Origin: Fibrobacter sp. UWT2
Lineage (GTDB): Bacteria; Fibrobacterota; Fibrobacteria; Fibrobacterales; Fibrobacteraceae
Assembly (NCBI RefSeq): GCF_900142545.1
Contig: NZ_FRBF01000006.1
Location: forward strand, 145,547 to 209,546
Direction: 5' to 3'
DNA length: 64,000 bases
In this document: piece after piece, positions 1-64,000 of the stretch
Position numbering within the stretch: position 1 is the first letter of the stretch
Layout of the letters: each line of letters begins with the position of its first letter
Notes under the pieces: model-generated
Databases searched by the model: none
Told to the model about the DNA's origin: nothing
What the model saw: only the letters and a program-made list of their open reading frames with translations
Made by a program: the position numbers and the translations under genes

Positions 1-552
1 GCTTCTAGCATGAGTGGCCCCGTGCTTCGTTCTTCGGGTAGCCTCGGCAATGACCACAACAGTACGTTCGTGACATCTTTGATGACCGCACTCATTTCGG
101 ATTCCAAGTACCAAGCCAAGCTTGATGAATACTGGAAAGAAGCGGTGGCACTCGGCGACGAGAACTACTTTAACCAGTCTCTCAAGCTCTTGAACGGCCT
201 CTTGGTTTCGGGTAACATGCCGAACCTCATGAACGCAAGTTCTAATCCGAATCCGGAGAGCTCCAGTTCCGTAAACCCGGAATCGAGTTCCAGTTCGCCG
301 GCAGGCATTGTCGATAACAGAGTGGCTGCTGCTCCTAGAATTTCGCTGCAGGGCCGTACGCTCCAGGTTCACTTTGATGGCTCTGCACGCGTCGATGTGT
401 TCAATGTGACGGGCAATGCCGTTAAGACTCTTTGGAATGACCGTGTGGCCGGAAGCAAGACTTTGGACCTCCAGGGAATCCCCGCGGGAGTCTATGTCAT
501 TCGCGCCCAGACGAAAAATGCGACCGTGATGCAAAAAATCAGCTTGCAATAA
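1..552 (+). CDS. C-terminal part of a secreted glycoside hydrolase (probably GH8), 5' truncated
   Basis: The frame is already open at base 1, so the start lies outside the window. The first 75 or so residues (segments YWKEAVALGDENYFNQSL and LLNGLLVSGNMPN) resemble the end of a GH8 (cellulase D family) alpha/alpha barrel, where a similar SL-LL-LSGN run closes the domain; the catalytic residues lie upstream. A serine-rich linker with SSSS runs follows, then an 80-residue beta-rich tail containing VDVFNVTGNAVKTL and IPAGVYVIRA. That tail resembles the C-terminal domains of other secreted proteins in this window and is probably a secretion or surface-attachment signal. A strong terminator follows. 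The hydrolase family is an inference from a short segment; the secreted, linker-bearing architecture is clear. Confidence 0.7.
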   Translation, partial: ASSMSGPVLRSSGSLGNDHNSTFVTSLMTALISDSKYQAKLDEYWKEAVALGDENYFNQSLKLLNGLLVSGNMPNLMNASSNPNPESSSSVNPESSSSSPAGIVDNRVAAAPRISLQGRTLQVHFDGSARVDVFNVTGNAVKTLWNDRVAGSKTLDLQGIPAGVYVIRAQTKNATVMQKISLQ

Positions 553-576
553 AGCGGTATTTTGTTGATTCTTGCG

Positions 577-614
577 AAAAACGCAGGTGCCCGTTGGGTG
601 CTTGCGTTTTTTTT
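577..614 (+). terminator. Rho-independent terminator
   Basis: An inverted repeat (AAAACGCA ... TGCGTTTT) continues inward as GGTGCCC/GGGTGCT with G-T pairs around a GTT loop. It is followed by a run of nine T. It ends the hydrolase transcript and abuts the promoter of the next gene. Confidence 0.85.
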
Positions 615-618
615 TCGT

Positions 619-629
619 ATCTTTAGGGT
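619..629 (+). promoter_or_regulatory. -10-like TATCTT directly before the start codon
   Basis: TATCTT (619-624) ends five bases before the ATG at 630 and no Shine-Dalgarno sequence is present. A start site about 7 bases after the hexamer would fall on the start codon, predicting a leaderless mRNA. Confidence 0.4.
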
Positions 630-1835
630 ATGAATAAGTTTGTGAAGTTTTGTGCCTGTGCCGCTTTTGGCGTGACCTCCGTTTTTGCCCAGCAGGGCGC
701 TCCGACGGGTGCCGCCGTTGATCCTACTGCCGATGAACAAAAGGCTCTTTCTGCCCTCAAGGGAAAACTTGAAGGTGCAATCGTGTGGGCGACTAGCCGC
801 GCGAATAGCCATCACGACATTTGGATTATGAATGCCGACGGTACGAATGCCCGCGCTCTTACGCAGGGTGACAACGTGGACTGGTTCCCGCGCATTTCGC
901 CGGATGGCTCGACGGTACTGTTTAACCGCAGCAAGGGCGGCTGGGTTCCCGAAAACGACGCGAACTACCCGGAAAAGTGGGACCTTTGGATGGTCGACAT
1001 CTCGGGCGAGAATGCCCGCAAGGTGGTCGACAACGCTACGTGGGGCACCTGGAGGCCCGACGGCAAGTCTATCGTCTTTAGCCGTGCAGGCAAGGTCTTT
1101 ACCATGGATCTCGCTTCTAAGACCGAAAAGATGATTCTCGATGGCGACAAGGCTTTCAACAAGTCCGGCGTGATTCTGCAGGAACCGAACATGAGTCCCG
1201 ATGGCAAGCACTTGGCCATTACGCTCCGCGGCTCTATGCGCGAAACGGGCGTGTGGGATTTGGAAAAATCCGTGTGGACCAAGTCCGGTGACGGTTGCCA
1301 GATCGACTGGAACTTTGACGGCTCCAAGCTTTACCGCGTGAATCCGACGGGTAACGGTGGTACCGCTGCTCCGAGCGAAATCCTCTGGTTCAGCGCCAAG
1401 GACGGTAAGCAGATTGAAAAGGTGGGCTTCTTCGGCATTCCGAAAAACGTGAAGCTGATGGACTTGCCTGGCCGCCGCAGTCATGAATATTTCCCGCGTC
1501 TTTCTCCGGATGGCAAGTGGCTCGTTTGGGGTGCAACTGACAAGGGCCACGACCACGACTTGTTCGACTACGAATTGTACATCTGGAAGATTGGCGAACC
1601 GGTGGAATCGGCAACGCGTATTACCTACCACAGCGGCAATGACCGCTGGCCGGACATTTGGCTTGGCAAGGTTCCTGTAAAGGAAACGGTGGCTGACAAG
1701 GTCGCTTCTCAGGTGAAGGACGCTGTTAACGGTGCTGCAAATGCAATTCAGTCCGGCATTAGCGAAGCCAAGATGGACGAACTCATCAAGGCCATTGATC
1801 GCTTGACCGACGCTGTAAAGTCTCTGGCAAAATAG
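630..1835 (+). CDS. TolB-like beta-propeller protein, exported
   Basis: 401 residues. A signal peptide (MNKFVKFCACAAFGVTSVFAQ) is followed by PD40/TolB-type propeller blades, recognised by DIWIMNADGTNARALT, FPRISPDGSTVLFNR, MSPDGKHLAI and FPRLSPDGKWLVWG. The last 50 residues (ADKVASQVKDAVNGAANAIQ onward) form an amphipathic helix. Such propellers usually bind proteins or peptides in the periplasm; TolB itself belongs to the Tol-Pal system, but no tol or pal gene is nearby, so a Tol role is not supported. The ATG at 630 is chosen because the signal peptide begins there. The gene stands alone between a terminator and a convergent methyltransferase. Its TAG stop supplies the first base of a four-unit heptamer repeat. 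Confidence 0.75.
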   Translation: MNKFVKFCACAAFGVTSVFAQQGAPTGAAVDPTADEQKALSALKGKLEGAIVWATSRANSHHDIWIMNADGTNARALTQGDNVDWFPRISPDGSTVLFNRSKGGWVPENDANYPEKWDLWMVDISGENARKVVDNATWGTWRPDGKSIVFSRAGKVFTMDLASKTEKMILDGDKAFNKSGVILQEPNMSPDGKHLAITLRGSMRETGVWDLEKSVWTKSGDGCQIDWNFDGSKLYRVNPTGNGGTAAPSEILWFSAKDGKQIEKVGFFGIPKNVKLMDLPGRRSHEYFPRLSPDGKWLVWGATDKGHDHDLFDYELYIWKIGEPVESATRITYHSGNDRWPDIWLGKVPVKETVADKVASQVKDAVNGAANAIQSGISEAKMDELIKAIDRLTDAVKSLAK

Positions 1836-1862
1836 TAGGCAGTAGACGGTAGACAGTAGGAA
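1835..1862 (+). repeat. Four-unit heptamer array (GTAGRCA type)
   Basis: Units are GTAGGCA, GTAGACG, GTAGACA and GTAGGAA, 28 bases in all. The first G is the last base of the TAG stop codon of the propeller gene. The array matches the one at 32,387-32,414 on the other strand. Confidence 0.8.
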
Positions 1863-1868
1863 GGATTT

Positions 1869-1902
1869 TAAGACTGTTTACTTCTAACTTCCTACTTCGA
1901 AC
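1869..1902 (-). repeat. Degenerate inverted heptamer array
   Basis: Read on the minus strand the units are GTTCGAA, GTAGGAA, GTTAGAA and GTAAACA, the last followed by a weaker GTCTTAA. The array overlaps the last codons and the TAG stop of the methyltransferase. It faces the plus-strand array, so AGTAGGAAG (1855-1863) and CTTCCTACT (1888-1896) can pair as a 9-bp stem between the two converging genes. Confidence 0.65.
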
Positions 1903-2656
1903 TGTTATCAGAACGAATCTTAAAGCACATAATGGCGTAGGCGCCGGCGACATTCATGCTCGCCTTGCGGCCAGCCATCGGGATTGTCACCTTCATTGTC
2001 GCTTCCGCCATCAGCTCGGGAGCGATTCCTAATTCTTCGTTGCCGAGAATGATGAGCCCCTTTGCGGGCCATTTGACGTCATTGATGCTAGGAATATCTT
2101 CGCCGGTTTCAAGAGCGATGATCTCGTAGCCGTTTTCCTTGTGCCACTTGACGCAATCGAATGGCGATTCCCAACGCTTGATCGGAATCCATTCCTGGCA
2201 GCCGCGGGCGGCACTCTTGACCGTCACGTGGTCAGGCCCGCAACTGTAACCGCTCAGGTGGACTCCTTCGAGTCCGAAGCAGTCCGTGCTGCGGATGATG
2301 GAACCGACGTTAAAGGCGCTGCGCAAGTTGTGCACGAGTACGGCGAACGGAAGCGGAGCTTCGTTTGCAACTTCGCGGTCCCCCGGTTCCTGCTCCAGGT
2401 AAACGTCACGTTCGAACCCGAGTCCCGCACGAGTACGGAAGGTCTTGTACAAGTCGATCATCTGGGCTTGATTCTTGCCGGTAAGACGCTCGCTTTCGGG
2501 GAGTTTCATCCATTCGGCGTAGGTCTCGAATTCACGCTTGGCGCGGGGGACATCGTCGCCCAATTGAAGGATGATGACGCGCAAAAGTTCGGCCATGCGC
2601 TTGGCCTTGGAAGTGTCTTTAGTGGCCAGAAATTTTTTCTCGGAAAACATGACCAT
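1892..2656 (-). CDS. SpoU-family (TrmH-like) RNA 2'-O-ribose methyltransferase
   Basis: About 254 residues from the ATG at 2656. The C-terminal half has the three SPOUT motifs: VLVHNLRSAFNVGSIIRSTD (motif 1, with the catalytic-type NxRSAFNVG), IILGNEELGI (motif 2) and IPMAGRKASMNVAGAYAI (motif 3). These form the knotted SAM-binding site of enzymes that methylate ribose 2'-OH in tRNA or rRNA. The N-terminal 110 residues (LATKDTSKAKRMAELLR onward) are a helical substrate-binding extension. An upstream ATG at 2746 is open but its extra 30 residues (KQTIFFTFTIYIFY) come from antisense of the neighbouring signal peptide, so I reject it. Which nucleotide is methylated cannot be read from sequence. 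Confidence 0.85.
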   Translation of the reverse strand: MVMFSEKKFLATKDTSKAKRMAELLRVIILQLGDDVPRAKREFETYAEWMKLPESERLTGKNQAQMIDLYKTFRTRAGLGFERDVYLEQEPGDREVANEAPLPFAVLVHNLRSAFNVGSIIRSTDCFGLEGVHLSGYSCGPDHVTVKSAARGCQEWIPIKRWESPFDCVKWHKENGYEIIALETGEDIPSINDVKWPAKGLIILGNEELGIAPELMAEATMKVTIPMAGRKASMNVAGAYAIMCFKIRSDNSSK

Positions 2657-2666
2657 AATGTAGAAA

Positions 2667-5363
2667 ATGTATATTGTGAATGTGAAGAATATTGTTTGCT
2701 TATTGTCTGTTCTTTTCTTTTGCCTTTGGGGCGTAGGCTGCTCCAATTCGGAATCGCTTTCTTCCGCTCAAGAAAATTCAATGCAAGATGTCCTTGCGCA
2801 GAAAGGCTTTGTGCTTGTCCAGGCAAGCGGTAATCCGGTGACGCTCGGAACAGACGACGAATCGGCTTCGGTGAAGGACCACCCTTCGATGGTTGCTAGC
2901 TTCGATTACGATTTCTGGATCGGCAAGCATGAGGTGACTTGCGGCGAGATGGGGCTGGACTGCGATGATTCCTTGCCGGCAACGGATGTGACTTATTTTG
3001 ATGCGGTCTTGTACGCGAATAAATTGAGCAAGGCAGAAGGCTTCGATACCGCCTATACTTATTCGAAGGCGACATTTGACGAAAACGGAGCCTGTACGGG
3101 ACTAGAGGATTTGCTTTTCTGGTCGTCCAAGGAGGCGTTCCGTTTGCCGACAGAAGCGGAATGGTCGTATGTGGCAAATCAAGGTTGGAATCCTGACGAT
3201 TCCTGGAATTCGAATAACTCCAATTTCAAGCTTCATAAAGTTTGCTCGTCGTATGTAGATGAACTTGGCTTGTGCGATATGGCCGGAAATGCGAAGGAAT
3301 GGGTCGAAGATGCGCTTGTGCCGTTCGTTTCCATGGAAATTCTTGACTATATCGGCGTGCAAGGGAATAGCCTGTTGGATGAACGCGTTGTAAAGGGCGG
3401 AAGCTATCGTGACGGCCCTTCCGATATGAAAATTTTCAAGCGCGGCGATATCTATACGGTTACCTCGTCATCGAAGGCGGATTATATCGGCTTTAGGCTT
3501 GCGTTTGGCGCTATCCTGAATCCCGGCAAGCTTGATAATGAAGGCCACATGAACAGTGCGGCGGTCTCGATTCTGGCACAGTCTAAAGATGTGAATCACT
3601 TTAATGCGGGCCTCCGTTCGAAACTCGTGTTCCGTAACGATGTGACCCATTCGCTGACGTATCTGTATTACCCGGCTGTCGGTGCGCCGATAACGGCGAA
3701 CTTGAATTTTGGCATTTCCGCTTACCATCCGGATATTTCTCCTGATGGAAATTGGCTTGCGTTCTGCACGGGGCTAGAAGGTGTCTCTGGACAATCGAAG
3801 GTGTATGCGTATCCGCTTGATGGAGGCAACCTTGTGGAATTGAATGTGGAACAAGCGGCAATTCCGCGGTGGCGCGTGCTTCCGGGCGGCGATACCGTAT
3901 TGGTGTATGTGACGAATGCTGGCAACAACAAGATTGATTCGACCTTCTTTGCCTCTAGCACTTGGCAGGTGAAGTTCGCGAATGGCAAGTTCGGTACTCC
4001 TGAAAAACTTTTTGATGGCGCTTATCATGGTGGCGTTTCCGAAAACGACGAATTGGCTGTGACGGGTGCAAGGCTGTTGCGCTCTCGCGTTAAAGGCGAA
4101 GATGGAATTTGGTACAATGGTGAACAGGCTTGCAATGTGTCCTTGAGCAGGGGAGGCGCAAATCGCACCTTGTTCCTTGATTTTGCAAGCAAGACCGGGA
4201 AGGCTTTTGTTGGAAGTACTTACGGCGTGCATGAACGTGCCTTTGTGGCAGATAGTGATGGCAAAATGGTGCTGTCTGTCGCTGCTCCGGAAGGCTATGC
4301 ATTCGACCATACGGAATGGGTGCTTGGCTCGGATTCCGTGTTCGTGGCAACGCTGACAAATGCAAATGGCGCTCACAAGAAAGTGGTCTTGGTAAATGCG
4401 TACACGGGAGAAATCCTCGACCTTGCCGAAGGTGATGAACTTTGGCATCCGGTAATGTGGCGCGATATTGCAGGTCGCGATTCCCTTGATCCGCTGCTGG
4501 ATTTGGACAGTGCCGGTGTTTACTATACTGCAGGCGCTCCATTCTTTGTACTTGAATTGCGTGTGCAGATGGAAAACTTCTGGAAAATGCGCGACTCTGT
4601 CACGGCAGTTGCTCTCGGGAGTTCACGTACGATGTATGGTGTTCATGCTCCGTGGGTGAAATCGCAGAAACTGTTGAATATGGCTTTTTCTTCGGGTGAC
4701 ATTTATGGAATCGATTACCTTGCCCGAAATTACGTCTTGCAACATCTGCCGAAACTCAAGTATCTTGTACTGGAAACATCGATCGACTTTTTGTGGGTGA
4801 ATGAGACCGCATCTTGGCAAATCGTATTCGGAAGTGTCCCGGGTTACCGCTACGATGAATCACATGATTTCTGGAAAGACGGCGTGCCGAAGGGCCTTGA
4901 AAAACTGGTAAGCGATGTTCCTAAGCCGCAGTCCGAAATGACAAGCCCCGCCAAGTTAGGGGAGTTCCTATTGCCTACAAATGGGTGGGGCTCGCCGAAC
5001 GTGATGCACGATACGACATTTATGCGCGCTACGGATCCGATCGTGGTGACCAATCTGGAAAAGTACAGAAACCTGGTGGAATTGGCCAAGAGCCAGGGCG
5101 TGACGGTGGTGTTCTTGATTCCTCCGCAGAACCCGGAATACGCCAAGACGGGATCGTTCGGAATCTATGGTGCTCTTCGCTCCGATGTGCAGAAAATTAT
5201 AGACGAACTTTCGTCGATGGGGGCGGTCGTTTTTGATGAAAATAACATGGGAAAACACGCCTATACAGACGACATGGCATTCAATGAGGACCACCTGAGT
5301 AAGAAGGGTGCGGAAAGGCTTTCTGCACGTCTCGATTCGCTGTTTGTTGACCTCGAAAAATAG
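2667..5363 (+). CDS. Lipoprotein with FGE-like, beta-propeller and SGNH-like domains (TIGR02171-type Fibrobacter family)
   Basis: 898 residues. A lipoprotein signal (LFFCLWGVGC, Cys25) gives an envelope location. Residues ~35-280 form a formylglycine-generating-enzyme/sulfatase-modifying fold: DFWIGKHEVTCGEM, LPATDVTYFDAVLYANKLS, FRLPTEAEWSYVAN, DMAGNAKEWVED, VVKGGSYRD, YIGFRLAF. Residues ~320-620 contain TolB-like propeller repeats (HPDISPDGNWLAFCT). The last ~260 residues resemble an SGNH/DltD-AlgX-type hydrolase: ALGSSRTMYG near 645 as block I and NEDHLSKKGAERL near 872 as the D-x-x-H block. Length, lipoprotein nature and FGE domain match the F. succinogenes paralogous family TIGR02171, whose function is unknown. 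The start lies only 10 bases from that of the divergent methyltransferase, so each promoter overlaps the other gene's 5' end. Confidence 0.8.
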   Translation: MYIVNVKNIVCLLSVLFFCLWGVGCSNSESLSSAQENSMQDVLAQKGFVLVQASGNPVTLGTDDESASVKDHPSMVASFDYDFWIGKHEVTCGEMGLDCDDSLPATDVTYFDAVLYANKLSKAEGFDTAYTYSKATFDENGACTGLEDLLFWSSKEAFRLPTEAEWSYVANQGWNPDDSWNSNNSNFKLHKVCSSYVDELGLCDMAGNAKEWVEDALVPFVSMEILDYIGVQGNSLLDERVVKGGSYRDGPSDMKIFKRGDIYTVTSSSKADYIGFRLAFGAILNPGKLDNEGHMNSAAVSILAQSKDVNHFNAGLRSKLVFRNDVTHSLTYLYYPAVGAPITANLNFGISAYHPDISPDGNWLAFCTGLEGVSGQSKVYAYPLDGGNLVELNVEQAAIPRWRVLPGGDTVLVYVTNAGNNKIDSTFFASSTWQVKFANGKFGTPEKLFDGAYHGGVSENDELAVTGARLLRSRVKGEDGIWYNGEQACNVSLSRGGANRTLFLDFASKTGKAFVGSTYGVHERAFVADSDGKMVLSVAAPEGYAFDHTEWVLGSDSVFVATLTNANGAHKKVVLVNAYTGEILDLAEGDELWHPVMWRDIAGRDSLDPLLDLDSAGVYYTAGAPFFVLELRVQMENFWKMRDSVTAVALGSSRTMYGVHAPWVKSQKLLNMAFSSGDIYGIDYLARNYVLQHLPKLKYLVLETSIDFLWVNETASWQIVFGSVPGYRYDESHDFWKDGVPKGLEKLVSDVPKPQSEMTSPAKLGEFLLPTNGWGSPNVMHDTTFMRATDPIVVTNLEKYRNLVELAKSQGVTVVFLIPPQNPEYAKTGSFGIYGALRSDVQKIIDELSSMGAVVFDENNMGKHAYTDDMAFNEDHLSKKGAERLSARLDSLFVDLEK

Positions 5364-5384
5364 CCCGTTTTTCGTTATTTTTTC

Positions 5385-5399
5385 TATCTTTTATCTTAC
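5385..5399 (+). promoter_or_regulatory. -10-like TATCTT close to the surE start
   Basis: TATCTT at 5385-5390 ends nine bases before the ATG at 5400. No purine-rich ribosome site precedes the ATG, suggesting a leaderless or nearly leaderless mRNA. Confidence 0.35.
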
Positions 5400-6203
5400 A
5401 TGTTAGAAGACCAAAAAACACGCGTTCTCATCGCAAACGATGATGGGATAAAAAGCGGCTATATGCTGGCTTTGGCGTGTGCCCTTGCACCTATCGCAGA
5501 AGTGTATGTTTTTGCACCCGATGAGGAACAGAGTGGGGTCTCTCACGCCTTTACGGTACGTAAGGCTTTATCCGTCAAAAAAGTGGATGTAGACGCAGCT
5601 GTAGAAGCCTATTCTATGTCCGGAACTCCGGCCGATTGTGTGAAGTTTGCATTGGGTCATTTTGCCATGCATGGGCTTACTACCGAGGGGGCCGGTCCGG
5701 GTGCTTTTGACGTGTGTTTTTCGGGCGTCAATCTCGGCGAAAATTCCGGCGTGTCGTCGCTCTATTCGGGAACGGTCGCTGGTGCTCGCGAAGCAGCCCT
5801 TTGGGGAGTGCCGGGCATTGCTCTTTCGCTCCGTGGCACAACCGCAAATATGCTCGAAACTGCAAAGGAATTTGCAGTGAAGGTGGTGAAGGAACGCCTG
5901 TTCGAACGGATTCCTGTAGGTGTTTTCTGGAACGTGAATTTTCCAAAGGCTACCGCCGAAACCTTCAAGGGGTTCAAGGCGACCAAGATGGCTCTCGGAA
6001 TGTTTACGGACCACTATACCCACGAAGGGAACATGTGGCAGCTGGACGGCGATAAACTGTGGGACGAACAGCCCAAGGATAGTGATGACTATCTGTTGAA
6101 CCAGGGCTATGCGACGATTACGCCCCATCGCATCGACCAGACCGACGAAGAAAGTTTAAATGAGATAAACGAAATGCTGGTGGAAACACCGGTGGATAAT
6201 TAG
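5400..6203 (+). CDS. surE: 5'/3'-nucleotidase SurE
   Basis: 267 residues. SurE is a metal-dependent phosphatase that removes phosphate from nucleoside monophosphates in the cytoplasm. Diagnostic segments are VLIANDDGI near the N terminus (the paired Asp residues bind the metal), APDEEQSGVSHAFT, SMSGTPADCVKFAL, SGVNLGENSGVSSLYSGTVAGAREA and GVPGIALSL. The order and spacing match the family and the length is normal (about 250-270). The start at 5400 is set by a near-adjacent -10-like element and the usual SurE N terminus. gyrA follows 10 bases downstream with its own Shine-Dalgarno sequence, so the two are probably co-transcribed. Nothing unusual is seen. Confidence 0.95.
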   Translation: MLEDQKTRVLIANDDGIKSGYMLALACALAPIAEVYVFAPDEEQSGVSHAFTVRKALSVKKVDVDAAVEAYSMSGTPADCVKFALGHFAMHGLTTEGAGPGAFDVCFSGVNLGENSGVSSLYSGTVAGAREAALWGVPGIALSLRGTTANMLETAKEFAVKVVKERLFERIPVGVFWNVNFPKATAETFKGFKATKMALGMFTDHYTHEGNMWQLDGDKLWDEQPKDSDDYLLNQGYATITPHRIDQTDEESLNEINEMLVETPVDN

Positions 6204-6213
6204 AGGAAAAAGA

Positions 6214-8916
6214 ATGTCAGAAGAATTGGTACCAGGTTCGCAAATCAGGTCCTTGATTGAAAAGGACATGCAGGATTGCTACTTGCGCTATTCCATGAGC
6301 GTGATTGTTGCGCGTGCCTTGCCTGATGCGCGTGATGGCTTTAAGCCGGTGCACCGCCGTGTGATGTACAGTATGCACAAGTTGGGCGTGGTGCCCAACA
6401 AGCCGACGGTGAAGTCTGCCCGTATCGTGGGTGACGTGATCGGTAAATACCACCCGCATGGCGACTCTGCCGTGTACGAAACCTTGGTGCGTATGGCGCA
6501 GGACTTCTCGCTGCGCTACCCGCTGGTGTTCGGTCAGGGTAACTTCGGTTCTATCGACGGCGACGGCGCTGCTGCAATGCGTTATACCGAAGCCAAGATG
6601 AACAACATGGGTGCCCTCATGCTCGAAGATCTTGAAAAAGATACCGTCGACATGGGTCCGAACTTCGACGAATCTTTGGAAGAACCGAAGGTGCTGCCTT
6701 CCGCTCTCCCGAACATGCTGGTGAACGGTACTACCGGTATTGCCGTGGGTATGGCGACCTCGATGGCTCCGCACAACCTCCGCGAAATTGCAAATGCAAT
6801 CCATGCAGTGGCTGAAAATCCGGATATCTCCGGCGAAGACCTTTTGCAGTATGTGTCCGGTCCGGACTTCCCGACCGGCGGCGTGATTTGTGGCCGCGCT
6901 GGCATCCGTGATGCATACCTCACGGGTCATGGCCGCGTGCGTGTGCGTGCCCGCACTGAAATCGATGTAGATAGCCGTGGCAAACCGCGCATCTTGGTCT
7001 CTGAAATTCCTTACATGGTCAACAAGGCCGAACTCTGTAAGAAGATTGCAGAACTCGTGAAGGACAAGCGCGTCGACGGCATTACCGACATCCGCGATGA
7101 ATCTAGCCGCGAAGGTATGCGCATCGTGATTGAAATGCGCAAGGATGTGGTCGCCGAAGTCGTATTGAATAATTTGTTCAAAAATACACAGCTGCAGACG
7201 ACGTTCAGCATCTATAACCTCGCTCTCGTCAACAACCTGCCGAAGCTCCTGACCCTCAAGGACCTCATCCAGGTTTACGTGGATCACCGCTTGGAAGTGA
7301 TTACGCGTTCTACGCAGTTTGACTTGAACAAGGCCGAAGCTCGCCTCCACATTATCGAAGGCCTGCGCATTGCAACGCAGAATATCGACGAAGTGGTGCA
7401 GATTATCAAGTCGAGCCCGACGACCGAAGCCGCAAAGACTGCTTTGCAGGATCGCTTCAACCTGGACGACATTCAGTCCCAGGCTATCGTGGACATGCGT
7501 CTTGCTCAGCTCACGGGCTTGAACTTGGAAAAGTTGGAAAACGAATACAACGAACTCGTTGCAACCGTTGCCGACTTGAAGGATATTTTGGAAAAGCGCG
7601 AACGCCGCGTGAAGATCATGCTCGACCGCCTCGATGCCATCGTGGACAAGTGTGGCGATGACCGCCGTACTTCTATCGAAGACGCTGTCGATGACTACGA
7701 TTACGAAGACCTGATTGCCGAAGAAGAACAGGTGATTACGCTCAGCCGCGAAGGCTACATCAAGCGTTTGCCGATCGATACCTTCAAGGCTCAGAACCGT
7801 GGCGGCAAGGGCATTATCGGTGCTACTCTCAAGGAAGAAGACAACGTCGAACAGATCTTTACCGCAAGCACGCACAGCTACTTGCTGGTGTTCACGAACA
7901 AGGGTCGTGCTTACTGGACCAAGGTTTACCGCTTGCCCGAAGGCACTCGCAACGGCAAGGGCCGCCCGATTATCAACTTCATCGGTCTTACCGAAGGCGA
8001 AAAGGTGCAGGCGATTGTGCCGGTGCGTAAGTTCGGTGGCTACTTCTGCCTCGTATTTGCAACCAAGAAGGGTGTCATCAACAAGATGGACCTCACGTTG
8101 TTCAGCCGCCCGCGTAAGGCCGGCGTGAACGCCATCAGCCTCGACGAAGACGATGAATTGGTGAAGGTCCAGCTCGTGGGTATGTCTGCCGAAGACTTCA
8201 AGGCTAGCGAAGCCGCCGAAGGCGACGAAGTAGATGCCGAAGCCGAAACACAGGCTGCCGAGGCCGCCATCGCCGAGGAATCCGAAGACGCCGAAGATAT
8301 CGAAGGTCGTCCGATTCCGAAGGACTTGCTGATGCTTGCGACCAAGAACGGTCAGGCCGTGACCTTCCCGATCAGCTGCTTCCGCGCCATGGGCCGCGGC
8401 ACGCACGGCGTGAAGGGCATTACCTTGGCCGAAGGCGACGAAGTGATTTCTCTGTTGTGGCTCAAGGCCGGCAACAAGATTGTGACCATTACCGAAAACG
8501 GCTACGGCAAGCGCAGCGAACCTTCTACCTACCGCATTACTCGCCGCGGTAGCAAGGGCGTGCGCAACTTGAATGTGACCGACAAGGTGGGCGCCGCCGT
8601 GTTCGTGGAAAGCGTCGCTGACGACTACGACTTGATCATTACCAGCCGCGAAGGCCAGGTGATTCGTATCAAGGCCGCCGATATCCGCCTCACGGGCCGT
8701 AACGCCCAGGGCGTCAAGGCGATTAGCCTGCGCGAAGGCGATGTTGTGCAAGATGCTACCGCACTTCCGAGTGTCGAAGATATCGAACAGGATAGCGCCG
8801 AGGCGAAGGAAACCTTCGACAAGGTGGAAGGCGTCGAAGTTGATGACGATTCTGTCGAAAAGATCGAAGACAAGCCGGAACAGCAGATTGGAGTTCCTTC
8901 TTCTGACGAAGAATAG
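6214..8916 (+). CDS. gyrA: DNA gyrase subunit A
   Basis: 900 residues. This subunit cuts and rejoins DNA; with GyrB it introduces negative supercoils. The catalytic tyrosine is Tyr124 in AAAMRYTEAK. The quinolone-resistance region reads KYHPHGDSAVYET, with Ser85 and Glu89 at the positions of E. coli Ser83 and Asp87. The GyrA box, which identifies gyrase rather than topoisomerase IV, is QNRGGKG. Six-bladed C-terminal repeats follow (VISLLWLKAGNKIVTITENG and similar). A strongly acidic insert of about 40 residues (roughly 655-696, rich in Glu, Asp and Ala) interrupts the C-terminal domain, and a second acidic tail ends the protein. GAGGAAAAAG lies just upstream of the ATG. gyrB is not in the window. 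Confidence 0.97.
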   Translation: MSEELVPGSQIRSLIEKDMQDCYLRYSMSVIVARALPDARDGFKPVHRRVMYSMHKLGVVPNKPTVKSARIVGDVIGKYHPHGDSAVYETLVRMAQDFSLRYPLVFGQGNFGSIDGDGAAAMRYTEAKMNNMGALMLEDLEKDTVDMGPNFDESLEEPKVLPSALPNMLVNGTTGIAVGMATSMAPHNLREIANAIHAVAENPDISGEDLLQYVSGPDFPTGGVICGRAGIRDAYLTGHGRVRVRARTEIDVDSRGKPRILVSEIPYMVNKAELCKKIAELVKDKRVDGITDIRDESSREGMRIVIEMRKDVVAEVVLNNLFKNTQLQTTFSIYNLALVNNLPKLLTLKDLIQVYVDHRLEVITRSTQFDLNKAEARLHIIEGLRIATQNIDEVVQIIKSSPTTEAAKTALQDRFNLDDIQSQAIVDMRLAQLTGLNLEKLENEYNELVATVADLKDILEKRERRVKIMLDRLDAIVDKCGDDRRTSIEDAVDDYDYEDLIAEEEQVITLSREGYIKRLPIDTFKAQNRGGKGIIGATLKEEDNVEQIFTASTHSYLLVFTNKGRAYWTKVYRLPEGTRNGKGRPIINFIGLTEGEKVQAIVPVRKFGGYFCLVFATKKGVINKMDLTLFSRPRKAGVNAISLDEDDELVKVQLVGMSAEDFKASEAAEGDEVDAEAETQAAEAAIAEESEDAEDIEGRPIPKDLLMLATKNGQAVTFPISCFRAMGRGTHGVKGITLAEGDEVISLLWLKAGNKIVTITENGYGKRSEPSTYRITRRGSKGVRNLNVTDKVGAAVFVESVADDYDLIITSREGQVIRIKAADIRLTGRNAQGVKAISLREGDVVQDATALPSVEDIEQDSAEAKETFDKVEGVEVDDDSVEKIEDKPEQQIGVPSSDEE

Positions 8917-8964
8917 CTTCAAATTCCGCTAAATTACGCCGGATTCGGCATTTTGTAAATCTTT

Positions 8965-8993
8965 TGCCGTTGTTTCTCGGAACAACGGCATTT
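8965..8993 (+). terminator. Rho-independent terminator after gyrA
   Basis: TGCCGTTGTT pairs with AACAACGGCA around a TCTCGG loop, followed by a short T-rich stretch. Confidence 0.8.
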
Positions 8994-9067
8994 CTTATAT
9001 ATAAAGTCTGAATCGTTTTGTATGGATATAATTTTAATCCTAGGGAATATTTTGATAGGAGTCTAAA

Positions 9068-10960
9068 ATGAAAATTCCATTCAAATCGGGTGTCAAAGTC
9101 GGGGTGGCTTTGACTTTGTGTGCAACTTCAGGGGCTTTTGCTCAGGATTTCTGTAGCAATGCTCAACATTCCGGTCAGAAAGTGACGATTACCTCGAACC
9201 AGACTGGTAAAATCGGCGATATCGGTTACGAGCTCTGGGACGAAAACGGTCATGGCGGTAGTGCAACTTTCTATAGCGACGGTTCCATGGACTGCACTAT
9301 CACGGGAGCCAAGGACTATCTTTGCCGTGCGGGCCTTTCTCTTGGCAGTAACAAGACTTACAAGGAACTTGGTGGCGATATGATTGCCGAGTTCAAGCTT
9401 GTGAAGAGCGGTGCGAGTAATGTGGGTTACTCCTATATCGGCATTTATGGCTGGATGGAACAAGTTTCCGGTGCTCCGAGCAACCTGGTTGAATACTATG
9501 TGATTGACAATACTCTCGCCAATGACATGCCGGGTAGCTGGATTGGTAATGAAAGAAAAGGGACCATTACGGTTGATGGTGGTACCTATACCGTTTATCG
9601 TAATACTCGTACCGGTCCTGCAATTAAGACCTCCGGCAACGTGCAGTTCTATCAGTATTTCAGCGTCCGCGACAAACCGCGCGATTGTGGTACCATCAAT
9701 ATTTCCGAGCACATGAGACAGTGGGAAAAGATGGGCATGACCATGGGTAAGCTCTACGAAGCCAAGGTACTTGGTGAAGCTGGCAACGTCAATGGTCAGG
9801 TTAATGGCGGCCATATGGATTTCCCGCATGCCAAGGTGTATATTTCTAACGGTGATACACCGAAGTCCAGTGCTTCTGTTGCCAAGTCAAGTTCTTCGAC
9901 TGCGGTTGCAAAGTCCAGTTCTTCTAACGGAGGCTCGAATGTTTCGGGCACAATTGACGCCTGTAAGGATAAGATGGGTCACGAAGGCTCTAGCAAGACG
10001 ACTCAGGGTCAAAACAACTCCAGTGTGACGGGTAATGTCGGTAGCTCTCCTTACCACTATGAAATCTGGTACCAGGGTGGCAACAACTCCATGACCTTCT
10101 ATGACAACGGTACGTACAAGGCCAGCTGGAACGGCACTAACGACTTCCTTGCTCGCGTTGGCTTCAAGTACAACGAAGACAAGTCTTACAGTGACCTCGG
10201 TCCTATTGATGCTTACTTCAACTGGAGCAAGCAGGGTAGCGCCGGTGGTTATAACTATATCGGTATCTATGGTTGGACGGTTGATCCGCTCGTAGAATAC
10301 TACATCGTGGATGACTGGTTCAATAAGCCGGGTGCAAACCTCCTTGGCCAGAGAAAGGGTGAATTCACGGTTGACGGTGATACCTACGAAATTTGGCAGA
10401 ACACTCGTGTAAACAAGCCCTCCATTAAGGGGGATCAGACTTTCCCGCAGTTCTTCAGCGTTCGTAAGAGTGCTCGTTCTTGCGGCCATATCGACATCAC
10501 GGCTCACTTCAAGAAGTGGGAAGAACTCGGTATGAAGATGGGTAAGATGTATGAAGCCAAGGTGCTCGTTGAAGCCGGCGGCGGTTCGGGTTCCTTCGAC
10601 GTTTCTTACTTCAGGATGACCGACAAGAAGCATCCTCTTGAAACTCCGGCTGAATCTAGTTCTTCTGAAACTCCGAAGTCCAGCTCCAGCAAGGACGAAA
10701 AGAAGTCCAGTTCCTCGGGACATCATAGTTTTGGAGACCGTAGCAGTAGCAGCACCGATGCAATTCTTACGGAAATCCCGAGAATGCAGCTCATGAGTGG
10801 CTCTTTCCAGGTGCTCGATATGCAGGGCCGTTACCTGGGTACCGTGGAAATGCAGGCCGGCAGCAATATGAAGGATGTGCTGTTCGCCAAGTTCCACAAG
10901 CCGGGTGTGTACATGGTCAAGCAGGGTAATTACTTGAACACGGTTAGGGTCAACCGCTAA
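9068..10960 (+). CDS. xynC: Secreted endo-1,4-beta-xylanase with two GH11 domains (XynC-like)
   Basis: 630 residues. A signal peptide ends near Ala25. GH11 domain A spans ~30-250 and domain B ~290-515, joined and followed by serine-rich linkers, with a 60-residue C-terminal tail (FQVLDMQGRYLG ... PGVYMVKQG). Both domains keep the two catalytic glutamates: Glu142 (LVEYYVIDN) and Glu237 (KVLGEAG) in A, Glu410 (LVEYYIVDD) and Glu502 (KVLVEAG) in B. Domain B has the canonical thumb PSIKG; domain A reads PAIK and carries a longer loop after its nucleophile (LANDMPGSWIGNE) plus extra cysteines. Two GH11 domains in one chain is the arrangement known for F. succinogenes XynC. The enzyme cuts xylan backbones outside the cell. 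AGGAG precedes the ATG. Confidence 0.93.
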   Translation: MKIPFKSGVKVGVALTLCATSGAFAQDFCSNAQHSGQKVTITSNQTGKIGDIGYELWDENGHGGSATFYSDGSMDCTITGAKDYLCRAGLSLGSNKTYKELGGDMIAEFKLVKSGASNVGYSYIGIYGWMEQVSGAPSNLVEYYVIDNTLANDMPGSWIGNERKGTITVDGGTYTVYRNTRTGPAIKTSGNVQFYQYFSVRDKPRDCGTINISEHMRQWEKMGMTMGKLYEAKVLGEAGNVNGQVNGGHMDFPHAKVYISNGDTPKSSASVAKSSSSTAVAKSSSSNGGSNVSGTIDACKDKMGHEGSSKTTQGQNNSSVTGNVGSSPYHYEIWYQGGNNSMTFYDNGTYKASWNGTNDFLARVGFKYNEDKSYSDLGPIDAYFNWSKQGSAGGYNYIGIYGWTVDPLVEYYIVDDWFNKPGANLLGQRKGEFTVDGDTYEIWQNTRVNKPSIKGDQTFPQFFSVRKSARSCGHIDITAHFKKWEELGMKMGKMYEAKVLVEAGGGSGSFDVSYFRMTDKKHPLETPAESSSSETPKSSSSKDEKKSSSSGHHSFGDRSSSSTDAILTEIPRMQLMSGSFQVLDMQGRYLGTVEMQAGSNMKDVLFAKFHKPGVYMVKQGNYLNTVRVNR

Positions 10961-11018
10961 GAGTTTCCACAATTTTCAGGAAAATCCCGGAAAATACTCC
11001 AAATTTTGTGGAAAAAGG

Positions 11019-11049
11019 CGCCTCACACGATGTTGTGGGGCGTTTTTTT
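11019..11049 (+). terminator. Rho-independent terminator after xynC
   Basis: CGCCTCAC pairs with GTGGGGCG (one G-T pair) and is followed by seven T. Confidence 0.85.
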
Positions 11050-11220
11050 GCGATAGAAAATTTGGCTTTTAACCTTGAAAAAGGGCTTTTTTGTGTAAAA
11101 ATTGTGAATTCGGTGTTGTTTTTTACAACAACGCCATTTATATGGGGGCTATTCCAAATTGGACTAAATGGATATAACTTTGGAGTAGAGGTAAAACGGG
11201 ATTTTCTTAAGGAGTATATT

Positions 11221-12726
11221 ATGAAAACCAATCTTTTAGTTAAAACGGGCTTGGTGCTTGCCTTTGGGCTTGCAACCAGTGCTTTCGCACAGACTGAAAG
11301 TTTCTGCAGCACCGCTGCACACTCGGGTCAGTCTGTGAAGGTCTCTTCGAACAAGACCGGTCAAATCGGTGATATCGGTTACGAACTTTGGGACGAAAAC
11401 GGCTATGGTGGTGATGCAACCTTCTATAGCGACGGTTCCATGGAATGTAACATTTCCGGTGCTAAGGACTATCTCTGCCGCGCGGGTCTTTCCCTCGGCA
11501 GTAACAAGACCTACGATCAGCTTGATGGTGACATGATTGCCGAATTTAAGCTCATCAAGAACAATGCACAGAATGTGGGTTATTCCTACATCGGTATTTA
11601 CGGCTGGATGGAAGGCGTTCCCGGAACGGCTAGCCAGTTGGTGGAATACTACGTGATTGACAATACCCTCGCCAATGATATGCCGGGTAGCTGGATTGGT
11701 AACGAAAGAAAGGGTACTATTAATGTTGACGGCGGTACCTATACGGTTTATCGTAACACTCGTACGGGTCCGGCTATTAAGAACTCCGGTAACGTCACGT
11801 TCTATCAGTATTTCAGCGTGCGTACTTCTCCGCGCGATTGCGGTACCATCAATATTTCCGAACACATGAGACAGTGGGAAAAGATGGGCCTGACCATGGG
11901 TAAGCTTTACGAAGCCAAGGTGCTCGGTGAAGCTGGTAACGTGAATGGTGAAGTTCGCAGCGGTCACATGGACTTCCCGCATGCTAGGGTTTATGTGGGT
12001 TCCTATGTTCCGCCTGAACCGCCGAAGCCGATCGAACGCAAGGCGTTTGGTGGTACCCCGGCTTCTATTCCGGGCACCATCGAAGCCGAAAACTTTGACG
12101 AAGGTAACCAGGATTCTACTTACGGTGGCTCTAGTGTTCCGAGCACTGCAGAAGGCATTGATGCATCCTATCGTGGCTCTGATTACAGCAATATCGGTAT
12201 TGTTTCTAGCGGTACTGGCAAGGTTCTCGGTTACACGACTGCTGACCAGTGGATGGAATATACTGTGAATGTTGCTGAAGATGGCGAATACGATATTGTG
12301 GCTTCTGTTTCGAATGGTTCCGGTGCTGGCAAGTTGAACCTCGCTATCGATGGCAAGCAGATAGCTTCGCTCTCCTTCACGGGTACAAGCAACGATTGGG
12401 ATGCCTATGAAGACGCTACCGGTAAGGCTACGCTCACCAAGGGTCAGCATGTTCTTCGCATCACGATTGCCAACGACAACACCAACGTTGACTACGTGAA
12501 GTTCAGCAAGGAAGGTGGTGAACCGCTGGCTATCGCAGCCGATCTTCGCTTGAACGCTGCTGGAAAGACCTACCAGGTGTTTGACATGCAGGGTCGCGCG
12601 CTCGGCAAGGTTGAAGTTGCCGCTGGTGCTTCCATCGCTGACGCTCTCTTTGCTAAGTTCCAGCAGACCGGTGTCTACATGGTCAAGCAGGGTAGCAAGC
12701 TGACTCAGGTGCGTGTGACTCGCTAA
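11221..12726 (+). CDS. Secreted GH11 xylanase with a CBM6 carbohydrate-binding domain
   Basis: 501 residues from the ATG at 11221, preceded by AAGGAG; an open frame back to 11008 crosses the xynC terminator region and lacks a signal peptide, so I reject that start. Signal peptide to about residue 25, GH11 domain ~30-255, CBM6 ~277-430 (GTIEAENFDEG ... GEYDIVASVSNGSGAG ... TNVDYVKFS), and a C-terminal tail ~440-501 (YQVFDMQGRALG, GVYMVKQG) close to that of XynC. Catalytic residues are Glu142 and Glu237, the same numbers as in XynC domain A, so the two domains align without net insertions. The thumb is again PAIK. CBM6 modules bind xylan or glucan chains. The gene is the product of a tandem duplication with xynC, but has its own leader and terminator. 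Confidence 0.93.
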   Translation: MKTNLLVKTGLVLAFGLATSAFAQTESFCSTAAHSGQSVKVSSNKTGQIGDIGYELWDENGYGGDATFYSDGSMECNISGAKDYLCRAGLSLGSNKTYDQLDGDMIAEFKLIKNNAQNVGYSYIGIYGWMEGVPGTASQLVEYYVIDNTLANDMPGSWIGNERKGTINVDGGTYTVYRNTRTGPAIKNSGNVTFYQYFSVRTSPRDCGTINISEHMRQWEKMGLTMGKLYEAKVLGEAGNVNGEVRSGHMDFPHARVYVGSYVPPEPPKPIERKAFGGTPASIPGTIEAENFDEGNQDSTYGGSSVPSTAEGIDASYRGSDYSNIGIVSSGTGKVLGYTTADQWMEYTVNVAEDGEYDIVASVSNGSGAGKLNLAIDGKQIASLSFTGTSNDWDAYEDATGKATLTKGQHVLRITIANDNTNVDYVKFSKEGGEPLAIAADLRLNAAGKTYQVFDMQGRALGKVEVAAGASIADALFAKFQQTGVYMVKQGSKLTQVRVTR

Positions 12727-12765
12727 TACTTAACATCCAAATGCTCCTATATTGTGGATGAAAGG

Positions 12766-12791
12766 CGCCCCGCGAATGCGGGGTGTTTTTT
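12766..12791 (+). terminator. Rho-independent terminator after the GH11-CBM6 gene
   Basis: CCCCGC pairs with GCGGGG around GAAT (plus two outer pairs), followed by a T run. Confidence 0.85.
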
Positions 12792-12903
12792 GTCATGCTG
12801 AGGACACTCAGCATCGGCATCGTTTGCCTACTGTCATGCTGACGAAAGTCAGCATCAGCATTGTTTGCTTACTGTCATGCTGACGAAAGTCAGCATCAGC
12901 ATT
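12791..12903 (+). repeat. Three tandem 41-base hairpin repeats
   Basis: Copies start at 12791, 12832 and 12873, exactly 41 bases apart; the third is cut short. Each begins TGTCATGCTGA and holds a perfect 8-bp hairpin: ATGCTGAG-gaca-CTCAGCAT in copy 1 and ATGCTGAC-gaaa-GTCAGCAT in copies 2 and 3. The change at the eighth pair (G-C to C-G) is compensatory. Confidence 0.9.
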
Positions 12904-12939
12904 TCATAAATACTATATTTCTCCCCGAGGTTTATACGT

Positions 12940-13854
12940 ATGAAATTCTTTGTGACAGGTGTTGGTGGCCAGCTGGGCCATGATGTAATGAATGAACTTG
13001 CAAAGCGCGGCCACACGGGCGTTGGTTCCGACATGGCGCCTGCCTATAGCGGTGTCGCCGACGGTTCTGCCGTCACGACCATGCCGTATGTGCAGCTCGA
13101 CATTACAGATTCTGCCGCGGTCGACAAGGCTCTTTCTGAAATCAAGCCCGATGCAGTGATTCACTGCGCCGCATGGACTGCAGTCGATATGGCCGAAGAC
13201 GATGCCAACGTGGCGAAGGTTCGCGCGGTCAACGCCGGCGGTACCCAGAACATCGCCAACGCCTGCAAAAAGCTCGGCTGCAAGATGACCTACATCAGCA
13301 CCGACTACGTGTTCAACGGTCAGGGCACGGAACCCTGGCTGCCCGACTGCAAGGATTACAAACCTCTCAACGTTTACGGCCAGACCAAACTCGAAGGCGA
13401 ACTCGCCGTCGCCAATACGCTTGATAAGTACTTCATCGTGCGAATCGCTTGGGTGTTCGGCCTGAATGGCAAGAATTTTATCAAGACCATGCTGAACGTG
13501 GGTAAGACTCACGATACCGTGCGCGTGGTGAATGACCAAATTGGCACGCCGACCTATACGCTCGACCTTTCGCGTTTGCTCATCGACATGAACGAAACCG
13601 AAAAGTACGGCTATTACCATGCCACCAACGAAGGCGGATTCATTAGCTGGTATGACTTTACTTGCGAAATTTACAAGCAGGCAGGTCTCTCTACCAAGGT
13701 GTTGCCGGTAACCACAGCCGAATATGGCTTGAGCAAGGCCGCGCGCCCGTTCAACAGCCGCCTCGACAAGAGCAAACTCGTTGCAAACGGTTTCAAACCG
13801 CTCCCGACGTGGCAAGATGCCCTCGCTCGCTACCTCAAGGAAATCGGAGGCTAA
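12940..13854 (+). CDS. rfbD: dTDP-4-dehydrorhamnose reductase
   Basis: 304 residues. RmlD/RfbD performs the last step of dTDP-L-rhamnose synthesis, reducing dTDP-4-keto-L-rhamnose with NAD(P)H. Evidence: N-terminal nucleotide-binding loop VTGVGGQLG (residues 5-13), VIHCAAWTAVDMAEDD, YISTDYVFNG and the catalytic YxxxK in YGQTKLEGE, then IVRIAWVFG and GTPTYTLDLSRL. Length and motif order fit the extended short-chain dehydrogenase family. The ATG has GAGG upstream. No rfbA, rfbB or rfbC is present nearby, so the rest of the pathway must be elsewhere. A 46-residue gene follows after 2 bases and is probably co-transcribed. Confidence 0.93.
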   Translation: MKFFVTGVGGQLGHDVMNELAKRGHTGVGSDMAPAYSGVADGSAVTTMPYVQLDITDSAAVDKALSEIKPDAVIHCAAWTAVDMAEDDANVAKVRAVNAGGTQNIANACKKLGCKMTYISTDYVFNGQGTEPWLPDCKDYKPLNVYGQTKLEGELAVANTLDKYFIVRIAWVFGLNGKNFIKTMLNVGKTHDTVRVVNDQIGTPTYTLDLSRLLIDMNETEKYGYYHATNEGGFISWYDFTCEIYKQAGLSTKVLPVTTAEYGLSKAARPFNSRLDKSKLVANGFKPLPTWQDALARYLKEIGG

Positions 13855-13856
13855 CG

Positions 13857-13997
13857 ATGGAAGAAAAGAAAACTTACCGCGAAGTCATGCCGGGCGAGCT
13901 CCCGTGCGAAGTGCCGGAATGTGACGGCGTGATGGTCGTTGATCCCGATAACAGCTACAAGCTGACCTGCGACAAGTGCGGACACATAAAGGAGTGA
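13857..13997 (+). CDS. Small zinc-ribbon-like protein
   Basis: 46 residues, starting 2 bases after the rfbD stop and therefore likely translated from the same message. Two cysteine pairs, CEVPEC and CDKC, are separated by about 17 residues (DGVMVVDPDNSYKLT), which suggests a zinc ribbon; the protein ends just after CGHIKE. I do not recognise a specific family. Similar mini zinc ribbons occur as stand-alone proteins of unknown role. The reading frame is well formed and tightly spaced, so I regard it as a real gene. Confidence 0.65.
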   Translation: MEEKKTYREVMPGELPCEVPECDGVMVVDPDNSYKLTCDKCGHIKE

Positions 13998-14024
13998 GCA
14001 CGCTCCTTATCGTCGCTTTGAGCA

Positions 14025-14131
14025 ATGAGGTCGCTTCGCTCTGGGCGAATCATACAGAAATTATTTTAAACCTCAAAGGGAGCCTTTGGCGACCGAGCCC
14101 ATAGCCGAAAGCAGCGTAGCTGCGACCTCAT
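14025..14131. repeat. 107-base element bounded by a 10-bp inverted repeat
   Basis: ATGAGGTCGC at 14025-14034 and its complement GCGACCTCAT at 14122-14131 enclose a G+C-rich, non-coding stretch with further short complementary segments. It fills the gap between the zinc-ribbon gene and hrpA. It looks like a small structured or miniature repeat element; I cannot see a second copy in the window. Confidence 0.45.
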
Positions 14132-14138
14132 AACCAGA

Positions 14139-17100
14139 ATGCAAATAACCGACTTGAAAATCACATACCCAGACCTTCCCGTCGTTGAACATCGGGAAGA
14201 ATTTTTTGAGATGCTCGAAAAGCATCAGGTGGTGATTCTCAAGGCAGACACCGGTTCCGGAAAGTCGACGCAGCTCCCGAAATTTTTGTTAGAGTGGTTT
14301 GACAGACGAGAGACGAAAGACGAGAGACGAGAGGATGCGCCGGGCTTCAAGATCGGTGTCACGGAGCCGAGGCGTTTGGCGGCTATCTCGATCGCAGACC
14401 GCCTGCGTGAAGAACTGAAGGATGAAACTCTCGTCAGCACCAAGATTCGTTTCTGGGAGCAGGGGCAGAGCGATGCACCCATCAAGGTGATGACCGACGG
14501 TATCCTGCTGCAGGAATTCCGCCGCGATAGACTTTTCCGCCAATATTCGGCGGTCGTGATTGACGAAGCGCATGAACGCTCGTTGAATATCGACATCTTG
14601 CTGGGCATTTTCAAGACGGTTTTGCAGGCGCGCCCCGAATTCAAACTGATTGTGGCCTCGGCAACGCTCGATGCCAAGCTTTTCGAAGAATTTTACGACA
14701 ACAGCTGCGTGCTCGAAGCCGAGGGCCGCATGTACCCGGTCGACATCGAGTATTATTTTGATGCCGACGGTGGCGTGCTCGGTCGCGATATTTCGGGCAA
14801 GGGCGACTCGGGCTTGATTGAAGAAGCCCGCGACGCGATTCTCGATTTGGAATCCCGCCACCGCGACCATTTGCTTTGTTTTTTGCCGACCGAGCGCGAT
14901 ATTCAGGATTTAGCGGGGGAACTTGCGCACGAACTCGATAGCGCGACTTTCGATGTGCTCCCGCTTTTTGGGCGCATGAGTCCCGAAGAACAACGCCGCA
15001 TTTTCAAGAATTCGGGCAAGACTCGCGTGGTGCTTGCGACAAACATTGCTGAAACTTCACTCACGATTCCGGGAATCGCGTACGTGGTCGATACGGGCAT
15101 GGCCCGCATCTCGCGATACAATGCGCAGTCGAGAATCCAGGGGCTCCCGGTCGAAGAAATTTCGAAGGCGAGTGCCCGGCAGCGCACAGGGCGCGCGGGG
15201 CGCGTCAAGCCTGGCGTATGTATTCGACTTTATTCACCCGAAGATTTCGAAAAACGTGACGAGTTTACGGAGCCGGAAATCCGGCGTAGTAATCTCGCGA
15301 ACGTCGTTTTGCAATTGCGTAGCCTCGGGCTTGAACTGGAAAATTTTCCGTTCCTGCAATCGCCGCCGCATTCGGCTTTCCGTGGCGCCTACAAGACGCT
15401 TTTTGAACTCGGCGCGTTGACTGCGGATAATTCCAGCGGTCATGTGACTAAGCTTGGCCGCGAAATGACTCGGCTTCCGATGGACGTTTCGCTTTCGGCA
15501 GTGCTTTTGCGGGCCCGAGAATCCGGCGTTTTGCAGCCGGCGCTCATCGTCTGCTCGGCCCTTAGCATTCAGGACCCGCGCGTTGTCCCCGGCGAAGAGC
15601 CGGAACGCACCCGAATCCGCCAGTTGCACCGCAAGTTTGCGGGCCACAAGAGCGATTTTCTGACTTTTGTAAGTATGTGGAATGCCTTCTGCGCCGAATG
15701 GGATGGCAAATCCTGGAACAAGCTTCGCAAATTCTGTGACAAGTTCAGCATGCATTTCTTGCGTTGTCGCGAATGGATTGACCTTTACGAACAATTTGGC
15801 CGCATTCTCGACGTGAAATATGAAAATCGAGTGTGCCCGCTCGACAGTTTCCATGCGGATAACTTGCACATTGCGCTTCTTTCGGGATTTTTAGGTGGTA
15901 TTGCCCGCCGCGATATCGAAAACGGCTGCTACCGACTGGTGAGCGGTCGCGAAACGCACGTGTTCCCCGGCAGCGATTTGTACGGCAAGAGTGTGGAATG
16001 GCTCTTTAGCGCCGAAGTTCGCGAAACGAGTCGCATCTTCCTGAATAAAGGTGCCGAAATTAAGCCCGAATGGATTATGCAAGTGGCGGAACCGTTCTGT
16101 ACCCGCCGTTGGTATTCGCCGATGTGGAACCAGGAGCGCGGTTTTGTAGAAGCGGTGGAAGAAGTGAGCTTCAGGGGGCTCGTCATCAGTCGCGGTCACC
16201 GGGTGGATTACGCCCGCGTGAATCCGGACGAATGTGCCGAAATCTTCTGGCGCGAGGCGGTGGTGCTCGGGCAAATGGCCCGTCCGTTCCCCTTCATGAA
16301 GCAGAATGACCGTGTGGTCGAAGACCTGCATGGCCTCGAAGCCCGCAAACGTCAATTTGGCCTTGCTCCCAGCGAAGACGCCCTGGTAGATTATTATGTG
16401 CGCATCGCTCCGCGGGTGAATTCCATCAAGACCCTCCGCGACTATATTGCCGAACATACCGACCAGTTCCTGAAATTCGACGCCAAGTTCTGGCTGGATC
16501 AATTAGACGAGAAAACGGGCGCTGCCCTACAGACGAATGGCGAGAAGGGCTTCAATAAGATTGTCTTGCCCGAGAGCTCAAAGGCGCAACGCTCTGCCCT
16601 CAAACCTCAAACCCCATCCCTCGGCGGTTCTATAGAACAGTTCCGTGTCGAAGGGCTTGACGGCTCCAGTCGCATGGTCGTGGGTGAGATGGTCTTCGAT
16701 GCCACCAAGGAATACGACGGCATCACCTTGGAACTGCCTTACGACTTGCTCCCGCAGCTGACGCCTGCGAAACTAGCCCTTTCGATTCACCAATGGCGCG
16801 AATGGATGGCCGAATCGATTATCCGCGAAATGCCCAAGGCCGCCAAGAAGCAACTCGAAAATCGCCGAACCTTTATTGATGACGCCTTCTGCGACAAACT
16901 GAAGGCGAATCCGCACAAGGCTCCGCTCCTGCTCCTGTACGAAGTTTTTGCCGGTATCAAGCAGCTGGATTGCGATATTCCGACGGTCACGCCCGACAAG
17001 GAAAATCACCTGCGCCTGCACGCCAAGATTTTCAAGCAGGGTTTCCCGGAAAAATTTGCCGTCGAACTCAATCCCGAGTGGGGGAGCTTCAATTTGTTTG

Positions 17101-18005
17101 CCGCGGTTCGCCCGGTGGTGGTGACTTTTGGCATTGATTTTGCTTTAGACGAAATGCGTTTCGGCTGGCGTCTCGGCGAATCCGCCCTCATGACTTCGGC
17201 AGAATCCGCCTTCTGGCAAAGTTTCCGCAAGAGGGCCGAGGTTCCGGCCGAGCCTGATACGCTCATTACTGATCGACTGAACCTGCTCGAAACCGGCGGA
17301 CTTTATGCTGACGGGTTCAAGACGGCCCTGAAGGCTTGGGTGCTCAAGTCTCTCGCAGCAGACAAATTGGATGCGAACCGCTGCGTGCGTTTTTCGGGCC
17401 TCGAATTCTCCCGCGGCAAGAAAATCAACGATTTCAAGAATTTGGCGGTGTCTTCCCGCAGCGAAGATGACGAAGTGCGCCTCGCCCTGGTACGGGCGAC
17501 TTATGAGTCGTCCCTGCTCGGCGCCGAATCCTTTGTCGCTTTCTGGGACATTCTCCGCGAATTCTCGGTTGCCATGCGCCAAGGGGGCGACCATGCCCGC
17601 GACGCCCTCGGTGTCATCACGGCGAACCACAAGTCTATCAGTAAAATCGTTGCCCTCTATACTTCCGACAAGGAGACGACCCTGTTTGAACGCCTTTGCG
17701 TTCTGGGCGATATGATTCCGCCCTCAAGGCCCGAACTGTCGGTGCGCACGCTCCGTGAAAAGTTCCGCCCCTTCCTCAAGGCCCGTTTCATGAAGGACCA
17801 TGAGCTTAAAAATGCCCGCGAAATCCTTTCTAAGATAGAGCGGCTGTCGCCTGACGAAGAGGAATTCCCGGAACTGTACCTACAGGCCTGCGCCCTGCTC
17901 GAAGACTTCGAAATCCTCAAATTCAAGCGAAAAGGTGACGATTCCGAAGAAATCATCGAAGACGATGCTCTGAAAAAACTGAAGGGACGCTTCGGCCGAC
18001 TCTAA
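14139..18005 (+). CDS. hrpA: ATP-dependent RNA helicase HrpA
   Basis: 1,288 residues, typical of HrpA (about 1,300). A DEAH-box helicase: Walker A DTGSGKSTQLP (38-47), DEAH in VVIDEAHERS (near 142), SAT in VASATLD, motif V VVLATNIAETSLTIPG and motif VI ARQRTGRAGRVKPG. The helicase-associated domain and the long HrpA-specific C-terminal region follow. In E. coli HrpA acts on RNA and rescues collided ribosomes; that role is inferred here by family. Residues ~54-69 (FDRRETKDERREDAPG) between Walker A and the TEPRR motif are encoded by a four-unit heptamer repeat, a charged insert that E. coli HrpA lacks. Confidence 0.93.
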   Translation: MQITDLKITYPDLPVVEHREEFFEMLEKHQVVILKADTGSGKSTQLPKFLLEWFDRRETKDERREDAPGFKIGVTEPRRLAAISIADRLREELKDETLVSTKIRFWEQGQSDAPIKVMTDGILLQEFRRDRLFRQYSAVVIDEAHERSLNIDILLGIFKTVLQARPEFKLIVASATLDAKLFEEFYDNSCVLEAEGRMYPVDIEYYFDADGGVLGRDISGKGDSGLIEEARDAILDLESRHRDHLLCFLPTERDIQDLAGELAHELDSATFDVLPLFGRMSPEEQRRIFKNSGKTRVVLATNIAETSLTIPGIAYVVDTGMARISRYNAQSRIQGLPVEEISKASARQRTGRAGRVKPGVCIRLYSPEDFEKRDEFTEPEIRRSNLANVVLQLRSLGLELENFPFLQSPPHSAFRGAYKTLFELGALTADNSSGHVTKLGREMTRLPMDVSLSAVLLRARESGVLQPALIVCSALSIQDPRVVPGEEPERTRIRQLHRKFAGHKSDFLTFVSMWNAFCAEWDGKSWNKLRKFCDKFSMHFLRCREWIDLYEQFGRILDVKYENRVCPLDSFHADNLHIALLSGFLGGIARRDIENGCYRLVSGRETHVFPGSDLYGKSVEWLFSAEVRETSRIFLNKGAEIKPEWIMQVAEPFCTRRWYSPMWNQERGFVEAVEEVSFRGLVISRGHRVDYARVNPDECAEIFWREAVVLGQMARPFPFMKQNDRVVEDLHGLEARKRQFGLAPSEDALVDYYVRIAPRVNSIKTLRDYIAEHTDQFLKFDAKFWLDQLDEKTGAALQTNGEKGFNKIVLPESSKAQRSALKPQTPSLGGSIEQFRVEGLDGSSRMVVGEMVFDATKEYDGITLELPYDLLPQLTPAKLALSIHQWREWMAESIIREMPKAAKKQLENRRTFIDDAFCDKLKANPHKAPLLLLYEVFAGIKQLDCDIPTVTPDKENHLRLHAKIFKQGFPEKFAVELNPEWGSFNLFAAVRPVVVTFGIDFALDEMRFGWRLGESALMTSAESAFWQSFRKRAEVPAEPDTLITDRLNLLETGGLYADGFKTALKAWVLKSLAADKLDANRCVRFSGLEFSRGKKINDFKNLAVSSRSEDDEVRLALVRATYESSLLGAESFVAFWDILREFSVAMRQGGDHARDALGVITANHKSISKIVALYTSDKETTLFERLCVLGDMIPPSRPELSVRTLREKFRPFLKARFMKDHELKNAREILSKIERLSPDEEEFPELYLQACALLEDFEILKFKRKGDDSEEIIEDDALKKLKGRFGRL
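14305..14332 (+). repeat. Four-unit heptamer array (GACGARA type) inside hrpA
   Basis: Units are GACGAGA, GACGAAA, GACGAGA and GACGAGA, 28 bases. The array is translated as part of HrpA without breaking the frame. The same units occur in reverse orientation at 52,332-52,359. Confidence 0.85.
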
Positions 18006-18055
18006 TGCAGACTATATAATTATATTTCAAGAAGAATTTCCCAATGAGGTGCCCG

Positions 18056-18820
18056 ATGCAAATTTCCGAATTCTCGACATGGCTTGATAACCTGCTTGAA
18101 CCGAAAATGTTCAAGGATTACTGCGTTGACGGTCTTTGCGTCGAAGCCTCCGACAAGGTTACGCGGATCGTCACGGGAGTCTCTTTCCGTGACCGCCTCA
18201 TTGATGCCGCCATTGAAAATAAGGCCGACTGCATCATTGTCCACCACCCGAACGGCTTCTGGAAGGGTGAAAACTGCAGGCTGGTGGGCAAGTTCGGCGA
18301 AAGAATGCGCCGCCTCATGCAAAACGGGATTTCCCTTTACGGCTTCCACCTGCCGCTGGACGGCCACATGGAAGTGGGGAATAACATCTTGATTGCGAAT
18401 GCCTTTGGGCTCCAGAATGTGGAAGGGTTCCTCCGCGAAGGGGAGCGTACCATCGGGGTCGTGGGGGAGTTTGCCGAACCTGTATCGAGTCAAAATTTCG
18501 TGGACCAGGCAAAAGCCGTGTTCGAACACGGCGTACAGCATGCCCTGATGTACGGGAAACCTTCCATTAAAAAGTTGGCAGTCTGCAGCGGTTCGGCAGG
18601 AGCCCCTGCCATTGAAGAAGCGATGGCTCTCGGCTGCGATGCCTTCGTCACCGGCGAAATCAAGGAAGCCGTTCCCATCGCCTGCGAAGAGCTTGGCTTC
18701 AACTTGATCAGCTGCGGCCACCACCGTACCGAAATCTTCGGCGTTCGGGCGCTGGCTGCCAAAATTCAGGCCGAACTGGGTATCCCGGCCACCTTTATCG
18801 ACATTGATAACGAAGTGTAA
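18056..18820 (+). CDS. Nif3-like dinuclear metal centre protein (YbgI family)
   Basis: About 254 residues from the ATG at 18056, which has GAGGTG six bases upstream; an in-frame ATG at 18044 lies inside that site. NIF3/YbgI proteins form a toroidal hexamer with a two-metal site. Matching segments: VTGVSFRDRLIDAAIE, DCIIVHHPNGFW (metal-binding HH), YGFHLPLDGHMEVGNN (His and Asp ligands), CSGSAG, DAFVTGEIKE and LISCGHHRTEIFGV (second His pair and Glu). The biochemical function is unsettled; GTP cyclohydrolase-like hydrolase activity has been proposed for relatives. It stands alone between hrpA and a terminator. Confidence 0.88.
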   Translation: MQISEFSTWLDNLLEPKMFKDYCVDGLCVEASDKVTRIVTGVSFRDRLIDAAIENKADCIIVHHPNGFWKGENCRLVGKFGERMRRLMQNGISLYGFHLPLDGHMEVGNNILIANAFGLQNVEGFLREGERTIGVVGEFAEPVSSQNFVDQAKAVFEHGVQHALMYGKPSIKKLAVCSGSAGAPAIEEAMALGCDAFVTGEIKEAVPIACEELGFNLISCGHHRTEIFGVRALAAKIQAELGIPATFIDIDNEV

Positions 18821-18843
18821 AAACAGCCCTGTTTACACTTTCT
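18814..18843 (+). terminator. Probable terminator after the Nif3-like gene
   Basis: AGTGTAAA-aa-CAG pairs with CTGTTTACACT (two-base bulge) and a short pyrimidine stretch follows. The stem begins within the last codons of the gene. Confidence 0.55.
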
Positions 18844-18976
18844 GTAATGTTACTTTTTACTTTCGCCCGAGCGAGAAATTTTGCGATTTTGGGCTAAAAA
18901 TGGCGATTTTGGAGCAGGAAGGCCGTTGAGTGTGCCTCATCACACTATTTTACATTGCCATCTGAGACCTTTTTGC

Positions 18977-18989
18977 TATCTTTCCGCTC
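18977..18989 (+). promoter_or_regulatory. -10-like TATCTT before the M23 peptidase start
   Basis: TATCTT (18977-18982) ends seven bases before the GTG start at 18990, with no Shine-Dalgarno sequence; this predicts a leaderless message. Confidence 0.4.
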
Positions 18990-19910
18990 GTGAATTTTTA
19001 TAAGACAACCATACACTTCCAGAATTCCTCGAAGTCCATGACCGTCCACATGCCGGTGTTCTTGTTTAAGGCATGGCCCGTGCTTAGGATCTTTGTCTTC
19101 ATCGGTGTAGTGTTGTTTGTCATCCAGATGGTTTCGACCACCATTTATGACGGGATCCTGAACCACCAGTTGAACGAGCGTCATAAGCTCGACAAGGAAA
19201 TGTCCCAGATTCAGGGAACCCTCGATTACCTGTCCAACACCACGGCTTCTTTCTTCTCGGACGAAAACCGCTTGTATGCAAGCTTTGGACTGCCTGTGCA
19301 GGATAAAGAGTCCCGTGAACTCGGTACGGGTGGTTCTGTAAGTCCGAACTCGCTTTTGTTGCGCAAGACCTCCCCGGTCTATGAACGCATGTCCATCTTG
19401 AATGAAACCGCTCAGCGCATTCAGGGCAAGCTTGCGAACAACGATTCCTCTTTCCGTACTCTGAACAAGTTCATGGATCAAAAGCACTACATGTGGCGCT
19501 TTATTCCGTCCATTTCTCCGACAAACGGCCGTTATGCCTCGGCATTTGGCCCCCGTATCCATCCGGTCACGGGTGAAGTCGGCAAAATGCACCAGGGTGT
19601 GGATATCGCAAACGAACGCTGGACTCCGATTTACGCCCCCGCCGATGGTGTGGTGGAAGTCGCCCAATTGAGTTCGACCTTCGGTAACTTTGTAACGATT
19701 GACCACGGAAACGGCATCAAGACCCGCTTTGGCCATATGCAGTTGTCCATTGTGCATCCGGGTCAGTACTTGCATCGCTACCAGGTGATTGGTTATATGG
19801 GTAACACCGGCCGCTCCGTGGGTCCGCACCTCCATTACGAGGTCTGGGTCCGCAACAGCCCTGTGAACCCGCTTGCCTATATGTTGCCCAACGGATATAC
19901 CGTCGACTAA
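18990..19910 (+). CDS. M23-family metallopeptidase, membrane-anchored
   Basis: 306 residues, GTG start. One N-terminal membrane helix (~30-55, VLRIFVFIGVVLFVIQM) is followed by a helical region (~60-160) and a C-terminal lysostaphin-type M23 domain. Zinc ligands are visible in HQGVDIA (HxxxD) and in HLHYEV (HxH), with GRYASAFGPRIHPVTG before and GNTGRSVGPHLH after. Such enzymes cut peptide cross-links in peptidoglycan or, when inactive, regulate amidases. Both zinc motifs are intact, so activity is likely. It acts in the periplasm, attached to the inner membrane. Confidence 0.9.
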   Translation: MNFYKTTIHFQNSSKSMTVHMPVFLFKAWPVLRIFVFIGVVLFVIQMVSTTIYDGILNHQLNERHKLDKEMSQIQGTLDYLSNTTASFFSDENRLYASFGLPVQDKESRELGTGGSVSPNSLLLRKTSPVYERMSILNETAQRIQGKLANNDSSFRTLNKFMDQKHYMWRFIPSISPTNGRYASAFGPRIHPVTGEVGKMHQGVDIANERWTPIYAPADGVVEVAQLSSTFGNFVTIDHGNGIKTRFGHMQLSIVHPGQYLHRYQVIGYMGNTGRSVGPHLHYEVWVRNSPVNPLAYMLPNGYTVD

Positions 19911-19960
19911 CGGTTCCGGGTAACGCCCTGCCCCTAAAATATGGCGCCGGCTTTGACTGG

Positions 19961-19986
19961 CTAAGGGCAGCAACCCCTTAGGGGGT
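19961..19986 (+). promoter_or_regulatory. Hairpin beside the ribosome site of the lamin-tail gene
   Basis: CTAAGGG (19961-19967) pairs with CCCTTAG (19975-19981). The run GGGGG that could serve as ribosome site follows at once, five bases before the ATG at 19991. Upstream CTGCCCCTAA (19929-19938) can pair with parts of the same hairpin instead, so two exclusive folds are possible. Confidence 0.4.
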
Positions 19987-19990
19987 CATC

Positions 19991-20785
19991 ATGTCAAATA
20001 AGGAAAATCGCTCGGGGCGCCTTATGGGCGTTCTTCTCTGCTTTTGTGGCTTCGCGTTTTGCGCCGAGGTACCGGAGCTTTATTTTACTGAAATCCATCA
20101 TTGCCCTGCAGAACCGGAGCCCGAATGGGTGGAAGTCTACAATGCGTCGGGCAGACCGCTGCCCATAGAAGAATACCGTTTTTGCAACCGGAGCAAGAAC
20201 TGGAGCGTGGGCAAGACCCGCGGCCGCGACTCCATTGCCCCATACGAAACGGTGCTTTTTTCCAGGGATACGCTCCTTTTGCGGGAGTACATCGGGTTCA
20301 AGGATGTGCGGCTGATCCAGTATGCCATGGGGTACTTGAACAATACGGCTGGCTCTCTTGCCATTTGCAAGGGGGATTCCGTCATTGACAGTGTGGCATG
20401 GGACAAGTCGACGGTTACCTGCCCCGCGGGGTTCAATCCACGTACCGGCAGGGCCGAAAATACGCCGGGTTTCCAGAAGACGCTGGATAGTCGGGGGTCT
20501 CACGGGGCCGGAACCGAATCTCGGAATGCTCCCTTTACCTTCAAGTTGTCGACTCGGGTGGTGCGGCTGAATAAGACGCCCTTGCGGGTTTATGTAGAAA
20601 GCGAACAGTCGGTGGAGCTGAAATTGCTGGATTCGGCTGGTCGGGAACAATGGAAAACGGTTGTGCCTCCCTATTCCAATGCTTGGCTGAATATACCACT
20701 CCAACATTTTGATATAGGCGTAGCCTATATCTCGCTTTCTTCCGGGCGCTATGAAAAGTTGGTGGGATTCTTGTTGAGGCCGTAG
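19991..20785 (+). CDS. Exported lamin-tail-domain protein
   Basis: 264 residues. A signal peptide (LMGVLLCFCGFAFCAE) is followed by a lamin-tail (LTD) fold, seen as LYFTEIHHCPAEPEPEWVEVYNAS, IEEYRFCNRS, IAPYETVLFSRDTLLL and TAGSLAICKGDSVIDSVAWD. LTD modules occur in bacterial surface proteins and secreted nucleases and probably bind other macromolecules. The remaining ~100 residues form a beta-rich domain (VELKLLDSAGREQW). It is the first gene of a cluster with one- or two-base gaps to the next two genes, so these are probably made together. No catalytic motif is visible. Confidence 0.7.
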   Translation: MSNKENRSGRLMGVLLCFCGFAFCAEVPELYFTEIHHCPAEPEPEWVEVYNASGRPLPIEEYRFCNRSKNWSVGKTRGRDSIAPYETVLFSRDTLLLREYIGFKDVRLIQYAMGYLNNTAGSLAICKGDSVIDSVAWDKSTVTCPAGFNPRTGRAENTPGFQKTLDSRGSHGAGTESRNAPFTFKLSTRVVRLNKTPLRVYVESEQSVELKLLDSAGREQWKTVVPPYSNAWLNIPLQHFDIGVAYISLSSGRYEKLVGFLLRP

Positions 20786-20786
20786 T

Positions 20787-21551
20787 ATGCGAAGAGCGAT
20801 TCTTGTCTTTGTTTGGCTTGCGAGCCTTGTCTGTGCGATGGACTTTCCCGGAGAATTTGTCCAAAATCCCGGAGGTTCCCTTGCTCTTTCGGGTTTGCCC
20901 GGGTATAAGTCAACTCCGGTTCGCTACTTGGAAGAGGGGGCCGCTGCCGGATTTGGGGTGGCCTACGCCCGAATGCCTGGGGCCGATATTCAAGTGGCGG
21001 GGGCTGCGGTCGAAATCGGTTTGGCGAAAAGTCGACTTGCGGTTTCCAGTTCCTATACAGAAATGGATTCTCTTTATAGGCGGGTATATTCCGAGGTGGA
21101 TCTTTCGTTGACCCGTTTCTGGTTGATGGGGGGAGCGGGTTATGGCGTTTCGGTGGATTGGCTTCCTGGCGAAGAATGCTGGACCTTGAACCGCTATAAG
21201 GCGGGGCTTGCGATTGTGAAAAGGCCTCTGGCTCTTTCCGGATTGATTTCCCTGGTCAATTCCGGTTCGGTTTTCCAGGTGGATTATGGAGTGTCCCTTC
21301 GGTTTGATGGCGAAACTTTCGGGGCGTTCGTGGAATATGATGGAAATTCCGTTGATGTCGGGAACTACTTGAAATTTTCGCATTTGTCCGTAATATCCGC
21401 TTATCGTTTCCCGGAGTTTGCCCTTTCGGTTTCGCTAGTTGTTTCGGTTGGGGGGTGGTCTCTTTCGGGGGCTTATGGCGATGCTTACCCCTTATGGGAT
21501 TGGTTTGGGTTTACAGCATCTAAGACAATCCGAAAAAAGACTATATTATAG
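20787..21551 (+). CDS. Putative outer-membrane beta-barrel protein
   Basis: 254 residues, one base after the preceding stop. It has a signal peptide (LVFVWLASLVCAMD) and no lipobox. The rest alternates short amphipathic strands and turns with many Gly, Ser and aromatic residues (VAYARMPG, LTRFWLMGGAGYGVSV, VDYGVSLRFDGETFGAFVEY, LSGAYGDAYPLWDWFGF), the pattern of an outer-membrane barrel of roughly 10-14 strands. I do not recognise a family. It sits between an exported lamin-tail protein and a membrane PAS protein. Confidence 0.55.
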   Translation: MRRAILVFVWLASLVCAMDFPGEFVQNPGGSLALSGLPGYKSTPVRYLEEGAAAGFGVAYARMPGADIQVAGAAVEIGLAKSRLAVSSSYTEMDSLYRRVYSEVDLSLTRFWLMGGAGYGVSVDWLPGEECWTLNRYKAGLAIVKRPLALSGLISLVNSGSVFQVDYGVSLRFDGETFGAFVEYDGNSVDVGNYLKFSHLSVISAYRFPEFALSVSLVVSVGGWSLSGAYGDAYPLWDWFGFTASKTIRKKTIL

Positions 21552-21553
21552 AT

Positions 21554-22810
21554 ATGCAGGTATCTGTAGGTCTTTTAATCGCGCTTTCTTTTGTCTGTTT
21601 CCTCGTGACAACGGCGTTTGTGATTTCGGTCCTTTTGATTAGGGACCTGCTTCACAAGCAGAAAATCTATTCCAATTTTTCTGGATTCCTGAGTGATTTT
21701 CTGGCCATTATTTCTAAAGAAGGCCGACTGATTGACGCTTCCCCCTCTTATATTTCGGATCCCCTTTATAACCTGATTATGCGCAAGAAGTCCTTCAAGA
21801 AGGTCTTTTCGGCGCCGGAGTACAAGCGTTTCTCGGAATACATTAGAGGCTTGGATGCCTATCCTGATATTCCCTTCGTTTTTTCTCAAGATGCGGGCGA
21901 TGGCTTGAACTGGTACGAAATCCGTGCCCGACAAAAGCAGGAAGGTGATGTCCACATGGTCCTTTTGCTGAAGAATGTGACCTTGGATGTGGAATCCCGT
22001 ACGCAGCGCGATGAGTTGAAGGAAAAAGTCGACATGTTGCTCCAGAACACTGGCGATTTTCTGTGGTCGATGGATGTGGACTCCCGTAAGTTCACCTTCT
22101 TGACCCCCCTTGTAGATGACGAAGGCCGTGCGATTCCCAGAACCCAGGGGGTTCAGGATATTCGTGCCATGATGCCTGAAGAAGATTACGCCTTTTTCGA
22201 CAAGCATTTGAATGCCCGTATTGTGGAATTCCGCGCCAAGGGCCAGGATTTTAGTGAAACGCGCGGCGTGAGACTGCGCCTGGAAGGTGAAAACGGCAAG
22301 CTGGACTGGTATGCGTTTTGCGGTCGCCTTTATACCGAAGAAAACGCAAAGATCGTGTTCCGCGGTTCTGCCCGTAGGCTGGACTTGCAGCTAGAAACCC
22401 CGGTCGTGGAAACGTCGGCTATGAGCGAGTCGACCCAGGTGGCTGCGTTGGCATTCCCGGATATTCGTCTGTTCTGGATCGACCGTGAATACAAGATTTG
22501 TGGCTGTAACCAGGCCTTTTCGCTTGCCTTTGGAAGTCCGATTCCTGAAGAAATCGAAGGCAAGCGCCTGCTCGAAGTGGTTCGCCCGCGTTATTTCTCG
22601 CTGTTCCATGGCGTTCTTTCGGAAGTGTTCGAAAAAGGGCTTTCCAAGTCTTGGAAAGGTCCCTTTGGAGTAGGAAAGCGTTTGCTGTGGTTCAATGCGG
22701 TGCCCTTGAAGCGCCCTGATGGCTACACTTACCGCGTTTTGGGCGTGTATTTGCAGCTGGATGAAAATGACTTTAGTTCCGTAAAAAATCTAACAATGGA
22801 GAAAAAATGA
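21554..22810 (+). CDS. Membrane-anchored PAS-domain protein without an output domain
   Basis: 418 residues. One N-terminal membrane helix (LLIALSFVCFLVTTAFVISVLLI) is followed by probably three PAS folds: ~45-150 (FLSDFLAIISKEGRLIDASP), ~160-285 (LLQNTGDFLWSMDVDSRKFTFLTP) and ~300-410 (IRLFWIDREYKICGCNQAFSLAFG). The chain stops right after the last PAS domain: no histidine kinase, GGDEF, EAL or methyl-accepting segment is present. It may pass a signal to a partner protein or be the remnant of a larger sensor. The stop codon overlaps the start of the next gene (ATGA), which implies translational coupling. Confidence 0.75.
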   Translation: MQVSVGLLIALSFVCFLVTTAFVISVLLIRDLLHKQKIYSNFSGFLSDFLAIISKEGRLIDASPSYISDPLYNLIMRKKSFKKVFSAPEYKRFSEYIRGLDAYPDIPFVFSQDAGDGLNWYEIRARQKQEGDVHMVLLLKNVTLDVESRTQRDELKEKVDMLLQNTGDFLWSMDVDSRKFTFLTPLVDDEGRAIPRTQGVQDIRAMMPEEDYAFFDKHLNARIVEFRAKGQDFSETRGVRLRLEGENGKLDWYAFCGRLYTEENAKIVFRGSARRLDLQLETPVVETSAMSESTQVAALAFPDIRLFWIDREYKICGCNQAFSLAFGSPIPEEIEGKRLLEVVRPRYFSLFHGVLSEVFEKGLSKSWKGPFGVGKRLLWFNAVPLKRPDGYTYRVLGVYLQLDENDFSSVKNLTMEKK

Positions 22811-23247
22811 AAAAATTGATGTTGCTTGCTGTTGCTTCGCTGCTCGTGTTTGTCGCTTGCGAAGGAAAGAAGGAAGAACAGGCCCAGGTTCAGGCTCAGC
22901 CCGCTCCTGTTGCTGAACAGGCTGTTGCAAAGCAGGCTCCGGCTGAAGAACGTCCGGCAATGCAGTCCATTGACTGGGACAAGGCTCTTGAAATGAACAA
23001 GAACGGTGCCATTTTTGTGGATGTCCGTAATCCGCCGGAATTGAATGAAGGCTATGCCCCGGAAGCAAAGAATGTTCCTCTTGGCGAATTGAAGGATCGC
23101 TTGGCCGAACTTCCGAAAGACAAGGACTTGCTGATCTATTGCCGTTCCGGCCGTCGCAGCGAAGCCGCAACCAACTACTTGTTGAGCCAGGGTTATACCC
23201 GCGTGTATAACGTTCTCGGCGGTTACCTCGCCTTCCCGCAGAAGTAG
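22807..23247 (+). CDS. Rhodanese-domain lipoprotein
   Basis: 146 residues. A lipoprotein signal (MKKLMLLAVASLLVFVAC) is followed by a Gln/Ala/Pro-rich spacer and a single rhodanese domain (~60-145): AIFVDVRNPPELNEGYAPEAK, NVPLGEL and the active-site loop CRSGRRS with its catalytic cysteine. Periplasmic rhodaneses carry sulfur from thiosulfate or persulfides. The start codon overlaps the stop of the PAS gene, so the sensor and the lipoprotein are made from one message. The real substrate cannot be read from sequence. Confidence 0.85.
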   Translation: MKKLMLLAVASLLVFVACEGKKEEQAQVQAQPAPVAEQAVAKQAPAEERPAMQSIDWDKALEMNKNGAIFVDVRNPPELNEGYAPEAKNVPLGELKDRLAELPKDKDLLIYCRSGRRSEAATNYLLSQGYTRVYNVLGGYLAFPQK

Positions 23248-23256
23248 TCTGTTGAG

Positions 23257-23280
23257 TCATTCCGACGAAGGTCGGAATCA
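23257..23280 (+). repeat. Hairpin repeat with TCAT...ATCA flanks
   Basis: ATTCCGAC (23259-23266), loop GAAG and GTCGGAAT (23271-23278) form an 8-bp stem. The flanks TCAT and ATCAGC are shared with the 41-base repeats at 12,791, but the stem differs. Confidence 0.7.
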
Positions 23281-23304
23281 GCTTCTTGAATCAGCATCCT
23301 GAAA

Positions 23305-24549
23305 ATGAATTACCTGCAACTAGCATTTGAGAATTCCCTCTTTTCTGTCGGCATCAGTCGGCCGAATCCTGCCGTGGGTGCCGTCGTCGTTCGCGATGGC
23401 ATCGTCGTCGGGAAGGGGCGTACACAGCGCCCGGGGAATGCTCATGCCGAGGTAATGGCGCTGCGTGACGCGGGCGAACTCGCCCGCGGGGCGGCCATAT
23501 ACGTGACGCTGGAACCTTGCTGTCATTATGGCCGCACGCCCCCTTGCACCAAGGCTATCATCGAGGCCGGCATCAAGGAAGTCTACTTCGCTCACGCCGA
23601 CCCGAATCCGCTGGTACGCGGCAAGAGCCGTAGCATTCTCGAAGAAGCTGGAATCAAGGTCTTCGAAGGTCAGGATGCTTGCGAGCGTGCGATTGTTGAA
23701 AGCGGCTGGGACGATTCTTGTTCTCATGACGGCTGCAAAGTGCTTTCTGGAAATTCAGCTGCCATGGGGGAGCCTGAGACTCGCGCCGAGGCACTTGCCG
23801 AAGCCCGTATGCTCTTTCACGAAATCGAACGCTTCTTCGAAGCCTACGATTTCTATGTTCGCAATAAGACAACCTTTGTCGAAATTAAGTCAGCCATTTC
23901 GCAAGAAGGCTTTATGGGCGCATGCCAGCCTGACGGCTCGCATGCCCCGCTTAAAATCACCGGTCAAGGAGCCAACTGCTGGAACCATGAACTTCGAGCC
24001 ATGAGCGACGCGATTCTCGTGGGAGCAGGTACCGTACTTGCCGATAACCCCTCGCTCGATGTACGCCTTGCTCAAGGGAACAATCCCGTCAAAATCATTT
24101 GGGCGGGGCATCATGAATTTACCGCCGCCGAGGTTGAAAATCTGCGCGTTTTCCAAGCGCCTGTAGAAAAGGGCAAAGCGCCCATCGTCTTTACTTGTGT
24201 GCCGCAGCCCGCGCTTGAAAAGAAGAATGTGGGTGAGGCGCCGGCTGTTGAAGTGGTCGCTTTAAGTAACGCCTCTTTTGTTGCCAACTGGCACGAAATG
24301 CATGCGAATCTCTCCGCTCGCGGCATGCACCGCCTGATGGTAGAACCCGGTGCACGCCTTGCTGATGAAATCTTTAAATGCGGTCTCTGGAACCGCCTCG
24401 ATTTGTGGCAATCTTCCGATCCTGCGGTCGACCGTGCGCTTGAATCCAGCGGCGCCGACGGCCTTACTTATCCTGAGTTGCCGACGGCCCTCGTCGCCCG
24501 CGAATCCTTCATGCTCGGGCCCGACGTCCTGACCGTATACTCCCGCTAG
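23305..24549 (+). CDS. ribD: Bifunctional riboflavin biosynthesis protein RibD (deaminase/reductase)
   Basis: 414 residues. RibD carries out the second and third steps of riboflavin synthesis: deamination of the pyrimidine ring, then NADPH-dependent reduction of the ribose. The N-terminal zinc deaminase has the HAE motif (His47, Glu49 in GNAHAEVM) and PCCHYGRTPPC (zinc cysteines Cys72 and Cys81). The C-terminal reductase domain contains DAILVGAGTVLADNPSL and LMVEPGARLADEIF. About 50 residues between the domains (ECDS-like spacer around 145-200) appear longer than usual. No other rib genes are nearby. The stop overlaps the convergent sufD-like gene by 4 bases. Confidence 0.93.
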   Translation: MNYLQLAFENSLFSVGISRPNPAVGAVVVRDGIVVGKGRTQRPGNAHAEVMALRDAGELARGAAIYVTLEPCCHYGRTPPCTKAIIEAGIKEVYFAHADPNPLVRGKSRSILEEAGIKVFEGQDACERAIVESGWDDSCSHDGCKVLSGNSAAMGEPETRAEALAEARMLFHEIERFFEAYDFYVRNKTTFVEIKSAISQEGFMGACQPDGSHAPLKITGQGANCWNHELRAMSDAILVGAGTVLADNPSLDVRLAQGNNPVKIIWAGHHEFTAAEVENLRVFQAPVEKGKAPIVFTCVPQPALEKKNVGEAPAVEVVALSNASFVANWHEMHANLSARGMHRLMVEPGARLADEIFKCGLWNRLDLWQSSDPAVDRALESSGADGLTYPELPTALVARESFMLGPDVLTVYSR

Positions 24550-25520
24550 AGCGCCTGCATCAGCCGTTTCTTCGCGGCCCCATCGGGCAATTCCAGGAAC
24601 AATTCCTTCGCGAATGCCTTAGTGAGCATTTCGCGGGCCTTATCGGCCGGAATTCCGCGGCTCGTCAAATAGAACATCTGATCCTTGTCGAGTTCGCCCA
24701 CGGTATTGCCGTGCGTACATTCCACATCGTCGTGGTAAATCTTGAGCACCGGCTTCACCGAAACGCTCGGGCCGTCGCTCAAAAGAATCGTATTCACCAG
24801 CTGGCTCGAATTCACCTGGCTGCAGTTGTTGCCCACGACCACCTGGCCGTCGTAGCTGGCATAAGCGCTTTCGTCGAGAATGTTACGCACGAACTGCGTG
24901 CTCACCGTGCTGGGAGCGTTGTGCAAAATTGTCAGGCGCTGGTGCTTAGAGGCTGTGCCCTTCAGAATATTCAGGCTGCGGTAATCGAAGTTCGCGCCTT
25001 CGCCGTTCAATTCTACGCGCGCACTGATGCGGCCAATGCCGCTGTCTTGCAAAACGTTCGCAAAATGCACCGTAGAATTTGCGTCCTGCTTGATGTCGAA
25101 ATGCCTAAAGGTTAGCGGCAAGTCGTTGGCGGGGTTCGCAAAAAAGATTTCGAGTTCGGCGCCTTCAGCGACATTGATATCGAAGCGTTCTGCGCAAATT
25201 TCATGCATCACCTTGTTGTCAAGGATTTCAATGCTCGCCTTTGCGTTCTTGCCGATGTTCAAAACGGTACGACCGAAGTCGTTGTTGCACTTGAGCATCG
25301 CCATTTCGTTTTCGCCATCGGCAATCGTCTTCACCAACTGGCGGGCGTTGCAGGCAATGGGCAAAAGGGCGGCAAAGTCATCTTCGCTTGCGAAGTCTTC
25401 ATCGCAAGTGCATTCACTCGGAAATTCAGGAGCCTGAATCTTGTTGACCGGGAAAAACGTCCACAATTCGTTATTGCGACGCGGCATTCCCAATTGTTTA
25501 ATGCGGGTAATGGCGTCCAT
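24546..25520 (-). CDS. SufB/SufD-family Fe-S cluster scaffold protein
   Basis: 324 residues, shorter than SufD (~420) or SufB (~470). The conserved C-terminal core is clear: DESAYASYDGQVVVGNNCSQVNSSQLVNTILLSDG, VKPVLKIYHDDVECTHGNTVGELDKDQMFYLTSRGIP. The HGNTVG histidine matches the site used for cluster assembly in SufD. Its ATG overlaps the sufC stop by one base, so the pair is translationally coupled. With only SufC and one SufB/D-type subunit in the operon, this resembles the compact two-gene SUF systems; whether a full-length SufB exists elsewhere cannot be told. The protein probably pairs with SufC to build Fe-S clusters in the cytoplasm. Confidence 0.8.
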   Translation of the reverse strand: MDAITRIKQLGMPRRNNELWTFFPVNKIQAPEFPSECTCDEDFASEDDFAALLPIACNARQLVKTIADGENEMAMLKCNNDFGRTVLNIGKNAKASIEILDNKVMHEICAERFDINVAEGAELEIFFANPANDLPLTFRHFDIKQDANSTVHFANVLQDSGIGRISARVELNGEGANFDYRSLNILKGTASKHQRLTILHNAPSTVSTQFVRNILDESAYASYDGQVVVGNNCSQVNSSQLVNTILLSDGPSVSVKPVLKIYHDDVECTHGNTVGELDKDQMFYLTSRGIPADKAREMLTKAFAKELFLELPDGAAKKRLMQAL

Positions 25521-26266
25521 TAGTTTTCCTCGATCCAGTCGTAACCTTGTTCTTCGAGCTTGAGGGCGAGTTCCGGACCGCCCGAAAGAATAATCTTGCC
25601 GTGGCGCAGCACATGCACGTAAGTCGGCTTGATGTAGTCCAAAAGTCTCTGGTAGTGCGTCACCAGAATCACCGCCTTCTCGGGCGACATAATCTGGTTG
25701 ATGCCATGAGCCACAATGCGGAGAGCGTCAATGTCGAGGCCCGAGTCCGTTTCGTCGAGGAACGATACCTTCGGATCCAAAATAGCCATCTGCAGAATTT
25801 CGTTGCGCTTCTTTTCGCCACCGCTAAAGCCGTCGTTCACGCCGCGGTCGCGGTAACGGTCATCCATTTCGAGCATGGCCATCTTTTCTTCGCAGAGCTT
25901 CTTGAAGTCTGCATCGGCGAGCGGTTCAAGCCCCAGGTAGGCGCGCTTGGAATTCAGCGCCATCTGCAAGAATTCCACATTGTTCACGCCCGGAATTTCG
26001 GTGGGGTACTGCGTGCTGATGAACAGACCGGAATTCGCGCGGTCGCAAATTTCCATCGAGAGCAGATCCTTGCCATCAAGCGTCACGGAACCGTCATTCA
26101 CGGTGTAGGCGGGGTGGCCTGCAATCACCTTCGAAAGCGTACTTTTGCCGGAACCGTTGGGGCCCATAATGGCATGGACTTCGCCCGGTTTGACTTCCAG
26201 GTTGATTCCCTTCAAAATTTGGGTTCCGTCTTCGATACTAGCTTTCAGGTTCTTGATGGACAGCAT
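25520..26266 (-). CDS. sufC: Fe-S cluster assembly ATPase SufC
   Basis: 248 residues. A soluble ABC-type ATPase with Walker A GPNGSGKS (35-42), signature FSGGEKKR, Walker B with VSFLDETDSGLDIDAL and the switch histidine in VTHYQRLL. The DETDSGLDIDA segment is a SufC hallmark. SufC powers conformational change in the SufB/D scaffold. A strong Shine-Dalgarno sequence (GGAGGAATT) precedes the ATG, unlike many neighbours. The promoter-like CTAAATTTG lies 45 bases upstream (26312-26317 hexamer), leaving a real leader that includes a small GCGC-AATA-GCGC hairpin. Confidence 0.95.
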   Translation of the reverse strand: MLSIKNLKASIEDGTQILKGINLEVKPGEVHAIMGPNGSGKSTLSKVIAGHPAYTVNDGSVTLDGKDLLSMEICDRANSGLFISTQYPTEIPGVNNVEFLQMALNSKRAYLGLEPLADADFKKLCEEKMAMLEMDDRYRDRGVNDGFSGGEKKRNEILQMAILDPKVSFLDETDSGLDIDALRIVAHGINQIMSPEKAVILVTHYQRLLDYIKPTYVHVLRHGKIILSGGPELALKLEEQGYDWIEEN

Positions 26267-26370
26267 AATTCCTCCGGCGCTATTGCGCTAGAACATTTTT
26301 TTTACGGCTCAAATTTAGAAAAACTTGCGGCCTGTGTCTTATCAATTTTTTTTATAATCAGATGAACGGA

Positions 26371-28587
26371 TTACCCGAAGTCATCAAAGTCGTTGCCCAT
26401 GTTGTCATCGCCGCCGTAAGAATATTCTTCGTCGTCTTCGGGCGGTGGGGGCTCAAAGCCCTCGGGCGGTTCGTCGGCAGGCATTTGCTCTTCGGAATAA
26501 TTTTCAGACGCAAATTCTGCAGGGGATTGCGGCACATTTTCTGCAAATGCAGGGGCACTCGGTTGTAGGCTCTGCGGTGCGGGTGCGGCTTGAACCGGGG
26601 CCGGGGCGATGGGGGCTGCGACAACACTCGGCGCGGAATGTGGCGTAGAAATTGGTGCCGCAGGCATCGGGGCGCCTTGAATCACCGACTGGAACATTAT
26701 CAGCTGAGCCTTGCTGCGTACCACCTGGTCGGCAAAAGCATCGATGGTGATCTTTTCGGCGTTGAACAGGGCGTTCAACTTTTGCATGCCCTGCGTAAAC
26801 TTGGACATCTGCATACGCGTTTCAACCGCTTCGTTGCTAGTCAGCGGAATCAGGTGCTTTTGCCGGTCGCAAAGCTTTTTCGAAAATTCAGTAAGCGTCT
26901 GGTAGAATTCGATAATTTCTTGCGGCGTTTTCCACTGTTCTTCGGAAAGGCCTTCCAAAAAGAGTCGCAGCGTGGGTGAAACGTTGTCGTAGAGCAACTG
27001 TGGCGATACGGCTCCCGTTTCGGCATACAAGGCAATCGCCGAATTCACGAATTCTTCAACGACCGGAGATTCGAACATATGGATTCCACTGGCGGCCCAG
27101 TCCATGTCGAAGTATTCCAGCGCACGGTCCATCAGCGTGGGATTTCTGAGAATCAAGTTCGCAAAACGGATTTCCATGGGAGGAATGGCGGCCCAGTCCA
27201 GGCTGGCTTCCTGTTCCAGCTGCGGAATCGTTTCGGGTGCGCCGGGGGCGGCTGCGTTTACAGCCATCTGTCGACGTTCTGCGAAATTTTTCTGAGGCTT
27301 CAGGGGTTTTACCTGTGCCAGCGAACGGTCCGTGTTGAATCGTTCCGAAATCAGCTTTACATACTGGTTTCTCAGTTCGTGGTCGGGAATGCTTTTGACC
27401 AGCGCCTTGGTAAAGTTGATCAGCTTGGCGCGGTCTTCGGGACTTTCCATGTCGCGAATTCGCATCAGGTACGAAAGCCAGTCTTCAGCTCCCTTGAGGG
27501 CGCTTCTAAAGGCGTCTGCGCCAAGTTCATTGACAAAGTTGTCCGGGTCGATCTTGGTTCCATCGGGGCGCGAAAGAGCGAACACCCTAGCGGCGATTCC
27601 TTTGGGTAACACCACCTGGAGACTGTTAAAGGTTGCCTTTCTGCCAGCTTCGTCGCCGTCAAAAACAAGGTAGGCCTTTTCGGCGTAGCGGGCGAGAATG
27701 CTGGCATGAGTTTCGGTAAGAGCGGTTCCGCAAGCGGCGACAACGTTGGTGACTCCGCTCTGGAAGAGGCTAATCATATCGAAATAGCCTTCTACAACAA
27801 TGACGGCGCGTTCCTTGGCGATGCTTTGACGGCTTTGGTGAAGACCGTAAAGAATGTCGCTCTTATGGTACATGGGCGATTCAGGACTGTTCATGTACTT
27901 GGCGCGCTTGACGTCCTTGTTCTCGCTCAGGTCGCGTCCGCCGAATGCGACGATAGCTCCCGTAAGGTTCTGGATGGCGATCATCAGGCGGTCTCGGAAC
28001 TTGTCCGAAACACCTCCGTTGTCTCTTTGAACGGCTAGTCCCGCTTTTACGCAGTCCAGGGGAGAAAAGCCTTTCTTTACGGCATAGCCGATAAATCCTT
28101 CGCGACCATCGGGCGCGTAGCCAATGTGGAATTTCTTGCGCGTTTCGTCGGTAATGTGGCGGCTTGAAAGGTATTGCAGGGCTTTGGGCGAAAGAGCAAG
28201 CTGTTCTTCGAACCATTCGCAGGCCAGTTCGTTCAGTTGCCGAACCATCGTGCGTTCTTCGTCTTGCTCGTTATTTTCGGGACCACCGAGTTTAGGAAGC
28301 GGGAATCCGGTAAAGTTTGCCACCCATTCCACAGCATCTTTGAAACCGAGCTTTTCGTGTTCCTGTACGAACTTGAATACATCGCCTGCGGCACCGCAAG
28401 CGAAGCACTTATAAATGCCCAAGCTAGGGTTCACGTTCATCGAAGGACTGCGGTCGTCGTGGAAAGGGCAGACGCCAAGATAGCGCCCGTTACCCGAACG
28501 TTTCAGCGGAACAAAATTCTCGATGACCAATGCAATATCTGCATGGGCCTTGAGTTGCTGAATGATTTCGTTAGAGTAAAACGCCAC
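26371..28587 (-). CDS. dnaG: DNA primase
   Basis: 738 residues from a GTG start (GTG GCG TTT TAC). DnaG makes RNA primers for replication. The N-terminal zinc finger has Cys40, His43, Cys61 and Cys64 (CPFHDDRSPS ... YKCFACG). The TOPRIM catalytic core is seen in VIVVEGYFDMISLFQSG and YLVFDGDEAGRKA. The C-terminal helicase-binding region is followed by a long Pro/Ala-rich and then acidic tail (PPPEDDEEYSYGG) not needed for catalysis. A -10-like TAAATT ends six bases before the GTG and no ribosome site is visible, so the message may be leaderless. Confidence 0.95.
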   Translation of the reverse strand: MAFYSNEIIQQLKAHADIALVIENFVPLKRSGNGRYLGVCPFHDDRSPSMNVNPSLGIYKCFACGAAGDVFKFVQEHEKLGFKDAVEWVANFTGFPLPKLGGPENNEQDEERTMVRQLNELACEWFEEQLALSPKALQYLSSRHITDETRKKFHIGYAPDGREGFIGYAVKKGFSPLDCVKAGLAVQRDNGGVSDKFRDRLMIAIQNLTGAIVAFGGRDLSENKDVKRAKYMNSPESPMYHKSDILYGLHQSRQSIAKERAVIVVEGYFDMISLFQSGVTNVVAACGTALTETHASILARYAEKAYLVFDGDEAGRKATFNSLQVVLPKGIAARVFALSRPDGTKIDPDNFVNELGADAFRSALKGAEDWLSYLMRIRDMESPEDRAKLINFTKALVKSIPDHELRNQYVKLISERFNTDRSLAQVKPLKPQKNFAERRQMAVNAAAPGAPETIPQLEQEASLDWAAIPPMEIRFANLILRNPTLMDRALEYFDMDWAASGIHMFESPVVEEFVNSAIALYAETGAVSPQLLYDNVSPTLRLFLEGLSEEQWKTPQEIIEFYQTLTEFSKKLCDRQKHLIPLTSNEAVETRMQMSKFTQGMQKLNALFNAEKITIDAFADQVVRSKAQLIMFQSVIQGAPMPAAPISTPHSAPSVVAAPIAPAPVQAAPAPQSLQPSAPAFAENVPQSPAEFASENYSEEQMPADEPPEGFEPPPPEDDEEYSYGGDDNMGNDFDDFG

Positions 28588-28599
28588 GGCTCAAATTTA
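28588..28599 (-). promoter_or_regulatory. -10-like TAAATT before dnaG
   Basis: On the minus strand CTAAATTTGAGCC runs directly into the GTG start; the hexamer ends six bases upstream. Similar CTAAATTTG motifs precede sufC and folC. Confidence 0.4.
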
Positions 28600-28631
28600 G
28601 CAAGAAAGACTGTCAAGATTTTGACAATCAT

Positions 28632-28665
28632 AAAAAAAGAACCCGTCCTTTATAAGGACGGGTTT
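28632..28665 (-). terminator. Terminator after tRNA-fMet
   Basis: ACCCGTCCTT and AAGGACGGGT form a 10-bp stem. On the minus strand it is followed by a run of seven T. The plus side is also T-rich, so it could act in both directions. Confidence 0.85.
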
Positions 28666-28672
28666 CTTTTAG

Positions 28673-28746
<74 letters not shown>

Positions 28747-28796
28747 TCGAGGTTGCACCATATATAGTAAATTTTTATAGCCCTGTCAAGGGTTTT

Positions 28797-29954
28797 TTAC
28801 ACGAATTTTTTCAGGATATGCTTGCTGGCGACGAAATAATCAATACCGCTAATAATGGTAATTGCGGTGATGACGCCCATCACAGCCTGCGGGAAAATGG
28901 CCCAGAATGACTCGTAATTGGGAATAATGGCACCCATGGGGTCCAATGCTCCCAACAGAATGGCAACGATGCCGATTCCCTGGAGGGCGGTTTTCCACTT
29001 GCCGCTACGGCGTGCCGGCATAATCAGGCCTTCGCTGGCTGCTAGCGTACGGAGTGTTTCAACGCTAGATTCGCGGAAGTAAATGAGAGCGACCATCCAC
29101 ACCGGAGCATAACCCGTGGCGATAAAGCACATGAAAATCGTCATGTTCGAAATTTTGTCGCTGAACGGGTCCAGGTACTTACCAAGTGTGCTCACTTCTC
29201 CGAGTTTGCGGGCGAGATAACCGTCCAAAAAGTCGGTCAGCATAAAGCCGAGCACCATCACCAGTGAAAGACTCTTGAAAACGAGGCTGTTGTTGCTGTA
29301 ATCCAGATCGTTATCGTAGAAGAAAACCCACAAGAAGAACGGCGTCAGCACAATGCGGCTCATCGTGAGCTGGCTTGCAATCGAAAGCGGCTTGCGGTGT
29401 GCCGGATCGCGGTAATACCAATAAGCGTAGGCAACGGTCGAGGCTATAATCAAGAGAATCGAGGTCACCATGCAAATTTGCTGGTAGTCTTCGAGATTCA
29501 GCAAGTACACACCCATAGTAACTGTAATCGCGATGTTCGACATCTTGCTCCAGCGGCGTTTGCGGGGGAGCGATTTACCTTCGCGAAGCACACCGAGGCT
29601 GAACAGCGTGTGGGCCACAAGGCGGGCAAGCAAGAATACGCAACCGACAGCGAGTAACTTTTCGGCTTGGTCATTTTGCAATAAGTCGCGCACGAAAATG
29701 CTGGTCATCACGGCAAATGAAAGGAATCCGTCAATCACGTTCAGCCAAAGTCGGTAATAAGGCTTTTCAATTTCTTGCGAACGGAGTTGGTACAAATTAA
29801 CCCAACCCATAATCAGGGCGATTGCGACTAGGGCGGTGGCGGTCTTGGCCATGCCCATCCAGATAAAGACAATGACAGCTATAAAAACCATCGCTCTTAA
29901 AACACTCCAAACGCGTGAGCGAAGTCTAATATCGGATGTCTGTTCTTGTGTCAT
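28797..29954 (-). CDS. CDP-alcohol phosphatidyltransferase with an extra N-terminal membrane domain (PgsA-like)
   Basis: 385 residues. The C-terminal half (~190-385) is a CDP-alcohol phosphatidyltransferase; the full motif D-x2-DG-x2-AR-x8-G-x3-D-x3-D is present in DFLDGYLARKLGEVSTLGKY followed by LDPFSD. It best resembles PgsA, which makes phosphatidylglycerophosphate from CDP-diacylglycerol and glycerol-3-phosphate. PgsA is normally ~180-200 residues; here ~190 further residues with about five membrane helices precede it (VFIAVIVFIWMGMAKTATAL, LAVGCVFLLARLVAHTLFSL and others), with no recognisable family. It begins 13 bases after the recN stop and is probably co-transcribed with it. Confidence 0.8.
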   Translation of the reverse strand: MTQEQTSDIRLRSRVWSVLRAMVFIAVIVFIWMGMAKTATALVAIALIMGWVNLYQLRSQEIEKPYYRLWLNVIDGFLSFAVMTSIFVRDLLQNDQAEKLLAVGCVFLLARLVAHTLFSLGVLREGKSLPRKRRWSKMSNIAITVTMGVYLLNLEDYQQICMVTSILLIIASTVAYAYWYYRDPAHRKPLSIASQLTMSRIVLTPFFLWVFFYDNDLDYSNNSLVFKSLSLVMVLGFMLTDFLDGYLARKLGEVSTLGKYLDPFSDKISNMTIFMCFIATGYAPVWMVALIYFRESSVETLRTLAASEGLIMPARRSGKWKTALQGIGIVAILLGALDPMGAIIPNYESFWAIFPQAVMGVITAITIISGIDYFVASKHILKKFV

Positions 29955-29967
29955 TATAAAGCCTCTG

Positions 29968-31611
29968 TCAAACTTCTAATAGTTGCCTTGCGTGTTCGCG
30001 GATGGTGTCAGATTCGCCACCGAGCATGCGAGAAATTTCCTTTACGCGGCCTTCGTAGTCGAGTTCGACCACGTGCGTGTAGGTGCGGCCATCGATTTCT
30101 TCCTTGCTGACAGCAAGTTGGTTCTTGGCGCGGCTTGCCACCTGGTGCAAGTGCGTAATCGTAAGCACTTGGTGGTGCTGGCCCAAATTCTTGAGTGCTT
30201 CGCCGATGCTGTTGCCGACTTCGCCGCTGATCCCGGAATCCACTTCGTCGAATATCAAGAGGGGCACGCGGTCGAGGTCGGCCATCACGCTCTTGATCGC
30301 AAGCAGTACGCGACTGAGTTCGCCGCCCGAAACCGCTTTTTGCAGGCTCTTGAAACCTTCGCCGGGGTTTGGGGCGAGCGTAAATTCAATCTTGTCGGCT
30401 CCGTTCGGCGACAAAGTTTGCATGTTAATCGAAGTCTCGAAAATCGCCTTCGGCATGCCGAGCGTATGCAGGATGTCGCTTACTGCCTTGTCGTAGCGGG
30501 CCGCCGCATTCTGGCGAGACGTGGTCAGCTTGAGGGCGGTCGCCTGCAGTGCTTCGTGTGCCTTCTTGGACTGTCTGGAAAGTTCTTCCAAATCGGCGTC
30601 CAAGTTTTCGAGGCTCGAAAGTTCTTCCTTGCGTTGTTCGGTCAAGGCAATCAGGCCCGCAACATCGGTGCGGTACTTGCGCTTGAGTTTTTGAATCGCT
30701 GCGATGCGGGCATTGGCGCGGTCAATGTCTGCTGCGCTCATGGCTGCAGACGGACGCAAACGCAGCAGGTCCTTGCAAACGCTTTCGTAGGGGTCTGTCA
30801 CTTCTTCAAGCGACTTCAAGTAATCTTCGTAATCCGGCAACTTTGTGGCCAGCGAACGCAACTTGGCCTGCAAAATCTGTACCTGGTCCAAAAGGCCGTT
30901 TTCACCACCGAGCATTCCCTGAATATCGTTCAGGTAGCGGGTTTCGGCTTCCTGCTTGCTTGCGCTGTTCACCTTTTCTTCGAGGGCTTCTTCTTCGCCT
31001 TCTTTCAGGGATGCCTTCGAAAGTTCGTCGAACTGGAATTTCAAGAAATCCTTTTGGGCGGCCAGGTTCTTGGCACGTTCTTCGGTTTCTTTGATTTTGT
31101 CCTGGATTTCATTCCAGGCGGCCCATTCCTTTGCATATTGGGCGGTGAGTTCGCCGTTGCCGGCGAAGTCGTCGAGCATTTGCGTATGCGTGCGAATGTC
31201 GCGCAGCAAAAGCTGCTCGCTTTGACCATGCATCTGGATCAGTTCTTCGCCCAGGCGCTGCAAGTCGGGGAGCGTTACAATCGCTCCGTTGACTCTGGCC
31301 CTGCTTTTGCCGTTTTCGGCAATTTCGCGACGCAGGATCAATTCGTCGTCACTGTCAATTTCCAGTTCTTCGAGAACTTTCTTGACTTGCGGCTCATTCG
31401 CAATATCGAATGTAGCTTCGACGACGGCTTTTTCTTCTCCGGTGCGCACCATGGTGGATTGCGCCTTGTCGCCGCATACAATGCGGAGCGCCTTTAAAAG
31501 CACCGATTTTCCGGCACCGGTTTCGCCGGTAATCGCAGTAAAACCATCGCGGAACGGAACTTCCGCTTGAGCAATCAAAGTAAATCCACTAATCGACAGG
31601 TGCTTTAACAT
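29968..31611 (-). CDS. recN: DNA repair protein RecN
   Basis: 547 residues. RecN is an SMC-like ATPase that gathers broken DNA ends. Walker A ITGETGAGKSVLL lies at 28-40; a long coiled coil (~150-390) follows; the C-terminal ATPase half has SGGELSRVLLAIKSV (signature), PLLIFDEVDSGISGEVG (Walker B and D-loop) and VLTITHLHQVA. The length fits the family. The start at 31611 gives the usual MLKHLSISGF N terminus. TAAATT and TAATTT hexamers lie 17 and 9 bases upstream. Next on the strand is the phosphatidyltransferase gene. Confidence 0.95.
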   Translation of the reverse strand: MLKHLSISGFTLIAQAEVPFRDGFTAITGETGAGKSVLLKALRIVCGDKAQSTMVRTGEEKAVVEATFDIANEPQVKKVLEELEIDSDDELILRREIAENGKSRARVNGAIVTLPDLQRLGEELIQMHGQSEQLLLRDIRTHTQMLDDFAGNGELTAQYAKEWAAWNEIQDKIKETEERAKNLAAQKDFLKFQFDELSKASLKEGEEEALEEKVNSASKQEAETRYLNDIQGMLGGENGLLDQVQILQAKLRSLATKLPDYEDYLKSLEEVTDPYESVCKDLLRLRPSAAMSAADIDRANARIAAIQKLKRKYRTDVAGLIALTEQRKEELSSLENLDADLEELSRQSKKAHEALQATALKLTTSRQNAAARYDKAVSDILHTLGMPKAIFETSINMQTLSPNGADKIEFTLAPNPGEGFKSLQKAVSGGELSRVLLAIKSVMADLDRVPLLIFDEVDSGISGEVGNSIGEALKNLGQHHQVLTITHLHQVASRAKNQLAVSKEEIDGRTYTHVVELDYEGRVKEISRMLGGESDTIREHARQLLEV

Positions 31612-31649
31612 ACGACAAATAAATTAGCAATTTAGCTTGACACTAAGTG

Positions 31650-32381
31650 TCATTTCTCGAATTCGACAACGCTTCGGTAGATGGGGCGACCTTCCTTGCG
31701 GTACTTCTTTTCGAAACCGGTCATGATTCCTTCAGTAGGTTCTGCGGTGTTTCGTTCCAGAATTTTGCAACCCTTAAAGTTGTCGAAAACTTCGAGTGCG
31801 ACTTCGTTGTATTCCTGGTGGTCGGTACCCCAGTAGAAAATGCGCTTGCCCGGCTTCAACACGCGGGCGACTTCAACCAGAAAATCCGGGCGCAAAAGGC
31901 GGTTCTTGTGGTGGCGTTCTTTCGGCCACGGGTCCGGGAAATACATGTGGAATGCATCTACCGTATTGTCTTTCACGCAGTCGCGCAAAAAGAAGAATAC
32001 ATCGCCGCGAAGCATGGTGGCGTTGGCGAGAGCGCCGGCCTTGTCCATCTTGCGCTGGGCAAATTTTGCCCAGGTGTAATCCCATTCGCTGCCCATGATG
32101 ACGGTATCGGGGTGCTTGGGTGCATATTCCGAAAGGAATCCGCCCTTGCCGCTTCCGATTTCAACTTCCACGCGGTCGCCCATGTTCGGGAACATGTCTT
32201 TCCAGTTAAAGTCCAACTTGTGGGGGAGTCCGTCAGGCGTTGCGATCGGCTTACGGTCGCCGTGCGTGCGGAACACGTAATGCCAAAGTCCCTTCGATTC
32301 CGGGTCTTCTTTCAAGTCGCGGTAAAATTCAGGAATGACGACTTCTTTTTCAACTTCTTCAATGTTTTCGATATCGCTCAT
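31650..32381 (-). CDS. trmB: tRNA (guanine-N7-)-methyltransferase
   Basis: 243 residues. TrmB methylates G46 in tRNA using SAM. The SAM-binding loop is VEVEIGSGKGGFL, and the hallmark segment HMYFPDPWPKERHHKNRL carries the catalytic and tRNA-contacting residues; FYWGTDHQEYNE follows, as in other TrmB proteins. The N-terminal 60 residues are variable. A four-unit heptamer array separates it from the RNase Z-like gene upstream, and no Shine-Dalgarno sequence is evident before the ATG. Confidence 0.94.
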   Translation of the reverse strand: MSDIENIEEVEKEVVIPEFYRDLKEDPESKGLWHYVFRTHGDRKPIATPDGLPHKLDFNWKDMFPNMGDRVEVEIGSGKGGFLSEYAPKHPDTVIMGSEWDYTWAKFAQRKMDKAGALANATMLRGDVFFFLRDCVKDNTVDAFHMYFPDPWPKERHHKNRLLRPDFLVEVARVLKPGKRIFYWGTDHQEYNEVALEVFDNFKGCKILERNTAEPTEGIMTGFEKKYRKEGRPIYRSVVEFEK

Positions 32382-32386
32382 AAAAC

Positions 32387-32414
32387 TTCCTACTGTCTAC
32401 TGCTTACTTCCTAC
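32387..32414 (-). repeat. Four-unit heptamer array (GTAGRMA type)
   Basis: On the minus strand the units are GTAGGAA, GTAAGCA, GTAGACA and GTAGGAA. The first G is the last base of the TAG stop of the RNase Z-like gene, just as at 1,835. Confidence 0.85.
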
Positions 32415-33301
32415 TAAACAAACACCACCACTCTATCTAAAAACTTCTCAGGGATTTCCTTTGCGACCATTTCACGAATATACTTGTCTGAATATTTCAT
32501 GGAAAAATGGGAGAGGATAATCTTTTCGCATTTCACCTGGTCGCCCATGCGGTTCAAGGCATCAGCAATCTGGCTAATGTGCGTGTGGCCCTTCTTGTGG
32601 CTCATCTCGTAGTCTTCAGGGGCAAGGAAGGTGCATTCCGTAATCAGCACTTTTGACTGGAATACGCGCTGGTTTTCCAATAGGCTTTCGCCCATGCAGT
32701 CGCCCATAAAGCTCACCAGCGGATCGTACACTTCGCGGGTGATTTCGGCACCGCTTTCGCGTAGCTGGATGATTTCGTTGGGAGTCTTTCCCAGGTATTC
32801 ATCCTTGAGTTTTTTCTTGTAATGGTAAATGGTTCCGCCCATGGCGTAAATGGAATGCTTGACTTCGAACGCTTCGAATGCCAAGTCCTTGCGGTATTCC
32901 AGGAACTGCAATTCACCTGCGTTTACGCCGGCAATTTCGGGGTAACGGAACTTGGTTTCGGGCACGCCTTCGAACATGGCCTCGGAGCGAATCCAGTCGC
33001 GGGCCCCGTCGCAAATGCGTTCGGGCATGTAGTAGATGCTTTCGCGTTCCACGCCCATCATCTTGCGCAAACTGTGATGACGCATCAGGCAACGGGCATG
33101 GTCGCCGTGGGCATGAGTCAAGAATACATGGTTCAGCGATGTCGCTGAAAGCGGGCATTCGCCCATATCAATGCAAAAATCAAGTTCGGGGAGCTGTATA
33201 TAGGTCGCAAGTCCCGAAATCGAGAAGCCGACAACGGAGGTGCACGAAGTGTCCACGTGAACTTGCTTTAGGGCGTTATGAATGAATCTGCTTTCTGCCA
33301 T
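32414..33301 (-). CDS. RNase Z-like metallo-beta-lactamase-fold hydrolase
   Basis: 295 residues. The metal motif THAHGDHARC (His63, His65, Asp67, His68) identifies the metallo-beta-lactamase fold. Further ligands are likely in FEVKHSIYAMGG, SFMGDCMGES and LSHFSMKYSD. The ECTFLAPED and GHTHISQIADA segments recall RNase Z, the tRNA 3' processing nuclease. The long variable region around 95-150 could hold an exosite. This window's tRNA lacks an encoded CCA, so a tRNA 3' nuclease would be needed; whether this protein does that job is inference. It is followed by the heptamer array and trmB. Confidence 0.75.
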   Translation of the reverse strand: MAESRFIHNALKQVHVDTSCTSVVGFSISGLATYIQLPELDFCIDMGECPLSATSLNHVFLTHAHGDHARCLMRHHSLRKMMGVERESIYYMPERICDGARDWIRSEAMFEGVPETKFRYPEIAGVNAGELQFLEYRKDLAFEAFEVKHSIYAMGGTIYHYKKKLKDEYLGKTPNEIIQLRESGAEITREVYDPLVSFMGDCMGESLLENQRVFQSKVLITECTFLAPEDYEMSHKKGHTHISQIADALNRMGDQVKCEKIILSHFSMKYSDKYIREMVAKEIPEKFLDRVVVFV

Positions 33302-33321
33302 GGCGTTTCTGCGCCAAATGT

Positions 33322-33354
33322 AGAAAAAAATAAAGGTTCCTTTCAGGAACCTTT
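33322..33354 (-). terminator. Terminator after the lipoprotein gene
   Basis: AAAGGTTCCT and AGGAACCTTT form a 10-bp stem with a TTC loop; on the minus strand a T run follows. Confidence 0.85.
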
Positions 33355-33387
33355 ATCATTGCTCATACTTAAGAGGCTTTATGCAAC

Positions 33388-33972
33388 TTATTTCGTCTTT
33401 GCGTTTTCTGCAACAAGACGGTCAAAGTCGGCGCAGCTCAAAGCTTCAATGTGGTTACCCATAGCGACGCTACGGGTACGGGCGTTACCCTTCTTTTCGG
33501 GAATGCGGAAGCAGAAATCGTAGCTGTTGCCCTTGTCGGTGGGGATGCCCATCTTGAAGATGCGAATGCGTTCTGCACCCTTATTGTAAATTTCGTGATA
33601 ATCGTAGGTATTCTTGATCTTTTCGAGACGCTTTTGCTGGGAAAATTCAAGTTCTTCGGTAATAGGGCCTTCCAACAGGAGCGGCAGGGAGTTCTGGAAA
33701 CGAAGTTCAAGCTTGCCGTTGCTCTTTACAATAGAAGTTTCTTGAGGCTTAATCAGGTAACGCTGCTGCGGAATGTTCTTATAGGCCATGGTACGCACAG
33801 TACGGACCCCGCACATTTCACGCATGTCGGGCTGTTCCACAAAATCGATATCGCGGCAGATGGGAGGAAGATTCGTAGGGACATCCAGATTTTCGCCAGA
33901 GTTTGAACCGGCACAGGCGGAAAGGAGGGTAGCAATAGCGAAACCAGAGAAAAGCAAGATTGAAGATTTCAT
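33388..33972 (-). CDS. Hypothetical lipoprotein
   Basis: 194 residues. A lipoprotein signal with lipobox LLSAC (MKSSILLFSGFAIATLLSAC) places it in the envelope. The mature part has five cysteines (CRDIDF, MCGVRT, DFCFRI, LSCADF and the lipid Cys), alternating strands and a charged middle (SQQKRLEKIKNTYDYHEIY). I recognise no family. It is transcribed alone: a -10-like TATATT ends six bases before its ATG and a terminator follows. Confidence 0.6.
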   Translation of the reverse strand: MKSSILLFSGFAIATLLSACAGSNSGENLDVPTNLPPICRDIDFVEQPDMREMCGVRTVRTMAYKNIPQQRYLIKPQETSIVKSNGKLELRFQNSLPLLLEGPITEELEFSQQKRLEKIKNTYDYHEIYNKGAERIRIFKMGIPTDKGNSYDFCFRIPEKKGNARTRSVAMGNHIEALSCADFDRLVAENAKTK

Positions 33973-33984
33973 GCCTTAAATATA
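33973..33984 (-). promoter_or_regulatory. -10-like TATATT before the lipoprotein gene
   Basis: The hexamer (33984-33979) ends six bases before the ATG and the spacer is TAAGGC, so a separate ribosome site is unlikely. Confidence 0.4.
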
Positions 33985-34173
33985 ATTTTATTATTTCGAA
34001 TTGCATTTTTTTTCTTAAGAAAGTGTGATTTTTTTATCCTAGGATTGTAAACTTTCGTTTTCTTTAGTCGGTTTTTAGGCCAGAAAGAGGCTGTTGCGGT
34101 TTTAAAAAATATCTTTCATGTTTGTGCAGAGAAAAAAATGTATTTTTGCCGCGGATTAAGAATTGGGTATAAC

Positions 34174-34977
34174 ATGAATATTTACAGCTGGAACGTGAAC
34201 GGGTTGCGCTCAGCCCTTAAGAAGGGTTTTGCGGACTGGTTCTCTGCGACAAAGCCCGACATCCTGTGCTTGCAGGAAGTCCGTGCCGAAGTTGACCAGA
34301 TTCCCGAAGAAATTGCAAACCCCGAAGGTTATTTTGCCTACTGGAATCCTTGCCGTCGCAAGAAAGGTTATAGCGGGGTAGGCATTTATACCCAGATTGA
34401 ACCCGATCGCGTCAACTATGGCTTCGATATCGAGGAATTCGACGAAGAAGGCCGTGTGCTCCAGCTCGTGTTTCCGGATTGGGTCCTGAATAGCATTTAT
34501 TTCCCGAATGGCGGCCAGGGTGACGATCGCCTTGACTACAAGCTGCGCTTTTACGATGCTTTCCTTGAAAACAGCAAGCGTTGGGTGGCCGACGGTAAGC
34601 ACGTCGTGACGGTTGGCGACTACAATACCTGCCACAAGGAAATCGATATTGCCCGTCCTAAAGAAAACGAAGACGTGAGCGGCTTCTTGCCGATTGAACG
34701 TGCGTGGATGGACAAGTACGTCGAAAACGGCTTTGTGGATTCTTTCCGCAAGCTGCACCCTGATGAACGAGACCGTTATTCCTGGTGGTCGAACCGTTTC
34801 GGTGCCCGTAGCCGTAATGTGGGTTGGCGCATTGACTACGCCTTTGTAGACGAAGGTCTTGTTCCCAATATCGTGAGTGCCGAAATCCACTCCAGTGTCA
34901 TGGGTTCGGACCATTGTCCCATCAGTATCGAGCTGGAACCCCCGTTCGCCCCGTTACCGATAAGTCACGAAGCTTAA
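34174..34977 (+). CDS. xth: Exodeoxyribonuclease III
   Basis: 267 residues from the ATG at 34174, giving the usual MNIYSWNVNGLR N terminus; an in-frame ATG at 34138 adds 12 residues not found in the family. The enzyme is an apurinic/apyrimidinic endonuclease and 3' exonuclease of base-excision repair. Active-site segments: Asn7 in WNVNG, Glu35 in LCLQEVR, GYSGVGIYT, VTVGDYNTCHKEIDIARP, NVGWRIDYAFV and the C-terminal MGSDHCPISI with the catalytic Asp-His pair. It converges with the PotD-like gene, with only five bases between the two stops and no terminator hairpin. Confidence 0.93.
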   Translation: MNIYSWNVNGLRSALKKGFADWFSATKPDILCLQEVRAEVDQIPEEIANPEGYFAYWNPCRRKKGYSGVGIYTQIEPDRVNYGFDIEEFDEEGRVLQLVFPDWVLNSIYFPNGGQGDDRLDYKLRFYDAFLENSKRWVADGKHVVTVGDYNTCHKEIDIARPKENEDVSGFLPIERAWMDKYVENGFVDSFRKLHPDERDRYSWWSNRFGARSRNVGWRIDYAFVDEGLVPNIVSAEIHSSVMGSDHCPISIELEPPFAPLPISHEA

Positions 34978-34982
34978 TTTGA

Positions 34983-36050
34983 TTAACGAGATTTGACGAT
35001 TTCCCAAGCGTCGTCAAAGAGCTTGGCTGCAACACCCGGATCACGCAAGAAGACCATGCGGTCGATTTCTTCCCTCGTGGGGTTGATTACGCGGTTTTGC
35101 TTGAACTTGTCGTCAATGATTTTTATTGAAGCCCTGTTGGGTGTTGCAAAGTTGGTTGATTGGGCTAACCTTGCTCCGTTCTGGGCGTCAAGAATATAGT
35201 TCATGAAGGCGTGGGCACCGTCGGCATTTTGGGCGTGACTGCTGAGCGTCATGGCATCGACCCACATAAAGCTTCCTTCAGTAGGGATCGCGTATCGAAG
35301 AGTCGGGTCTTCAGATATGGCGCTCATGGCTTCACCGTTGAAAACAATGGCTGCACTGATTTCGCCTTTTAGAACTTTGTCTTTAGCGCTTACGGAACCT
35401 TCAAAACCGGCGAAATGTGCGTCGCGTTTTGCTTCACGAATCAAATCAATGGCTTCGTTGATATCTTCAATCTTCACGCTGTTGGCGTTCAAGCCTTTAG
35501 CTTGCAAAGCCATCGAAAGCATCGAACGGGATTCGTCGAGCAGGCTGAATTTTCCTTTGACTTGCTGGGGGTTGAAAAGAATGTTGTAGCTGACCTTGTT
35601 TTCGTTAAGGGTCGTGTCGCGGTAAAGGATGCCGGTGGTTCCCCACAGGTAAGGAAGCGTAAATGTGTTGCCTGGATCATAAACCGGATTCTTGAACTGA
35701 TCAGCGACATTTACTTTGTTTGGAATCTTGTCCATGTCAATTGGAATAATGAGTCCCAAGTGAATCATTTGCTGAATAACAACATCCGAGGCAATCACCA
35801 CATCGTATTGTTTTTCGATGGCCTGCTGGAGCGTGCTAATCATTTGTTCCTGGGCTTCGTATTCTTCCAACTGCAGCTTGTAACCGGTCTTCATTTGAAA
35901 ATCGGTAATCATTTCTGGGGCGATGTATTTGCTGTACGTAAGTACGGTGACTGTCTGGGGAGTCTGTTGCGATTTTTGGTCGCAACCACAGAACACCCCT
36001 GTTGCAAGGAGGACCATCGCAACTACAATGTAAGAAACCAAATTTTTCAT
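34983..36050 (-). CDS. PotD-like polyamine-binding lipoprotein
   Basis: About 355 residues from the ATG at 36050, which has AAGGAG upstream and starts a lipoprotein signal (LVSYIVVAMVLLATGVFCGC); the open frame to 36086 adds 12 implausible residues. Family segments are VTVLTYSKYIAPEMITDFQMKTG, YDVVIASDVVIQQMIHLGLI, TLPYLWGTTGILYRD, DESRSMLSMALQAKGLN and INPTREEIDRMVFLRDPG, matching PotD/PotF solute-binding proteins for spermidine or putrescine. The permease and ATPase genes (potABC) are not adjacent, so its partner transporter is unknown. It follows the aminotransferase gene by 44 bases. Confidence 0.85.
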   Translation of the reverse strand: MKNLVSYIVVAMVLLATGVFCGCDQKSQQTPQTVTVLTYSKYIAPEMITDFQMKTGYKLQLEEYEAQEQMISTLQQAIEKQYDVVIASDVVIQQMIHLGLIIPIDMDKIPNKVNVADQFKNPVYDPGNTFTLPYLWGTTGILYRDTTLNENKVSYNILFNPQQVKGKFSLLDESRSMLSMALQAKGLNANSVKIEDINEAIDLIREAKRDAHFAGFEGSVSAKDKVLKGEISAAIVFNGEAMSAISEDPTLRYAIPTEGSFMWVDAMTLSSHAQNADGAHAFMNYILDAQNGARLAQSTNFATPNRASIKIIDDKFKQNRVINPTREEIDRMVFLRDPGVAAKLFDDAWEIVKSR

Positions 36051-36094
36051 ACCATCTCCTTCTTTGACAGTCCTCCCAATCCCCATTGCTGCAA

Positions 36095-37396
36095 CTAGCT
36101 GTGCAGGTATTCCACAATTGCGTCGTGAATCGTGGTGAACACACTGCGCAGTTCGTCTTCGTCTTCTTCCAGAAGCGTCACACGGAATCCCTTCAAGTCC
36201 GTGCAGAAGCTCGTGCTAGGCACAACACAAATCCCCTTTGCGCCCAGCAGGTAGTAAACGAAGCGGTAGTCCAAGTTCGTGGTCTTGCTGCACCATTCTT
36301 CCACTTTCTTCTTGATAATCGGGTTGTCGATCTTCAAGTTTTGGTGGCTGTTCAGCGTTCCTTCGCGGAAGATAATGGTGTTGTAGAATGCACCGTAGGT
36401 CGGGTTGAAATACAGTTCCGGAATGTCGGAAAGGATTTCATTGATGATGGCGCTACGGCGGCCAATCTTTTCGTTCAGGGCGGTGCGGTGTTCCATGAAG
36501 CGCGGATCACCCAGCACGCGAGGAATCGTCATCTGCGGGAGCGTGGTCGAGCAGACTTCCACCATCTTGGCGTTGTCGATCGCACGGCAGAAGGCGTCGA
36601 ACTGTTCGTCCTTGTCGCGGTTGTAGTATTCAGCCCAGCCGCAACGAGCGCCCGGCCACGGGTATTCCTTGGAAATGCCCTTGAGGGCGATACCCGGAAC
36701 GTCGCCGATGTATTCGGCGAGGGCATAGGCGTGAGCTCCATTGTACGTAATCTTGTTGTAGATTTCGTCGCAAATGATGAATAGGTTGTAGCGCTTGGCG
36801 ATGTCTACAATCTTTTGGAGAATGTCGAGCGGGTAAACCATGCCCGTCGGATTGTCCGGGTTCAAGATCAAAATGCCCGCAATGCTCGGGTTATACTTCA
36901 CCTTGTTTTCAAGTTCATCCAAATCCGGATACCAGTGGTTTTCCGGTTGCAGGCGGTAGGTAATCGGGGCCGTGTGGGCGTGAGCCGCTTCGGCAGAGCT
37001 GTGCGTGCTGTATGCCGGGGCAGGTCCGATAATGCGGGTGTTCATAGAGAGCAGGCTGTAAATGGTGGCGATAGCGTCACCCAAGCCGTTAAAGAACACG
37101 ATGTCGTCTACGTTAATCTGCGTGCCGCCGAGCTTGTTGTTTTCTTTTACCAAGAATTCGCGTGTTTCGAGCATGCCCTTGGAGGGGCAATAGCCGTAGC
37201 TGCGGTTGGTGCGGGCAAGATCAACTACAATATCCTTAATCCAGTCGGGGACTTGGCACTTCTTTTCAATCGGGTCGCCGATGTTTTCCCAATGAATCGG
37301 CAAGCCGAGTGCCTTGAGCTGGTTTGCCTTCTTCACGATCTCGCGGATTTCGTAAGAAAGTTCCTTGGCACCTTCGCTCAATAATCTTCTGCGCAT
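36095..37396 (-). CDS. Pyridoxal-phosphate-dependent aminotransferase (class I/II)
   Basis: 433 residues. The fold type I aminotransferase core is shown by IGDPIEKKCQVP, SYGYCPSKGMLETREFL, LILNPDNPTGMVYPL, LFIICDEIYNKITYNG and the cofactor lysine in LKGISKEYPWPGARCGW. The C-terminal half has VCSTTLPQMTIPRVLGD and GFRVTLLEEDEDEL. The family includes alanine and aspartate aminotransferases; the exact substrate is uncertain, although AlaA-like enzymes share this layout. TTAGGAG precedes the ATG. The PotD-like gene follows on the same strand. Confidence 0.85.
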   Translation of the reverse strand: MRRRLLSEGAKELSYEIREIVKKANQLKALGLPIHWENIGDPIEKKCQVPDWIKDIVVDLARTNRSYGYCPSKGMLETREFLVKENNKLGGTQINVDDIVFFNGLGDAIATIYSLLSMNTRIIGPAPAYSTHSSAEAAHAHTAPITYRLQPENHWYPDLDELENKVKYNPSIAGILILNPDNPTGMVYPLDILQKIVDIAKRYNLFIICDEIYNKITYNGAHAYALAEYIGDVPGIALKGISKEYPWPGARCGWAEYYNRDKDEQFDAFCRAIDNAKMVEVCSTTLPQMTIPRVLGDPRFMEHRTALNEKIGRRSAIINEILSDIPELYFNPTYGAFYNTIIFREGTLNSHQNLKIDNPIIKKKVEEWCSKTTNLDYRFVYYLLGAKGICVVPSTSFCTDLKGFRVTLLEEDEDELRSVFTTIHDAIVEYLHS

Positions 37397-37600
37397 TTTT
37401 AGCTCCTAAAAGGGGATTTTTTCGTCTTTTTTTGAAAATAATAGAAAAAAGCTGGCTGTTCATATGTCGTAGCGCCTTAAAATATTCCAAGTTGGACTGT
37501 TTTGTTTTGGACTAGTGATTTGTGACTTTTTTTGTTTCATAAAAGTTACAAGCGATATAGATTTAAAAGCATATAACCCCCTTAACCCCGGAGGCACCCC

Positions 37601-40600
37601 ATGAAAACCGCAATCTTTAGCTCTATTTTGACCGTCGGCTTGGGCGCTTCCGCTTGGGCCGCGACTCCCGTAGAAATCCCCATGGGTGGGACTCTTGTTA
37701 TTGACAATTTTGCCAATGCAGATGCTAATTCAGCTCTTGGACCGTGGGACATTTACCCGGATGCCAGCGGAAAGACGACGTTAGATACGTCTTTCGTTTC
37801 TAATGCCGGAGTTAACGGAACCTCCAATGCGTTAAGGCTAGATTATTCCTTGGATGGTTCTAACGTCTTGGGATACGATCCGTTTGTAGAGGCCGCTGTC
37901 TATGTCGATAAAAATTCGGCAGCAGCGGACTTTTCTAATTGTAACGAGATTCAGTACGAATATCGTGGCAACTATGGACATTCTTTCAGGGTCATTGGCG
38001 ATGTTGACGTGGCAAGCGATTATCACCATACGATGCTCGATGGTGAATATACCTGGCAAACGGCAACAATCCATTGGAATGATCTCTATCAAGCAGGATG
38101 GGGAATTGACGGCGATATCGATTACGTGAAAAAGAATTTACTTGCCTTCTCGTGGCAGGTTCAGAATGAAGACGGAACGGAGGGCTACCTTGAAATAGCG
38201 AACATCCGTTGCAAGCATGCGGCTGCATACACGGTTAGTTTCTATTGGGGTGATTCACTGCTCCGTAGCGAAGAATTTTTCGAAGGAGATTGGCCGAACT
38301 ACAATGGTTCGTACTCATTCTCGACCGAAAAATATGAATATGAAATTAATGGCTGGACTCCTGAAAGGGATGTCGTTACGGCAGATGCTTCTTACCATGC
38401 GGTTTTGGATAGCTCTATCCGTCATTATGAGGTCCGTTTCATGAATCAGTTTGGGGATGAATTGATGTCCCAAGAACTGGAATATGGAATGATTCCAGCT
38501 TATGTTGGGCTGAATCCCGAAAAAATTCCCTCTGTCGGTTATTCCTATACCTTTAAGGGTTGGGGAAAGCGAGTGTGCGAAGAGGTTGAACATGAGTATT
38601 GCTATGATTACGGTAAAGGCGAGTATTGTGACTCCTGGACTGAAAATGAGTGTAAAATTGTTTACGAGGAATCTTTAGCGCCTGTAACGGAAAATGCTTG
38701 GTATTATCCGGCTTATGATTCGACCTTAAATAGCTATACGGTCAAGTTTGCCGATTACAACGGCGATTCCATCAGCGAAAAGATGTACACTTATGGTACG
38801 AAGGGCATCGAGATTCCTGCCGCTCCGACTCGTGCTGCTGCTGGTGATACGACTTACACCTTTAAGGGGTGGATGCCTTACATTGATGAAGATACGGAAG
38901 TTGATGGAAATGCGGTGTATGTGGCGACCTACACAGCGACGGTTACAAATGGCGAAGACACCGTAGACGTTGAACTCTATACGGTCACCTTTGTCAACGG
39001 TTCCGAAATTTTGCAGACGGGAGAATATGCCTGGGGCGAAACGCCGGAATATACGGGTGTAATACCGTCCAAGGATTCTACCGCAGAATATGTCTATACC
39101 TTTAGTGATTGGAGAGATCCGGAAGGATGGTACGGAACCCATGAAACATATGGCAATACCATATACATGGCGCTGTTTGATGAACAGTACCGTAAATACT
39201 GGATTGTATTCCGTAATGACGACGATACCGTAATTGATTCAATCCAATTTGATTATGGAAGTACGATTGGTATGTATGATCTCATGTATTACTATAATCT
39301 TAAGGTAAAGTCGATTGAAGATGGGTATAGCCAGGACTACTATAGTGGTGCTTGGACTCCTGAGCTCAAGCGTGTAACGGGTCGTGCCGAATACAAGGCC
39401 ATTTACAGCTATAGGGTACGCTTTGCCGATGTCGATGGAAGGGTCATCAAAGATCAATGGCTCAAGAAGGGTGAAATCCCCGATTGCAAGGACTGCAATA
39501 CGAAAAAGGATCCGACGGCTGAATACACGTATGAGTTTGTCGGCTGGAATAAGGAATATGCTCCGGTGACCGATACCACGACTTACATCGCTGTCTATAG
39601 GGCTGTTCCTGTGCCGAAGCCGACAGTTCAGGAAATTGCCGTGGGCGAGTCTCTGTTGATTGATGATTTCGAGGACGGAGACGAAATCTCTACTCTGGGA
39701 ACAGGGTGGTTCGTGTATAACGACAACGATGCCATCTACGATATCAATGGTAATGATACGTTGTATTACAACTCCCAGATTTCGAAGATGGTCACAATTG
39801 CTGGCGATAAGGGCAACGTGATGAACCTTTTGTATAAAGGCGATTGCGAAATAGATGACGATAAGGGTAGACTCTATTGCCGTGGTTGGCTTGGTGCCGG
39901 ATTGATGCTTGCACCTGAAGACCAGTCGCTTGACTTGTCGCAGTGCAATGCAATCCAGTACGATTACCGTGGTGGTGCGCATAACTTTAGAATTCAGAGC
40001 CTTTATGACAAGAATGATCAATACTTAGAAACGCATGTTGTGGGAAGTGATACCTTTACAACCGCAACGATTTTGCGCAGCAGTTTCGGTTATGATTATT
40101 GGTTTATGGGCAGTAGCGTTTCTGCGGATCTCGCGTTTACTCATGCAACCGCTTTCGTATGGAACAATATGCAAGGCGAAGGTACATTGGAAATAGACAA
40201 CATCCGTTGCCTGCATAAGCCTAGCTATATCGTAAAGTTCTACGATGGTGAAACGTTGCTGGATAGTGCTGAATTTGTAGAAGGTGAAATGCCTGAATAC
40301 AATGGCGAAACGGACCTGTGGTGGCTTGCGTATAATCGTGAAGACCCGCAGTATTCATATTCGTTCGATGGATGGACTCCGGAACTTGCTCCGGTACAAG
40401 CTGATGTTTCGTACCAGGTTGCATTCGAAAAGTCTCCCAAGACCTATGACATTTGCTTCTATGGGGATAAGGGATATGGCTTTGATGGTTACTGTCAAGA
40501 AGTGGAATACGGTCAAGTGCCTGTATTCGAAGGCGAATTGACTATCGACCCGGATGAATCGTGCAATGAATACGAGTTTACCAAGTGGCGCTCTTGTGAA

Positions 40601-43600
40601 TACAAACTTGTTGCCGATGGCGGTTATCAGTATGTGTGTGTCAATGAACTGGTTCCGGTGACCGGCCGCAGGACTTACTATGCAGAATTTGACTGTAAGG
40701 ATCCGAGAACGTTCACGATTACCTTCTTGAACGATAATGGCGATACGCTTTCTTCAAAGGAATACGGTTACGATGAGTATGTAGACGAACCGTATGCAGA
40801 AAAGGAAGCGACGGAACAGTATGTCTATAGCTTTACTGGCTGGTCTCCGGACGTAGAACGATGGGTCTATGAAGATGCTACCTATACGGCGCAATACGAA
40901 GCGTATCCCAGAGAATATAATGTGCGCTTTGTAAACAGCTGGGGAAGCTCGGTGTATGTTAACGACGAGTATGAAATTGCGTATCCGTATGGAACCCCGT
41001 ATAGTGATATCGCTTTGCCGACAGAGGTGCTTGATGATGATCAATACTGGGATACGATATTTGTGTTTGCCGGTTGGGATATTGATCAGACGGGTGACGG
41101 TATCGTGAAGAGCGATATGGTAATCAAGCCTAAGTACAACAAGAAGTACGCCGTGCGCTTTGAAAGTTACGATTGGAATGGAACCTTTACGATTCCTGTG
41201 GGTGATAGTGAAGTTGTTTATTACCCTGAGGGCATGTCGCTTAGCCAGATTGTAAAGCCCGCAGATCCTACGCGTAAACCTTGGCATGACTATGAAACGG
41301 ATTCAATTGTCAAATATGAATTTGCCGGCTGGTTGCCGACCTTTGGCGAAGACGATGTCTTGACGGGCCCGATGACCTTCAGGGCGAACTATAAGACCTC
41401 TGACAATAAATATACGGTGACCTTTATGGCGGATGATGAAGTCATTTACCAGATAGAAGTTGCTAAGGACTCTGTTCCTAAATATGATGGTTGGATACCT
41501 TACAGATCTTCGACTTCGGAATTCAGCTATGTCTGGGATAGCGAAGACGGCTGGGAACCGGCACTTTCTGCCGTGACGGGACCGGTGGTTTATCATGCCA
41601 AGTTTAAAGCTGTTCCGCAGCAGTACGAAGTGGTATTCGTGACTGAAGCTGGAGATACGATTTCCCGCAAGACGTACGGCTATGGTGCTACGATTACAGA
41701 TGCTCCTGCCATGGCAACTATTGTCGCCGGCAAGACGGGTGAATTCGAGTATAGCGAAGACTGGTGTACATTAGGAACCGGTTGGCGTTGGTATGATAAT
41801 GATGGCGATGAAATTTGGGAAGAATATCATTACATAAATTGCGGTAATCCTGGATTGGAACCGGTGACGGAAAATGTAACATATGTTCCCAATATTCGCT
41901 ACCAGGTCGGTTTCTACGATGGTGATGGCAAATTGATGAACGATGAGTTCTGGTCCGACTTTGGTTGGTATCGCTACGGGGAAGAGCCTGAATACTACTG
42001 TGAAAAGGGATATTGCTACGGATATCAGATCCCGACCAAGACGTCTTCTGTCGCGTATGATTACGTATGGAATGGCGGCTGGACTCCGGCTCTTGATACT
42101 GTAAGGGGCTCCACCGGTTACACGGCTACATTCGACAGTACGCTCCGTCAGTATGAGGTTGTTTTCGAAGACGAAGACGGTACCGTGCTCAAGGCCGCAA
42201 TCCTCTATAATTACGGTACATTGGTCAATGATATCATGCTTCCGCCTGACCCGAAAAAGAACCCGACGGCAACGACGGTCTACACCTTCAAGGGTTGGTC
42301 TTTGAAGCCGGTGACGGGAGATGTGACATACAAGGCTTCTTACGAAGAATCTCCCAGAATGTATCTGGTGACCTTTGTGGGTGATGACGGCAAGACCATT
42401 GTTGATACGGCAAGCTACGAATACGAAACCGATGTGTCTAAAATCGTGGTGCCCGAAGCCCCTGTCAAGGATGGCTTCAAGTTCACGGGCTGGACTCCGG
42501 AAATTGCTTCTGTGACGAGTGAGGCTACCTATAAGGCCAACTACGTTGAAAGCAACAAGTTCGTGGTTACCTGGCGTAACGAAGACGGCACGATGCTCCT
42601 GCAACAGACCTATACCGAAGGCGAAACGCCCACGTACGCGGGCGAGACACCGACCAAGGAATCTACGGTGGAATCTGATTTCGCGTTTGACGGATGGACT
42701 CCTGCTGTAGCTGCGGTTGCAAAGGATGTCGAATATACGGCCACCTACAAGGCTAGTGCTCGCAAGTACTATGTCAAGTTCGTGAACTACGAAGGAACGC
42801 TCCTCGATTCTACGGTCTATGAGTACGGTACGTTGGCAGAAGCTATTACGGTTCCTGCAGTTCCTGAAAGGGCTTCGACCGAAAACTACATCTACACCTT
42901 TGCTGGCTGGCTGCCTGCTGTCGGAGATGTGACCGGTGATGTGACATACATGGCACTGTTCGGAAATGAAAAGCGTACCTATACGGTTACCTTCGTGGAT
43001 GAAAATGGCGAGGTGCTTAACTCGGATCGGTATTACTATAACGAGGTCGTAAACAAGCCGACTTGGGGCCCGAGAAAGACCACGCCGGAATGTTACTATG
43101 AGTTCGAATCCTGGAAACTTACGGCTGGTTCAAGCGATACGGTAAAGTCTGACATGGAATACACGGTCGTCTATTCAACACAGTGTGAGGAAAGACGTTA
43201 CTATGTTGATTTCTATGATCCGATTGCTGAAGACTGGTATGGTGAAAAGGCATACGCATACGGTACCAAGGCTTCTGAACTGACGAACATTCCTAATGTT
43301 GTCGAAGATACGACAATTGGCGATTGCTCTTACCACTTTGTCGGTTGGGAACCCGAAATTACCGATGTTACCACGCACATGGATTACAGTGCTAAGTACG
43401 AAAAGACCTGTAAGACTCAGTTCGAGGTCGCATGGCGTAATGACGACGGCACGACTCTCAAAACGGAAAAATACAATAAGAATGAAATTCCGAATTACGA
43501 TGGAGAGACTCCTGTAAAGAAGGATAGCGAAAGGTTCACTTATAGGTTTAGAGGCTGGACGCCAGAGATTACGGCAGTCGTTGCAGATACCTACTATACG

Positions 43601-44677
43601 GCCAAGTACGATTCTGCTTACCGTATGTACGACATCTACTTTGTGGATAGGTTCAATCACGATGGCTTTGTCAATGGCGAATGGGTTGCATCGTACCGCT
43701 ACGGGACTGCTGCAAGTGTCGTTGCCAGTGACGTGCCGGCTCTTGCCGCCGTGGTGAACGGAAACTGCACTTACACCTTCAAGAAGTGGGATAACCCGAT
43801 TGAAGATGTGACGGCAATTGCAACCTATGTTGCGGAATATGACACCGTCTGCATCGATCCGCCTGCAAGCTCCAGCAGCGAAGTACCGCCGGTATCCAGT
43901 TCCAGCGAACCGTCTGTGGTAAGCAGCAGCTCTGAAGTGCCTGTTGTATCTAGTAGCTCTGAAGAACCTGTTGTGTCTAGTAGCTCCGAACCTCCGGTCG
44001 TCTCTAGCAGCAGCGTCGTTCCGCCTGCAAGCTCCAGCAGTGTCGTGCCGCCGGTATCTAGCTCTAGCGAACCGCCTGTGGTAAGCAGCAGCTCCGAAGT
44101 GCCTGCAGTGTCTAGTAGCTCCGAACCTCCGGTTGTCTCTAGCAGCAGTGAGGTTCCGCCGGTATCTAGCTCTAGCGAACCGCCTGTGGTAAGCAGCAGC
44201 TCTGAAGAACCTGTTGTATCTAGCAGCTCCGAACCTCCGGTCGTCTCTAGCAGCAGCGTCGTTCCGCCTGCAAGCTCCAGCAGTGTCGTGCCGCCGGTAT
44301 CTAGCTCTAGCGAACCGCCTGTGGTAAGCAGCAGCTCTGAAGTGCCTGCAGTGTCTAGCAGCTCCGAACCTCCGAAGTCTAGTTCTAGCAGCGTGACGCC
44401 GGAATCGTCTAGCAGCGATAATCCGACGTACGTCGCGAACAACCTGCAGAGTACTGTCAAGTTCGGACTTGCGAACAGGACCTTGACCATCATGCTCACG
44501 AGCCCCTCGGCTGTACGCGTCCAGGTGTTCGACATGAACGGTCAGCTTCTCGAAGGCTTTAATGAGTTCGTAACAGGCTCCAAGGACTTCGACCTAAGCG
44601 CCCTCAAGCAAGGCAATTACGTGGTACGCGTTACCGGGGATAATGTCAAGAAATCGACACGAATCTCGATACGGTAA
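37601..44677 (+). CDS. Giant secreted repeat protein with InlB/Listeria-Bacteroides-type repeats
   Basis: 2,358 residues. A signal peptide (MKTAIFSSILTVGLGASAWA) is followed by a beta-sandwich module at ~25-205 (VIDNFANADANSALGPW ... LEIANIRCKH), which recurs at ~675-875 (LLIDDFEDGDEISTLGTGW ... LEIDNIRCLH); both look like CIA30/CBM11-type carbohydrate-binding modules. Between and after them lie about 22 repeats of ~70-75 residues of the form YxVxFxDxDGxxL...YTFxGWTPExxxVTxDxTYxAxY, like InlB B-repeats. A Ser/Pro linker of ~180 residues (9-residue units such as EPPVVSSSS) precedes the C-terminal tail domain (VQVFDMNGQLLEGF ... GNYVVRVTG). GGAGG precedes the ATG. It is probably a cell-surface adhesin binding plant fibre; that function is inferred. 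Confidence 0.8.
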   Translation: MKTAIFSSILTVGLGASAWAATPVEIPMGGTLVIDNFANADANSALGPWDIYPDASGKTTLDTSFVSNAGVNGTSNALRLDYSLDGSNVLGYDPFVEAAVYVDKNSAAADFSNCNEIQYEYRGNYGHSFRVIGDVDVASDYHHTMLDGEYTWQTATIHWNDLYQAGWGIDGDIDYVKKNLLAFSWQVQNEDGTEGYLEIANIRCKHAAAYTVSFYWGDSLLRSEEFFEGDWPNYNGSYSFSTEKYEYEINGWTPERDVVTADASYHAVLDSSIRHYEVRFMNQFGDELMSQELEYGMIPAYVGLNPEKIPSVGYSYTFKGWGKRVCEEVEHEYCYDYGKGEYCDSWTENECKIVYEESLAPVTENAWYYPAYDSTLNSYTVKFADYNGDSISEKMYTYGTKGIEIPAAPTRAAAGDTTYTFKGWMPYIDEDTEVDGNAVYVATYTATVTNGEDTVDVELYTVTFVNGSEILQTGEYAWGETPEYTGVIPSKDSTAEYVYTFSDWRDPEGWYGTHETYGNTIYMALFDEQYRKYWIVFRNDDDTVIDSIQFDYGSTIGMYDLMYYYNLKVKSIEDGYSQDYYSGAWTPELKRVTGRAEYKAIYSYRVRFADVDGRVIKDQWLKKGEIPDCKDCNTKKDPTAEYTYEFVGWNKEYAPVTDTTTYIAVYRAVPVPKPTVQEIAVGESLLIDDFEDGDEISTLGTGWFVYNDNDAIYDINGNDTLYYNSQISKMVTIAGDKGNVMNLLYKGDCEIDDDKGRLYCRGWLGAGLMLAPEDQSLDLSQCNAIQYDYRGGAHNFRIQSLYDKNDQYLETHVVGSDTFTTATILRSSFGYDYWFMGSSVSADLAFTHATAFVWNNMQGEGTLEIDNIRCLHKPSYIVKFYDGETLLDSAEFVEGEMPEYNGETDLWWLAYNREDPQYSYSFDGWTPELAPVQADVSYQVAFEKSPKTYDICFYGDKGYGFDGYCQEVEYGQVPVFEGELTIDPDESCNEYEFTKWRSCEYKLVADGGYQYVCVNELVPVTGRRTYYAEFDCKDPRTFTITFLNDNGDTLSSKEYGYDEYVDEPYAEKEATEQYVYSFTGWSPDVERWVYEDATYTAQYEAYPREYNVRFVNSWGSSVYVNDEYEIAYPYGTPYSDIALPTEVLDDDQYWDTIFVFAGWDIDQTGDGIVKSDMVIKPKYNKKYAVRFESYDWNGTFTIPVGDSEVVYYPEGMSLSQIVKPADPTRKPWHDYETDSIVKYEFAGWLPTFGEDDVLTGPMTFRANYKTSDNKYTVTFMADDEVIYQIEVAKDSVPKYDGWIPYRSSTSEFSYVWDSEDGWEPALSAVTGPVVYHAKFKAVPQQYEVVFVTEAGDTISRKTYGYGATITDAPAMATIVAGKTGEFEYSEDWCTLGTGWRWYDNDGDEIWEEYHYINCGNPGLEPVTENVTYVPNIRYQVGFYDGDGKLMNDEFWSDFGWYRYGEEPEYYCEKGYCYGYQIPTKTSSVAYDYVWNGGWTPALDTVRGSTGYTATFDSTLRQYEVVFEDEDGTVLKAAILYNYGTLVNDIMLPPDPKKNPTATTVYTFKGWSLKPVTGDVTYKASYEESPRMYLVTFVGDDGKTIVDTASYEYETDVSKIVVPEAPVKDGFKFTGWTPEIASVTSEATYKANYVESNKFVVTWRNEDGTMLLQQTYTEGETPTYAGETPTKESTVESDFAFDGWTPAVAAVAKDVEYTATYKASARKYYVKFVNYEGTLLDSTVYEYGTLAEAITVPAVPERASTENYIYTFAGWLPAVGDVTGDVTYMALFGNEKRTYTVTFVDENGEVLNSDRYYYNEVVNKPTWGPRKTTPECYYEFESWKLTAGSSDTVKSDMEYTVVYSTQCEERRYYVDFYDPIAEDWYGEKAYAYGTKASELTNIPNVVEDTTIGDCSYHFVGWEPEITDVTTHMDYSAKYEKTCKTQFEVAWRNDDGTTLKTEKYNKNEIPNYDGETPVKKDSERFTYRFRGWTPEITAVVADTYYTAKYDSAYRMYDIYFVDRFNHDGFVNGEWVASYRYGTAASVVASDVPALAAVVNGNCTYTFKKWDNPIEDVTAIATYVAEYDTVCIDPPASSSSEVPPVSSSSEPSVVSSSSEVPVVSSSSEEPVVSSSSEPPVVSSSSVVPPASSSSVVPPVSSSSEPPVVSSSSEVPAVSSSSEPPVVSSSSEVPPVSSSSEPPVVSSSSEEPVVSSSSEPPVVSSSSVVPPASSSSVVPPVSSSSEPPVVSSSSEVPAVSSSSEPPKSSSSSVTPESSSSDNPTYVANNLQSTVKFGLANRTLTIMLTSPSAVRVQVFDMNGQLLEGFNEFVTGSKDFDLSALKQGNYVVRVTGDNVKKSTRISIR
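43988..44371 (+). repeat. Duplicated 81-residue linker segment (243-base period)
   Basis: The ~140 bases from 43988 recur from 44231 with only a few synonymous changes, giving a 243-base period, equal to nine 9-residue Ser/Pro units. It lies wholly inside the giant repeat gene. Confidence 0.85.
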
Positions 44678-44709
44678 GGTCGCCATAAGATAAACTTGCC
44701 CTCTGAAAC

Positions 44710-44745
44710 AAATCCCGACTCCTCAAAATCAGGAGCCGGGATTTT
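44710..44745 (+). terminator. Terminator after the giant repeat gene
   Basis: AATCCCG-a-CTCCT pairs with AGGAG-c-CGGGATT, one mismatch in the middle, followed by TTTT. The -10-like element of the next gene starts at once. Confidence 0.85.
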
Positions 44746-44746
44746 C

Positions 44747-44759
44747 TATATTCGCTTCT
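44747..44759 (+). promoter_or_regulatory. -10-like TATATT before the HsdR-N-like gene
   Basis: TATATT (44747-44752) ends seven bases before the ATG at 44760; no ribosome site is present. Confidence 0.4.
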
Positions 44760-45188
44760 ATGCTTCACGGTACACTTTACGACCCCATCCGCCAAAAGGA
44801 TGTTCCCGATACTCCCGAAGAACGGGTGCGTCAGGCGACGATCAAGTTCCTGATGGACGAGGTTAAGGTGCCGCAGAACTTGATTGCGGTGGAGTTCGCG
44901 CTTTCGATGGTGGAGCCTTCGACCGATGATCGTGTGGATTTGCTTGTGCAAAGCTTTAAGGATAACGCTGATTTAAAGCACCCCTGGCTATTGGTGGAAT
45001 GCAAGGCTCCCGGTGAATACACTTGGGAGGCATTGCAGGTTCAGCTGAACAAGTATCTAAAAGTGCTTACGCCCAAGTATGTGATGCTTTCGCTAGGCGA
45101 TGCGGTGCGTTATTTTGAGTTGGATGCTGTTACCAAGCGATTCAAGAAGATTGAAAAACTGCCGGAATTTACTTCACTACAGAAATAA
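44760..45188 (+). CDS. Stand-alone HsdR N-terminal-type nuclease domain protein
   Basis: 142 residues. It matches the N-terminal nuclease domain of type I restriction subunit HsdR (HSDR_N_2 type): DTPEERVRQATIKFLMDE, DDRVDLLVQSF with the first Asp, and LLVECKAPGEYTWEALQQ-like ECK with the PD-(D/E)xK catalytic Glu and Lys. There is no helicase part and no hsdM or hsdS gene, so it is a solo domain. Such short proteins are common in Bacteroidota and related phyla; their role is unknown. The 3' end overlaps the convergent xseA by 20 bases. Confidence 0.75.
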   Translation: MLHGTLYDPIRQKDVPDTPEERVRQATIKFLMDEVKVPQNLIAVEFALSMVEPSTDDRVDLLVQSFKDNADLKHPWLLVECKAPGEYTWEALQVQLNKYLKVLTPKYVMLSLGDAVRYFELDAVTKRFKKIEKLPEFTSLQK

Positions 45189-46467
45189 CGCTGCCGTCCT
45201 TAAATCTTGTGGTTAGCGTATCGCCAGACTTTAACTGATTTTTATTACGAACAAACTTTCCGTCGGCGTCAAGTGTAAGCGTGTAGCCTTTCGAAAGGGT
45301 TGTTTCGGGGTCGGCGTTCTTGACGCGAAGTTCCATCAGGCTGAATTTTGATTTTTCCAAGTCCAGAATTTTTCGGGAACCCTGGTGCAAACCTTCGGTG
45401 TCGCGGGCGATGCGATCCTGTTCGCCTCTAAAGACGAACTGCAAGTCCTTTTGCATGTTGCTCTTGTAGAGCGAAAGCTTCATGGCTTCTTTTTGAATCA
45501 GGCCGTTTACCTTTTGTTGCAAGCGGTTGCCGGTGTTAGAAAGATCCTGCTTGTAGCTGTGGATAACTTCTTTTGTCTGTAAAGCAATCCCTTGCGCCAT
45601 GGCAAGCATCTTGTTCCAACTATCAGTAACGCGGTCAATCAAGCGCTTGGCGGTATCGGTGGGCGTGATGCAGGATTGGTATGCGACTTCGTCCAGCAGG
45701 CTGCGGTCAATCTCGTGTCCGATTCCCGTGAATACAGGCAGCGGGTAGTTAGCAACGGCGCGGCACAAGGCTTCGCTGTCGAAAAAGTTCAAGTCGGTTT
45801 TGCTTCCGCCACCGCGAATAATGCAAACCACGTCAAGTTCCGGGTCTTTTGCGAGTTCTTCGAGGGCGGCAAGAACAGTCGGCTCGGTGTCGGCTCCCTG
45901 CATCTTGGCGTAAGCTGTTTTTACCTTGAAGTTAAAAGGCGATTCGGCGAGCTTGGTGGTAAAATCCTTGTAGGCGGCAGTGCCTTCACCGGTAATCAAA
46001 CCCACACGAACGGGAACGTCGGCAAGTGTCAAAGCCTTGTTCTTTTCAAGCAAGCCCTCAAGTGCGAGCCTCTTTAAGATGGCGCTCTTCGTGAGAGCCA
46101 ATTCGCCAAGCGTGTAAACAGGGTCAATGTCTAGAATCTGGGCCTGCAGCTTGCCGTAGGGCACGTACAGGTCGGCCTTAATCAAAAAGCTGACCTTGAG
46201 CTGTTCCTTGAGTGTAAAGGGCTGCGGGTAGTTTTCAACCTTGGCTCGAATGGCTGCGAATTTTGCCGCAAAACAATACAGTGGCACGGTAGCCAGCGGG
46301 TTCACGTTCCCTTCTTCGAAGTCCGCAATACTCAGGTAAACGACTCTCGATTTCTCGTTAATCTGAGTAATCACGCCACGCACCCAAACGGCAGGGGTCG
46401 ATTCCACCTTCTGCTTCAGGGCTTTCATGTATTGCGTAACGGTGTAGGACTTGTTTTCGCTTTCCAT
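45169..46467 (-). CDS. xseA: Exodeoxyribonuclease VII large subunit
   Basis: 432 residues. The N-terminal OB-fold (VWVRGVITQINEKSRVVYLSIAD) and the nuclease core are clear: VRVGLITGEGTAAYKDF, VVCIIRGGGSKTDLNFFDSEALCRAV, FTGIGHEIDRSLLDEVAYQSCITPTDTAKRLID. A coiled-coil region (~270-370) and the closing PETTLSKGYTLTLDADG follow. The enzyme degrades single-stranded DNA with the small subunit XseB, whose gene is not in the window. A TATAAT hexamer on the minus strand ends seven bases before the ATG and overlaps the promoter of the divergent antitoxin-like gene. Confidence 0.93.
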   Translation of the reverse strand: MESENKSYTVTQYMKALKQKVESTPAVWVRGVITQINEKSRVVYLSIADFEEGNVNPLATVPLYCFAAKFAAIRAKVENYPQPFTLKEQLKVSFLIKADLYVPYGKLQAQILDIDPVYTLGELALTKSAILKRLALEGLLEKNKALTLADVPVRVGLITGEGTAAYKDFTTKLAESPFNFKVKTAYAKMQGADTEPTVLAALEELAKDPELDVVCIIRGGGSKTDLNFFDSEALCRAVANYPLPVFTGIGHEIDRSLLDEVAYQSCITPTDTAKRLIDRVTDSWNKMLAMAQGIALQTKEVIHSYKQDLSNTGNRLQQKVNGLIQKEAMKLSLYKSNMQKDLQFVFRGEQDRIARDTEGLHQGSRKILDLEKSKFSLMELRVKNADPETTLSKGYTLTLDADGKFVRNKNQLKSGDTLTTRFKDGSVISVVK

Positions 46468-46474
46468 GCCGGTA

Positions 46475-46482
46475 ATTATACT
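46475..46482. promoter_or_regulatory. Overlapping divergent -10 elements of xseA and the Phd-like gene
   Basis: The minus strand reads TATAAT (46480-46475) before xseA; the plus strand reads TATACT (46477-46482) before the ATG at 46494. Only one polymerase could occupy the site at a time. Confidence 0.45.
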
Positions 46483-46493
46483 ATTTTTGAAGC

Positions 46494-46694
46494 ATGTCTA
46501 AAGTTGTTTCAGCCATGGAAGTCCGCCAGAATTTTGGCTCGATGTTGAACCAGGTCTCCCTCAAGGACGAAGAAATCGTCATCGAGAGAGCGGGCAAGCC
46601 CTTAGCACGCCTCGTGAGCGTGAACGCTCCGACGGCAGGGCTTTTAGACTTTCGTGATATCAGCAAGCTTCCCAATCATATTTGGGAAGACTAA
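46494..46694 (+). CDS. Phd/YefM-type antitoxin-like protein without a toxin
   Basis: 66 residues. The sequence VVSAMEVRQNFGSMLNQVSLKDEEIVIERAGKPLARLVSV has the Phd/YefM DNA-binding fold that represses its own promoter. In a complete module a Doc, YoeB or VapC/PIN toxin gene would follow; here the next gene converges and begins at the very next base, so no toxin is present. It may be an orphan antitoxin or a stand-alone regulator. It is expressed divergently from xseA, with overlapping -10-like elements. Confidence 0.8.
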   Translation: MSKVVSAMEVRQNFGSMLNQVSLKDEEIVIERAGKPLARLVSVNAPTAGLLDFRDISKLPNHIWED

Positions 46695-48413
46695 TTATTC
46701 TGCATTAGCAATAATCGAAACCTTCAGCGTGTCGCGCTTAGCGGGGTCGGCAACGCTCTGGGCAATCAATTCTGCCGTTTTGCCAATGCCGCTTTCCAGG
46801 GCGATTAAGTAATTGGACGAAATCTTCTGTTCGTTCTTGCAGTTTTCTTCTTCGTAGCGGCTGCTGTTATTCAGGTAGTTCAGGGATTCGCAGGTGACGA
46901 ACCATTCAATGTCAGAACCGATGATCTTCCAACCGGTGTTAGAATGGGGTGCCATTTGGAAGACGAAGTCCTTGAATCGGAGGGTGTCTCCTGCGACGAA
47001 AATCTGTTCGTCGATGACTTCGTCTTTTTCGGAATCGTAGAACTGCATGGTCTTTAAAAGGCCCGGCTGTTGCACCATGGTAAAGAGCTGCAACACGTAA
47101 CGCAGACTGTCAGGAATGCCTTGGTCCAGCGGGTCTGAATTCAAACGCAGGTAATGCAAGTAGTACGGGCCTTCAGACCAGTCATCGCCAATCTTGAAAC
47201 TACCTCCGTTAACACTGCTGACCTGTACTTTCGACTTTTTATTTTTGTCCAAAATTTCAATAGATACATTCTGGAAGTTTTCGTCGTTGTAGTTCTGAAT
47301 CCAGTGACGAACCATGACGGAATCGCCCTTCTTGTAGTCGCCGATCCATACGAATTGTTCCTGACGAAGATTGTACTTGTACTGGCCGATGTCGTCTTTG
47401 GACCGGGTGCGAACATAGGCTTCGCCGGGGAAGTTAATCGAGTCGGGCATAGAGAAGTATTCGCCCTGTTCCAGTTTGCGAGCCTTGGTCACGGCTTCGA
47501 ATGTGGCGAAGGGGCCAGTCCAAATGCTGGAGAAACTTTCGGGCTTGATCTTGATGGACCAATTTACGGAGTCGTTGGGCACAAGCATCGTGTCCAGGTT
47601 CGTCTTCGAAGATCCCAGTTCCTTGTCTCCATCAATGAGCTTGTAGAGAATAATGTTTTCGCCTTCGGTTGTAAGGTTCACGCTGTAGCCTTCGTTAGCC
47701 GAGAAAGCAATGGACACTTCGTCGGGAGCATTGTCAATCAGCATAATGCCTCGCAAGGTGTCGGTCATTTTCATGGAGACCTTTTCGTCTTCGCCAATGT
47801 ACTTGTAATAGGCGGAGTCTACGAGAACCTTGAGTTTCAGGCTAGATTCGTCCTTGAATTTGCCTTCGATTTCCAAGTAGTAATGGTTGTCGTTGAATGT
47901 CACGAAGGTGTTGGAATCCCTGAAGGTGGCGCTGGTGTCTGCGCCATAGCTCGGAATTAATGCGTTTCTGTAAATGGAGTCTTTTCTCGAGGCGTCCTTA
48001 GGGGCGGCCTTGGTTGCCTGTAGGTATTCGCCCAGCTCGTTCTTGATAAAGATCTGATCATCCTTGATGTTAGAGGTACTTGCGAATACCTTGATGCGGC
48101 TGCCCTTGGGGAAGTTGCCTAAGTACATCGGCAAGTTCGTGGCGTTACTATCGAGGTAGATTTCGCTTTCGTCCATTTTGGAACTGTCGCCCTTGAACAG
48201 CTCCACGTAAATGCGGAGCGTATCGCCCAACTTGACAGTGTCTTTGTAGTCAATATCGGCGCGAGTGCTTAAAGAGCTGCTAGACCTAAAGGAGGGAACC
48301 GAAGAACTGGACTCTTCGTCTGAAGCCGAAGAACTGGAGTCGTCGCCGCAAGCCGTAATGGCGACGGTCATGAACAATGCTGCACTAAAGCTTAAAAGTT
48401 TCTTGAACTGCAT
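46695..48413 (-). CDS. Hypothetical lipoprotein with serine-rich spacer
   Basis: 572 residues. Lipoprotein signal MQFKKLLSFSAALFMTVAITAC is followed by GDD and a serine-rich spacer (SSSSASDEESSSS), as in Fibrobacter envelope proteins. The rest is beta-rich and likely several immunoglobulin-like domains (LGDTLRIYVELFKGD, GDKELGSSKTNLDTMLVP, KGDSVMVRHWIQNYNDENFQNV, YVLQLFTMVQQPG). No catalytic motif is recognised. It starts nine bases after the stop of the beta-helix enzyme upstream, so the two are probably co-transcribed and may act together at the surface. Confidence 0.6.
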   Translation of the reverse strand: MQFKKLLSFSAALFMTVAITACGDDSSSSASDEESSSSVPSFRSSSSLSTRADIDYKDTVKLGDTLRIYVELFKGDSSKMDESEIYLDSNATNLPMYLGNFPKGSRIKVFASTSNIKDDQIFIKNELGEYLQATKAAPKDASRKDSIYRNALIPSYGADTSATFRDSNTFVTFNDNHYYLEIEGKFKDESSLKLKVLVDSAYYKYIGEDEKVSMKMTDTLRGIMLIDNAPDEVSIAFSANEGYSVNLTTEGENIILYKLIDGDKELGSSKTNLDTMLVPNDSVNWSIKIKPESFSSIWTGPFATFEAVTKARKLEQGEYFSMPDSINFPGEAYVRTRSKDDIGQYKYNLRQEQFVWIGDYKKGDSVMVRHWIQNYNDENFQNVSIEILDKNKKSKVQVSSVNGGSFKIGDDWSEGPYYLHYLRLNSDPLDQGIPDSLRYVLQLFTMVQQPGLLKTMQFYDSEKDEVIDEQIFVAGDTLRFKDFVFQMAPHSNTGWKIIGSDIEWFVTCESLNYLNNSSRYEEENCKNEQKISSNYLIALESGIGKTAELIAQSVADPAKRDTLKVSIIANAE

Positions 48414-48422
48414 GGGGTTCTC

Positions 48423-51400
48423 CTAGTTCAGGATATAGAATTGCTGCTCGGCGGTGAATGCTTCGCCAATCACGCGCAAAATGTACTTGCCGGTGGGGAA
48501 TGCCATCGCCTTGAATTTAAAGTGAGTTTTCTTTTCGCCGGCGAGATCGCGGGCGGCAACCGTGAGCATACGCTTTCCGAATTCGTTGACGATTTCAATC
48601 TGCACAAATTGCGGGTAACCGACCGTCAGGTCAAAGTCGCATTCCAGGTTGTAAATGTCAATGTTCACCTTAGTCAGCGTATAACCGCCGTCCATAGCTT
48701 CGCCGCCCACAGAACGGGAGTTGTCGAAGTAACCGACATAAAGCGAAGGTGCAAGGTCCCTGCCGGCGGCCGCGCTGTAGAGTACGGTTTCGCCGGGTTC
48801 CACTGCGGTAAGAATGAGGGTGTAAAGCTGCGAGGGGTGCTTGCGCTTGAAGAATTCGGTAAGTGTTGGCGTACGCAGGAATGCGCCGAGAGGTGCCTTC
48901 GGGTTAATGGTAATAATGCCTAAGAAGTCTGCGTACTTGGTGTCAACGCCGCCACCGGAATTCTTGCGGATGTTGAACTGGCCGCCGGCTTGCGGAATGT
49001 TGGCCGGAGCGTTTTCCCAGGTGAGTTCGTATGGAGCCCAGTCGACACCGAGCTTCTGGTCGCCAAAGTTCATTTCCTTGTTGGTTTCCTTAAGACCGAA
49101 GATGTTCAACTGGATGGGCTTCTTGATAGAATCCTTGTTGAATTCGAGCTTAAGGGCCGCATCGAATAGCGGACCCGGCAATGCGGACAAGTCGTATCGC
49201 AGGTAAATCTTTCCGGCATTTCCGGTGGTTACATTGGCAACGCGCAGGTCGGGGTCGGAGTTGTGAGGACTGAAGTTGTCGAATTCAGAAATCCAGGTGG
49301 CCGCACCCTTGCCGCTAGGCATGCCGTCTCCGGTATTGTCGATCGTGGTGTAGTGCTTGTCGAATACATAAACCTTACCGGTGTCCGAACCTGTCTGGTA
49401 TCCGTCGTCGGCGGTAAAGATGATGTTGTAACGTCCACTTGCGGTAAAGGAGACGTCGGTTTCGTAAGCCATGCTGTCCGAGAAAGCCACCTTGCCCGGG
49501 CCAAGTCCCTTCTTCCAACGTACGGGGTCTTCGCAAAGGCCGTCACCACGACCGTCGTCCACAACGGAACCCTTGATCTTGAGCAGATTGGGCTGCACCA
49601 ACACCAGTTCGTGAGGAATCGATGCCTTCGGCTTTTCGTTAGCGCCAAGCCTGGGGGCGTATCCGGTAAACAGCGGAATCAACACGCCGCCGTTAGGAGT
49701 GTGTTTCAGGTCTTTACCATAGAGCGACTTGATGGCAGAAGCCTTTCTCGATTCTTCCACAATGGTGGGGTAGGCGTTGCCGCGGGTCAATGTTTCGCGC
49801 AAGCCGGAAATAGAAAGAGACGAATTGTCGTTAATGAACATGGGGCGGTCTTTCGCCTTGTCACTAGCAACGATTTCAACACCGATGAGTTCGGCGTGTG
49901 CCTTGTTGAAGTTCTGAATAATGGTATTGCCCTTCTTGGCTGTCAAACCAAGAATCCAGACGGAACCGCCATTGTTTGTAATCTTCGGACCCTTGGTGTC
50001 GCCAATCAAGGCCACCTGGCGGCCCCATACCTTCTGGTAGTTCAACTGAATTGTGCCGAGGGTAACGTCTTCTAGGTAAATTTCTCCGCCGCCGATTTCG
50101 TCGGTTTCAAGAGAGCGAACCATCATGTTCTTCAACAGCAGGTTGCGCTTTGCTTTCATGATGATGCCGCTACCGAACTCGGAGAAGCGTTCAATCGTCA
50201 GTTCGTTGAATGCGCCTGCTTCAATAATGAACTTGCCTTTGCCGTCAATACGGCCTTCGATACCGATAATCTGACGAACGCGGTTGCGAATGTAAATGTC
50301 GCGGTTGATGGTCCAGCGGCCTCCGGGCGGGAAGTAGATGGTTTCTGCACCGTCGTCAATCGCTTCCTGAATGGCCTTGGAGTCGTCTGAGCCCGTATTA
50401 GATTTTCCACCGTAGTCGCCGGCAACCGTAATCCAGTTGTCTGCCTTCTGTTCGGGGAAAGAAGGCGTTTCTGCAACGGCTAGGCGCATGGACTGTTTGG
50501 GACTGTGGCAAAGTTGCGGAGTTTCCTGCGTGGCGAATTCAATGATTTCGCCCTGGATCATTTCTTCGTTGTATCCCTTCTTTTTAGACTGGATCATTGT
50601 CTTGTAGCGGGATACCTTCATGGAACGAATAAACATGTGGCTTTCGTTTTCGATTGCCGTGGGTGCTTTGACCTTCTTGTTTTCGTTGTCAAATTCCAGT
50701 AAGCCGTCCAGTAAACTCATCATGGCAGATTCACCATGGTTATACACGGCTGGTACGTGCCCTTTAAAGCGGAGGGCGCGAATGGCCAAGTTCATATTGT
50801 CGTTTTCGACACCGTACTTTCTTTGGCCGCCCATGGTCACGTGTTCCAGGGTGGCTGTTCCCGTTTCGCCTTTGGCGTAAATACCGATGTTAAAGCCGCG
50901 GATTTCGGTGTTCTTGATCAAGAGGGGGCCAATGCCCTCGGTAAAGCCCAAGTCAATGCCGTACACGCCGGAGGTATCGCCGGAATAAATCTTCACGTTG
51001 TGAATGGTACCCTGGTTTCCGGCGTTGAACTGAATGCCGATGGCGCCGGGGTTTCCCTTACCGGTACGAATCGTTACGTCACGAACGGCGTTTCTGTACT
51101 TGGGACCGGGGCCTTCGCCTGTAAAAATAAGGGCTTTCGGAAATTCGGGGTTGTCAAAGCCGTAGGTATTGTCTGCAAGCTGGATGATCGTTCCGCCCAT
51201 GCTCTGGCCTTGCAAAATAGTGCGGCGGCTAGAGGATTCCTGTTTTTTGGTGGTAGGCCAAGTCAGCTGATCGGTAATCTTATAGATGCCATGGGGCAAA
51301 TAGATGATAAAGTCCCCATCGGGGTGGTCGTTCAATGCCCTCTGAATGGCTTCGGTGTCGTCGGTCTTGCCGTCGCCCTTGGCGTAATAGGGGTCTTTTG

Positions 51401-51494
51401 TGACATTAACAATCGCAGAGCCCATGGGGAATTCCACCTGGGCAAATACAGATACCGCAAAAAAGACAACAAAATAAAATAGGGTCCTATACAT
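48423..51494 (-). CDS. Secreted pectate-lyase-superfamily (GH55-like) beta-helix enzyme
   Basis: 1,023 residues. A signal peptide (MYRTLFYFVVFFAVSVFAQ) precedes two right-handed beta-helix domains of the Pectate_lyase_3 type: ~25-320 (YAKGDGKTDDTEAIQRALND) and ~345-600 (GSDDSKAIQEAIDDGAETIYFPPG). Two such helices in tandem resemble GH55 beta-1,3-glucanases, but the substrate is uncertain. A middle section (~640-720) looks like a polycystic-kidney/immunoglobulin-like fold, and ~740-900 resembles a DNRLRE module (KIYLRYDLSALPG ... WAPYELTWENAP). The C terminus (VQIEIVNEFGKRMLTVA ... PTGKYILRVIG) is the tail type seen in the other secreted proteins here. The lipoprotein gene follows nine bases on. 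Confidence 0.75.
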   Translation of the reverse strand: MYRTLFYFVVFFAVSVFAQVEFPMGSAIVNVTKDPYYAKGDGKTDDTEAIQRALNDHPDGDFIIYLPHGIYKITDQLTWPTTKKQESSSRRTILQGQSMGGTIIQLADNTYGFDNPEFPKALIFTGEGPGPKYRNAVRDVTIRTGKGNPGAIGIQFNAGNQGTIHNVKIYSGDTSGVYGIDLGFTEGIGPLLIKNTEIRGFNIGIYAKGETGTATLEHVTMGGQRKYGVENDNMNLAIRALRFKGHVPAVYNHGESAMMSLLDGLLEFDNENKKVKAPTAIENESHMFIRSMKVSRYKTMIQSKKKGYNEEMIQGEIIEFATQETPQLCHSPKQSMRLAVAETPSFPEQKADNWITVAGDYGGKSNTGSDDSKAIQEAIDDGAETIYFPPGGRWTINRDIYIRNRVRQIIGIEGRIDGKGKFIIEAGAFNELTIERFSEFGSGIIMKAKRNLLLKNMMVRSLETDEIGGGEIYLEDVTLGTIQLNYQKVWGRQVALIGDTKGPKITNNGGSVWILGLTAKKGNTIIQNFNKAHAELIGVEIVASDKAKDRPMFINDNSSLSISGLRETLTRGNAYPTIVEESRKASAIKSLYGKDLKHTPNGGVLIPLFTGYAPRLGANEKPKASIPHELVLVQPNLLKIKGSVVDDGRGDGLCEDPVRWKKGLGPGKVAFSDSMAYETDVSFTASGRYNIIFTADDGYQTGSDTGKVYVFDKHYTTIDNTGDGMPSGKGAATWISEFDNFSPHNSDPDLRVANVTTGNAGKIYLRYDLSALPGPLFDAALKLEFNKDSIKKPIQLNIFGLKETNKEMNFGDQKLGVDWAPYELTWENAPANIPQAGGQFNIRKNSGGGVDTKYADFLGIITINPKAPLGAFLRTPTLTEFFKRKHPSQLYTLILTAVEPGETVLYSAAAGRDLAPSLYVGYFDNSRSVGGEAMDGGYTLTKVNIDIYNLECDFDLTVGYPQFVQIEIVNEFGKRMLTVAARDLAGEKKTHFKFKAMAFPTGKYILRVIGEAFTAEQQFYILN

Positions 51495-51573
51495 ACTAAC
51501 CTCAATTGTAAATATATGTAAAAAAAAGACGAGGTCAATAGGCTCTAGTTTATTTTAGGCGGCTTAGCCGTAT

Positions 51574-52299
51574 TTATTTCTCACATTTTTCGTACACAAA
51601 GGGGTTATGGTCGCCTTGAACCTTAAAAATGCGGCGGTCCCGTTCGCATTCTTTGTCTGTAACGGGGTACATTTTGTCCCAAGCCTCAAATAGTTTGCGG
51701 TCTTGTTTGGACAAATTAACACCGTAAGTCTTTTCCATGTAGAGACTTGCTCGGGCGATGATTCCGCGGGCTTCTTCTCGAGGTTGAGCCTTCTTAAGTT
51801 TAAAGTCCACGATCGTCTTGCAATTGCCATACATGGGCTCGGGATTGTTGGTCCACTGGCTGTACATAAAGTTATTGCGGTCCCCGTTGACCTCGCCAAT
51901 GGCGGGGTACAGGTTGTGCATGTCACCTTCCATGATCTTGAACGTGGTGTCGTTGGCGCTGCAGTTCTTGCGGCCACCCTCACGCCAGCAGGGGAGGTGC
52001 TGACCCATGTTGTGGGCGGTCACCATATGCTCCCATTCAATGCGTTCGGCGCGTTTGAAGCTTTTGCGGTTCGGGTTTTCGCGGGGTTTAAAATCGCAAC
52101 TGGAAAAATCCACGTTCTTCTTGTCGTCGTATCGGCAGCCGCAGTAGAGCGTTTCTTGTAATTCGCCGTAATACACCCGCTTCAGTTGCTTGCTGGCGTC
52201 GCGGTAGTTGTAATGCTTCGGTGCCGCCGTCGGATCAACTCGAGACCAAGCAATAGCGATAAAAACCGCCATAAGCAGTATAATTCCAAAACTTTTCAT
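51574..52299 (-). CDS. endA: Endonuclease I (EndA family)
   Basis: 241 residues. A signal peptide (IILLMAVFIAIAWSRV) gives export. The nuclease core has AERIEWEHMVTAHNMG with the key Glu-His, then EGDMHNLYPAIGEVNGDRNNFMY, the DNA-binding and metal site of periplasmic endonuclease I, and GIIARASLYM. Six cysteines (GCRY, SSCDF, LPCW, KNCSA and GNC) could form disulfides as in EndA. It degrades double-stranded DNA in the periplasm or outside. It stands alone. Confidence 0.92.
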   Translation of the reverse strand: MKSFGIILLMAVFIAIAWSRVDPTAAPKHYNYRDASKQLKRVYYGELQETLYCGCRYDDKKNVDFSSCDFKPRENPNRKSFKRAERIEWEHMVTAHNMGQHLPCWREGGRKNCSANDTTFKIMEGDMHNLYPAIGEVNGDRNNFMYSQWTNNPEPMYGNCKTIVDFKLKKAQPREEARGIIARASLYMEKTYGVNLSKQDRKLFEAWDKMYPVTDKECERDRRIFKVQGDHNPFVYEKCEK

Positions 52300-52331
52300 A
52301 TAAAAACCACCTTGTAATATAACATAATTTC

Positions 52332-52359
52332 TCTCGTCTTTCGTCTCTCGTCTCTCGTC
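52332..52359 (-). repeat. Four-unit heptamer array (GACGARA type)
   Basis: On the minus strand: GACGAGA, GACGAGA, GACGAAA, GACGAGA, 28 bases. It sits between the divergent endA and folC starts, directly before the folC -10-like element. Confidence 0.85.
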
Positions 52360-52366
52360 TATTATC

Positions 52367-52378
52367 TAAATTTGGCGC
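52367..52378 (+). promoter_or_regulatory. -10-like TAAATT before folC
   Basis: In CTAAATTTGGCGCATG the hexamer (52367-52372) ends six bases before the ATG, as at dnaG. No ribosome site is seen. Confidence 0.4.
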
Positions 52379-53674
52379 ATGCAATCGCTCGGTATGGATT
52401 ATTTGAATTCTCGGCTCATGTTCGGCATGGTGCCGGGGCTTGAATCGACACGGAAACTCTGCAACGCTCTCGGGAATCCTGAACGCTCATTCAAGACCAT
52501 CCATATCGTCGGCACGAACGGCAAGGGCTCAACGAGCTATTACCTTGCTGGCGTTTTGCAGGCACATGGTTTCAAAACGGGACTTTTCACGAGTCCGCAC
52601 CTGGTGAGCCTTCGCGAACGTATCCGTGTCAATGATATGCCCATTGATGATGCTGATCTGGATCGCTTGCTTCTTCAGGTGAAAGATGCTGCCGAGCGTG
52701 TCCAGGTGGAACCGACTTTCTTTGAAGTCCTGACTTTGGTGTCTTTCCTCTATTACGCCGAACAGGGTGTCGATGTGGTCGCTATGGAAGCGGGCATGGG
52801 CGGTCGCCTGGACAGTACGGCGGTTGCCTGCGGTAATATCGTGGTCCTCACAAGCATCGGCCTGGAACATACCGAAGTCCTGGGACCGACAGAAAGTGCC
52901 ATTCTCAAAGAAAAAATGGCGATTGTAGATGCGGATCGTCGCCGAAACAAGACTTTCGTGGTTGGTGGCCTTTCCGAAGAATTGCTTGCAGAAGCCCGTG
53001 CTTATGCAAGTGAACTCGGTGCTGAATGCCTCGTTCCCGAAATTCGGACTGACATCAGACTCCCGAATTTGGGTCGCCATTACATAGAAAACGCGAGCCT
53101 TTCCCTGACAGCCGCAGAACGCTTTATTCAGGGCAGCGATCGTCCTTATGACGAAGCTTTGGCCCTCAAGACTCTTGAAACCCGCTCCTGGGCAGGGCGC
53201 ATGCAGCAATTGACCGATAAAAATGGGGTAGTCCGCTACATCTTGGATGGGGCTCATAATTCCCATGCGGTGCGCCGCTTGGTCGAAACGCTCGCTCAGT
53301 ATTATCCGGGAGTCCAGTTCCATTGTGTATTCGGTGCCCTCAAGGATAAAGATGTGGGTGAAATGCTCAAGTTGATGTCTCCTTTTGTGAGCCACTGGCA
53401 TATCACCAAGACTCCCTACCCGCGTTTCCGTGAATTGGACGATTTGCGCTTGGAACTTTCGAACTTAGGATTGAAAGTCGCAAGCGAAGGCGAACTCAGT
53501 CGCGAATTTTTGGATCAGGTCGCTGCCACCGCTTTTGCAGAAAATGAAAAGATTCCTGTTCTTGTAACGGGAAGCTTGTATATGATCGGTGAAACGGTGC
53601 AGGTTCTCAAGGACGATTTTGACGGTTTAGCGTTTTTCCGTGGGCTAGAACCCTCGACTAATGAACACCGCTAA
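52379..53674 (+). CDS. folC: Folylpolyglutamate synthase / dihydrofolate synthase
   Basis: 431 residues. FolC adds glutamate to dihydropteroate and folates. The Mur-ligase-type P-loop is IVGTNGKGST (44-52), and the family segments TGLFTSPHLVSLRERI, VVAMEAGMGGRLDSTAV, LTSIGLEHTEVLGPT, LDGAHNSHAVRRLVETL and VFGALKDKD are all present. The TSPHL and DGAHN motifs identify FolC. No other folate genes are adjacent; the V-ATPase operon follows after 269 bases. Confidence 0.95.
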   Translation: MQSLGMDYLNSRLMFGMVPGLESTRKLCNALGNPERSFKTIHIVGTNGKGSTSYYLAGVLQAHGFKTGLFTSPHLVSLRERIRVNDMPIDDADLDRLLLQVKDAAERVQVEPTFFEVLTLVSFLYYAEQGVDVVAMEAGMGGRLDSTAVACGNIVVLTSIGLEHTEVLGPTESAILKEKMAIVDADRRRNKTFVVGGLSEELLAEARAYASELGAECLVPEIRTDIRLPNLGRHYIENASLSLTAAERFIQGSDRPYDEALALKTLETRSWAGRMQQLTDKNGVVRYILDGAHNSHAVRRLVETLAQYYPGVQFHCVFGALKDKDVGEMLKLMSPFVSHWHITKTPYPRFRELDDLRLELSNLGLKVASEGELSREFLDQVAATAFAENEKIPVLVTGSLYMIGETVQVLKDDFDGLAFFRGLEPSTNEHR

Positions 53675-53943
53675 TTTTGCGTAGAAAACAAATTCTGTAA
53701 ATCGTTTTGGCTCCAAAACATATCTTGTAAATCCAAAAGTTTTTCTTGTAAACTTTAATTTTCGTGTTTTTTGCGTATTTATCGCCAAAAACGTGGATTT
53801 TATCCATTATTTCAAAAAATTTGCCGTTTTTTTCGTCTTTTTGCCCAAATTACTTGTATATTAGTATCAAAATTTTCCCAAAAGGCTCTTTTGGTGCATT
53901 TTTTGCTATTAGGAGACTTTGGAAACGTCATTGGAGATGATAT
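53675..53943 (+). promoter_or_regulatory. Long regulatory region of the V-ATPase operon
   Basis: No gene is seen here. Near-identical motifs TTCTGTAAAT (53693), TCTTGTAAAT (53723) and TCTTGTAAAC (53744) lie 30 and 21 bases apart, about three and two helical turns. A -10-like TATATT is at 53857-53862. A hairpin CCAAAAG-gct-CTTTTGG (53878-53894) followed by six T after TGCA lies in the predicted leader, and GGAG precedes the start of subunit E. Confidence 0.45.
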
Positions 53944-54546
53944 ATGGCAGAAGACTTGCAATACCTTATGGAACGCATCCAGAAAGATGCTGTCGATAAA
54001 GCAGAAACCGAGGCTGCGGCAATTATCGCCCGCGCCAAGGACAAAGCGGCAGAAATCGTGAAGGCGGCTGAAGCCGAAGCGAGCGCCAAGCTCGAAAAGG
54101 CTGACAAGGACGCCGAAGCGTTTACGGAACGCAGCGAACGCACTCTGGAACAGTCTGCCCGCGACCTCCTGCTTTCGGTAGGCAAGAACCTTGAAAAGAT
54201 GATTATGGATTTGCTGAACCTCCAGGTGGAAAAGTCCCTGGATGAATCCACCGTGAAGCAGATGCTTTTGACCCTTGCTAAGAACTATTCTTCTGACATC
54301 GAAGTGGACTTCTCCGATGCCGATGCTCGCAAGCTCAGCTCCTTTGTGATGGGCGAATTTGCCAAGCAGCTTTCCGCCGGCGTTAAGGTCGAAAGCGACA
54401 AGGGCGTCAAGTTCGGCTTCCGCGTCAAGCTCGATGGCGGACACGTTACCCATGAATTTACTGAGGCTGCTATGGCCGACGCTCTTTCGGCCCTCCTCCG
54501 TCCGCAACTTTCTCGCGTAGTCAACGCAGCAGCTCAGGCGAAGTAG
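53944..54546 (+). CDS. atpE: V-type ATP synthase subunit E
   Basis: 200 residues. The first ~110 are almost pure helix rich in Ala, Glu and Lys (DKAETEAAAIIARAKDKAAE, ASAKLEKADKDAEAF), the peripheral-stalk coiled coil; the last ~90 form the globular end that contacts the catalytic head. This and its place at the head of the operon identify subunit E, which with a G/H-type subunit forms the stator. It comes first in E-DUF2764-A-B-D-I-K-K; no gene for a stator partner is seen. Confidence 0.85.
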   Translation: MAEDLQYLMERIQKDAVDKAETEAAAIIARAKDKAAEIVKAAEAEASAKLEKADKDAEAFTERSERTLEQSARDLLLSVGKNLEKMIMDLLNLQVEKSLDESTVKQMLLTLAKNYSSDIEVDFSDADARKLSSFVMGEFAKQLSAGVKVESDKGVKFGFRVKLDGGHVTHEFTEAAMADALSALLRPQLSRVVNAAAQAK

Positions 54547-54552
54547 GAAACG

Positions 54553-55101
54553 ATGAGCAGTCCTTCTTACTTGATGGCCTCTCTCCCGATGATCGAGCTG
54601 GGCGATGTTCCGCCGCTCACCTTGGAAGAGTTCCGCCACCGCTGTATTGGTATGCTGGACGAATCCGAGCTCAACGCTCTGGATGCGCTCCTTGCTGGCG
54701 AAGAATGTGACGACGAGTTCGTGACCGCTTACCAGGCTCACGAAATACAGATGAAGAACGTTTCGGGAAGGCTCCGCGCTGCTGCGTGGGGGCCTGAAGT
54801 CCGTTTTATGGAACGGTCCTTCCCTGGTTACGACGTTACCTTTGCCAAGATGATTCAGGACGCGTTTGCCAAGTCGAATCCCATGGAAAAAGAGCTGGAT
54901 ATCGACAAGGCCCGTTTCTGGCTTGTAGATTTTCTCGCCGGTGTAGGTGAGGGAACCGTCAAGCATGTTTATGCGTATGCGATCAAGCTTCAGATTTGTG
55001 AGCGTTGGGCACGCCTCTCCGAGAGTGCGGGCGACGCTGCCGTGTTAAGTGTTATAAATGCAAACGATCCTGCTTATGCCGCTCAGGCTTCGCAGGAATG
55101 A
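54553..55101 (+). CDS. DUF2764 family V-ATPase-associated protein
   Basis: 182 residues, six bases after subunit E. The N-terminal YLMASLPMIELGDVPPLTLEEFRHRC is the segment that identifies the DUF2764 family, found in V-ATPase operons of Bacteroidota, Chlamydiae and relatives. The rest is helical and charged (ELDIDKARFWLVDFLAGVGEG, KHVYAYAIKLQICERW). Its position between E and A suggests that it replaces subunit C, which joins rotor and stalk, but this role is inferred from context. Confidence 0.8.
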   Translation: MSSPSYLMASLPMIELGDVPPLTLEEFRHRCIGMLDESELNALDALLAGEECDDEFVTAYQAHEIQMKNVSGRLRAAAWGPEVRFMERSFPGYDVTFAKMIQDAFAKSNPMEKELDIDKARFWLVDFLAGVGEGTVKHVYAYAIKLQICERWARLSESAGDAAVLSVINANDPAYAAQASQE

Positions 55102-55118
55102 CCGGAGGTCCATTTTCA

Positions 55119-56876
55119 ATGGCTAGTATCGGAAAAATCACCGGCGTGAACGGTAACTTGATTCGAGTCAAGTTCGAAACCGCCGTATCTCAGAACGAAG
55201 TGGCTTATGCCAAACTTTCTCAGAAGAACAAGGAAGGCAAAACCGAAATTATTCCCCTTAAGAGCGAAGTCATCCGTATCCGCGGCGACTACGCCGAACT
55301 TCAGGTGTTCGAAGACACCACCGGCCTCAAAACCGGCGACGAAGTGGAATTTACTGGCGAACTCCTTTCTGTTGAACTCGGCCCCGGACTTTTGACTCAG
55401 GTTTTTGACGGTCTGCAGAACCCGCTCCCGAAGCTTGCCGAAGAATGCGGCTTCTTCCTGCAGCGTGGTAAGTATTTGAAGGCGCTTCCGCGCGACAAGA
55501 AGTGGGCATTTACCCCGGTCGCCAAGGTGGGCGATGTGGTTGTTGCCGGCGATACGCTCGGCACCGTGCCCGAAGGCGTGTTCACGCACCGCATCATGGT
55601 GCCGTTCCGCCTGCTCGGCAAGTGGACTGTGGAATCTGTCGCTGCCGCTGGCGAACGCACTGTCGAAGAAGTGGTCGCCAAGCTCAAGAACGACAAGGGC
55701 GAAACCCAGGACGTGACCATGGTGCAGACCTGGCCGGTGAAGATGCCGATCAAGGCCTTTGAAGAACGCCTCCGTCCGAGCAAGCCTTTGACCATGCAGC
55801 AGCGCATTATCGATACGTTCTTCCCCGTGATGCAGGGCGGTACGTTCTGTACGCCGGGCCCCTTCGGTGCCGGTAAGACCGTGCTTCAGCAGCTCATGAG
55901 CCGCTACGCTGACGTGGATATCGTGATTTTGGCAGCTTGCGGTGAACGTGCAGGTGAAGTGGTGGAAACCCTCCGCGAATTCCCTGAACTGATTGACCCG
56001 CGTACCGGCAAGTCCCTCATGGAACGTACGCTGATTATTTGTAACACGTCTTCGATGCCGGTGGCTGCTCGTGAAGCTTCCGTGTATACGGGCGTGACTC
56101 TTGCCGAATACTACCGCCAGATGGGCTTGAATGTGCTCTTGCTCGCTGACTCGACTTCTCGTTGGGCACAGGCTCTGCGTGAAATGAGCGGCCGTCTGGA
56201 AGAAATTCCGGGCGAAGAAGCCTTCCCGGCTTACCTCGAATCCGTGATCGCCGCCTTCTATGAACGCGGTGGCGTGGTTCGCCTGAAGGATGGTTCTACC
56301 GGTTCCGTGACGATTTGCGGTTCCGTGTCGCCTGCAGGTGGTAACTTCGAAGAACCGGTGACCCAGGCTACCTTGAAGGTGGTGGGCGCATTCCTCGGCC
56401 TTTCCCGTGAACGTTCCGACCAGCGCCGCTTCCCGGCCATCCACCCGCTGGATTCTTGGTCCAAGTACGAAGGCATCATCGATGCTAAGAAGGTGGCTGA
56501 AGCCCGTCATATCCTCGCAAACGGCGTGGACGTGAACAACATGATGAAGGTGGTGGGCGAAGAAGGTACTTCGATTGACGACTTCGTGATTTACCTGAAG
56601 TCCGAATACCTCGATGCTGTTTACCTGCAGCAGGACGCCTATAACGAAATCGACGCTGCCTGTTCCGCTGAACGTCAGGTTTATGTGTTTGACAAGGTCT
56701 ATCAGATTCTTAAGACCCCGATGAAGTTCGAAGAGAAGGATGTTGCTCGTACGTTCTTCCTCAAGCTCACTCAGTCGACGAAGGACTGGAACCGCGTCAA
56801 GTTCGATTCCCAGGAATTCAAGGACCTTGAACAAAGTATTTTCGCTTCCGTGAAGGAGGTTTCCGCTAATGCATAA
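55119..56876 (+). CDS. atpA: V-type ATP synthase catalytic subunit A
   Basis: 585 residues from the ATG at 55119 (CCGGAGG upstream); an open frame to 55005 adds 38 residues antiparallel to the upstream gene end and is rejected. Walker A GPFGAGKT is at 247-254. The A-subunit-specific non-homologous insert (~120-190) is present, with [20 protein letters not shown] and [10 protein letters not shown]. The hexamer-interface arginine region reads [33 protein letters not shown] binds and hydrolyses or makes ATP in the head of the complex. The stop overlaps the B start by eight bases. Confidence 0.96.
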
Positions 56877-58170
56877 TGTGGCATACCATCGTATTGAACG
56901 CATCGCCGGTTCCGTGATTACGCTCCGCGCCGAAGGCGTTGCAAACCAGGAACTTGCCCAGGTGACAAGTTCGTTCGGAACATCCCTTGCCCGCGTGATC
57001 CGTATTGACGGTGACATGGTGGACTTGCAGGTGTTCGCAGGTGCCCGTGGTATTTCGACCGACTCCGAAGTGCGCTTCCTTGGCGAACCGATGAAGGTTC
57101 CGTACAGCGAAGCTTTACTTGGCCGCGTGTTTAACGGTGCAGGTAAGCCCCGCGATAACGGCCCTGAAGTGGACGGCGAACGCATTACTATCGGTGGTCC
57201 TTCCGTGAACCCCGCAAAGCGTATCATCCCGAAGACGATGGTGCGTACGGGTATCCCGATGATCGACGTGTTCAACACGCTCGTGGTTTCGCAGAAGCTC
57301 CCGATTTTCTCTATCGCCGGTGAACCGTACAACGAACTCCTGGCCCGCATCGCATTGCAGGCTGAAGTGGACGTGATTATCCTCGGCGGCATGGGCCTGA
57401 AGCACGATGACTACCTGTACTTGAAGGACTTCCTCGAAAAGAACGGTGCTCTGAGCCGTACGGTGATGTTCATGCACACCGCTTCTGACCCGATCGTGGA
57501 ATGCTTGCTCGTGCCGGATGCATCCCTTGCTGTGGCTGAAAAGTTTGCTACCGAAGGCAAGAACGTGCTCGTGCTCCTCACCGACATGACGAACTTTGCT
57601 GACGCCATGAAGGAAATCGCCATTACGATGGAACAGATTCCGTCGAACCGTGGTTATCCTGGCGACCTTTACTCTCAGCTTGCTAGCCGTTACGAAAAGG
57701 CTGTGGACTTCGAAGGTTCGGGCTCCATCACCATTTTGGCTGTGACGACCATGCCGGGCGACGACGTGACCCACCCGGTTCCGGATAACACCGGTTACAT
57801 TACCGAAGGTCAGTTCTACCTGCGTAAGGGCCGTATCGAACCGTTCGGTTCTCTGTCTCGTTTGAAACAGCAGGTGAACGGTAAGACCCGTAGCGACCAC
57901 CGTACCATCATGAACACCATGATTCAGCTGTACGCAAGCTACAAGGAAACTTTGGAAAAGCAGTCCATGGGCTTCAACATGAGTAACTGGGACCAGAAGC
58001 TGTTGAAGTATGGCCAGCGTTTCGAAAGCGAAATGATGGACCTTTCCGTCAACATTCCGCTGGAAAAGGCTTTGGACCTTGGCTGGGAAATCCTTGCTGA
58101 CTGTTTCGCACCCGAAGAAACGGGTATTCCGACCAAGATGATCAACGAATATTGGCCCAAGAAGGGGTAA
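56869..58170 (+). CDS. atpB: V-type ATP synthase regulatory subunit B
   Basis: 433 residues. Homologous to A but the P-loop is replaced ([18 protein letters not shown]), as expected for the non-catalytic subunit. [83 protein letters not shown] and [31 protein letters not shown] are the family blocks. It alternates with A in the head. It begins eight bases before the end of A, so translation is coupled. Confidence 0.96.
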
Positions 58171-58171
58171 T

Positions 58172-58804
58172 ATGGCGAAGGTCAAGTTAACTAAAAACGC
58201 CCTCAAGGCGGAACGCGACGCATTGAAGCGCTTCCAGCGCTATCTGCCGACGTTGCTTTTGAAAAAGCAGCAACTGCAGATGGAAATGCGCACGCTCCAG
58301 GAGAGGGTGATGGCCAAGCGAGCCGAGGAGGACAAGCTCCGTAAGGGCATGGCTTCCTGGATTTCGCTGTTTGCCGAACCCATCGAATGGTCAAAGTACC
58401 TGTCGGTGAAGGAAGTGCGCCAGGGCGAAGGCAATATCGCCGGCGTGAAGATTCCGACATACGACGGGGTAGACTTTAATATCGCCATTCCGGATTTCTT
58501 CACCACGCCCGTGTGGCTGGACGACGGTATCAGAAGCCTTCAGGGCCTGATTTCGCTGCGCCTGGAACGCCGCGTGCTCGAAAAGCAGTACGAACTCCTC
58601 TCCAAGGAATTGCGTACTACAAGCCAGCGCGTGAACCTGTTTGAAAAGGTGAAGATTCCCGAAGCGAAGGAAAATATTCGCGTTATCAACATCTTCCTGG
58701 GCGACCAGCAGACGTCCGGCGTTGCCCGCAGCAAGCTTGCTAAGGGTAAGGCTACCGCCCGTACCGCAGCCCAGGATGCACTCGCGAAGGAGGCCGCCGC
58801 ATGA
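58172..58804 (+). CDS. atpD: V-type ATP synthase subunit D
   Basis: 210 residues, one base after the B stop. The two long helices of the rotor shaft are visible: N-terminal KVKLTKNALKAERDALKRFQRYLPTLLLKKQQLQMEMRTL and C-terminal SLRLERRVLEKQYELLSKELRTTSQRVNLFEKVKIPEAKENI. The VNLFEKVKIP segment is diagnostic. The stop overlaps the start of subunit I (ATGA). The partner subunit F, expected beside D, has no gene in this operon. Confidence 0.93.
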   Translation: MAKVKLTKNALKAERDALKRFQRYLPTLLLKKQQLQMEMRTLQERVMAKRAEEDKLRKGMASWISLFAEPIEWSKYLSVKEVRQGEGNIAGVKIPTYDGVDFNIAIPDFFTTPVWLDDGIRSLQGLISLRLERRVLEKQYELLSKELRTTSQRVNLFEKVKIPEAKENIRVINIFLGDQQTSGVARSKLAKGKATARTAAQDALAKEAAA

Positions 58805-60729
58805 TTACTCCTATGAAGAAAGTGACGGTGCTGACGGTTGCAGGTGCGGTTGAAGAGACGCTCCAGGCGCTTCGTACGCTTGAAATTTTGCACCTCACGC
58901 CTTTGCAGGCGGCTGCAGGTGCCAAGCTGAACAAGGCCCGCGGCGAAATGAACCGCGTGCAGAAGGCCTTGGAAGTGGTGCCCGAAAAAGCCCCGAAGGG
59001 TGTGACTCCCGTGAAGGAAGCCGCTCCGGCAGCAAGCCTTATCGATGAAATCCAGAACCTGGTTGCCGAAAGCAAGCAGGCGGAAATCGACAAGGAACAG
59101 GCCGAAGAGGAACTCACTAAACTTTCCATGTTCAAGAACCTGGACCCCGCAACGGCAGCTGCCTTGCAGGCGAAGGGTATCTATGTCAAACTTTACCAGC
59201 TCCATGACGGTAAAATCCCGTTCGAACTCGAGGGCGAAGGCTCTATCGAAGAATTCGGTCAGGATGAAAATGGCAAGTATGTGGCTGTCTTGAGCAGGGG
59301 AGAAGCCCCTGTCGCCGTGAAGGGAAACTTCACCGAACTCACCATGCCGCAGAAGTCGCTTGCCGAATACCGCGAAATGGAAGCGAAAGCCAAGGAAACG
59401 CTTGCCCGCGTTGAAAAACGCCTGGGTGAACTTTCGGGCGTCAGGGAATCTATCGAAGACAAGCTCCTCGAAGTGGGTGACGACTACCGCATGGTCGAAG
59501 CCGAAGCCTCGATGGTGGGCGACAAGAACGTCGCTGCCGTGCAGGGTTTCTGCCCCGCACCGCGCGTCGGCGAACTCGAGAAGGCTGCCCGCGAACACGG
59601 CTGGGGCCTCCTGGTGGATGACCCCGCTGAAGACGACGATATCCCGACGCTGTTGACCTACAGCAAGCTCAGCCGTCCCATGCAGTTCCTGTACGACATC
59701 ATCGGCATTTCGCCGGGGTACAAGGAAGTGGACGTGTCGGCCGTGTTCCTTTGCTTCTTCAGCATCTTCTTTGCGATGATCGTGGGCGACTCGGCTTACG
59801 GCCTGTTGTTCCTCGGTCTGGCACTCTTTGCCCGCTCCAAGATGCCGAAGGCGAACCCTGCTGGTTTCCACTTTATCTACCTCATGAGCATCGCCACCAT
59901 CGTGTGGGGTGTCATCAACGCAAGCTTCCTCGGACTTTCTCCGGCGCTTGCGGGGTGGACGTATTACCTGGACATCACCAACTACGGCTGGTTGCCTGAA
60001 CCGCTGAAGAATGCGATGCTCTGGATTCGCACAAGCGCCCCGACTGACCCGGCGAAGTTCGAAGCCTACAAGGCCTTCGCCCAGTCAATTACGCTGCTGC
60101 CCGATAGCTTCGTGCCGAAGGCGGCGGGTGCTTCCCAGATGCAGCATATCCAGCTGTTCTGCTTCTGCATCGCCGTGGTCCACTTGAGTATTGCCCATAT
60201 CTGGAACGTCTGCGTGCGCATCAAGCGCAAGGACTCCACGTTCATGGCGCAGGTGGGCTGGCTTATCGGCTGTTGGGTGATGTTCTTCCTTGCGTGCCAG
60301 ATGGTGCTCGGTATCGATATGCCGAAGTTCGTCATCCCGATGTTCATCGTGGAAGCCGTTCTCCTGGTGCTCTTTACCGTTCCGCCGAAGCGCCTCAAAC
60401 AGGACTTCATCAGCATCCCGATGCTCGTGCTCGACGTGGTGAACAGCTTTACCGACGTGATCAGTTACATCCGTCTGTTTGCTGTGGGCATGTCCGGTGC
60501 GGCCATTGCCGAAGCGTTCAACGACATGCTCTCGCCGCTGTTCGGCTCCGCTGTCGGTATCGCCGGTGCAGCCTTCCTGCTGCTCTTTGTGCATGGCCTG
60601 AATATCGCGCTTGCGGTCATGGGCGTCGCCGTCCACGCCGTACGTCTTAACACACTCGAATTTTCAAATGGACTTGGCCAGGAATGGAGCGGATTTGCCT
60701 TCGCCCCCTTCGCCAAGCAGAAAAATTAA
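58801..60729 (+). CDS. atpI: V-type ATP synthase subunit I (a-type)
   Basis: 642 residues. The N-terminal half (~1-310) is a cytoplasmic coiled-coil arm; the C-terminal half holds about eight membrane helices (FLCFFSIFFAMIVGDSAYGLLFLGLALF, AGFHFIYLMSIATIVWGVINASFLG, LNIALAVMGVAVHAVRLNTLEF). The block FTDVISYIRLFAVGMSGAAIAEAFN carries the arginine that releases the ion, and VHAVRLNTLEFSNG is the conserved final helix. It is the stator channel that passes protons or sodium to the K ring. It overlaps D by four bases. Confidence 0.93.
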   Translation: MITPMKKVTVLTVAGAVEETLQALRTLEILHLTPLQAAAGAKLNKARGEMNRVQKALEVVPEKAPKGVTPVKEAAPAASLIDEIQNLVAESKQAEIDKEQAEEELTKLSMFKNLDPATAAALQAKGIYVKLYQLHDGKIPFELEGEGSIEEFGQDENGKYVAVLSRGEAPVAVKGNFTELTMPQKSLAEYREMEAKAKETLARVEKRLGELSGVRESIEDKLLEVGDDYRMVEAEASMVGDKNVAAVQGFCPAPRVGELEKAAREHGWGLLVDDPAEDDDIPTLLTYSKLSRPMQFLYDIIGISPGYKEVDVSAVFLCFFSIFFAMIVGDSAYGLLFLGLALFARSKMPKANPAGFHFIYLMSIATIVWGVINASFLGLSPALAGWTYYLDITNYGWLPEPLKNAMLWIRTSAPTDPAKFEAYKAFAQSITLLPDSFVPKAAGASQMQHIQLFCFCIAVVHLSIAHIWNVCVRIKRKDSTFMAQVGWLIGCWVMFFLACQMVLGIDMPKFVIPMFIVEAVLLVLFTVPPKRLKQDFISIPMLVLDVVNSFTDVISYIRLFAVGMSGAAIAEAFNDMLSPLFGSAVGIAGAAFLLLFVHGLNIALAVMGVAVHAVRLNTLEFSNGLGQEWSGFAFAPFAKQKN

Positions 60730-60768
60730 ACCAAGGGATAATTCCCGCTACTTAATGAGGAAAAAACA

Positions 60769-61224
60769 ATGGAACCGAATACAATGGTGACTCTCGCTAA
60801 AATGGGTGCTGCAGCTGCGCTTGGCATTGCGGCTATGGGCTCTGCCCTTGGTTGCGGAACGGCTGGTATGTCCGCCATCACGATGTGGAAGAAGGCTTAT
60901 GCCCAGGGCAAGTCCGCCCTCTTCACACTCCTGGTGTTCGTGGGTGCCCCGATTTCCCAGACGATTTACGGCATGTTGCTCATGAACTTCATCCTGAGCA
61001 AGGCTGCTGAATCCGGCTTTACCAACTGGGGCGGCTGCCTCGGCGCCGGTATCTTTGGCGGTCTCGGCATGATGGCTTCTGCCTGGTATCAGGGCAAGTC
61101 CGCTGCTGTGGCTTGCGATGCTCTCGGTGAAACCGGCAAGGGCATGGTGAACTACCTCATGGTGCTCGGTATCGTGGAAACCGTGGCCCTGTTCGTTCTC
61201 GTGTTCTCCATGATGGTGCTCTAA
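60769..61224 (+). CDS. atpK: V-type ATP synthase subunit K (proteolipid), copy 1
   Basis: 151 residues, four membrane helices in two hairpins, forming the c-type ring. The ion-binding glutamate is Glu137 (IVETVALFV) in helix 4; helix 2 carries Ser63-Gln64 (PISQTIYG), and helix 3 Gln108 (WYQGKSAA). These match Thr64, Gln65, Gln110 and Glu139 of the sodium-binding Enterococcus hirae NtpK, with a conservative Ser for Thr. Helix 2 has no glutamate, so one ion is bound per four helices. GAGG lies upstream of the ATG. A second, divergent copy follows. Confidence 0.93.
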   Translation: MEPNTMVTLAKMGAAAALGIAAMGSALGCGTAGMSAITMWKKAYAQGKSALFTLLVFVGAPISQTIYGMLLMNFILSKAAESGFTNWGGCLGAGIFGGLGMMASAWYQGKSAAVACDALGETGKGMVNYLMVLGIVETVALFVLVFSMMVL

Positions 61225-61242
61225 TCCAGCGAGGTAACACGT

Positions 61243-61698
61243 ATGGATCAAGCTCAACTTTTAACGCTCGCGAAACTCGGCGCGGTGGCGGCCTTGGGCC
61301 TTGCCGCGGTGGGTTCTGCGCTAGGCTGCGGGACTGCCGGCATGGCGGCCATCGGAGCCTGGAAGAAGGCGTATCTCAAGGGTAAGAACGCGCTGTTTAC
61401 GTTGCTCATCTTCGTGGGCGCGCCGATTGCGCAGACAATCTACGGTATGTTGCTGATGATGTACATCCTGAACAAGTCCCAGGCGGCTCCGGCCAACTGG
61501 GCTGCATACCTGGGTGTGGGCATCTTCGGTGGCATCGGCATGATGGCCAGCGCCTGGTATGTGGGCAAGTCCGCTGCGGACGCCTGCAACGCCCTCGGCG
61601 AAACCGGCAAGGGCCTCGTGAACTACCTGATGGTGCTTGGCGTCGGCGAAACCGTTGCCCTGTTCGTCATGGTGTTCTCCATGATGCTGGTGAGTTAG
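61243..61698 (+). CDS. V-type ATP synthase subunit K (proteolipid), copy 2
   Basis: 151 residues, ending the operon 18 bases after copy 1, from which it derives by tandem duplication. It keeps the helix-4 glutamate (Glu136, VGETVALFV) and Gln64 (PIAQTIYG) but has Ala63 for the Ser/Thr and Val107 for the helix-3 glutamine (WYVGKSAA). Two of the ligands that bind sodium in NtpK are therefore lost. Mixed rings with copy 1 are possible. Its TAG stop supplies the first base of a GACGAAA heptamer. Confidence 0.92.
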   Translation: MDQAQLLTLAKLGAVAALGLAAVGSALGCGTAGMAAIGAWKKAYLKGKNALFTLLIFVGAPIAQTIYGMLLMMYILNKSQAAPANWAAYLGVGIFGGIGMMASAWYVGKSAADACNALGETGKGLVNYLMVLGVGETVALFVMVFSMMLVS

Positions 61699-61733
61699 AC
61701 GAAAGAACGCTTCGCTACAGACGAAAGACGAAA
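61698..61733 (+). repeat. Interrupted heptamer array (GACGARA type)
   Basis: GACGAAA begins on the last base of the TAG stop at 61,698. After a 15-base interruption two more GACGAAA units follow at 61,720 and 61,727. Confidence 0.7.
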
Positions 61734-61738
61734 GAATT

Positions 61739-61768
61739 TGTCATTGCGACGTAGCGAAGCAATCTACT
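61739..61768 (+). repeat. Hairpin repeat with TGTCAT...ATC flanks
   Basis: TGTCATTGC ... GCAATC holds a 5-bp stem (ATTGC/GCAAT, 61743-61763). Its flanks match the 41-base repeats at 12,791. Similar TCATTGCGA...GCAATC palindromes are widespread in bacterial genomes. Confidence 0.55.
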
Positions 61769-61815
61769 TGAGAAGTCTTTTTCGAATAGCGGGGCAATGC
61801 CCCGCACCCTTTTTT

Positions 61816-61827
61816 TATAATTGGACT
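61816..61827 (+). promoter_or_regulatory. -10 element TATAAT before the AAA ATPase gene
   Basis: A consensus TATAAT (61816-61821) ends six bases before the ATG at 61828. The spacer TGGACT is not a ribosome site. Confidence 0.45.
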
Positions 61828-62961
61828 ATGGAAATTTTTAAGATTGACAGAATATCCGTAAAGAATTTCAAATCCCTAGCGGATTTTGAAATAAGTGATA
61901 TTCCCATGTTTTCTTGCCTGATTGGAATCAACGGTTCAGGCAAGACAACGCTCCTTCAGTTCCTTGACTTCGTGAAATCGCTGATGAATGGCAATGTCCC
62001 TCAGTGGGTTAATGAACAGGGCCTGAACAATGTGACGGAATTGCTTACTCTTGGTGGCGAGCGTAAGTATTCTATTGATATTGAAATTGATGCGACTCTT
62101 GGAGAGAAAAAAGCTTTCTGGAAAGCCAAGTTTAATACCCGTGAAATGCGGTGCACTGTGGAAACGCTCAGGGAAGGCGTTGTCGAATATCGTTATGAAT
62201 CAGGCAAATTGAATATTTCGGAACCGGACAAGAAAATTCAAGTTATCGATTATGGCCCGTCCAATTATTCGGGGTCTATTTTTTCTTTCAGGGAAACTGG
62301 ATTTAGTAAGTTTATAAGACAGTGTCGATTCCTGGGGGTTCTTGACCCCCATGCGATTGCGCAGTCGTCGCGTGTTGCCAAGGCACAATCCGTGTCCGTA
62401 GAGAGCAACGGACGTAATCTGAGCGGCTTTATCGCAGGTTTGTCTGCCGATAACCAGCGTAACCTTCTTGCTCAAATTCAGAACTTCTATGCTCCGCTTA
62501 AGGCTATGGAAATTAAACGCCAGCAATTTGGCTGGAAATCCTTGCTTTTGAGTGAACTTGAAAAAAGCGTGTTCTCCGCGACAAATCTAAGTTATGGAAC
62601 ACTCCGCCTGTTTGTTCTTTTGTCACAGCAATTTACTGATGACAAGGTGATTCTCTTTGATGAAGTTGAGAATGGCCTGAATCAGGAACTTTTCGAAAAG
62701 TTTGTTGCGAAGTTGCAAAACTACGGTGAACCGAAAAAACAGGTTATCGTCTCTACGCACAGCGGACTTTTCTTGAACTACTTGACCGATGACCAGGCGC
62801 GTTCGGGAGTCTTTTTCCTATATAAGGATAAAATAGGGCATACACACGTCCGTCGGTTCTTCGATATTCCGCAGATGTCGGAAAAATTGAATGTTCTTGG
62901 TCCGGGCGAAGCCATGGGCGATACGGACCTTATTGAACTGTCCGATCAACTGTCCGATTAA
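61828..62961 (+). CDS. AAA_21/OLD-type ATPase, putative defence protein
   Basis: 377 residues from the ATG at 61828. An upstream open frame to 61738 would add 30 residues made from the hairpin repeat and promoter, so it is rejected. ABC-type features: N-terminal SVKNFKSL, Walker A GINGSGKT (33-40), a signature-like LSYGTLRLFVLL, Walker B with VILFDEVENGLNQELF, and the switch region VIVSTHSGLFLNYL. The protein resembles stand-alone AAA_15/AAA_21 ATPases of the OLD and PARIS families, which pair with a TOPRIM-type effector. Such a protein is encoded 10 bases downstream. Codon use looks more AT-rich than that of the ATPase operon. Confidence 0.8.
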   Translation: MEIFKIDRISVKNFKSLADFEISDIPMFSCLIGINGSGKTTLLQFLDFVKSLMNGNVPQWVNEQGLNNVTELLTLGGERKYSIDIEIDATLGEKKAFWKAKFNTREMRCTVETLREGVVEYRYESGKLNISEPDKKIQVIDYGPSNYSGSIFSFRETGFSKFIRQCRFLGVLDPHAIAQSSRVAKAQSVSVESNGRNLSGFIAGLSADNQRNLLAQIQNFYAPLKAMEIKRQQFGWKSLLLSELEKSVFSATNLSYGTLRLFVLLSQQFTDDKVILFDEVENGLNQELFEKFVAKLQNYGEPKKQVIVSTHSGLFLNYLTDDQARSGVFFLYKDKIGHTHVRRFFDIPQMSEKLNVLGPGEAMGDTDLIELSDQLSD

Positions 62962-62971
62962 GGTGGAACCT

Positions 62972-63709
62972 ATGATTGAGTTCGTTGTTTGCGGCGAAGG
63001 TTCCTCCGATTTGCGGCACGATGCCTTTAATGACTATGATAGCCCGCTTGCAATCGCGGTCAGGAATCTTTTGGACAATTGGTATTCCGAAGATGTCTTA
63101 ATGTACATGGTTTCCCGGTCGGAGCTTTCCGACGCGAATAAGAACGACAAGCCGAAAAGAAAAGCCTATGTTCGCGGAGCTAAGAATCCATATCCCAAGA
63201 CAGTTTCGATATCGGCTTTTTCAGCCTGTTTGGCACGAAAGGCTGTTGAACATGGGGACGCCTGTGGTGCAATTCTCTTTGAGGATATGGATTTCCCTTC
63301 GCATGAGAATCGCGACAAGTATTACAGGGCCATGATAGCCGCGATGCATTCGGGTTTCGATAGTGAAAATTTTAGGATGGGCGTTCCTATGGTCCCCATA
63401 ACCAGAAGCGAATCCTGGATGCTCTGCCTTATAGATGATGAGGCTGCACAGAAGTCCTTTTATGAGAATTTGTCTGGCTCCGACAACAGCCCGAATTCGG
63501 GTAAGAAAGTCTTGGCGAAGATGCTCGGTTGCACGGAACGTGAAAATTACAATGTAATTCGCAGTACGGTTGAATCGTATGATTGGAATTTGCTGCCAGC
63601 TCCAAGCTTTATATTTTTCAAGAACAGGCTCCATGTTGTTTCGGCATTAATGTTACATGAAGCATTCCCAGATGGCTTGAATCTTGAAAACACCAAGATT
63701 CCGAATTAA
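62972..63709 (+). CDS. TOPRIM-like, DUF4276-type putative effector
   Basis: 245 residues from the ATG at 62972, with AAGGTGG upstream. The upstream part of the open frame overlaps the ATPase gene and is rejected. The N terminus FVVCGEGSSD has the TOPRIM-type glutamate (Glu9); FEDMDFPSHENRDKYY supplies the DxD (Asp105, Asp107), and VPITRSESWMLCLID (Glu147, Trp149) is the ESWLL-type block common in DUF4276 proteins. By analogy with OLD and AriB nucleases it may cut DNA or RNA when released by the ATPase; activity is inferred. Spacing of 10 and 3 bases to its neighbours indicates one operon. Confidence 0.65.
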   Translation: MIEFVVCGEGSSDLRHDAFNDYDSPLAIAVRNLLDNWYSEDVLMYMVSRSELSDANKNDKPKRKAYVRGAKNPYPKTVSISAFSACLARKAVEHGDACGAILFEDMDFPSHENRDKYYRAMIAAMHSGFDSENFRMGVPMVPITRSESWMLCLIDDEAAQKSFYENLSGSDNSPNSGKKVLAKMLGCTERENYNVIRSTVESYDWNLLPAPSFIFFKNRLHVVSALMLHEAFPDGLNLENTKIPN

Positions 63710-63712
63710 TCT

Positions 63713-63919
63713 ATGGACCGTAAAGACGAAATAATCTTGATTCAGGTGCGGCTTCTGCGGCTTGCCGCCAAGACCTGGCATAAGGATATGTCGGAGGTTG
63801 CGAAGTTGTTTCGACAGTACAAGGTCTATGACTTTATGCAGGACATGTACGAAGAGTTCCATGTGCAGGGTGATTTGGCAAGCCTCAATGAGGTTGAAGC
63901 CTATCTAGTCGTCCCTTAA
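63713..63919 (+). CDS. DUF3791-like small protein
   Basis: 68 residues, three bases after the preceding stop. ILIQVRLLRLAAKTWHKDMSEVAKLFRQYKVYDFMQDMYEEFHVQGDLASLNEVEAYL matches the layout of DUF3791 proteins: a helical pair with the E-V-x-x-L-F-x-x-Y motif and H-x-x-G-D near the end. In other genomes such proteins often precede a DUF3990 toxin, so it may be an antitoxin-type partner. No toxin is visible in the 81 bases left in the window. Its place after the TOPRIM-like gene suggests a third component of the module. Confidence 0.6.
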   Translation: MDRKDEIILIQVRLLRLAAKTWHKDMSEVAKLFRQYKVYDFMQDMYEEFHVQGDLASLNEVEAYLVVP

Positions 63920-64000
63920 AATCCCGCCCAGCCCGCATAACTATTGGGAAAAACTGATTTCTACCCTGTGAAAATATTGCAAGGTTTTCTAAAATATGAC

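Follow-up and report, generated by a model that had tools for sequence, protein, structure and literature searches.

The STRR of heterocystous cyanobacteria are degenerate tandem heptamers that lie between genes. The TAACTGA repeats of Beggiatoaceae, Cyanobacteria and Bacteroidetes are comparable to the arrays described here, being heptamer direct repeats that are mostly intergenic and present in few copies, with AG/CT every 7 nt, an orientation that in one genome follows the gene edges, and 7-nt indels between strains (PMC4679880). Bacterial heptamer arrays of this sort have spread without an evident mechanism, and the part of that paper considered here names no S23 gene (PMC4679880). The S23/IVP family, for which the excerpts considered give no known function (PMC4990558, PMC11270868), is encoded in intervening sequences (IVS) of 23S rRNA, small S23p-encoding insertions with inverted repeats that have been called selfish; in the Coxiella IVS, heptamers lie just upstream of the S23p ORF, and the S23p of Xanthomonas has been described as a toroidal homopentamer (PMC4990558).

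Here we examine heptamer arrays in a 64-kb stretch of the genome of Fibrobacter sp. UWT2 (G000), hereafter the window. The arrays named in the original prediction were found exactly where it had placed them or within a few nucleotides, and heptamer arrays in Fibrobacter, of which it knew none, were likewise not met in our search of the open-licence literature. Four units per array had been counted over 28 bases; the count holds, and the span is 30 nt, with five AG steps spaced by 7 nt. One AGTAGRM array at 1834..1863 (+ strand; 30 nt, (AG-N5)x4 + AG) is flush with the TAG that ends gene 630-1835, and another at 32386..32415 (- strand; 30 nt) lies between the TAG stop of gene 32414-33301(-) and the start of gene 31650-32381(-) and includes a unit, GTAAGCA, that deviates from GTAGRMA. 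GACGARA is the second family of the window and accounts for two of its four arrays: the AGACGAR array at 14304..14333 (+; 30 nt) lies in frame within an HrpA-like DEAH helicase gene (14139-18005), while that at 52331..52360 (-; 30 nt) lies between divergent genes and adjoins the promoter-like TAAATTTG motif of gene 52379-53674(+), the -10-like motifs beside arrays having been identified by eye. In addition, a degenerate inverted AGTNNNN array at 1874..1903 (-; 30 nt) is separated from the arm at 1834..1863 by a 10-nt spacer, with convergent genes around, and the two arms fold together at -23.1 kcal/mol (z -2.8). An interrupted AGACGAA array at 61697..61735 (+) begins on the TAG stop of gene 61243-61698 and consists of one unit, an interruption of ~13 nt, and two further units. 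As had been noted, the G at each of positions 1835, 32414 and 61698 closes a TAG stop codon. The window arrays carry no ORF.

Across the G000 genome, GTAGRMRGTAGRMRGTAGRM gave 183 overlapping matches versus 0 in the reversed control, and the equivalent pattern for GACGARA gave 21 versus 0; in period scans, 7 stands out. Chance is excluded as the origin by the reversed controls and period scans, in line with the original prediction, whose claims of a dedicated origin and a fixed length are likewise supported. The four-unit GTAGRMR pattern gave 89 matches, which were combined manually into 68 arrays with four or more units; of these, 60 have four strict units, one has five, four have six, two have seven and one has ten. 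The anticipated peak at four is thus borne out in G000, and the distribution is broader in G040 and G044 (3 to 14 units). An alignment was made of 66 of these 68 arrays, 58 being four-unit. The order of units in the arrays is near random (35 identical array pairs versus 31 expected), leaving copy-paste from a single master array unsupported. Identical adjacent units are rarer than expected in G000 (31 versus 47.5), and the first unit equals the last in 31 of 58 arrays versus 15.7 expected, an excess not seen in 23 arrays from other genomes. A strong inverted partner (z below -4) adjoins only 2 of the 66 arrays, and a hairpin as the general unit was rejected on this ground. The unit types seen in G000 are GTAGRMR, GACGARA and GTGGTTA, unlike the TAACTGA repeats, a comparison made on the units seen; also unlike those repeats, Fibrobacter has an exact-four peak in G000 and many families in one genus. 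A TAACTGA-like array is present at one of the loci compared (L097).

The Fibrobacter arrays are, like the TAACTGA repeats, heptamer direct repeats that are mostly intergenic and oriented to gene edges. With genes in G000 and its relatives called by a simple script, so that start positions are approximate, 25 of 28 stop-facing G000 arrays begin no more than 5 nt from the stop, the distances in the remaining three being 13, 722 and 790 nt. The proposed fixed phase with stops therefore survives as proximity and not as phase: seven of the 25 are in TA|GTAG phase, and in five the first unit contains the stop. The arrays are polar, with the 5′ end of the AG-strand flush with the gene edge, and of 25 3′ ends 4 come as close as 5 nt to a stop. 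When many families are pooled, a gene edge is no more than 12 nt away in 26 of 81 cases versus 6 of 79. In tandem-gene cases both orientations relative to transcription are alike (20 versus 19), and the gene arrangements around arrays resemble those of intergenic gaps generally. Arrays are able to supply a Shine-Dalgarno-like GGAAG. Local birth from a stop codon alone was considered and rejected: at the orthologous slots compared the first unit often starts with the stop, yet the families are dispersed through genomes.

The original prediction recognised two sequence families, and there are far more across the genus. Orthologous sites in other Fibrobacter species hold unrelated heptamer families, as assigned by eye; at the orthologous slot of array 32386..32415, at least seven such families were distinguished by eye among the best 30 loci. 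Among the best 30 loci compared for the helicase-gene slot of array 14304..14333, AGACGAR is also found in G051, an AGTAGRM array occupies the slot in G079, G044 and G040, and the remaining loci have other inserts or ~9 nt. The array at 52331..52360 is one substitution apart in G079, and its site holds a CATTACA array in G044, G077 and G040. Differences in unit number are also observed: G076 and G077 have three units at 1834..1863 and two at 1874..1903, versus four at each here, and steps of +7 and +14 separate G040 from G044. GTAGRMR is scarce outside the genus: of the 167 genomes searched in the phylum, 65 have a match, and 59 of those belong to Fibrobacter.

In a 20-kb stretch picked for its array richness, comparison of filled and empty sites revealed an insertion of ~440 bp (contig C5 of G000, about 140,100-140,557) with inverted heptamer arrays at both ends, an AC-type array on one side and a GGA-type array on the other. 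Its ORF (140140-140508 of C5, 122 aa), the sole ORF above 30 aa wholly within the element, encodes a 23S_rRNA_IVP/S23 four-helix-bundle protein (PF05635, E 8e-39; TIGR02436 also matched), and in profile searches this ORF matched no family of transposases or reverse transcriptases. The element, with its two arrays, is present in G000, G044 and G040, and an empty site with a 13-bp spacer is found in G079, G077, G076, G004 and G016. At a second site an 81-bp inverted array pair is present in G000, G044 and G040 and is replaced by 2 bp in G079, G077 and G076, with G004 and G016 differing there in other ways. Inspection of these filled and empty sites by eye showed no target site duplication. Thirteen inverted pairs, hand-picked from various loci, fold at z -1.4 to -5.3, unlike two solo arrays, which do not fold. 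In all seven ORF-less inverted AGTAGRM pairs a GGA-rich arm stands opposite an AC-rich one (p 0.03), and the first/last unit excess fits these two end types of the S23 element. The exact AC-end 30-mer occurs only at S23 loci (10 of 417 loci searched, representing five distinct sites). The S23-bearing form sits among protein genes and not in an rRNA gene, occupying a single slot at all 17 loci that carry the two nearest types, and PF05635 copies number 0-4 per genome, with one in G000; given the few copies and the shared slot, this form itself moves little.

Arrays flank S23 genes throughout Fibrobacter. With a threshold of at least 15/21 for 7-periodicity, 32 distinct S23 genes (from tblastn with the G000 protein, best 30 loci per search, short, duplicate and edge-cut matches removed; the loci fall in a handful of shared slots) show it upstream in 25, downstream in 14, on both sides in 10 and on either in 29. 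The corresponding numbers for 868 control genes are 97, 78, 19 and 156 (the last by sum), an excess with Fisher p of 3e-17 upstream and 9e-9 for both sides, statistics that, like all others here, ignore phylogeny, related genomes and shared slots not being independent. The two arms of one S23 gene are alike in 9 of 10 cases, versus about 20% of mismatched pairings. At the shared slot, S23 lineage and heptamer family agree in 17 of 17 loci: where S23 identity is at least 79%, AGTAGRM is found on both sides in 10 of 10, and where it is 59-64%, AGTGGTT units are found in 7 of 7, with 4-5 downstream and 1-2 upstream. The ten genomes with S23 identity of at least 79%, a cut chosen after the gap between 79% and 64% was seen, have 120-320 array matches (median 191), versus a median of 3 in the other 70 (Mann-Whitney p 3e-7). 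An AGTAGRM-type S23 is found in 10 of the 12 genomes with the most AGTAGRM arrays; G067 (280 matches) and G066 (121) are array-rich without a near S23. The 27 genomes that have no PF05635 reach at most 34 array matches. Over 19 representatives, a Mantel test found no significant correlation of S23 identity with array similarity (rho 0.095, p 0.12). The sole G000 S23 matches AGTAGRM, so that no S23 partner was identified for GACGARA; none was identified for TTGATRA and AATGTG either.

AGTAGRM-type arrays share their unit and inward orientation with the two inverted ends of the element, and we consider it likely, short of confident, that the dispersed AGTAGRM arrays are solo ends or internally deleted, MITE-like copies of the S23 element. 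Against this, solo arrays do not reproduce the source end exactly. The mobile-element origin put forward in the original prediction fits the S23 element comparison; the replication slippage it offered alongside changes unit number but does not account for the pattern. Short inverted pairs that lack an ORF but have ends like those of an ORF-bearing element recall MITEs, but here neither a transposase nor a target duplication was found, and the ends are tandem arrays. The Fibrobacter elements also depart from the IVS in lying between protein genes instead of in rRNA genes, in having arrays of about four heptamers at their ends on both sides, and in having array families dispersed in tens of ORF-less copies. 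Structures of S23 relatives (2gsc and 2rld) list five chains each, and by analogy with its solved relative we infer that S23 forms a five-subunit ring. One array could then wrap one S23 ring, with five AG steps 7 nt apart and one AG per subunit. TRAP, which binds repeated (G/U)AG in RNA, offers a likeness for this arrangement. By binding its own end sequence S23 might mark copies of the element, protect them or carry them; with neither a transposase nor a reverse transcriptase family matched by the ORF, cutting and joining of the DNA may be the work of host replication or repair. Insertions would survive where they are least harmful, namely beside stop codons, ahead of promoters or within tolerant loops of proteins, which could account for the gene-edge position of arrays, and arrays once placed would gain and lose 7- or 14-bp units.

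There are other possible explanations for the arrays. They could be plain heptamer microsatellites that 7-nt replication slippage makes and unmakes and that are kept where harmless, the explanation quoted for heptamers in the part of PMC4679880 considered. Unit-step differences among relatives (three or two units in place of four at 1834-1903; +7 and +14 between G040 and G044) and arrays of up to 14 units are in keeping with this. We nevertheless regard slippage as an improbable source, since a single unit lexicon recurs at dozens of sites, adjacent identical units in G000 are too rare and first and last units equal too often, numbers drop from 60 four-unit arrays to one of five, entire array pairs are present or absent at sites, and S23 genes are flanked by arrays. 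Comparably doubtful is a set of regulatory binding sites for a host nucleic-acid-binding protein, with a role in translation, termination or insulation, such as MacGregor proposed for the TAACTGA repeats. The flush 5′ ends at stops (25 of 28, versus 4 of 25 for 3′ ends), the proximity to gene edges across many families and the available GGAAG would suit such a role, but orientations relative to transcription are equal, arrays also occur inside the helicase gene, families swap at orthologous slots, and the mix of gene arrangements is that of ordinary intergenic gaps.

Least probable by far is telomerase-like synthesis, in which a bacterial reverse transcriptase would repeatedly copy a short RNA template and the product would be inserted. 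The AG-strand reads outward like a telomere G-strand, unit order is random with a fixed lexicon, RVT_1 is found in array-rich G018, G067, G054 and G008, and a defence reverse transcriptase making tandem-repeat DNA is reported in the portion of PMC12632851 considered. RVT_1 (PF00078) was, however, found in only 18 of 80 genomes and not in array-rich G000, G040, G044, G005, G012 and G059, which largely refutes a resident PF00078 enzyme as the array maker.

The S23 element reading can be extended beyond Fibrobacter. Among 20 plasmid S23 loci from cyanobacteria and others (20 of 25 records, leaving out H13, H21 and H23-H25, and including the near duplicates L398/L413 and L405-L408), 7-periodicity is found upstream in 14, downstream in 11, on both sides in 9 and on either in 16, versus 2, 2 and 0 upstream, downstream and on both sides of 117 plasmid control genes. 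The heptamer-flanked S23 genes on cyanobacterial plasmids suggest a link to STRR. Tentatively, these elements may represent a categorically new kind of mobile element, whose sole gene encodes a toroidal five-subunit S23/IVP protein and whose ends are arrays of five AG steps 7 nt apart, one for each subunit. The heptamer arrays of Fibrobacter, cyanobacteria and others would then be its solo ends, with a separate heptamer family driven by each S23 lineage and the rRNA intervening sequences as its ribosomal-gene branch. This would join two old puzzles, the spread of heptamer arrays and the function of S23/IVP; if S23 proteins recognise their flanking arrays, short intergenic repeats of several phyla gain both a source and a recognition protein. 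Within the plasmid sample, L409 and L411 are unannotated and were placed by match coordinates, L403 has no array, and L404, L409 and L410 show a period of 8 in place of 7.

The arrays named in the original prediction are present in the sequence, with positions that agree to within a few nucleotides, though the natural unit of an array is 30 nt: AG, then four heptamers, with AG at the end. In the genome of Fibrobacter sp. UWT2, triples of GTAGRMR matched 183 times and triples of GACGARA 21 times, as opposed to 0 for either pattern read backwards. Merging 89 four-unit matches by hand gave 68 GTAGRMR arrays, and the predicted peak at four units was borne out, with 60 of the 68 having exactly four strict units and the longer ones five (one array), six (four), seven (two) or ten (one). 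Flanks were extracted for 66 of the 68, 58 of them four-unit, and in 54 of these 58 the first GTAG is preceded by A. The unit-number distribution is broader in G040 and G044, two other Fibrobacter genomes, than in UWT2.

Across the 80 Fibrobacter genomes compared, GTAGRMR has at least one match in 59, with counts from 0 to 320. In 67 Fibrobacter-group loci (1.2 Mb in total, originally retrieved for a different gene), scanning by period gave 95 arrays of period 7 versus 0 to 4 at periods 4, 5, 8, 10, 11 and 13, with 18 to 34 at the coding-type periods 6, 9 and 12, and 73 and 56 at the multiples 14 and 21. Likewise, runs of five AG steps set 7 nt apart formed 76 clusters, versus 1, 3, 1, 9 and 1 at spacings of 5, 6, 8, 9 and 10. 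The genus has several heptamer families, including TTGATRA, which is found in 29 of the 80 genomes and not in UWT2. The reversed GTAGRMR control pattern matches 25 times in genome G030 and 11 times in G032, and a further heptamer family may be present there.

With genes called by our own script, the 5′ end of the strand reading AG every 7 nt faces a stop codon in 28 UWT2 arrays, 25 of which lie no more than 5 nt from the stop; for 3′ ends facing a stop, this holds for 4 of 25. When many families were pooled, 26 of 81 5′ ends and 6 of 79 3′ ends lay no more than 12 nt from a gene edge. Those 5′ ends that face a gene start often adjoin a TAnnTTTG-like motif, as judged by eye, and TATATTT upstream of genes has a strand bias of 24 to 1. 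In the window and in stretches of the UWT2 genome, a TTTCTATATTTG-like motif also has a strong strand bias upstream of genes; we take it to resemble the TAnnTTTG promoter of Bacteroidota.

Among 30 orthologous loci listed, the slot of the intergenic AGTAGRM array at 32386-32415 (minus strand) holds at least seven heptamer families (assigned by eye), palindromic repeats or almost nothing. The slot at 14304-14333 (plus strand), inside an HrpA-like DEAH helicase gene, carries AGACGAR in UWT2 and G051, AGTAGRM in G079, G044 and G040, and in the remaining loci some other insert or about 9 nt; in its AGTAGRM form the third unit reads GTCG, exactly where GTAG would give an in-frame stop. Directly upstream of the helicase gene, genes overlap in some genomes, and in others an inverted array pair lies between stop and start. 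Other palindromic repeats occupy the same slots as heptamer arrays in relatives. At 61737-61765 of the window, GTCATTGCGACGTAGCGAAGCAATCT, of a palindromic dispersed-repeat type, immediately follows an interrupted array, and at 12791-12903 a 41-bp tandem repeat (2.8 copies) with GTCATGCTGA...TCAGCATC palindromes is different or missing in the relatives compared.

Replication slippage, put forward in the original prediction as one possible origin, accords with the length changes in whole units (7 and 14 bp) that do occur between relatives, but it does not fit the order of units in UWT2. One 57-bp inverted pair is also present in some relatives and absent in others. Among the 58 four-unit arrays, neighbouring units are identical less often than expected (31 seen, 47.5 expected) and the first unit equals the last too often (31 of 58, 15.7 expected); whole UWT2 arrays recur no more often than by chance. 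This pattern matches neither slippage nor simple copying, and was absent in 23 arrays of other genomes.

Comparison of a 20-kb UWT2 stretch, picked for array richness, with seven relatives revealed an insertion of ~440 bp that UWT2 shares with G044 and G040; in five relatives the site holds 13 bp. An inverted AGTAGRM array lies at either end of the insertion, of AC-type on one side and GGA-type on the other, and the sole ORF of more than 30 aa wholly within it encodes a 23S_rRNA_IVP protein (S23; PF05635, E 8e-39). A GTG on the inward side of one end array is a possible start codon of the ORF, whose stop lies directly before the other array. PF05635 is represented by 1-4 genes in 53 of the 80 genomes. 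Each of 7 inverted AGTAGRM pairs combines a GGA-rich with an AC-rich arm, like the two ends of the S23 element. This likeness suggests internal deletion, but the exact AC-end 30-mer occurs at S23 loci only, at five distinct sites among 417 loci searched.

Using the UWT2 protein as query, we found 32 distinct Fibrobacter S23 genes among the matches listed, of which 29 are flanked by a period-7 array on one side or both, 10 of them on both; for 868 control genes the figures are 156 (97+78-19) and 19. In a plasmid sample of 20 of 25 S23 matches, an array lies upstream in 14, downstream in 11, on both sides in 9 and on at least one side in 16, compared with 2 upstream, 2 downstream and 0 on both sides for 117 control genes. 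Fisher p-values for these flanks are too small by an unquantified factor, since the genes are not independent. The remaining plasmid loci comprise three with period 8 and one without an array, and, given such period-8 arrays at some S23 genes, array spacing may vary with S23 lineage. Octamer-like arrays replace heptamers at L409, L410, L404 and L415:36462-36848, loci with S23 genes of Gemmatirosa, Leptolyngbya, Picosynechococcus and Nostoc edaphicum.

At a single orthologous slot, all ten S23 of 79% identity or above are flanked on either side by AGTAGRM arrays. For the seven of 59-64% identity the flanking units are AGTGGTT, with 4-5 downstream and 1-2 upstream; one of these seven, G039, has an AGTAGRM unit as well. 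The ten genomes with the former type, defined by a cut chosen after the data were seen, have 120-320 GTAGRMR matches versus a median of 3 in the other 70, where G067 (280) and G066 (121) are exceptions. Every genome without PF05635 has at most 34. A Mantel test on 19 diverged S23 was not significant.

Published descriptions make Xanthomonas S23p a toroidal homopentamer of no known function and place heptamers upstream of S23p in the Coxiella rRNA intervening sequence (PMC4990558); the IVP domain is termed functionally uncharacterised (PMC11270868), and for TAACTGA repeats no mechanism of transfer is said to be evident (PMC4679880). Two solved S23 relatives have five chains listed in each, and the agreement between five subunits in a ring and five AG steps in an array suggests that, by analogy with TRAP, one array would pair with one S23 ring. 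No PF00078 reverse transcriptase was found in UWT2, G040 or G044. In an incomplete search of titles and abstract openings in the open-licence literature, we found no report tying S23 genes to dispersed heptamer arrays. On the cyanobacterial plasmids L397, L402 and L404, S23 genes lie between cas6 and cas4, or beside cas10 within a type III-B CRISPR operon.
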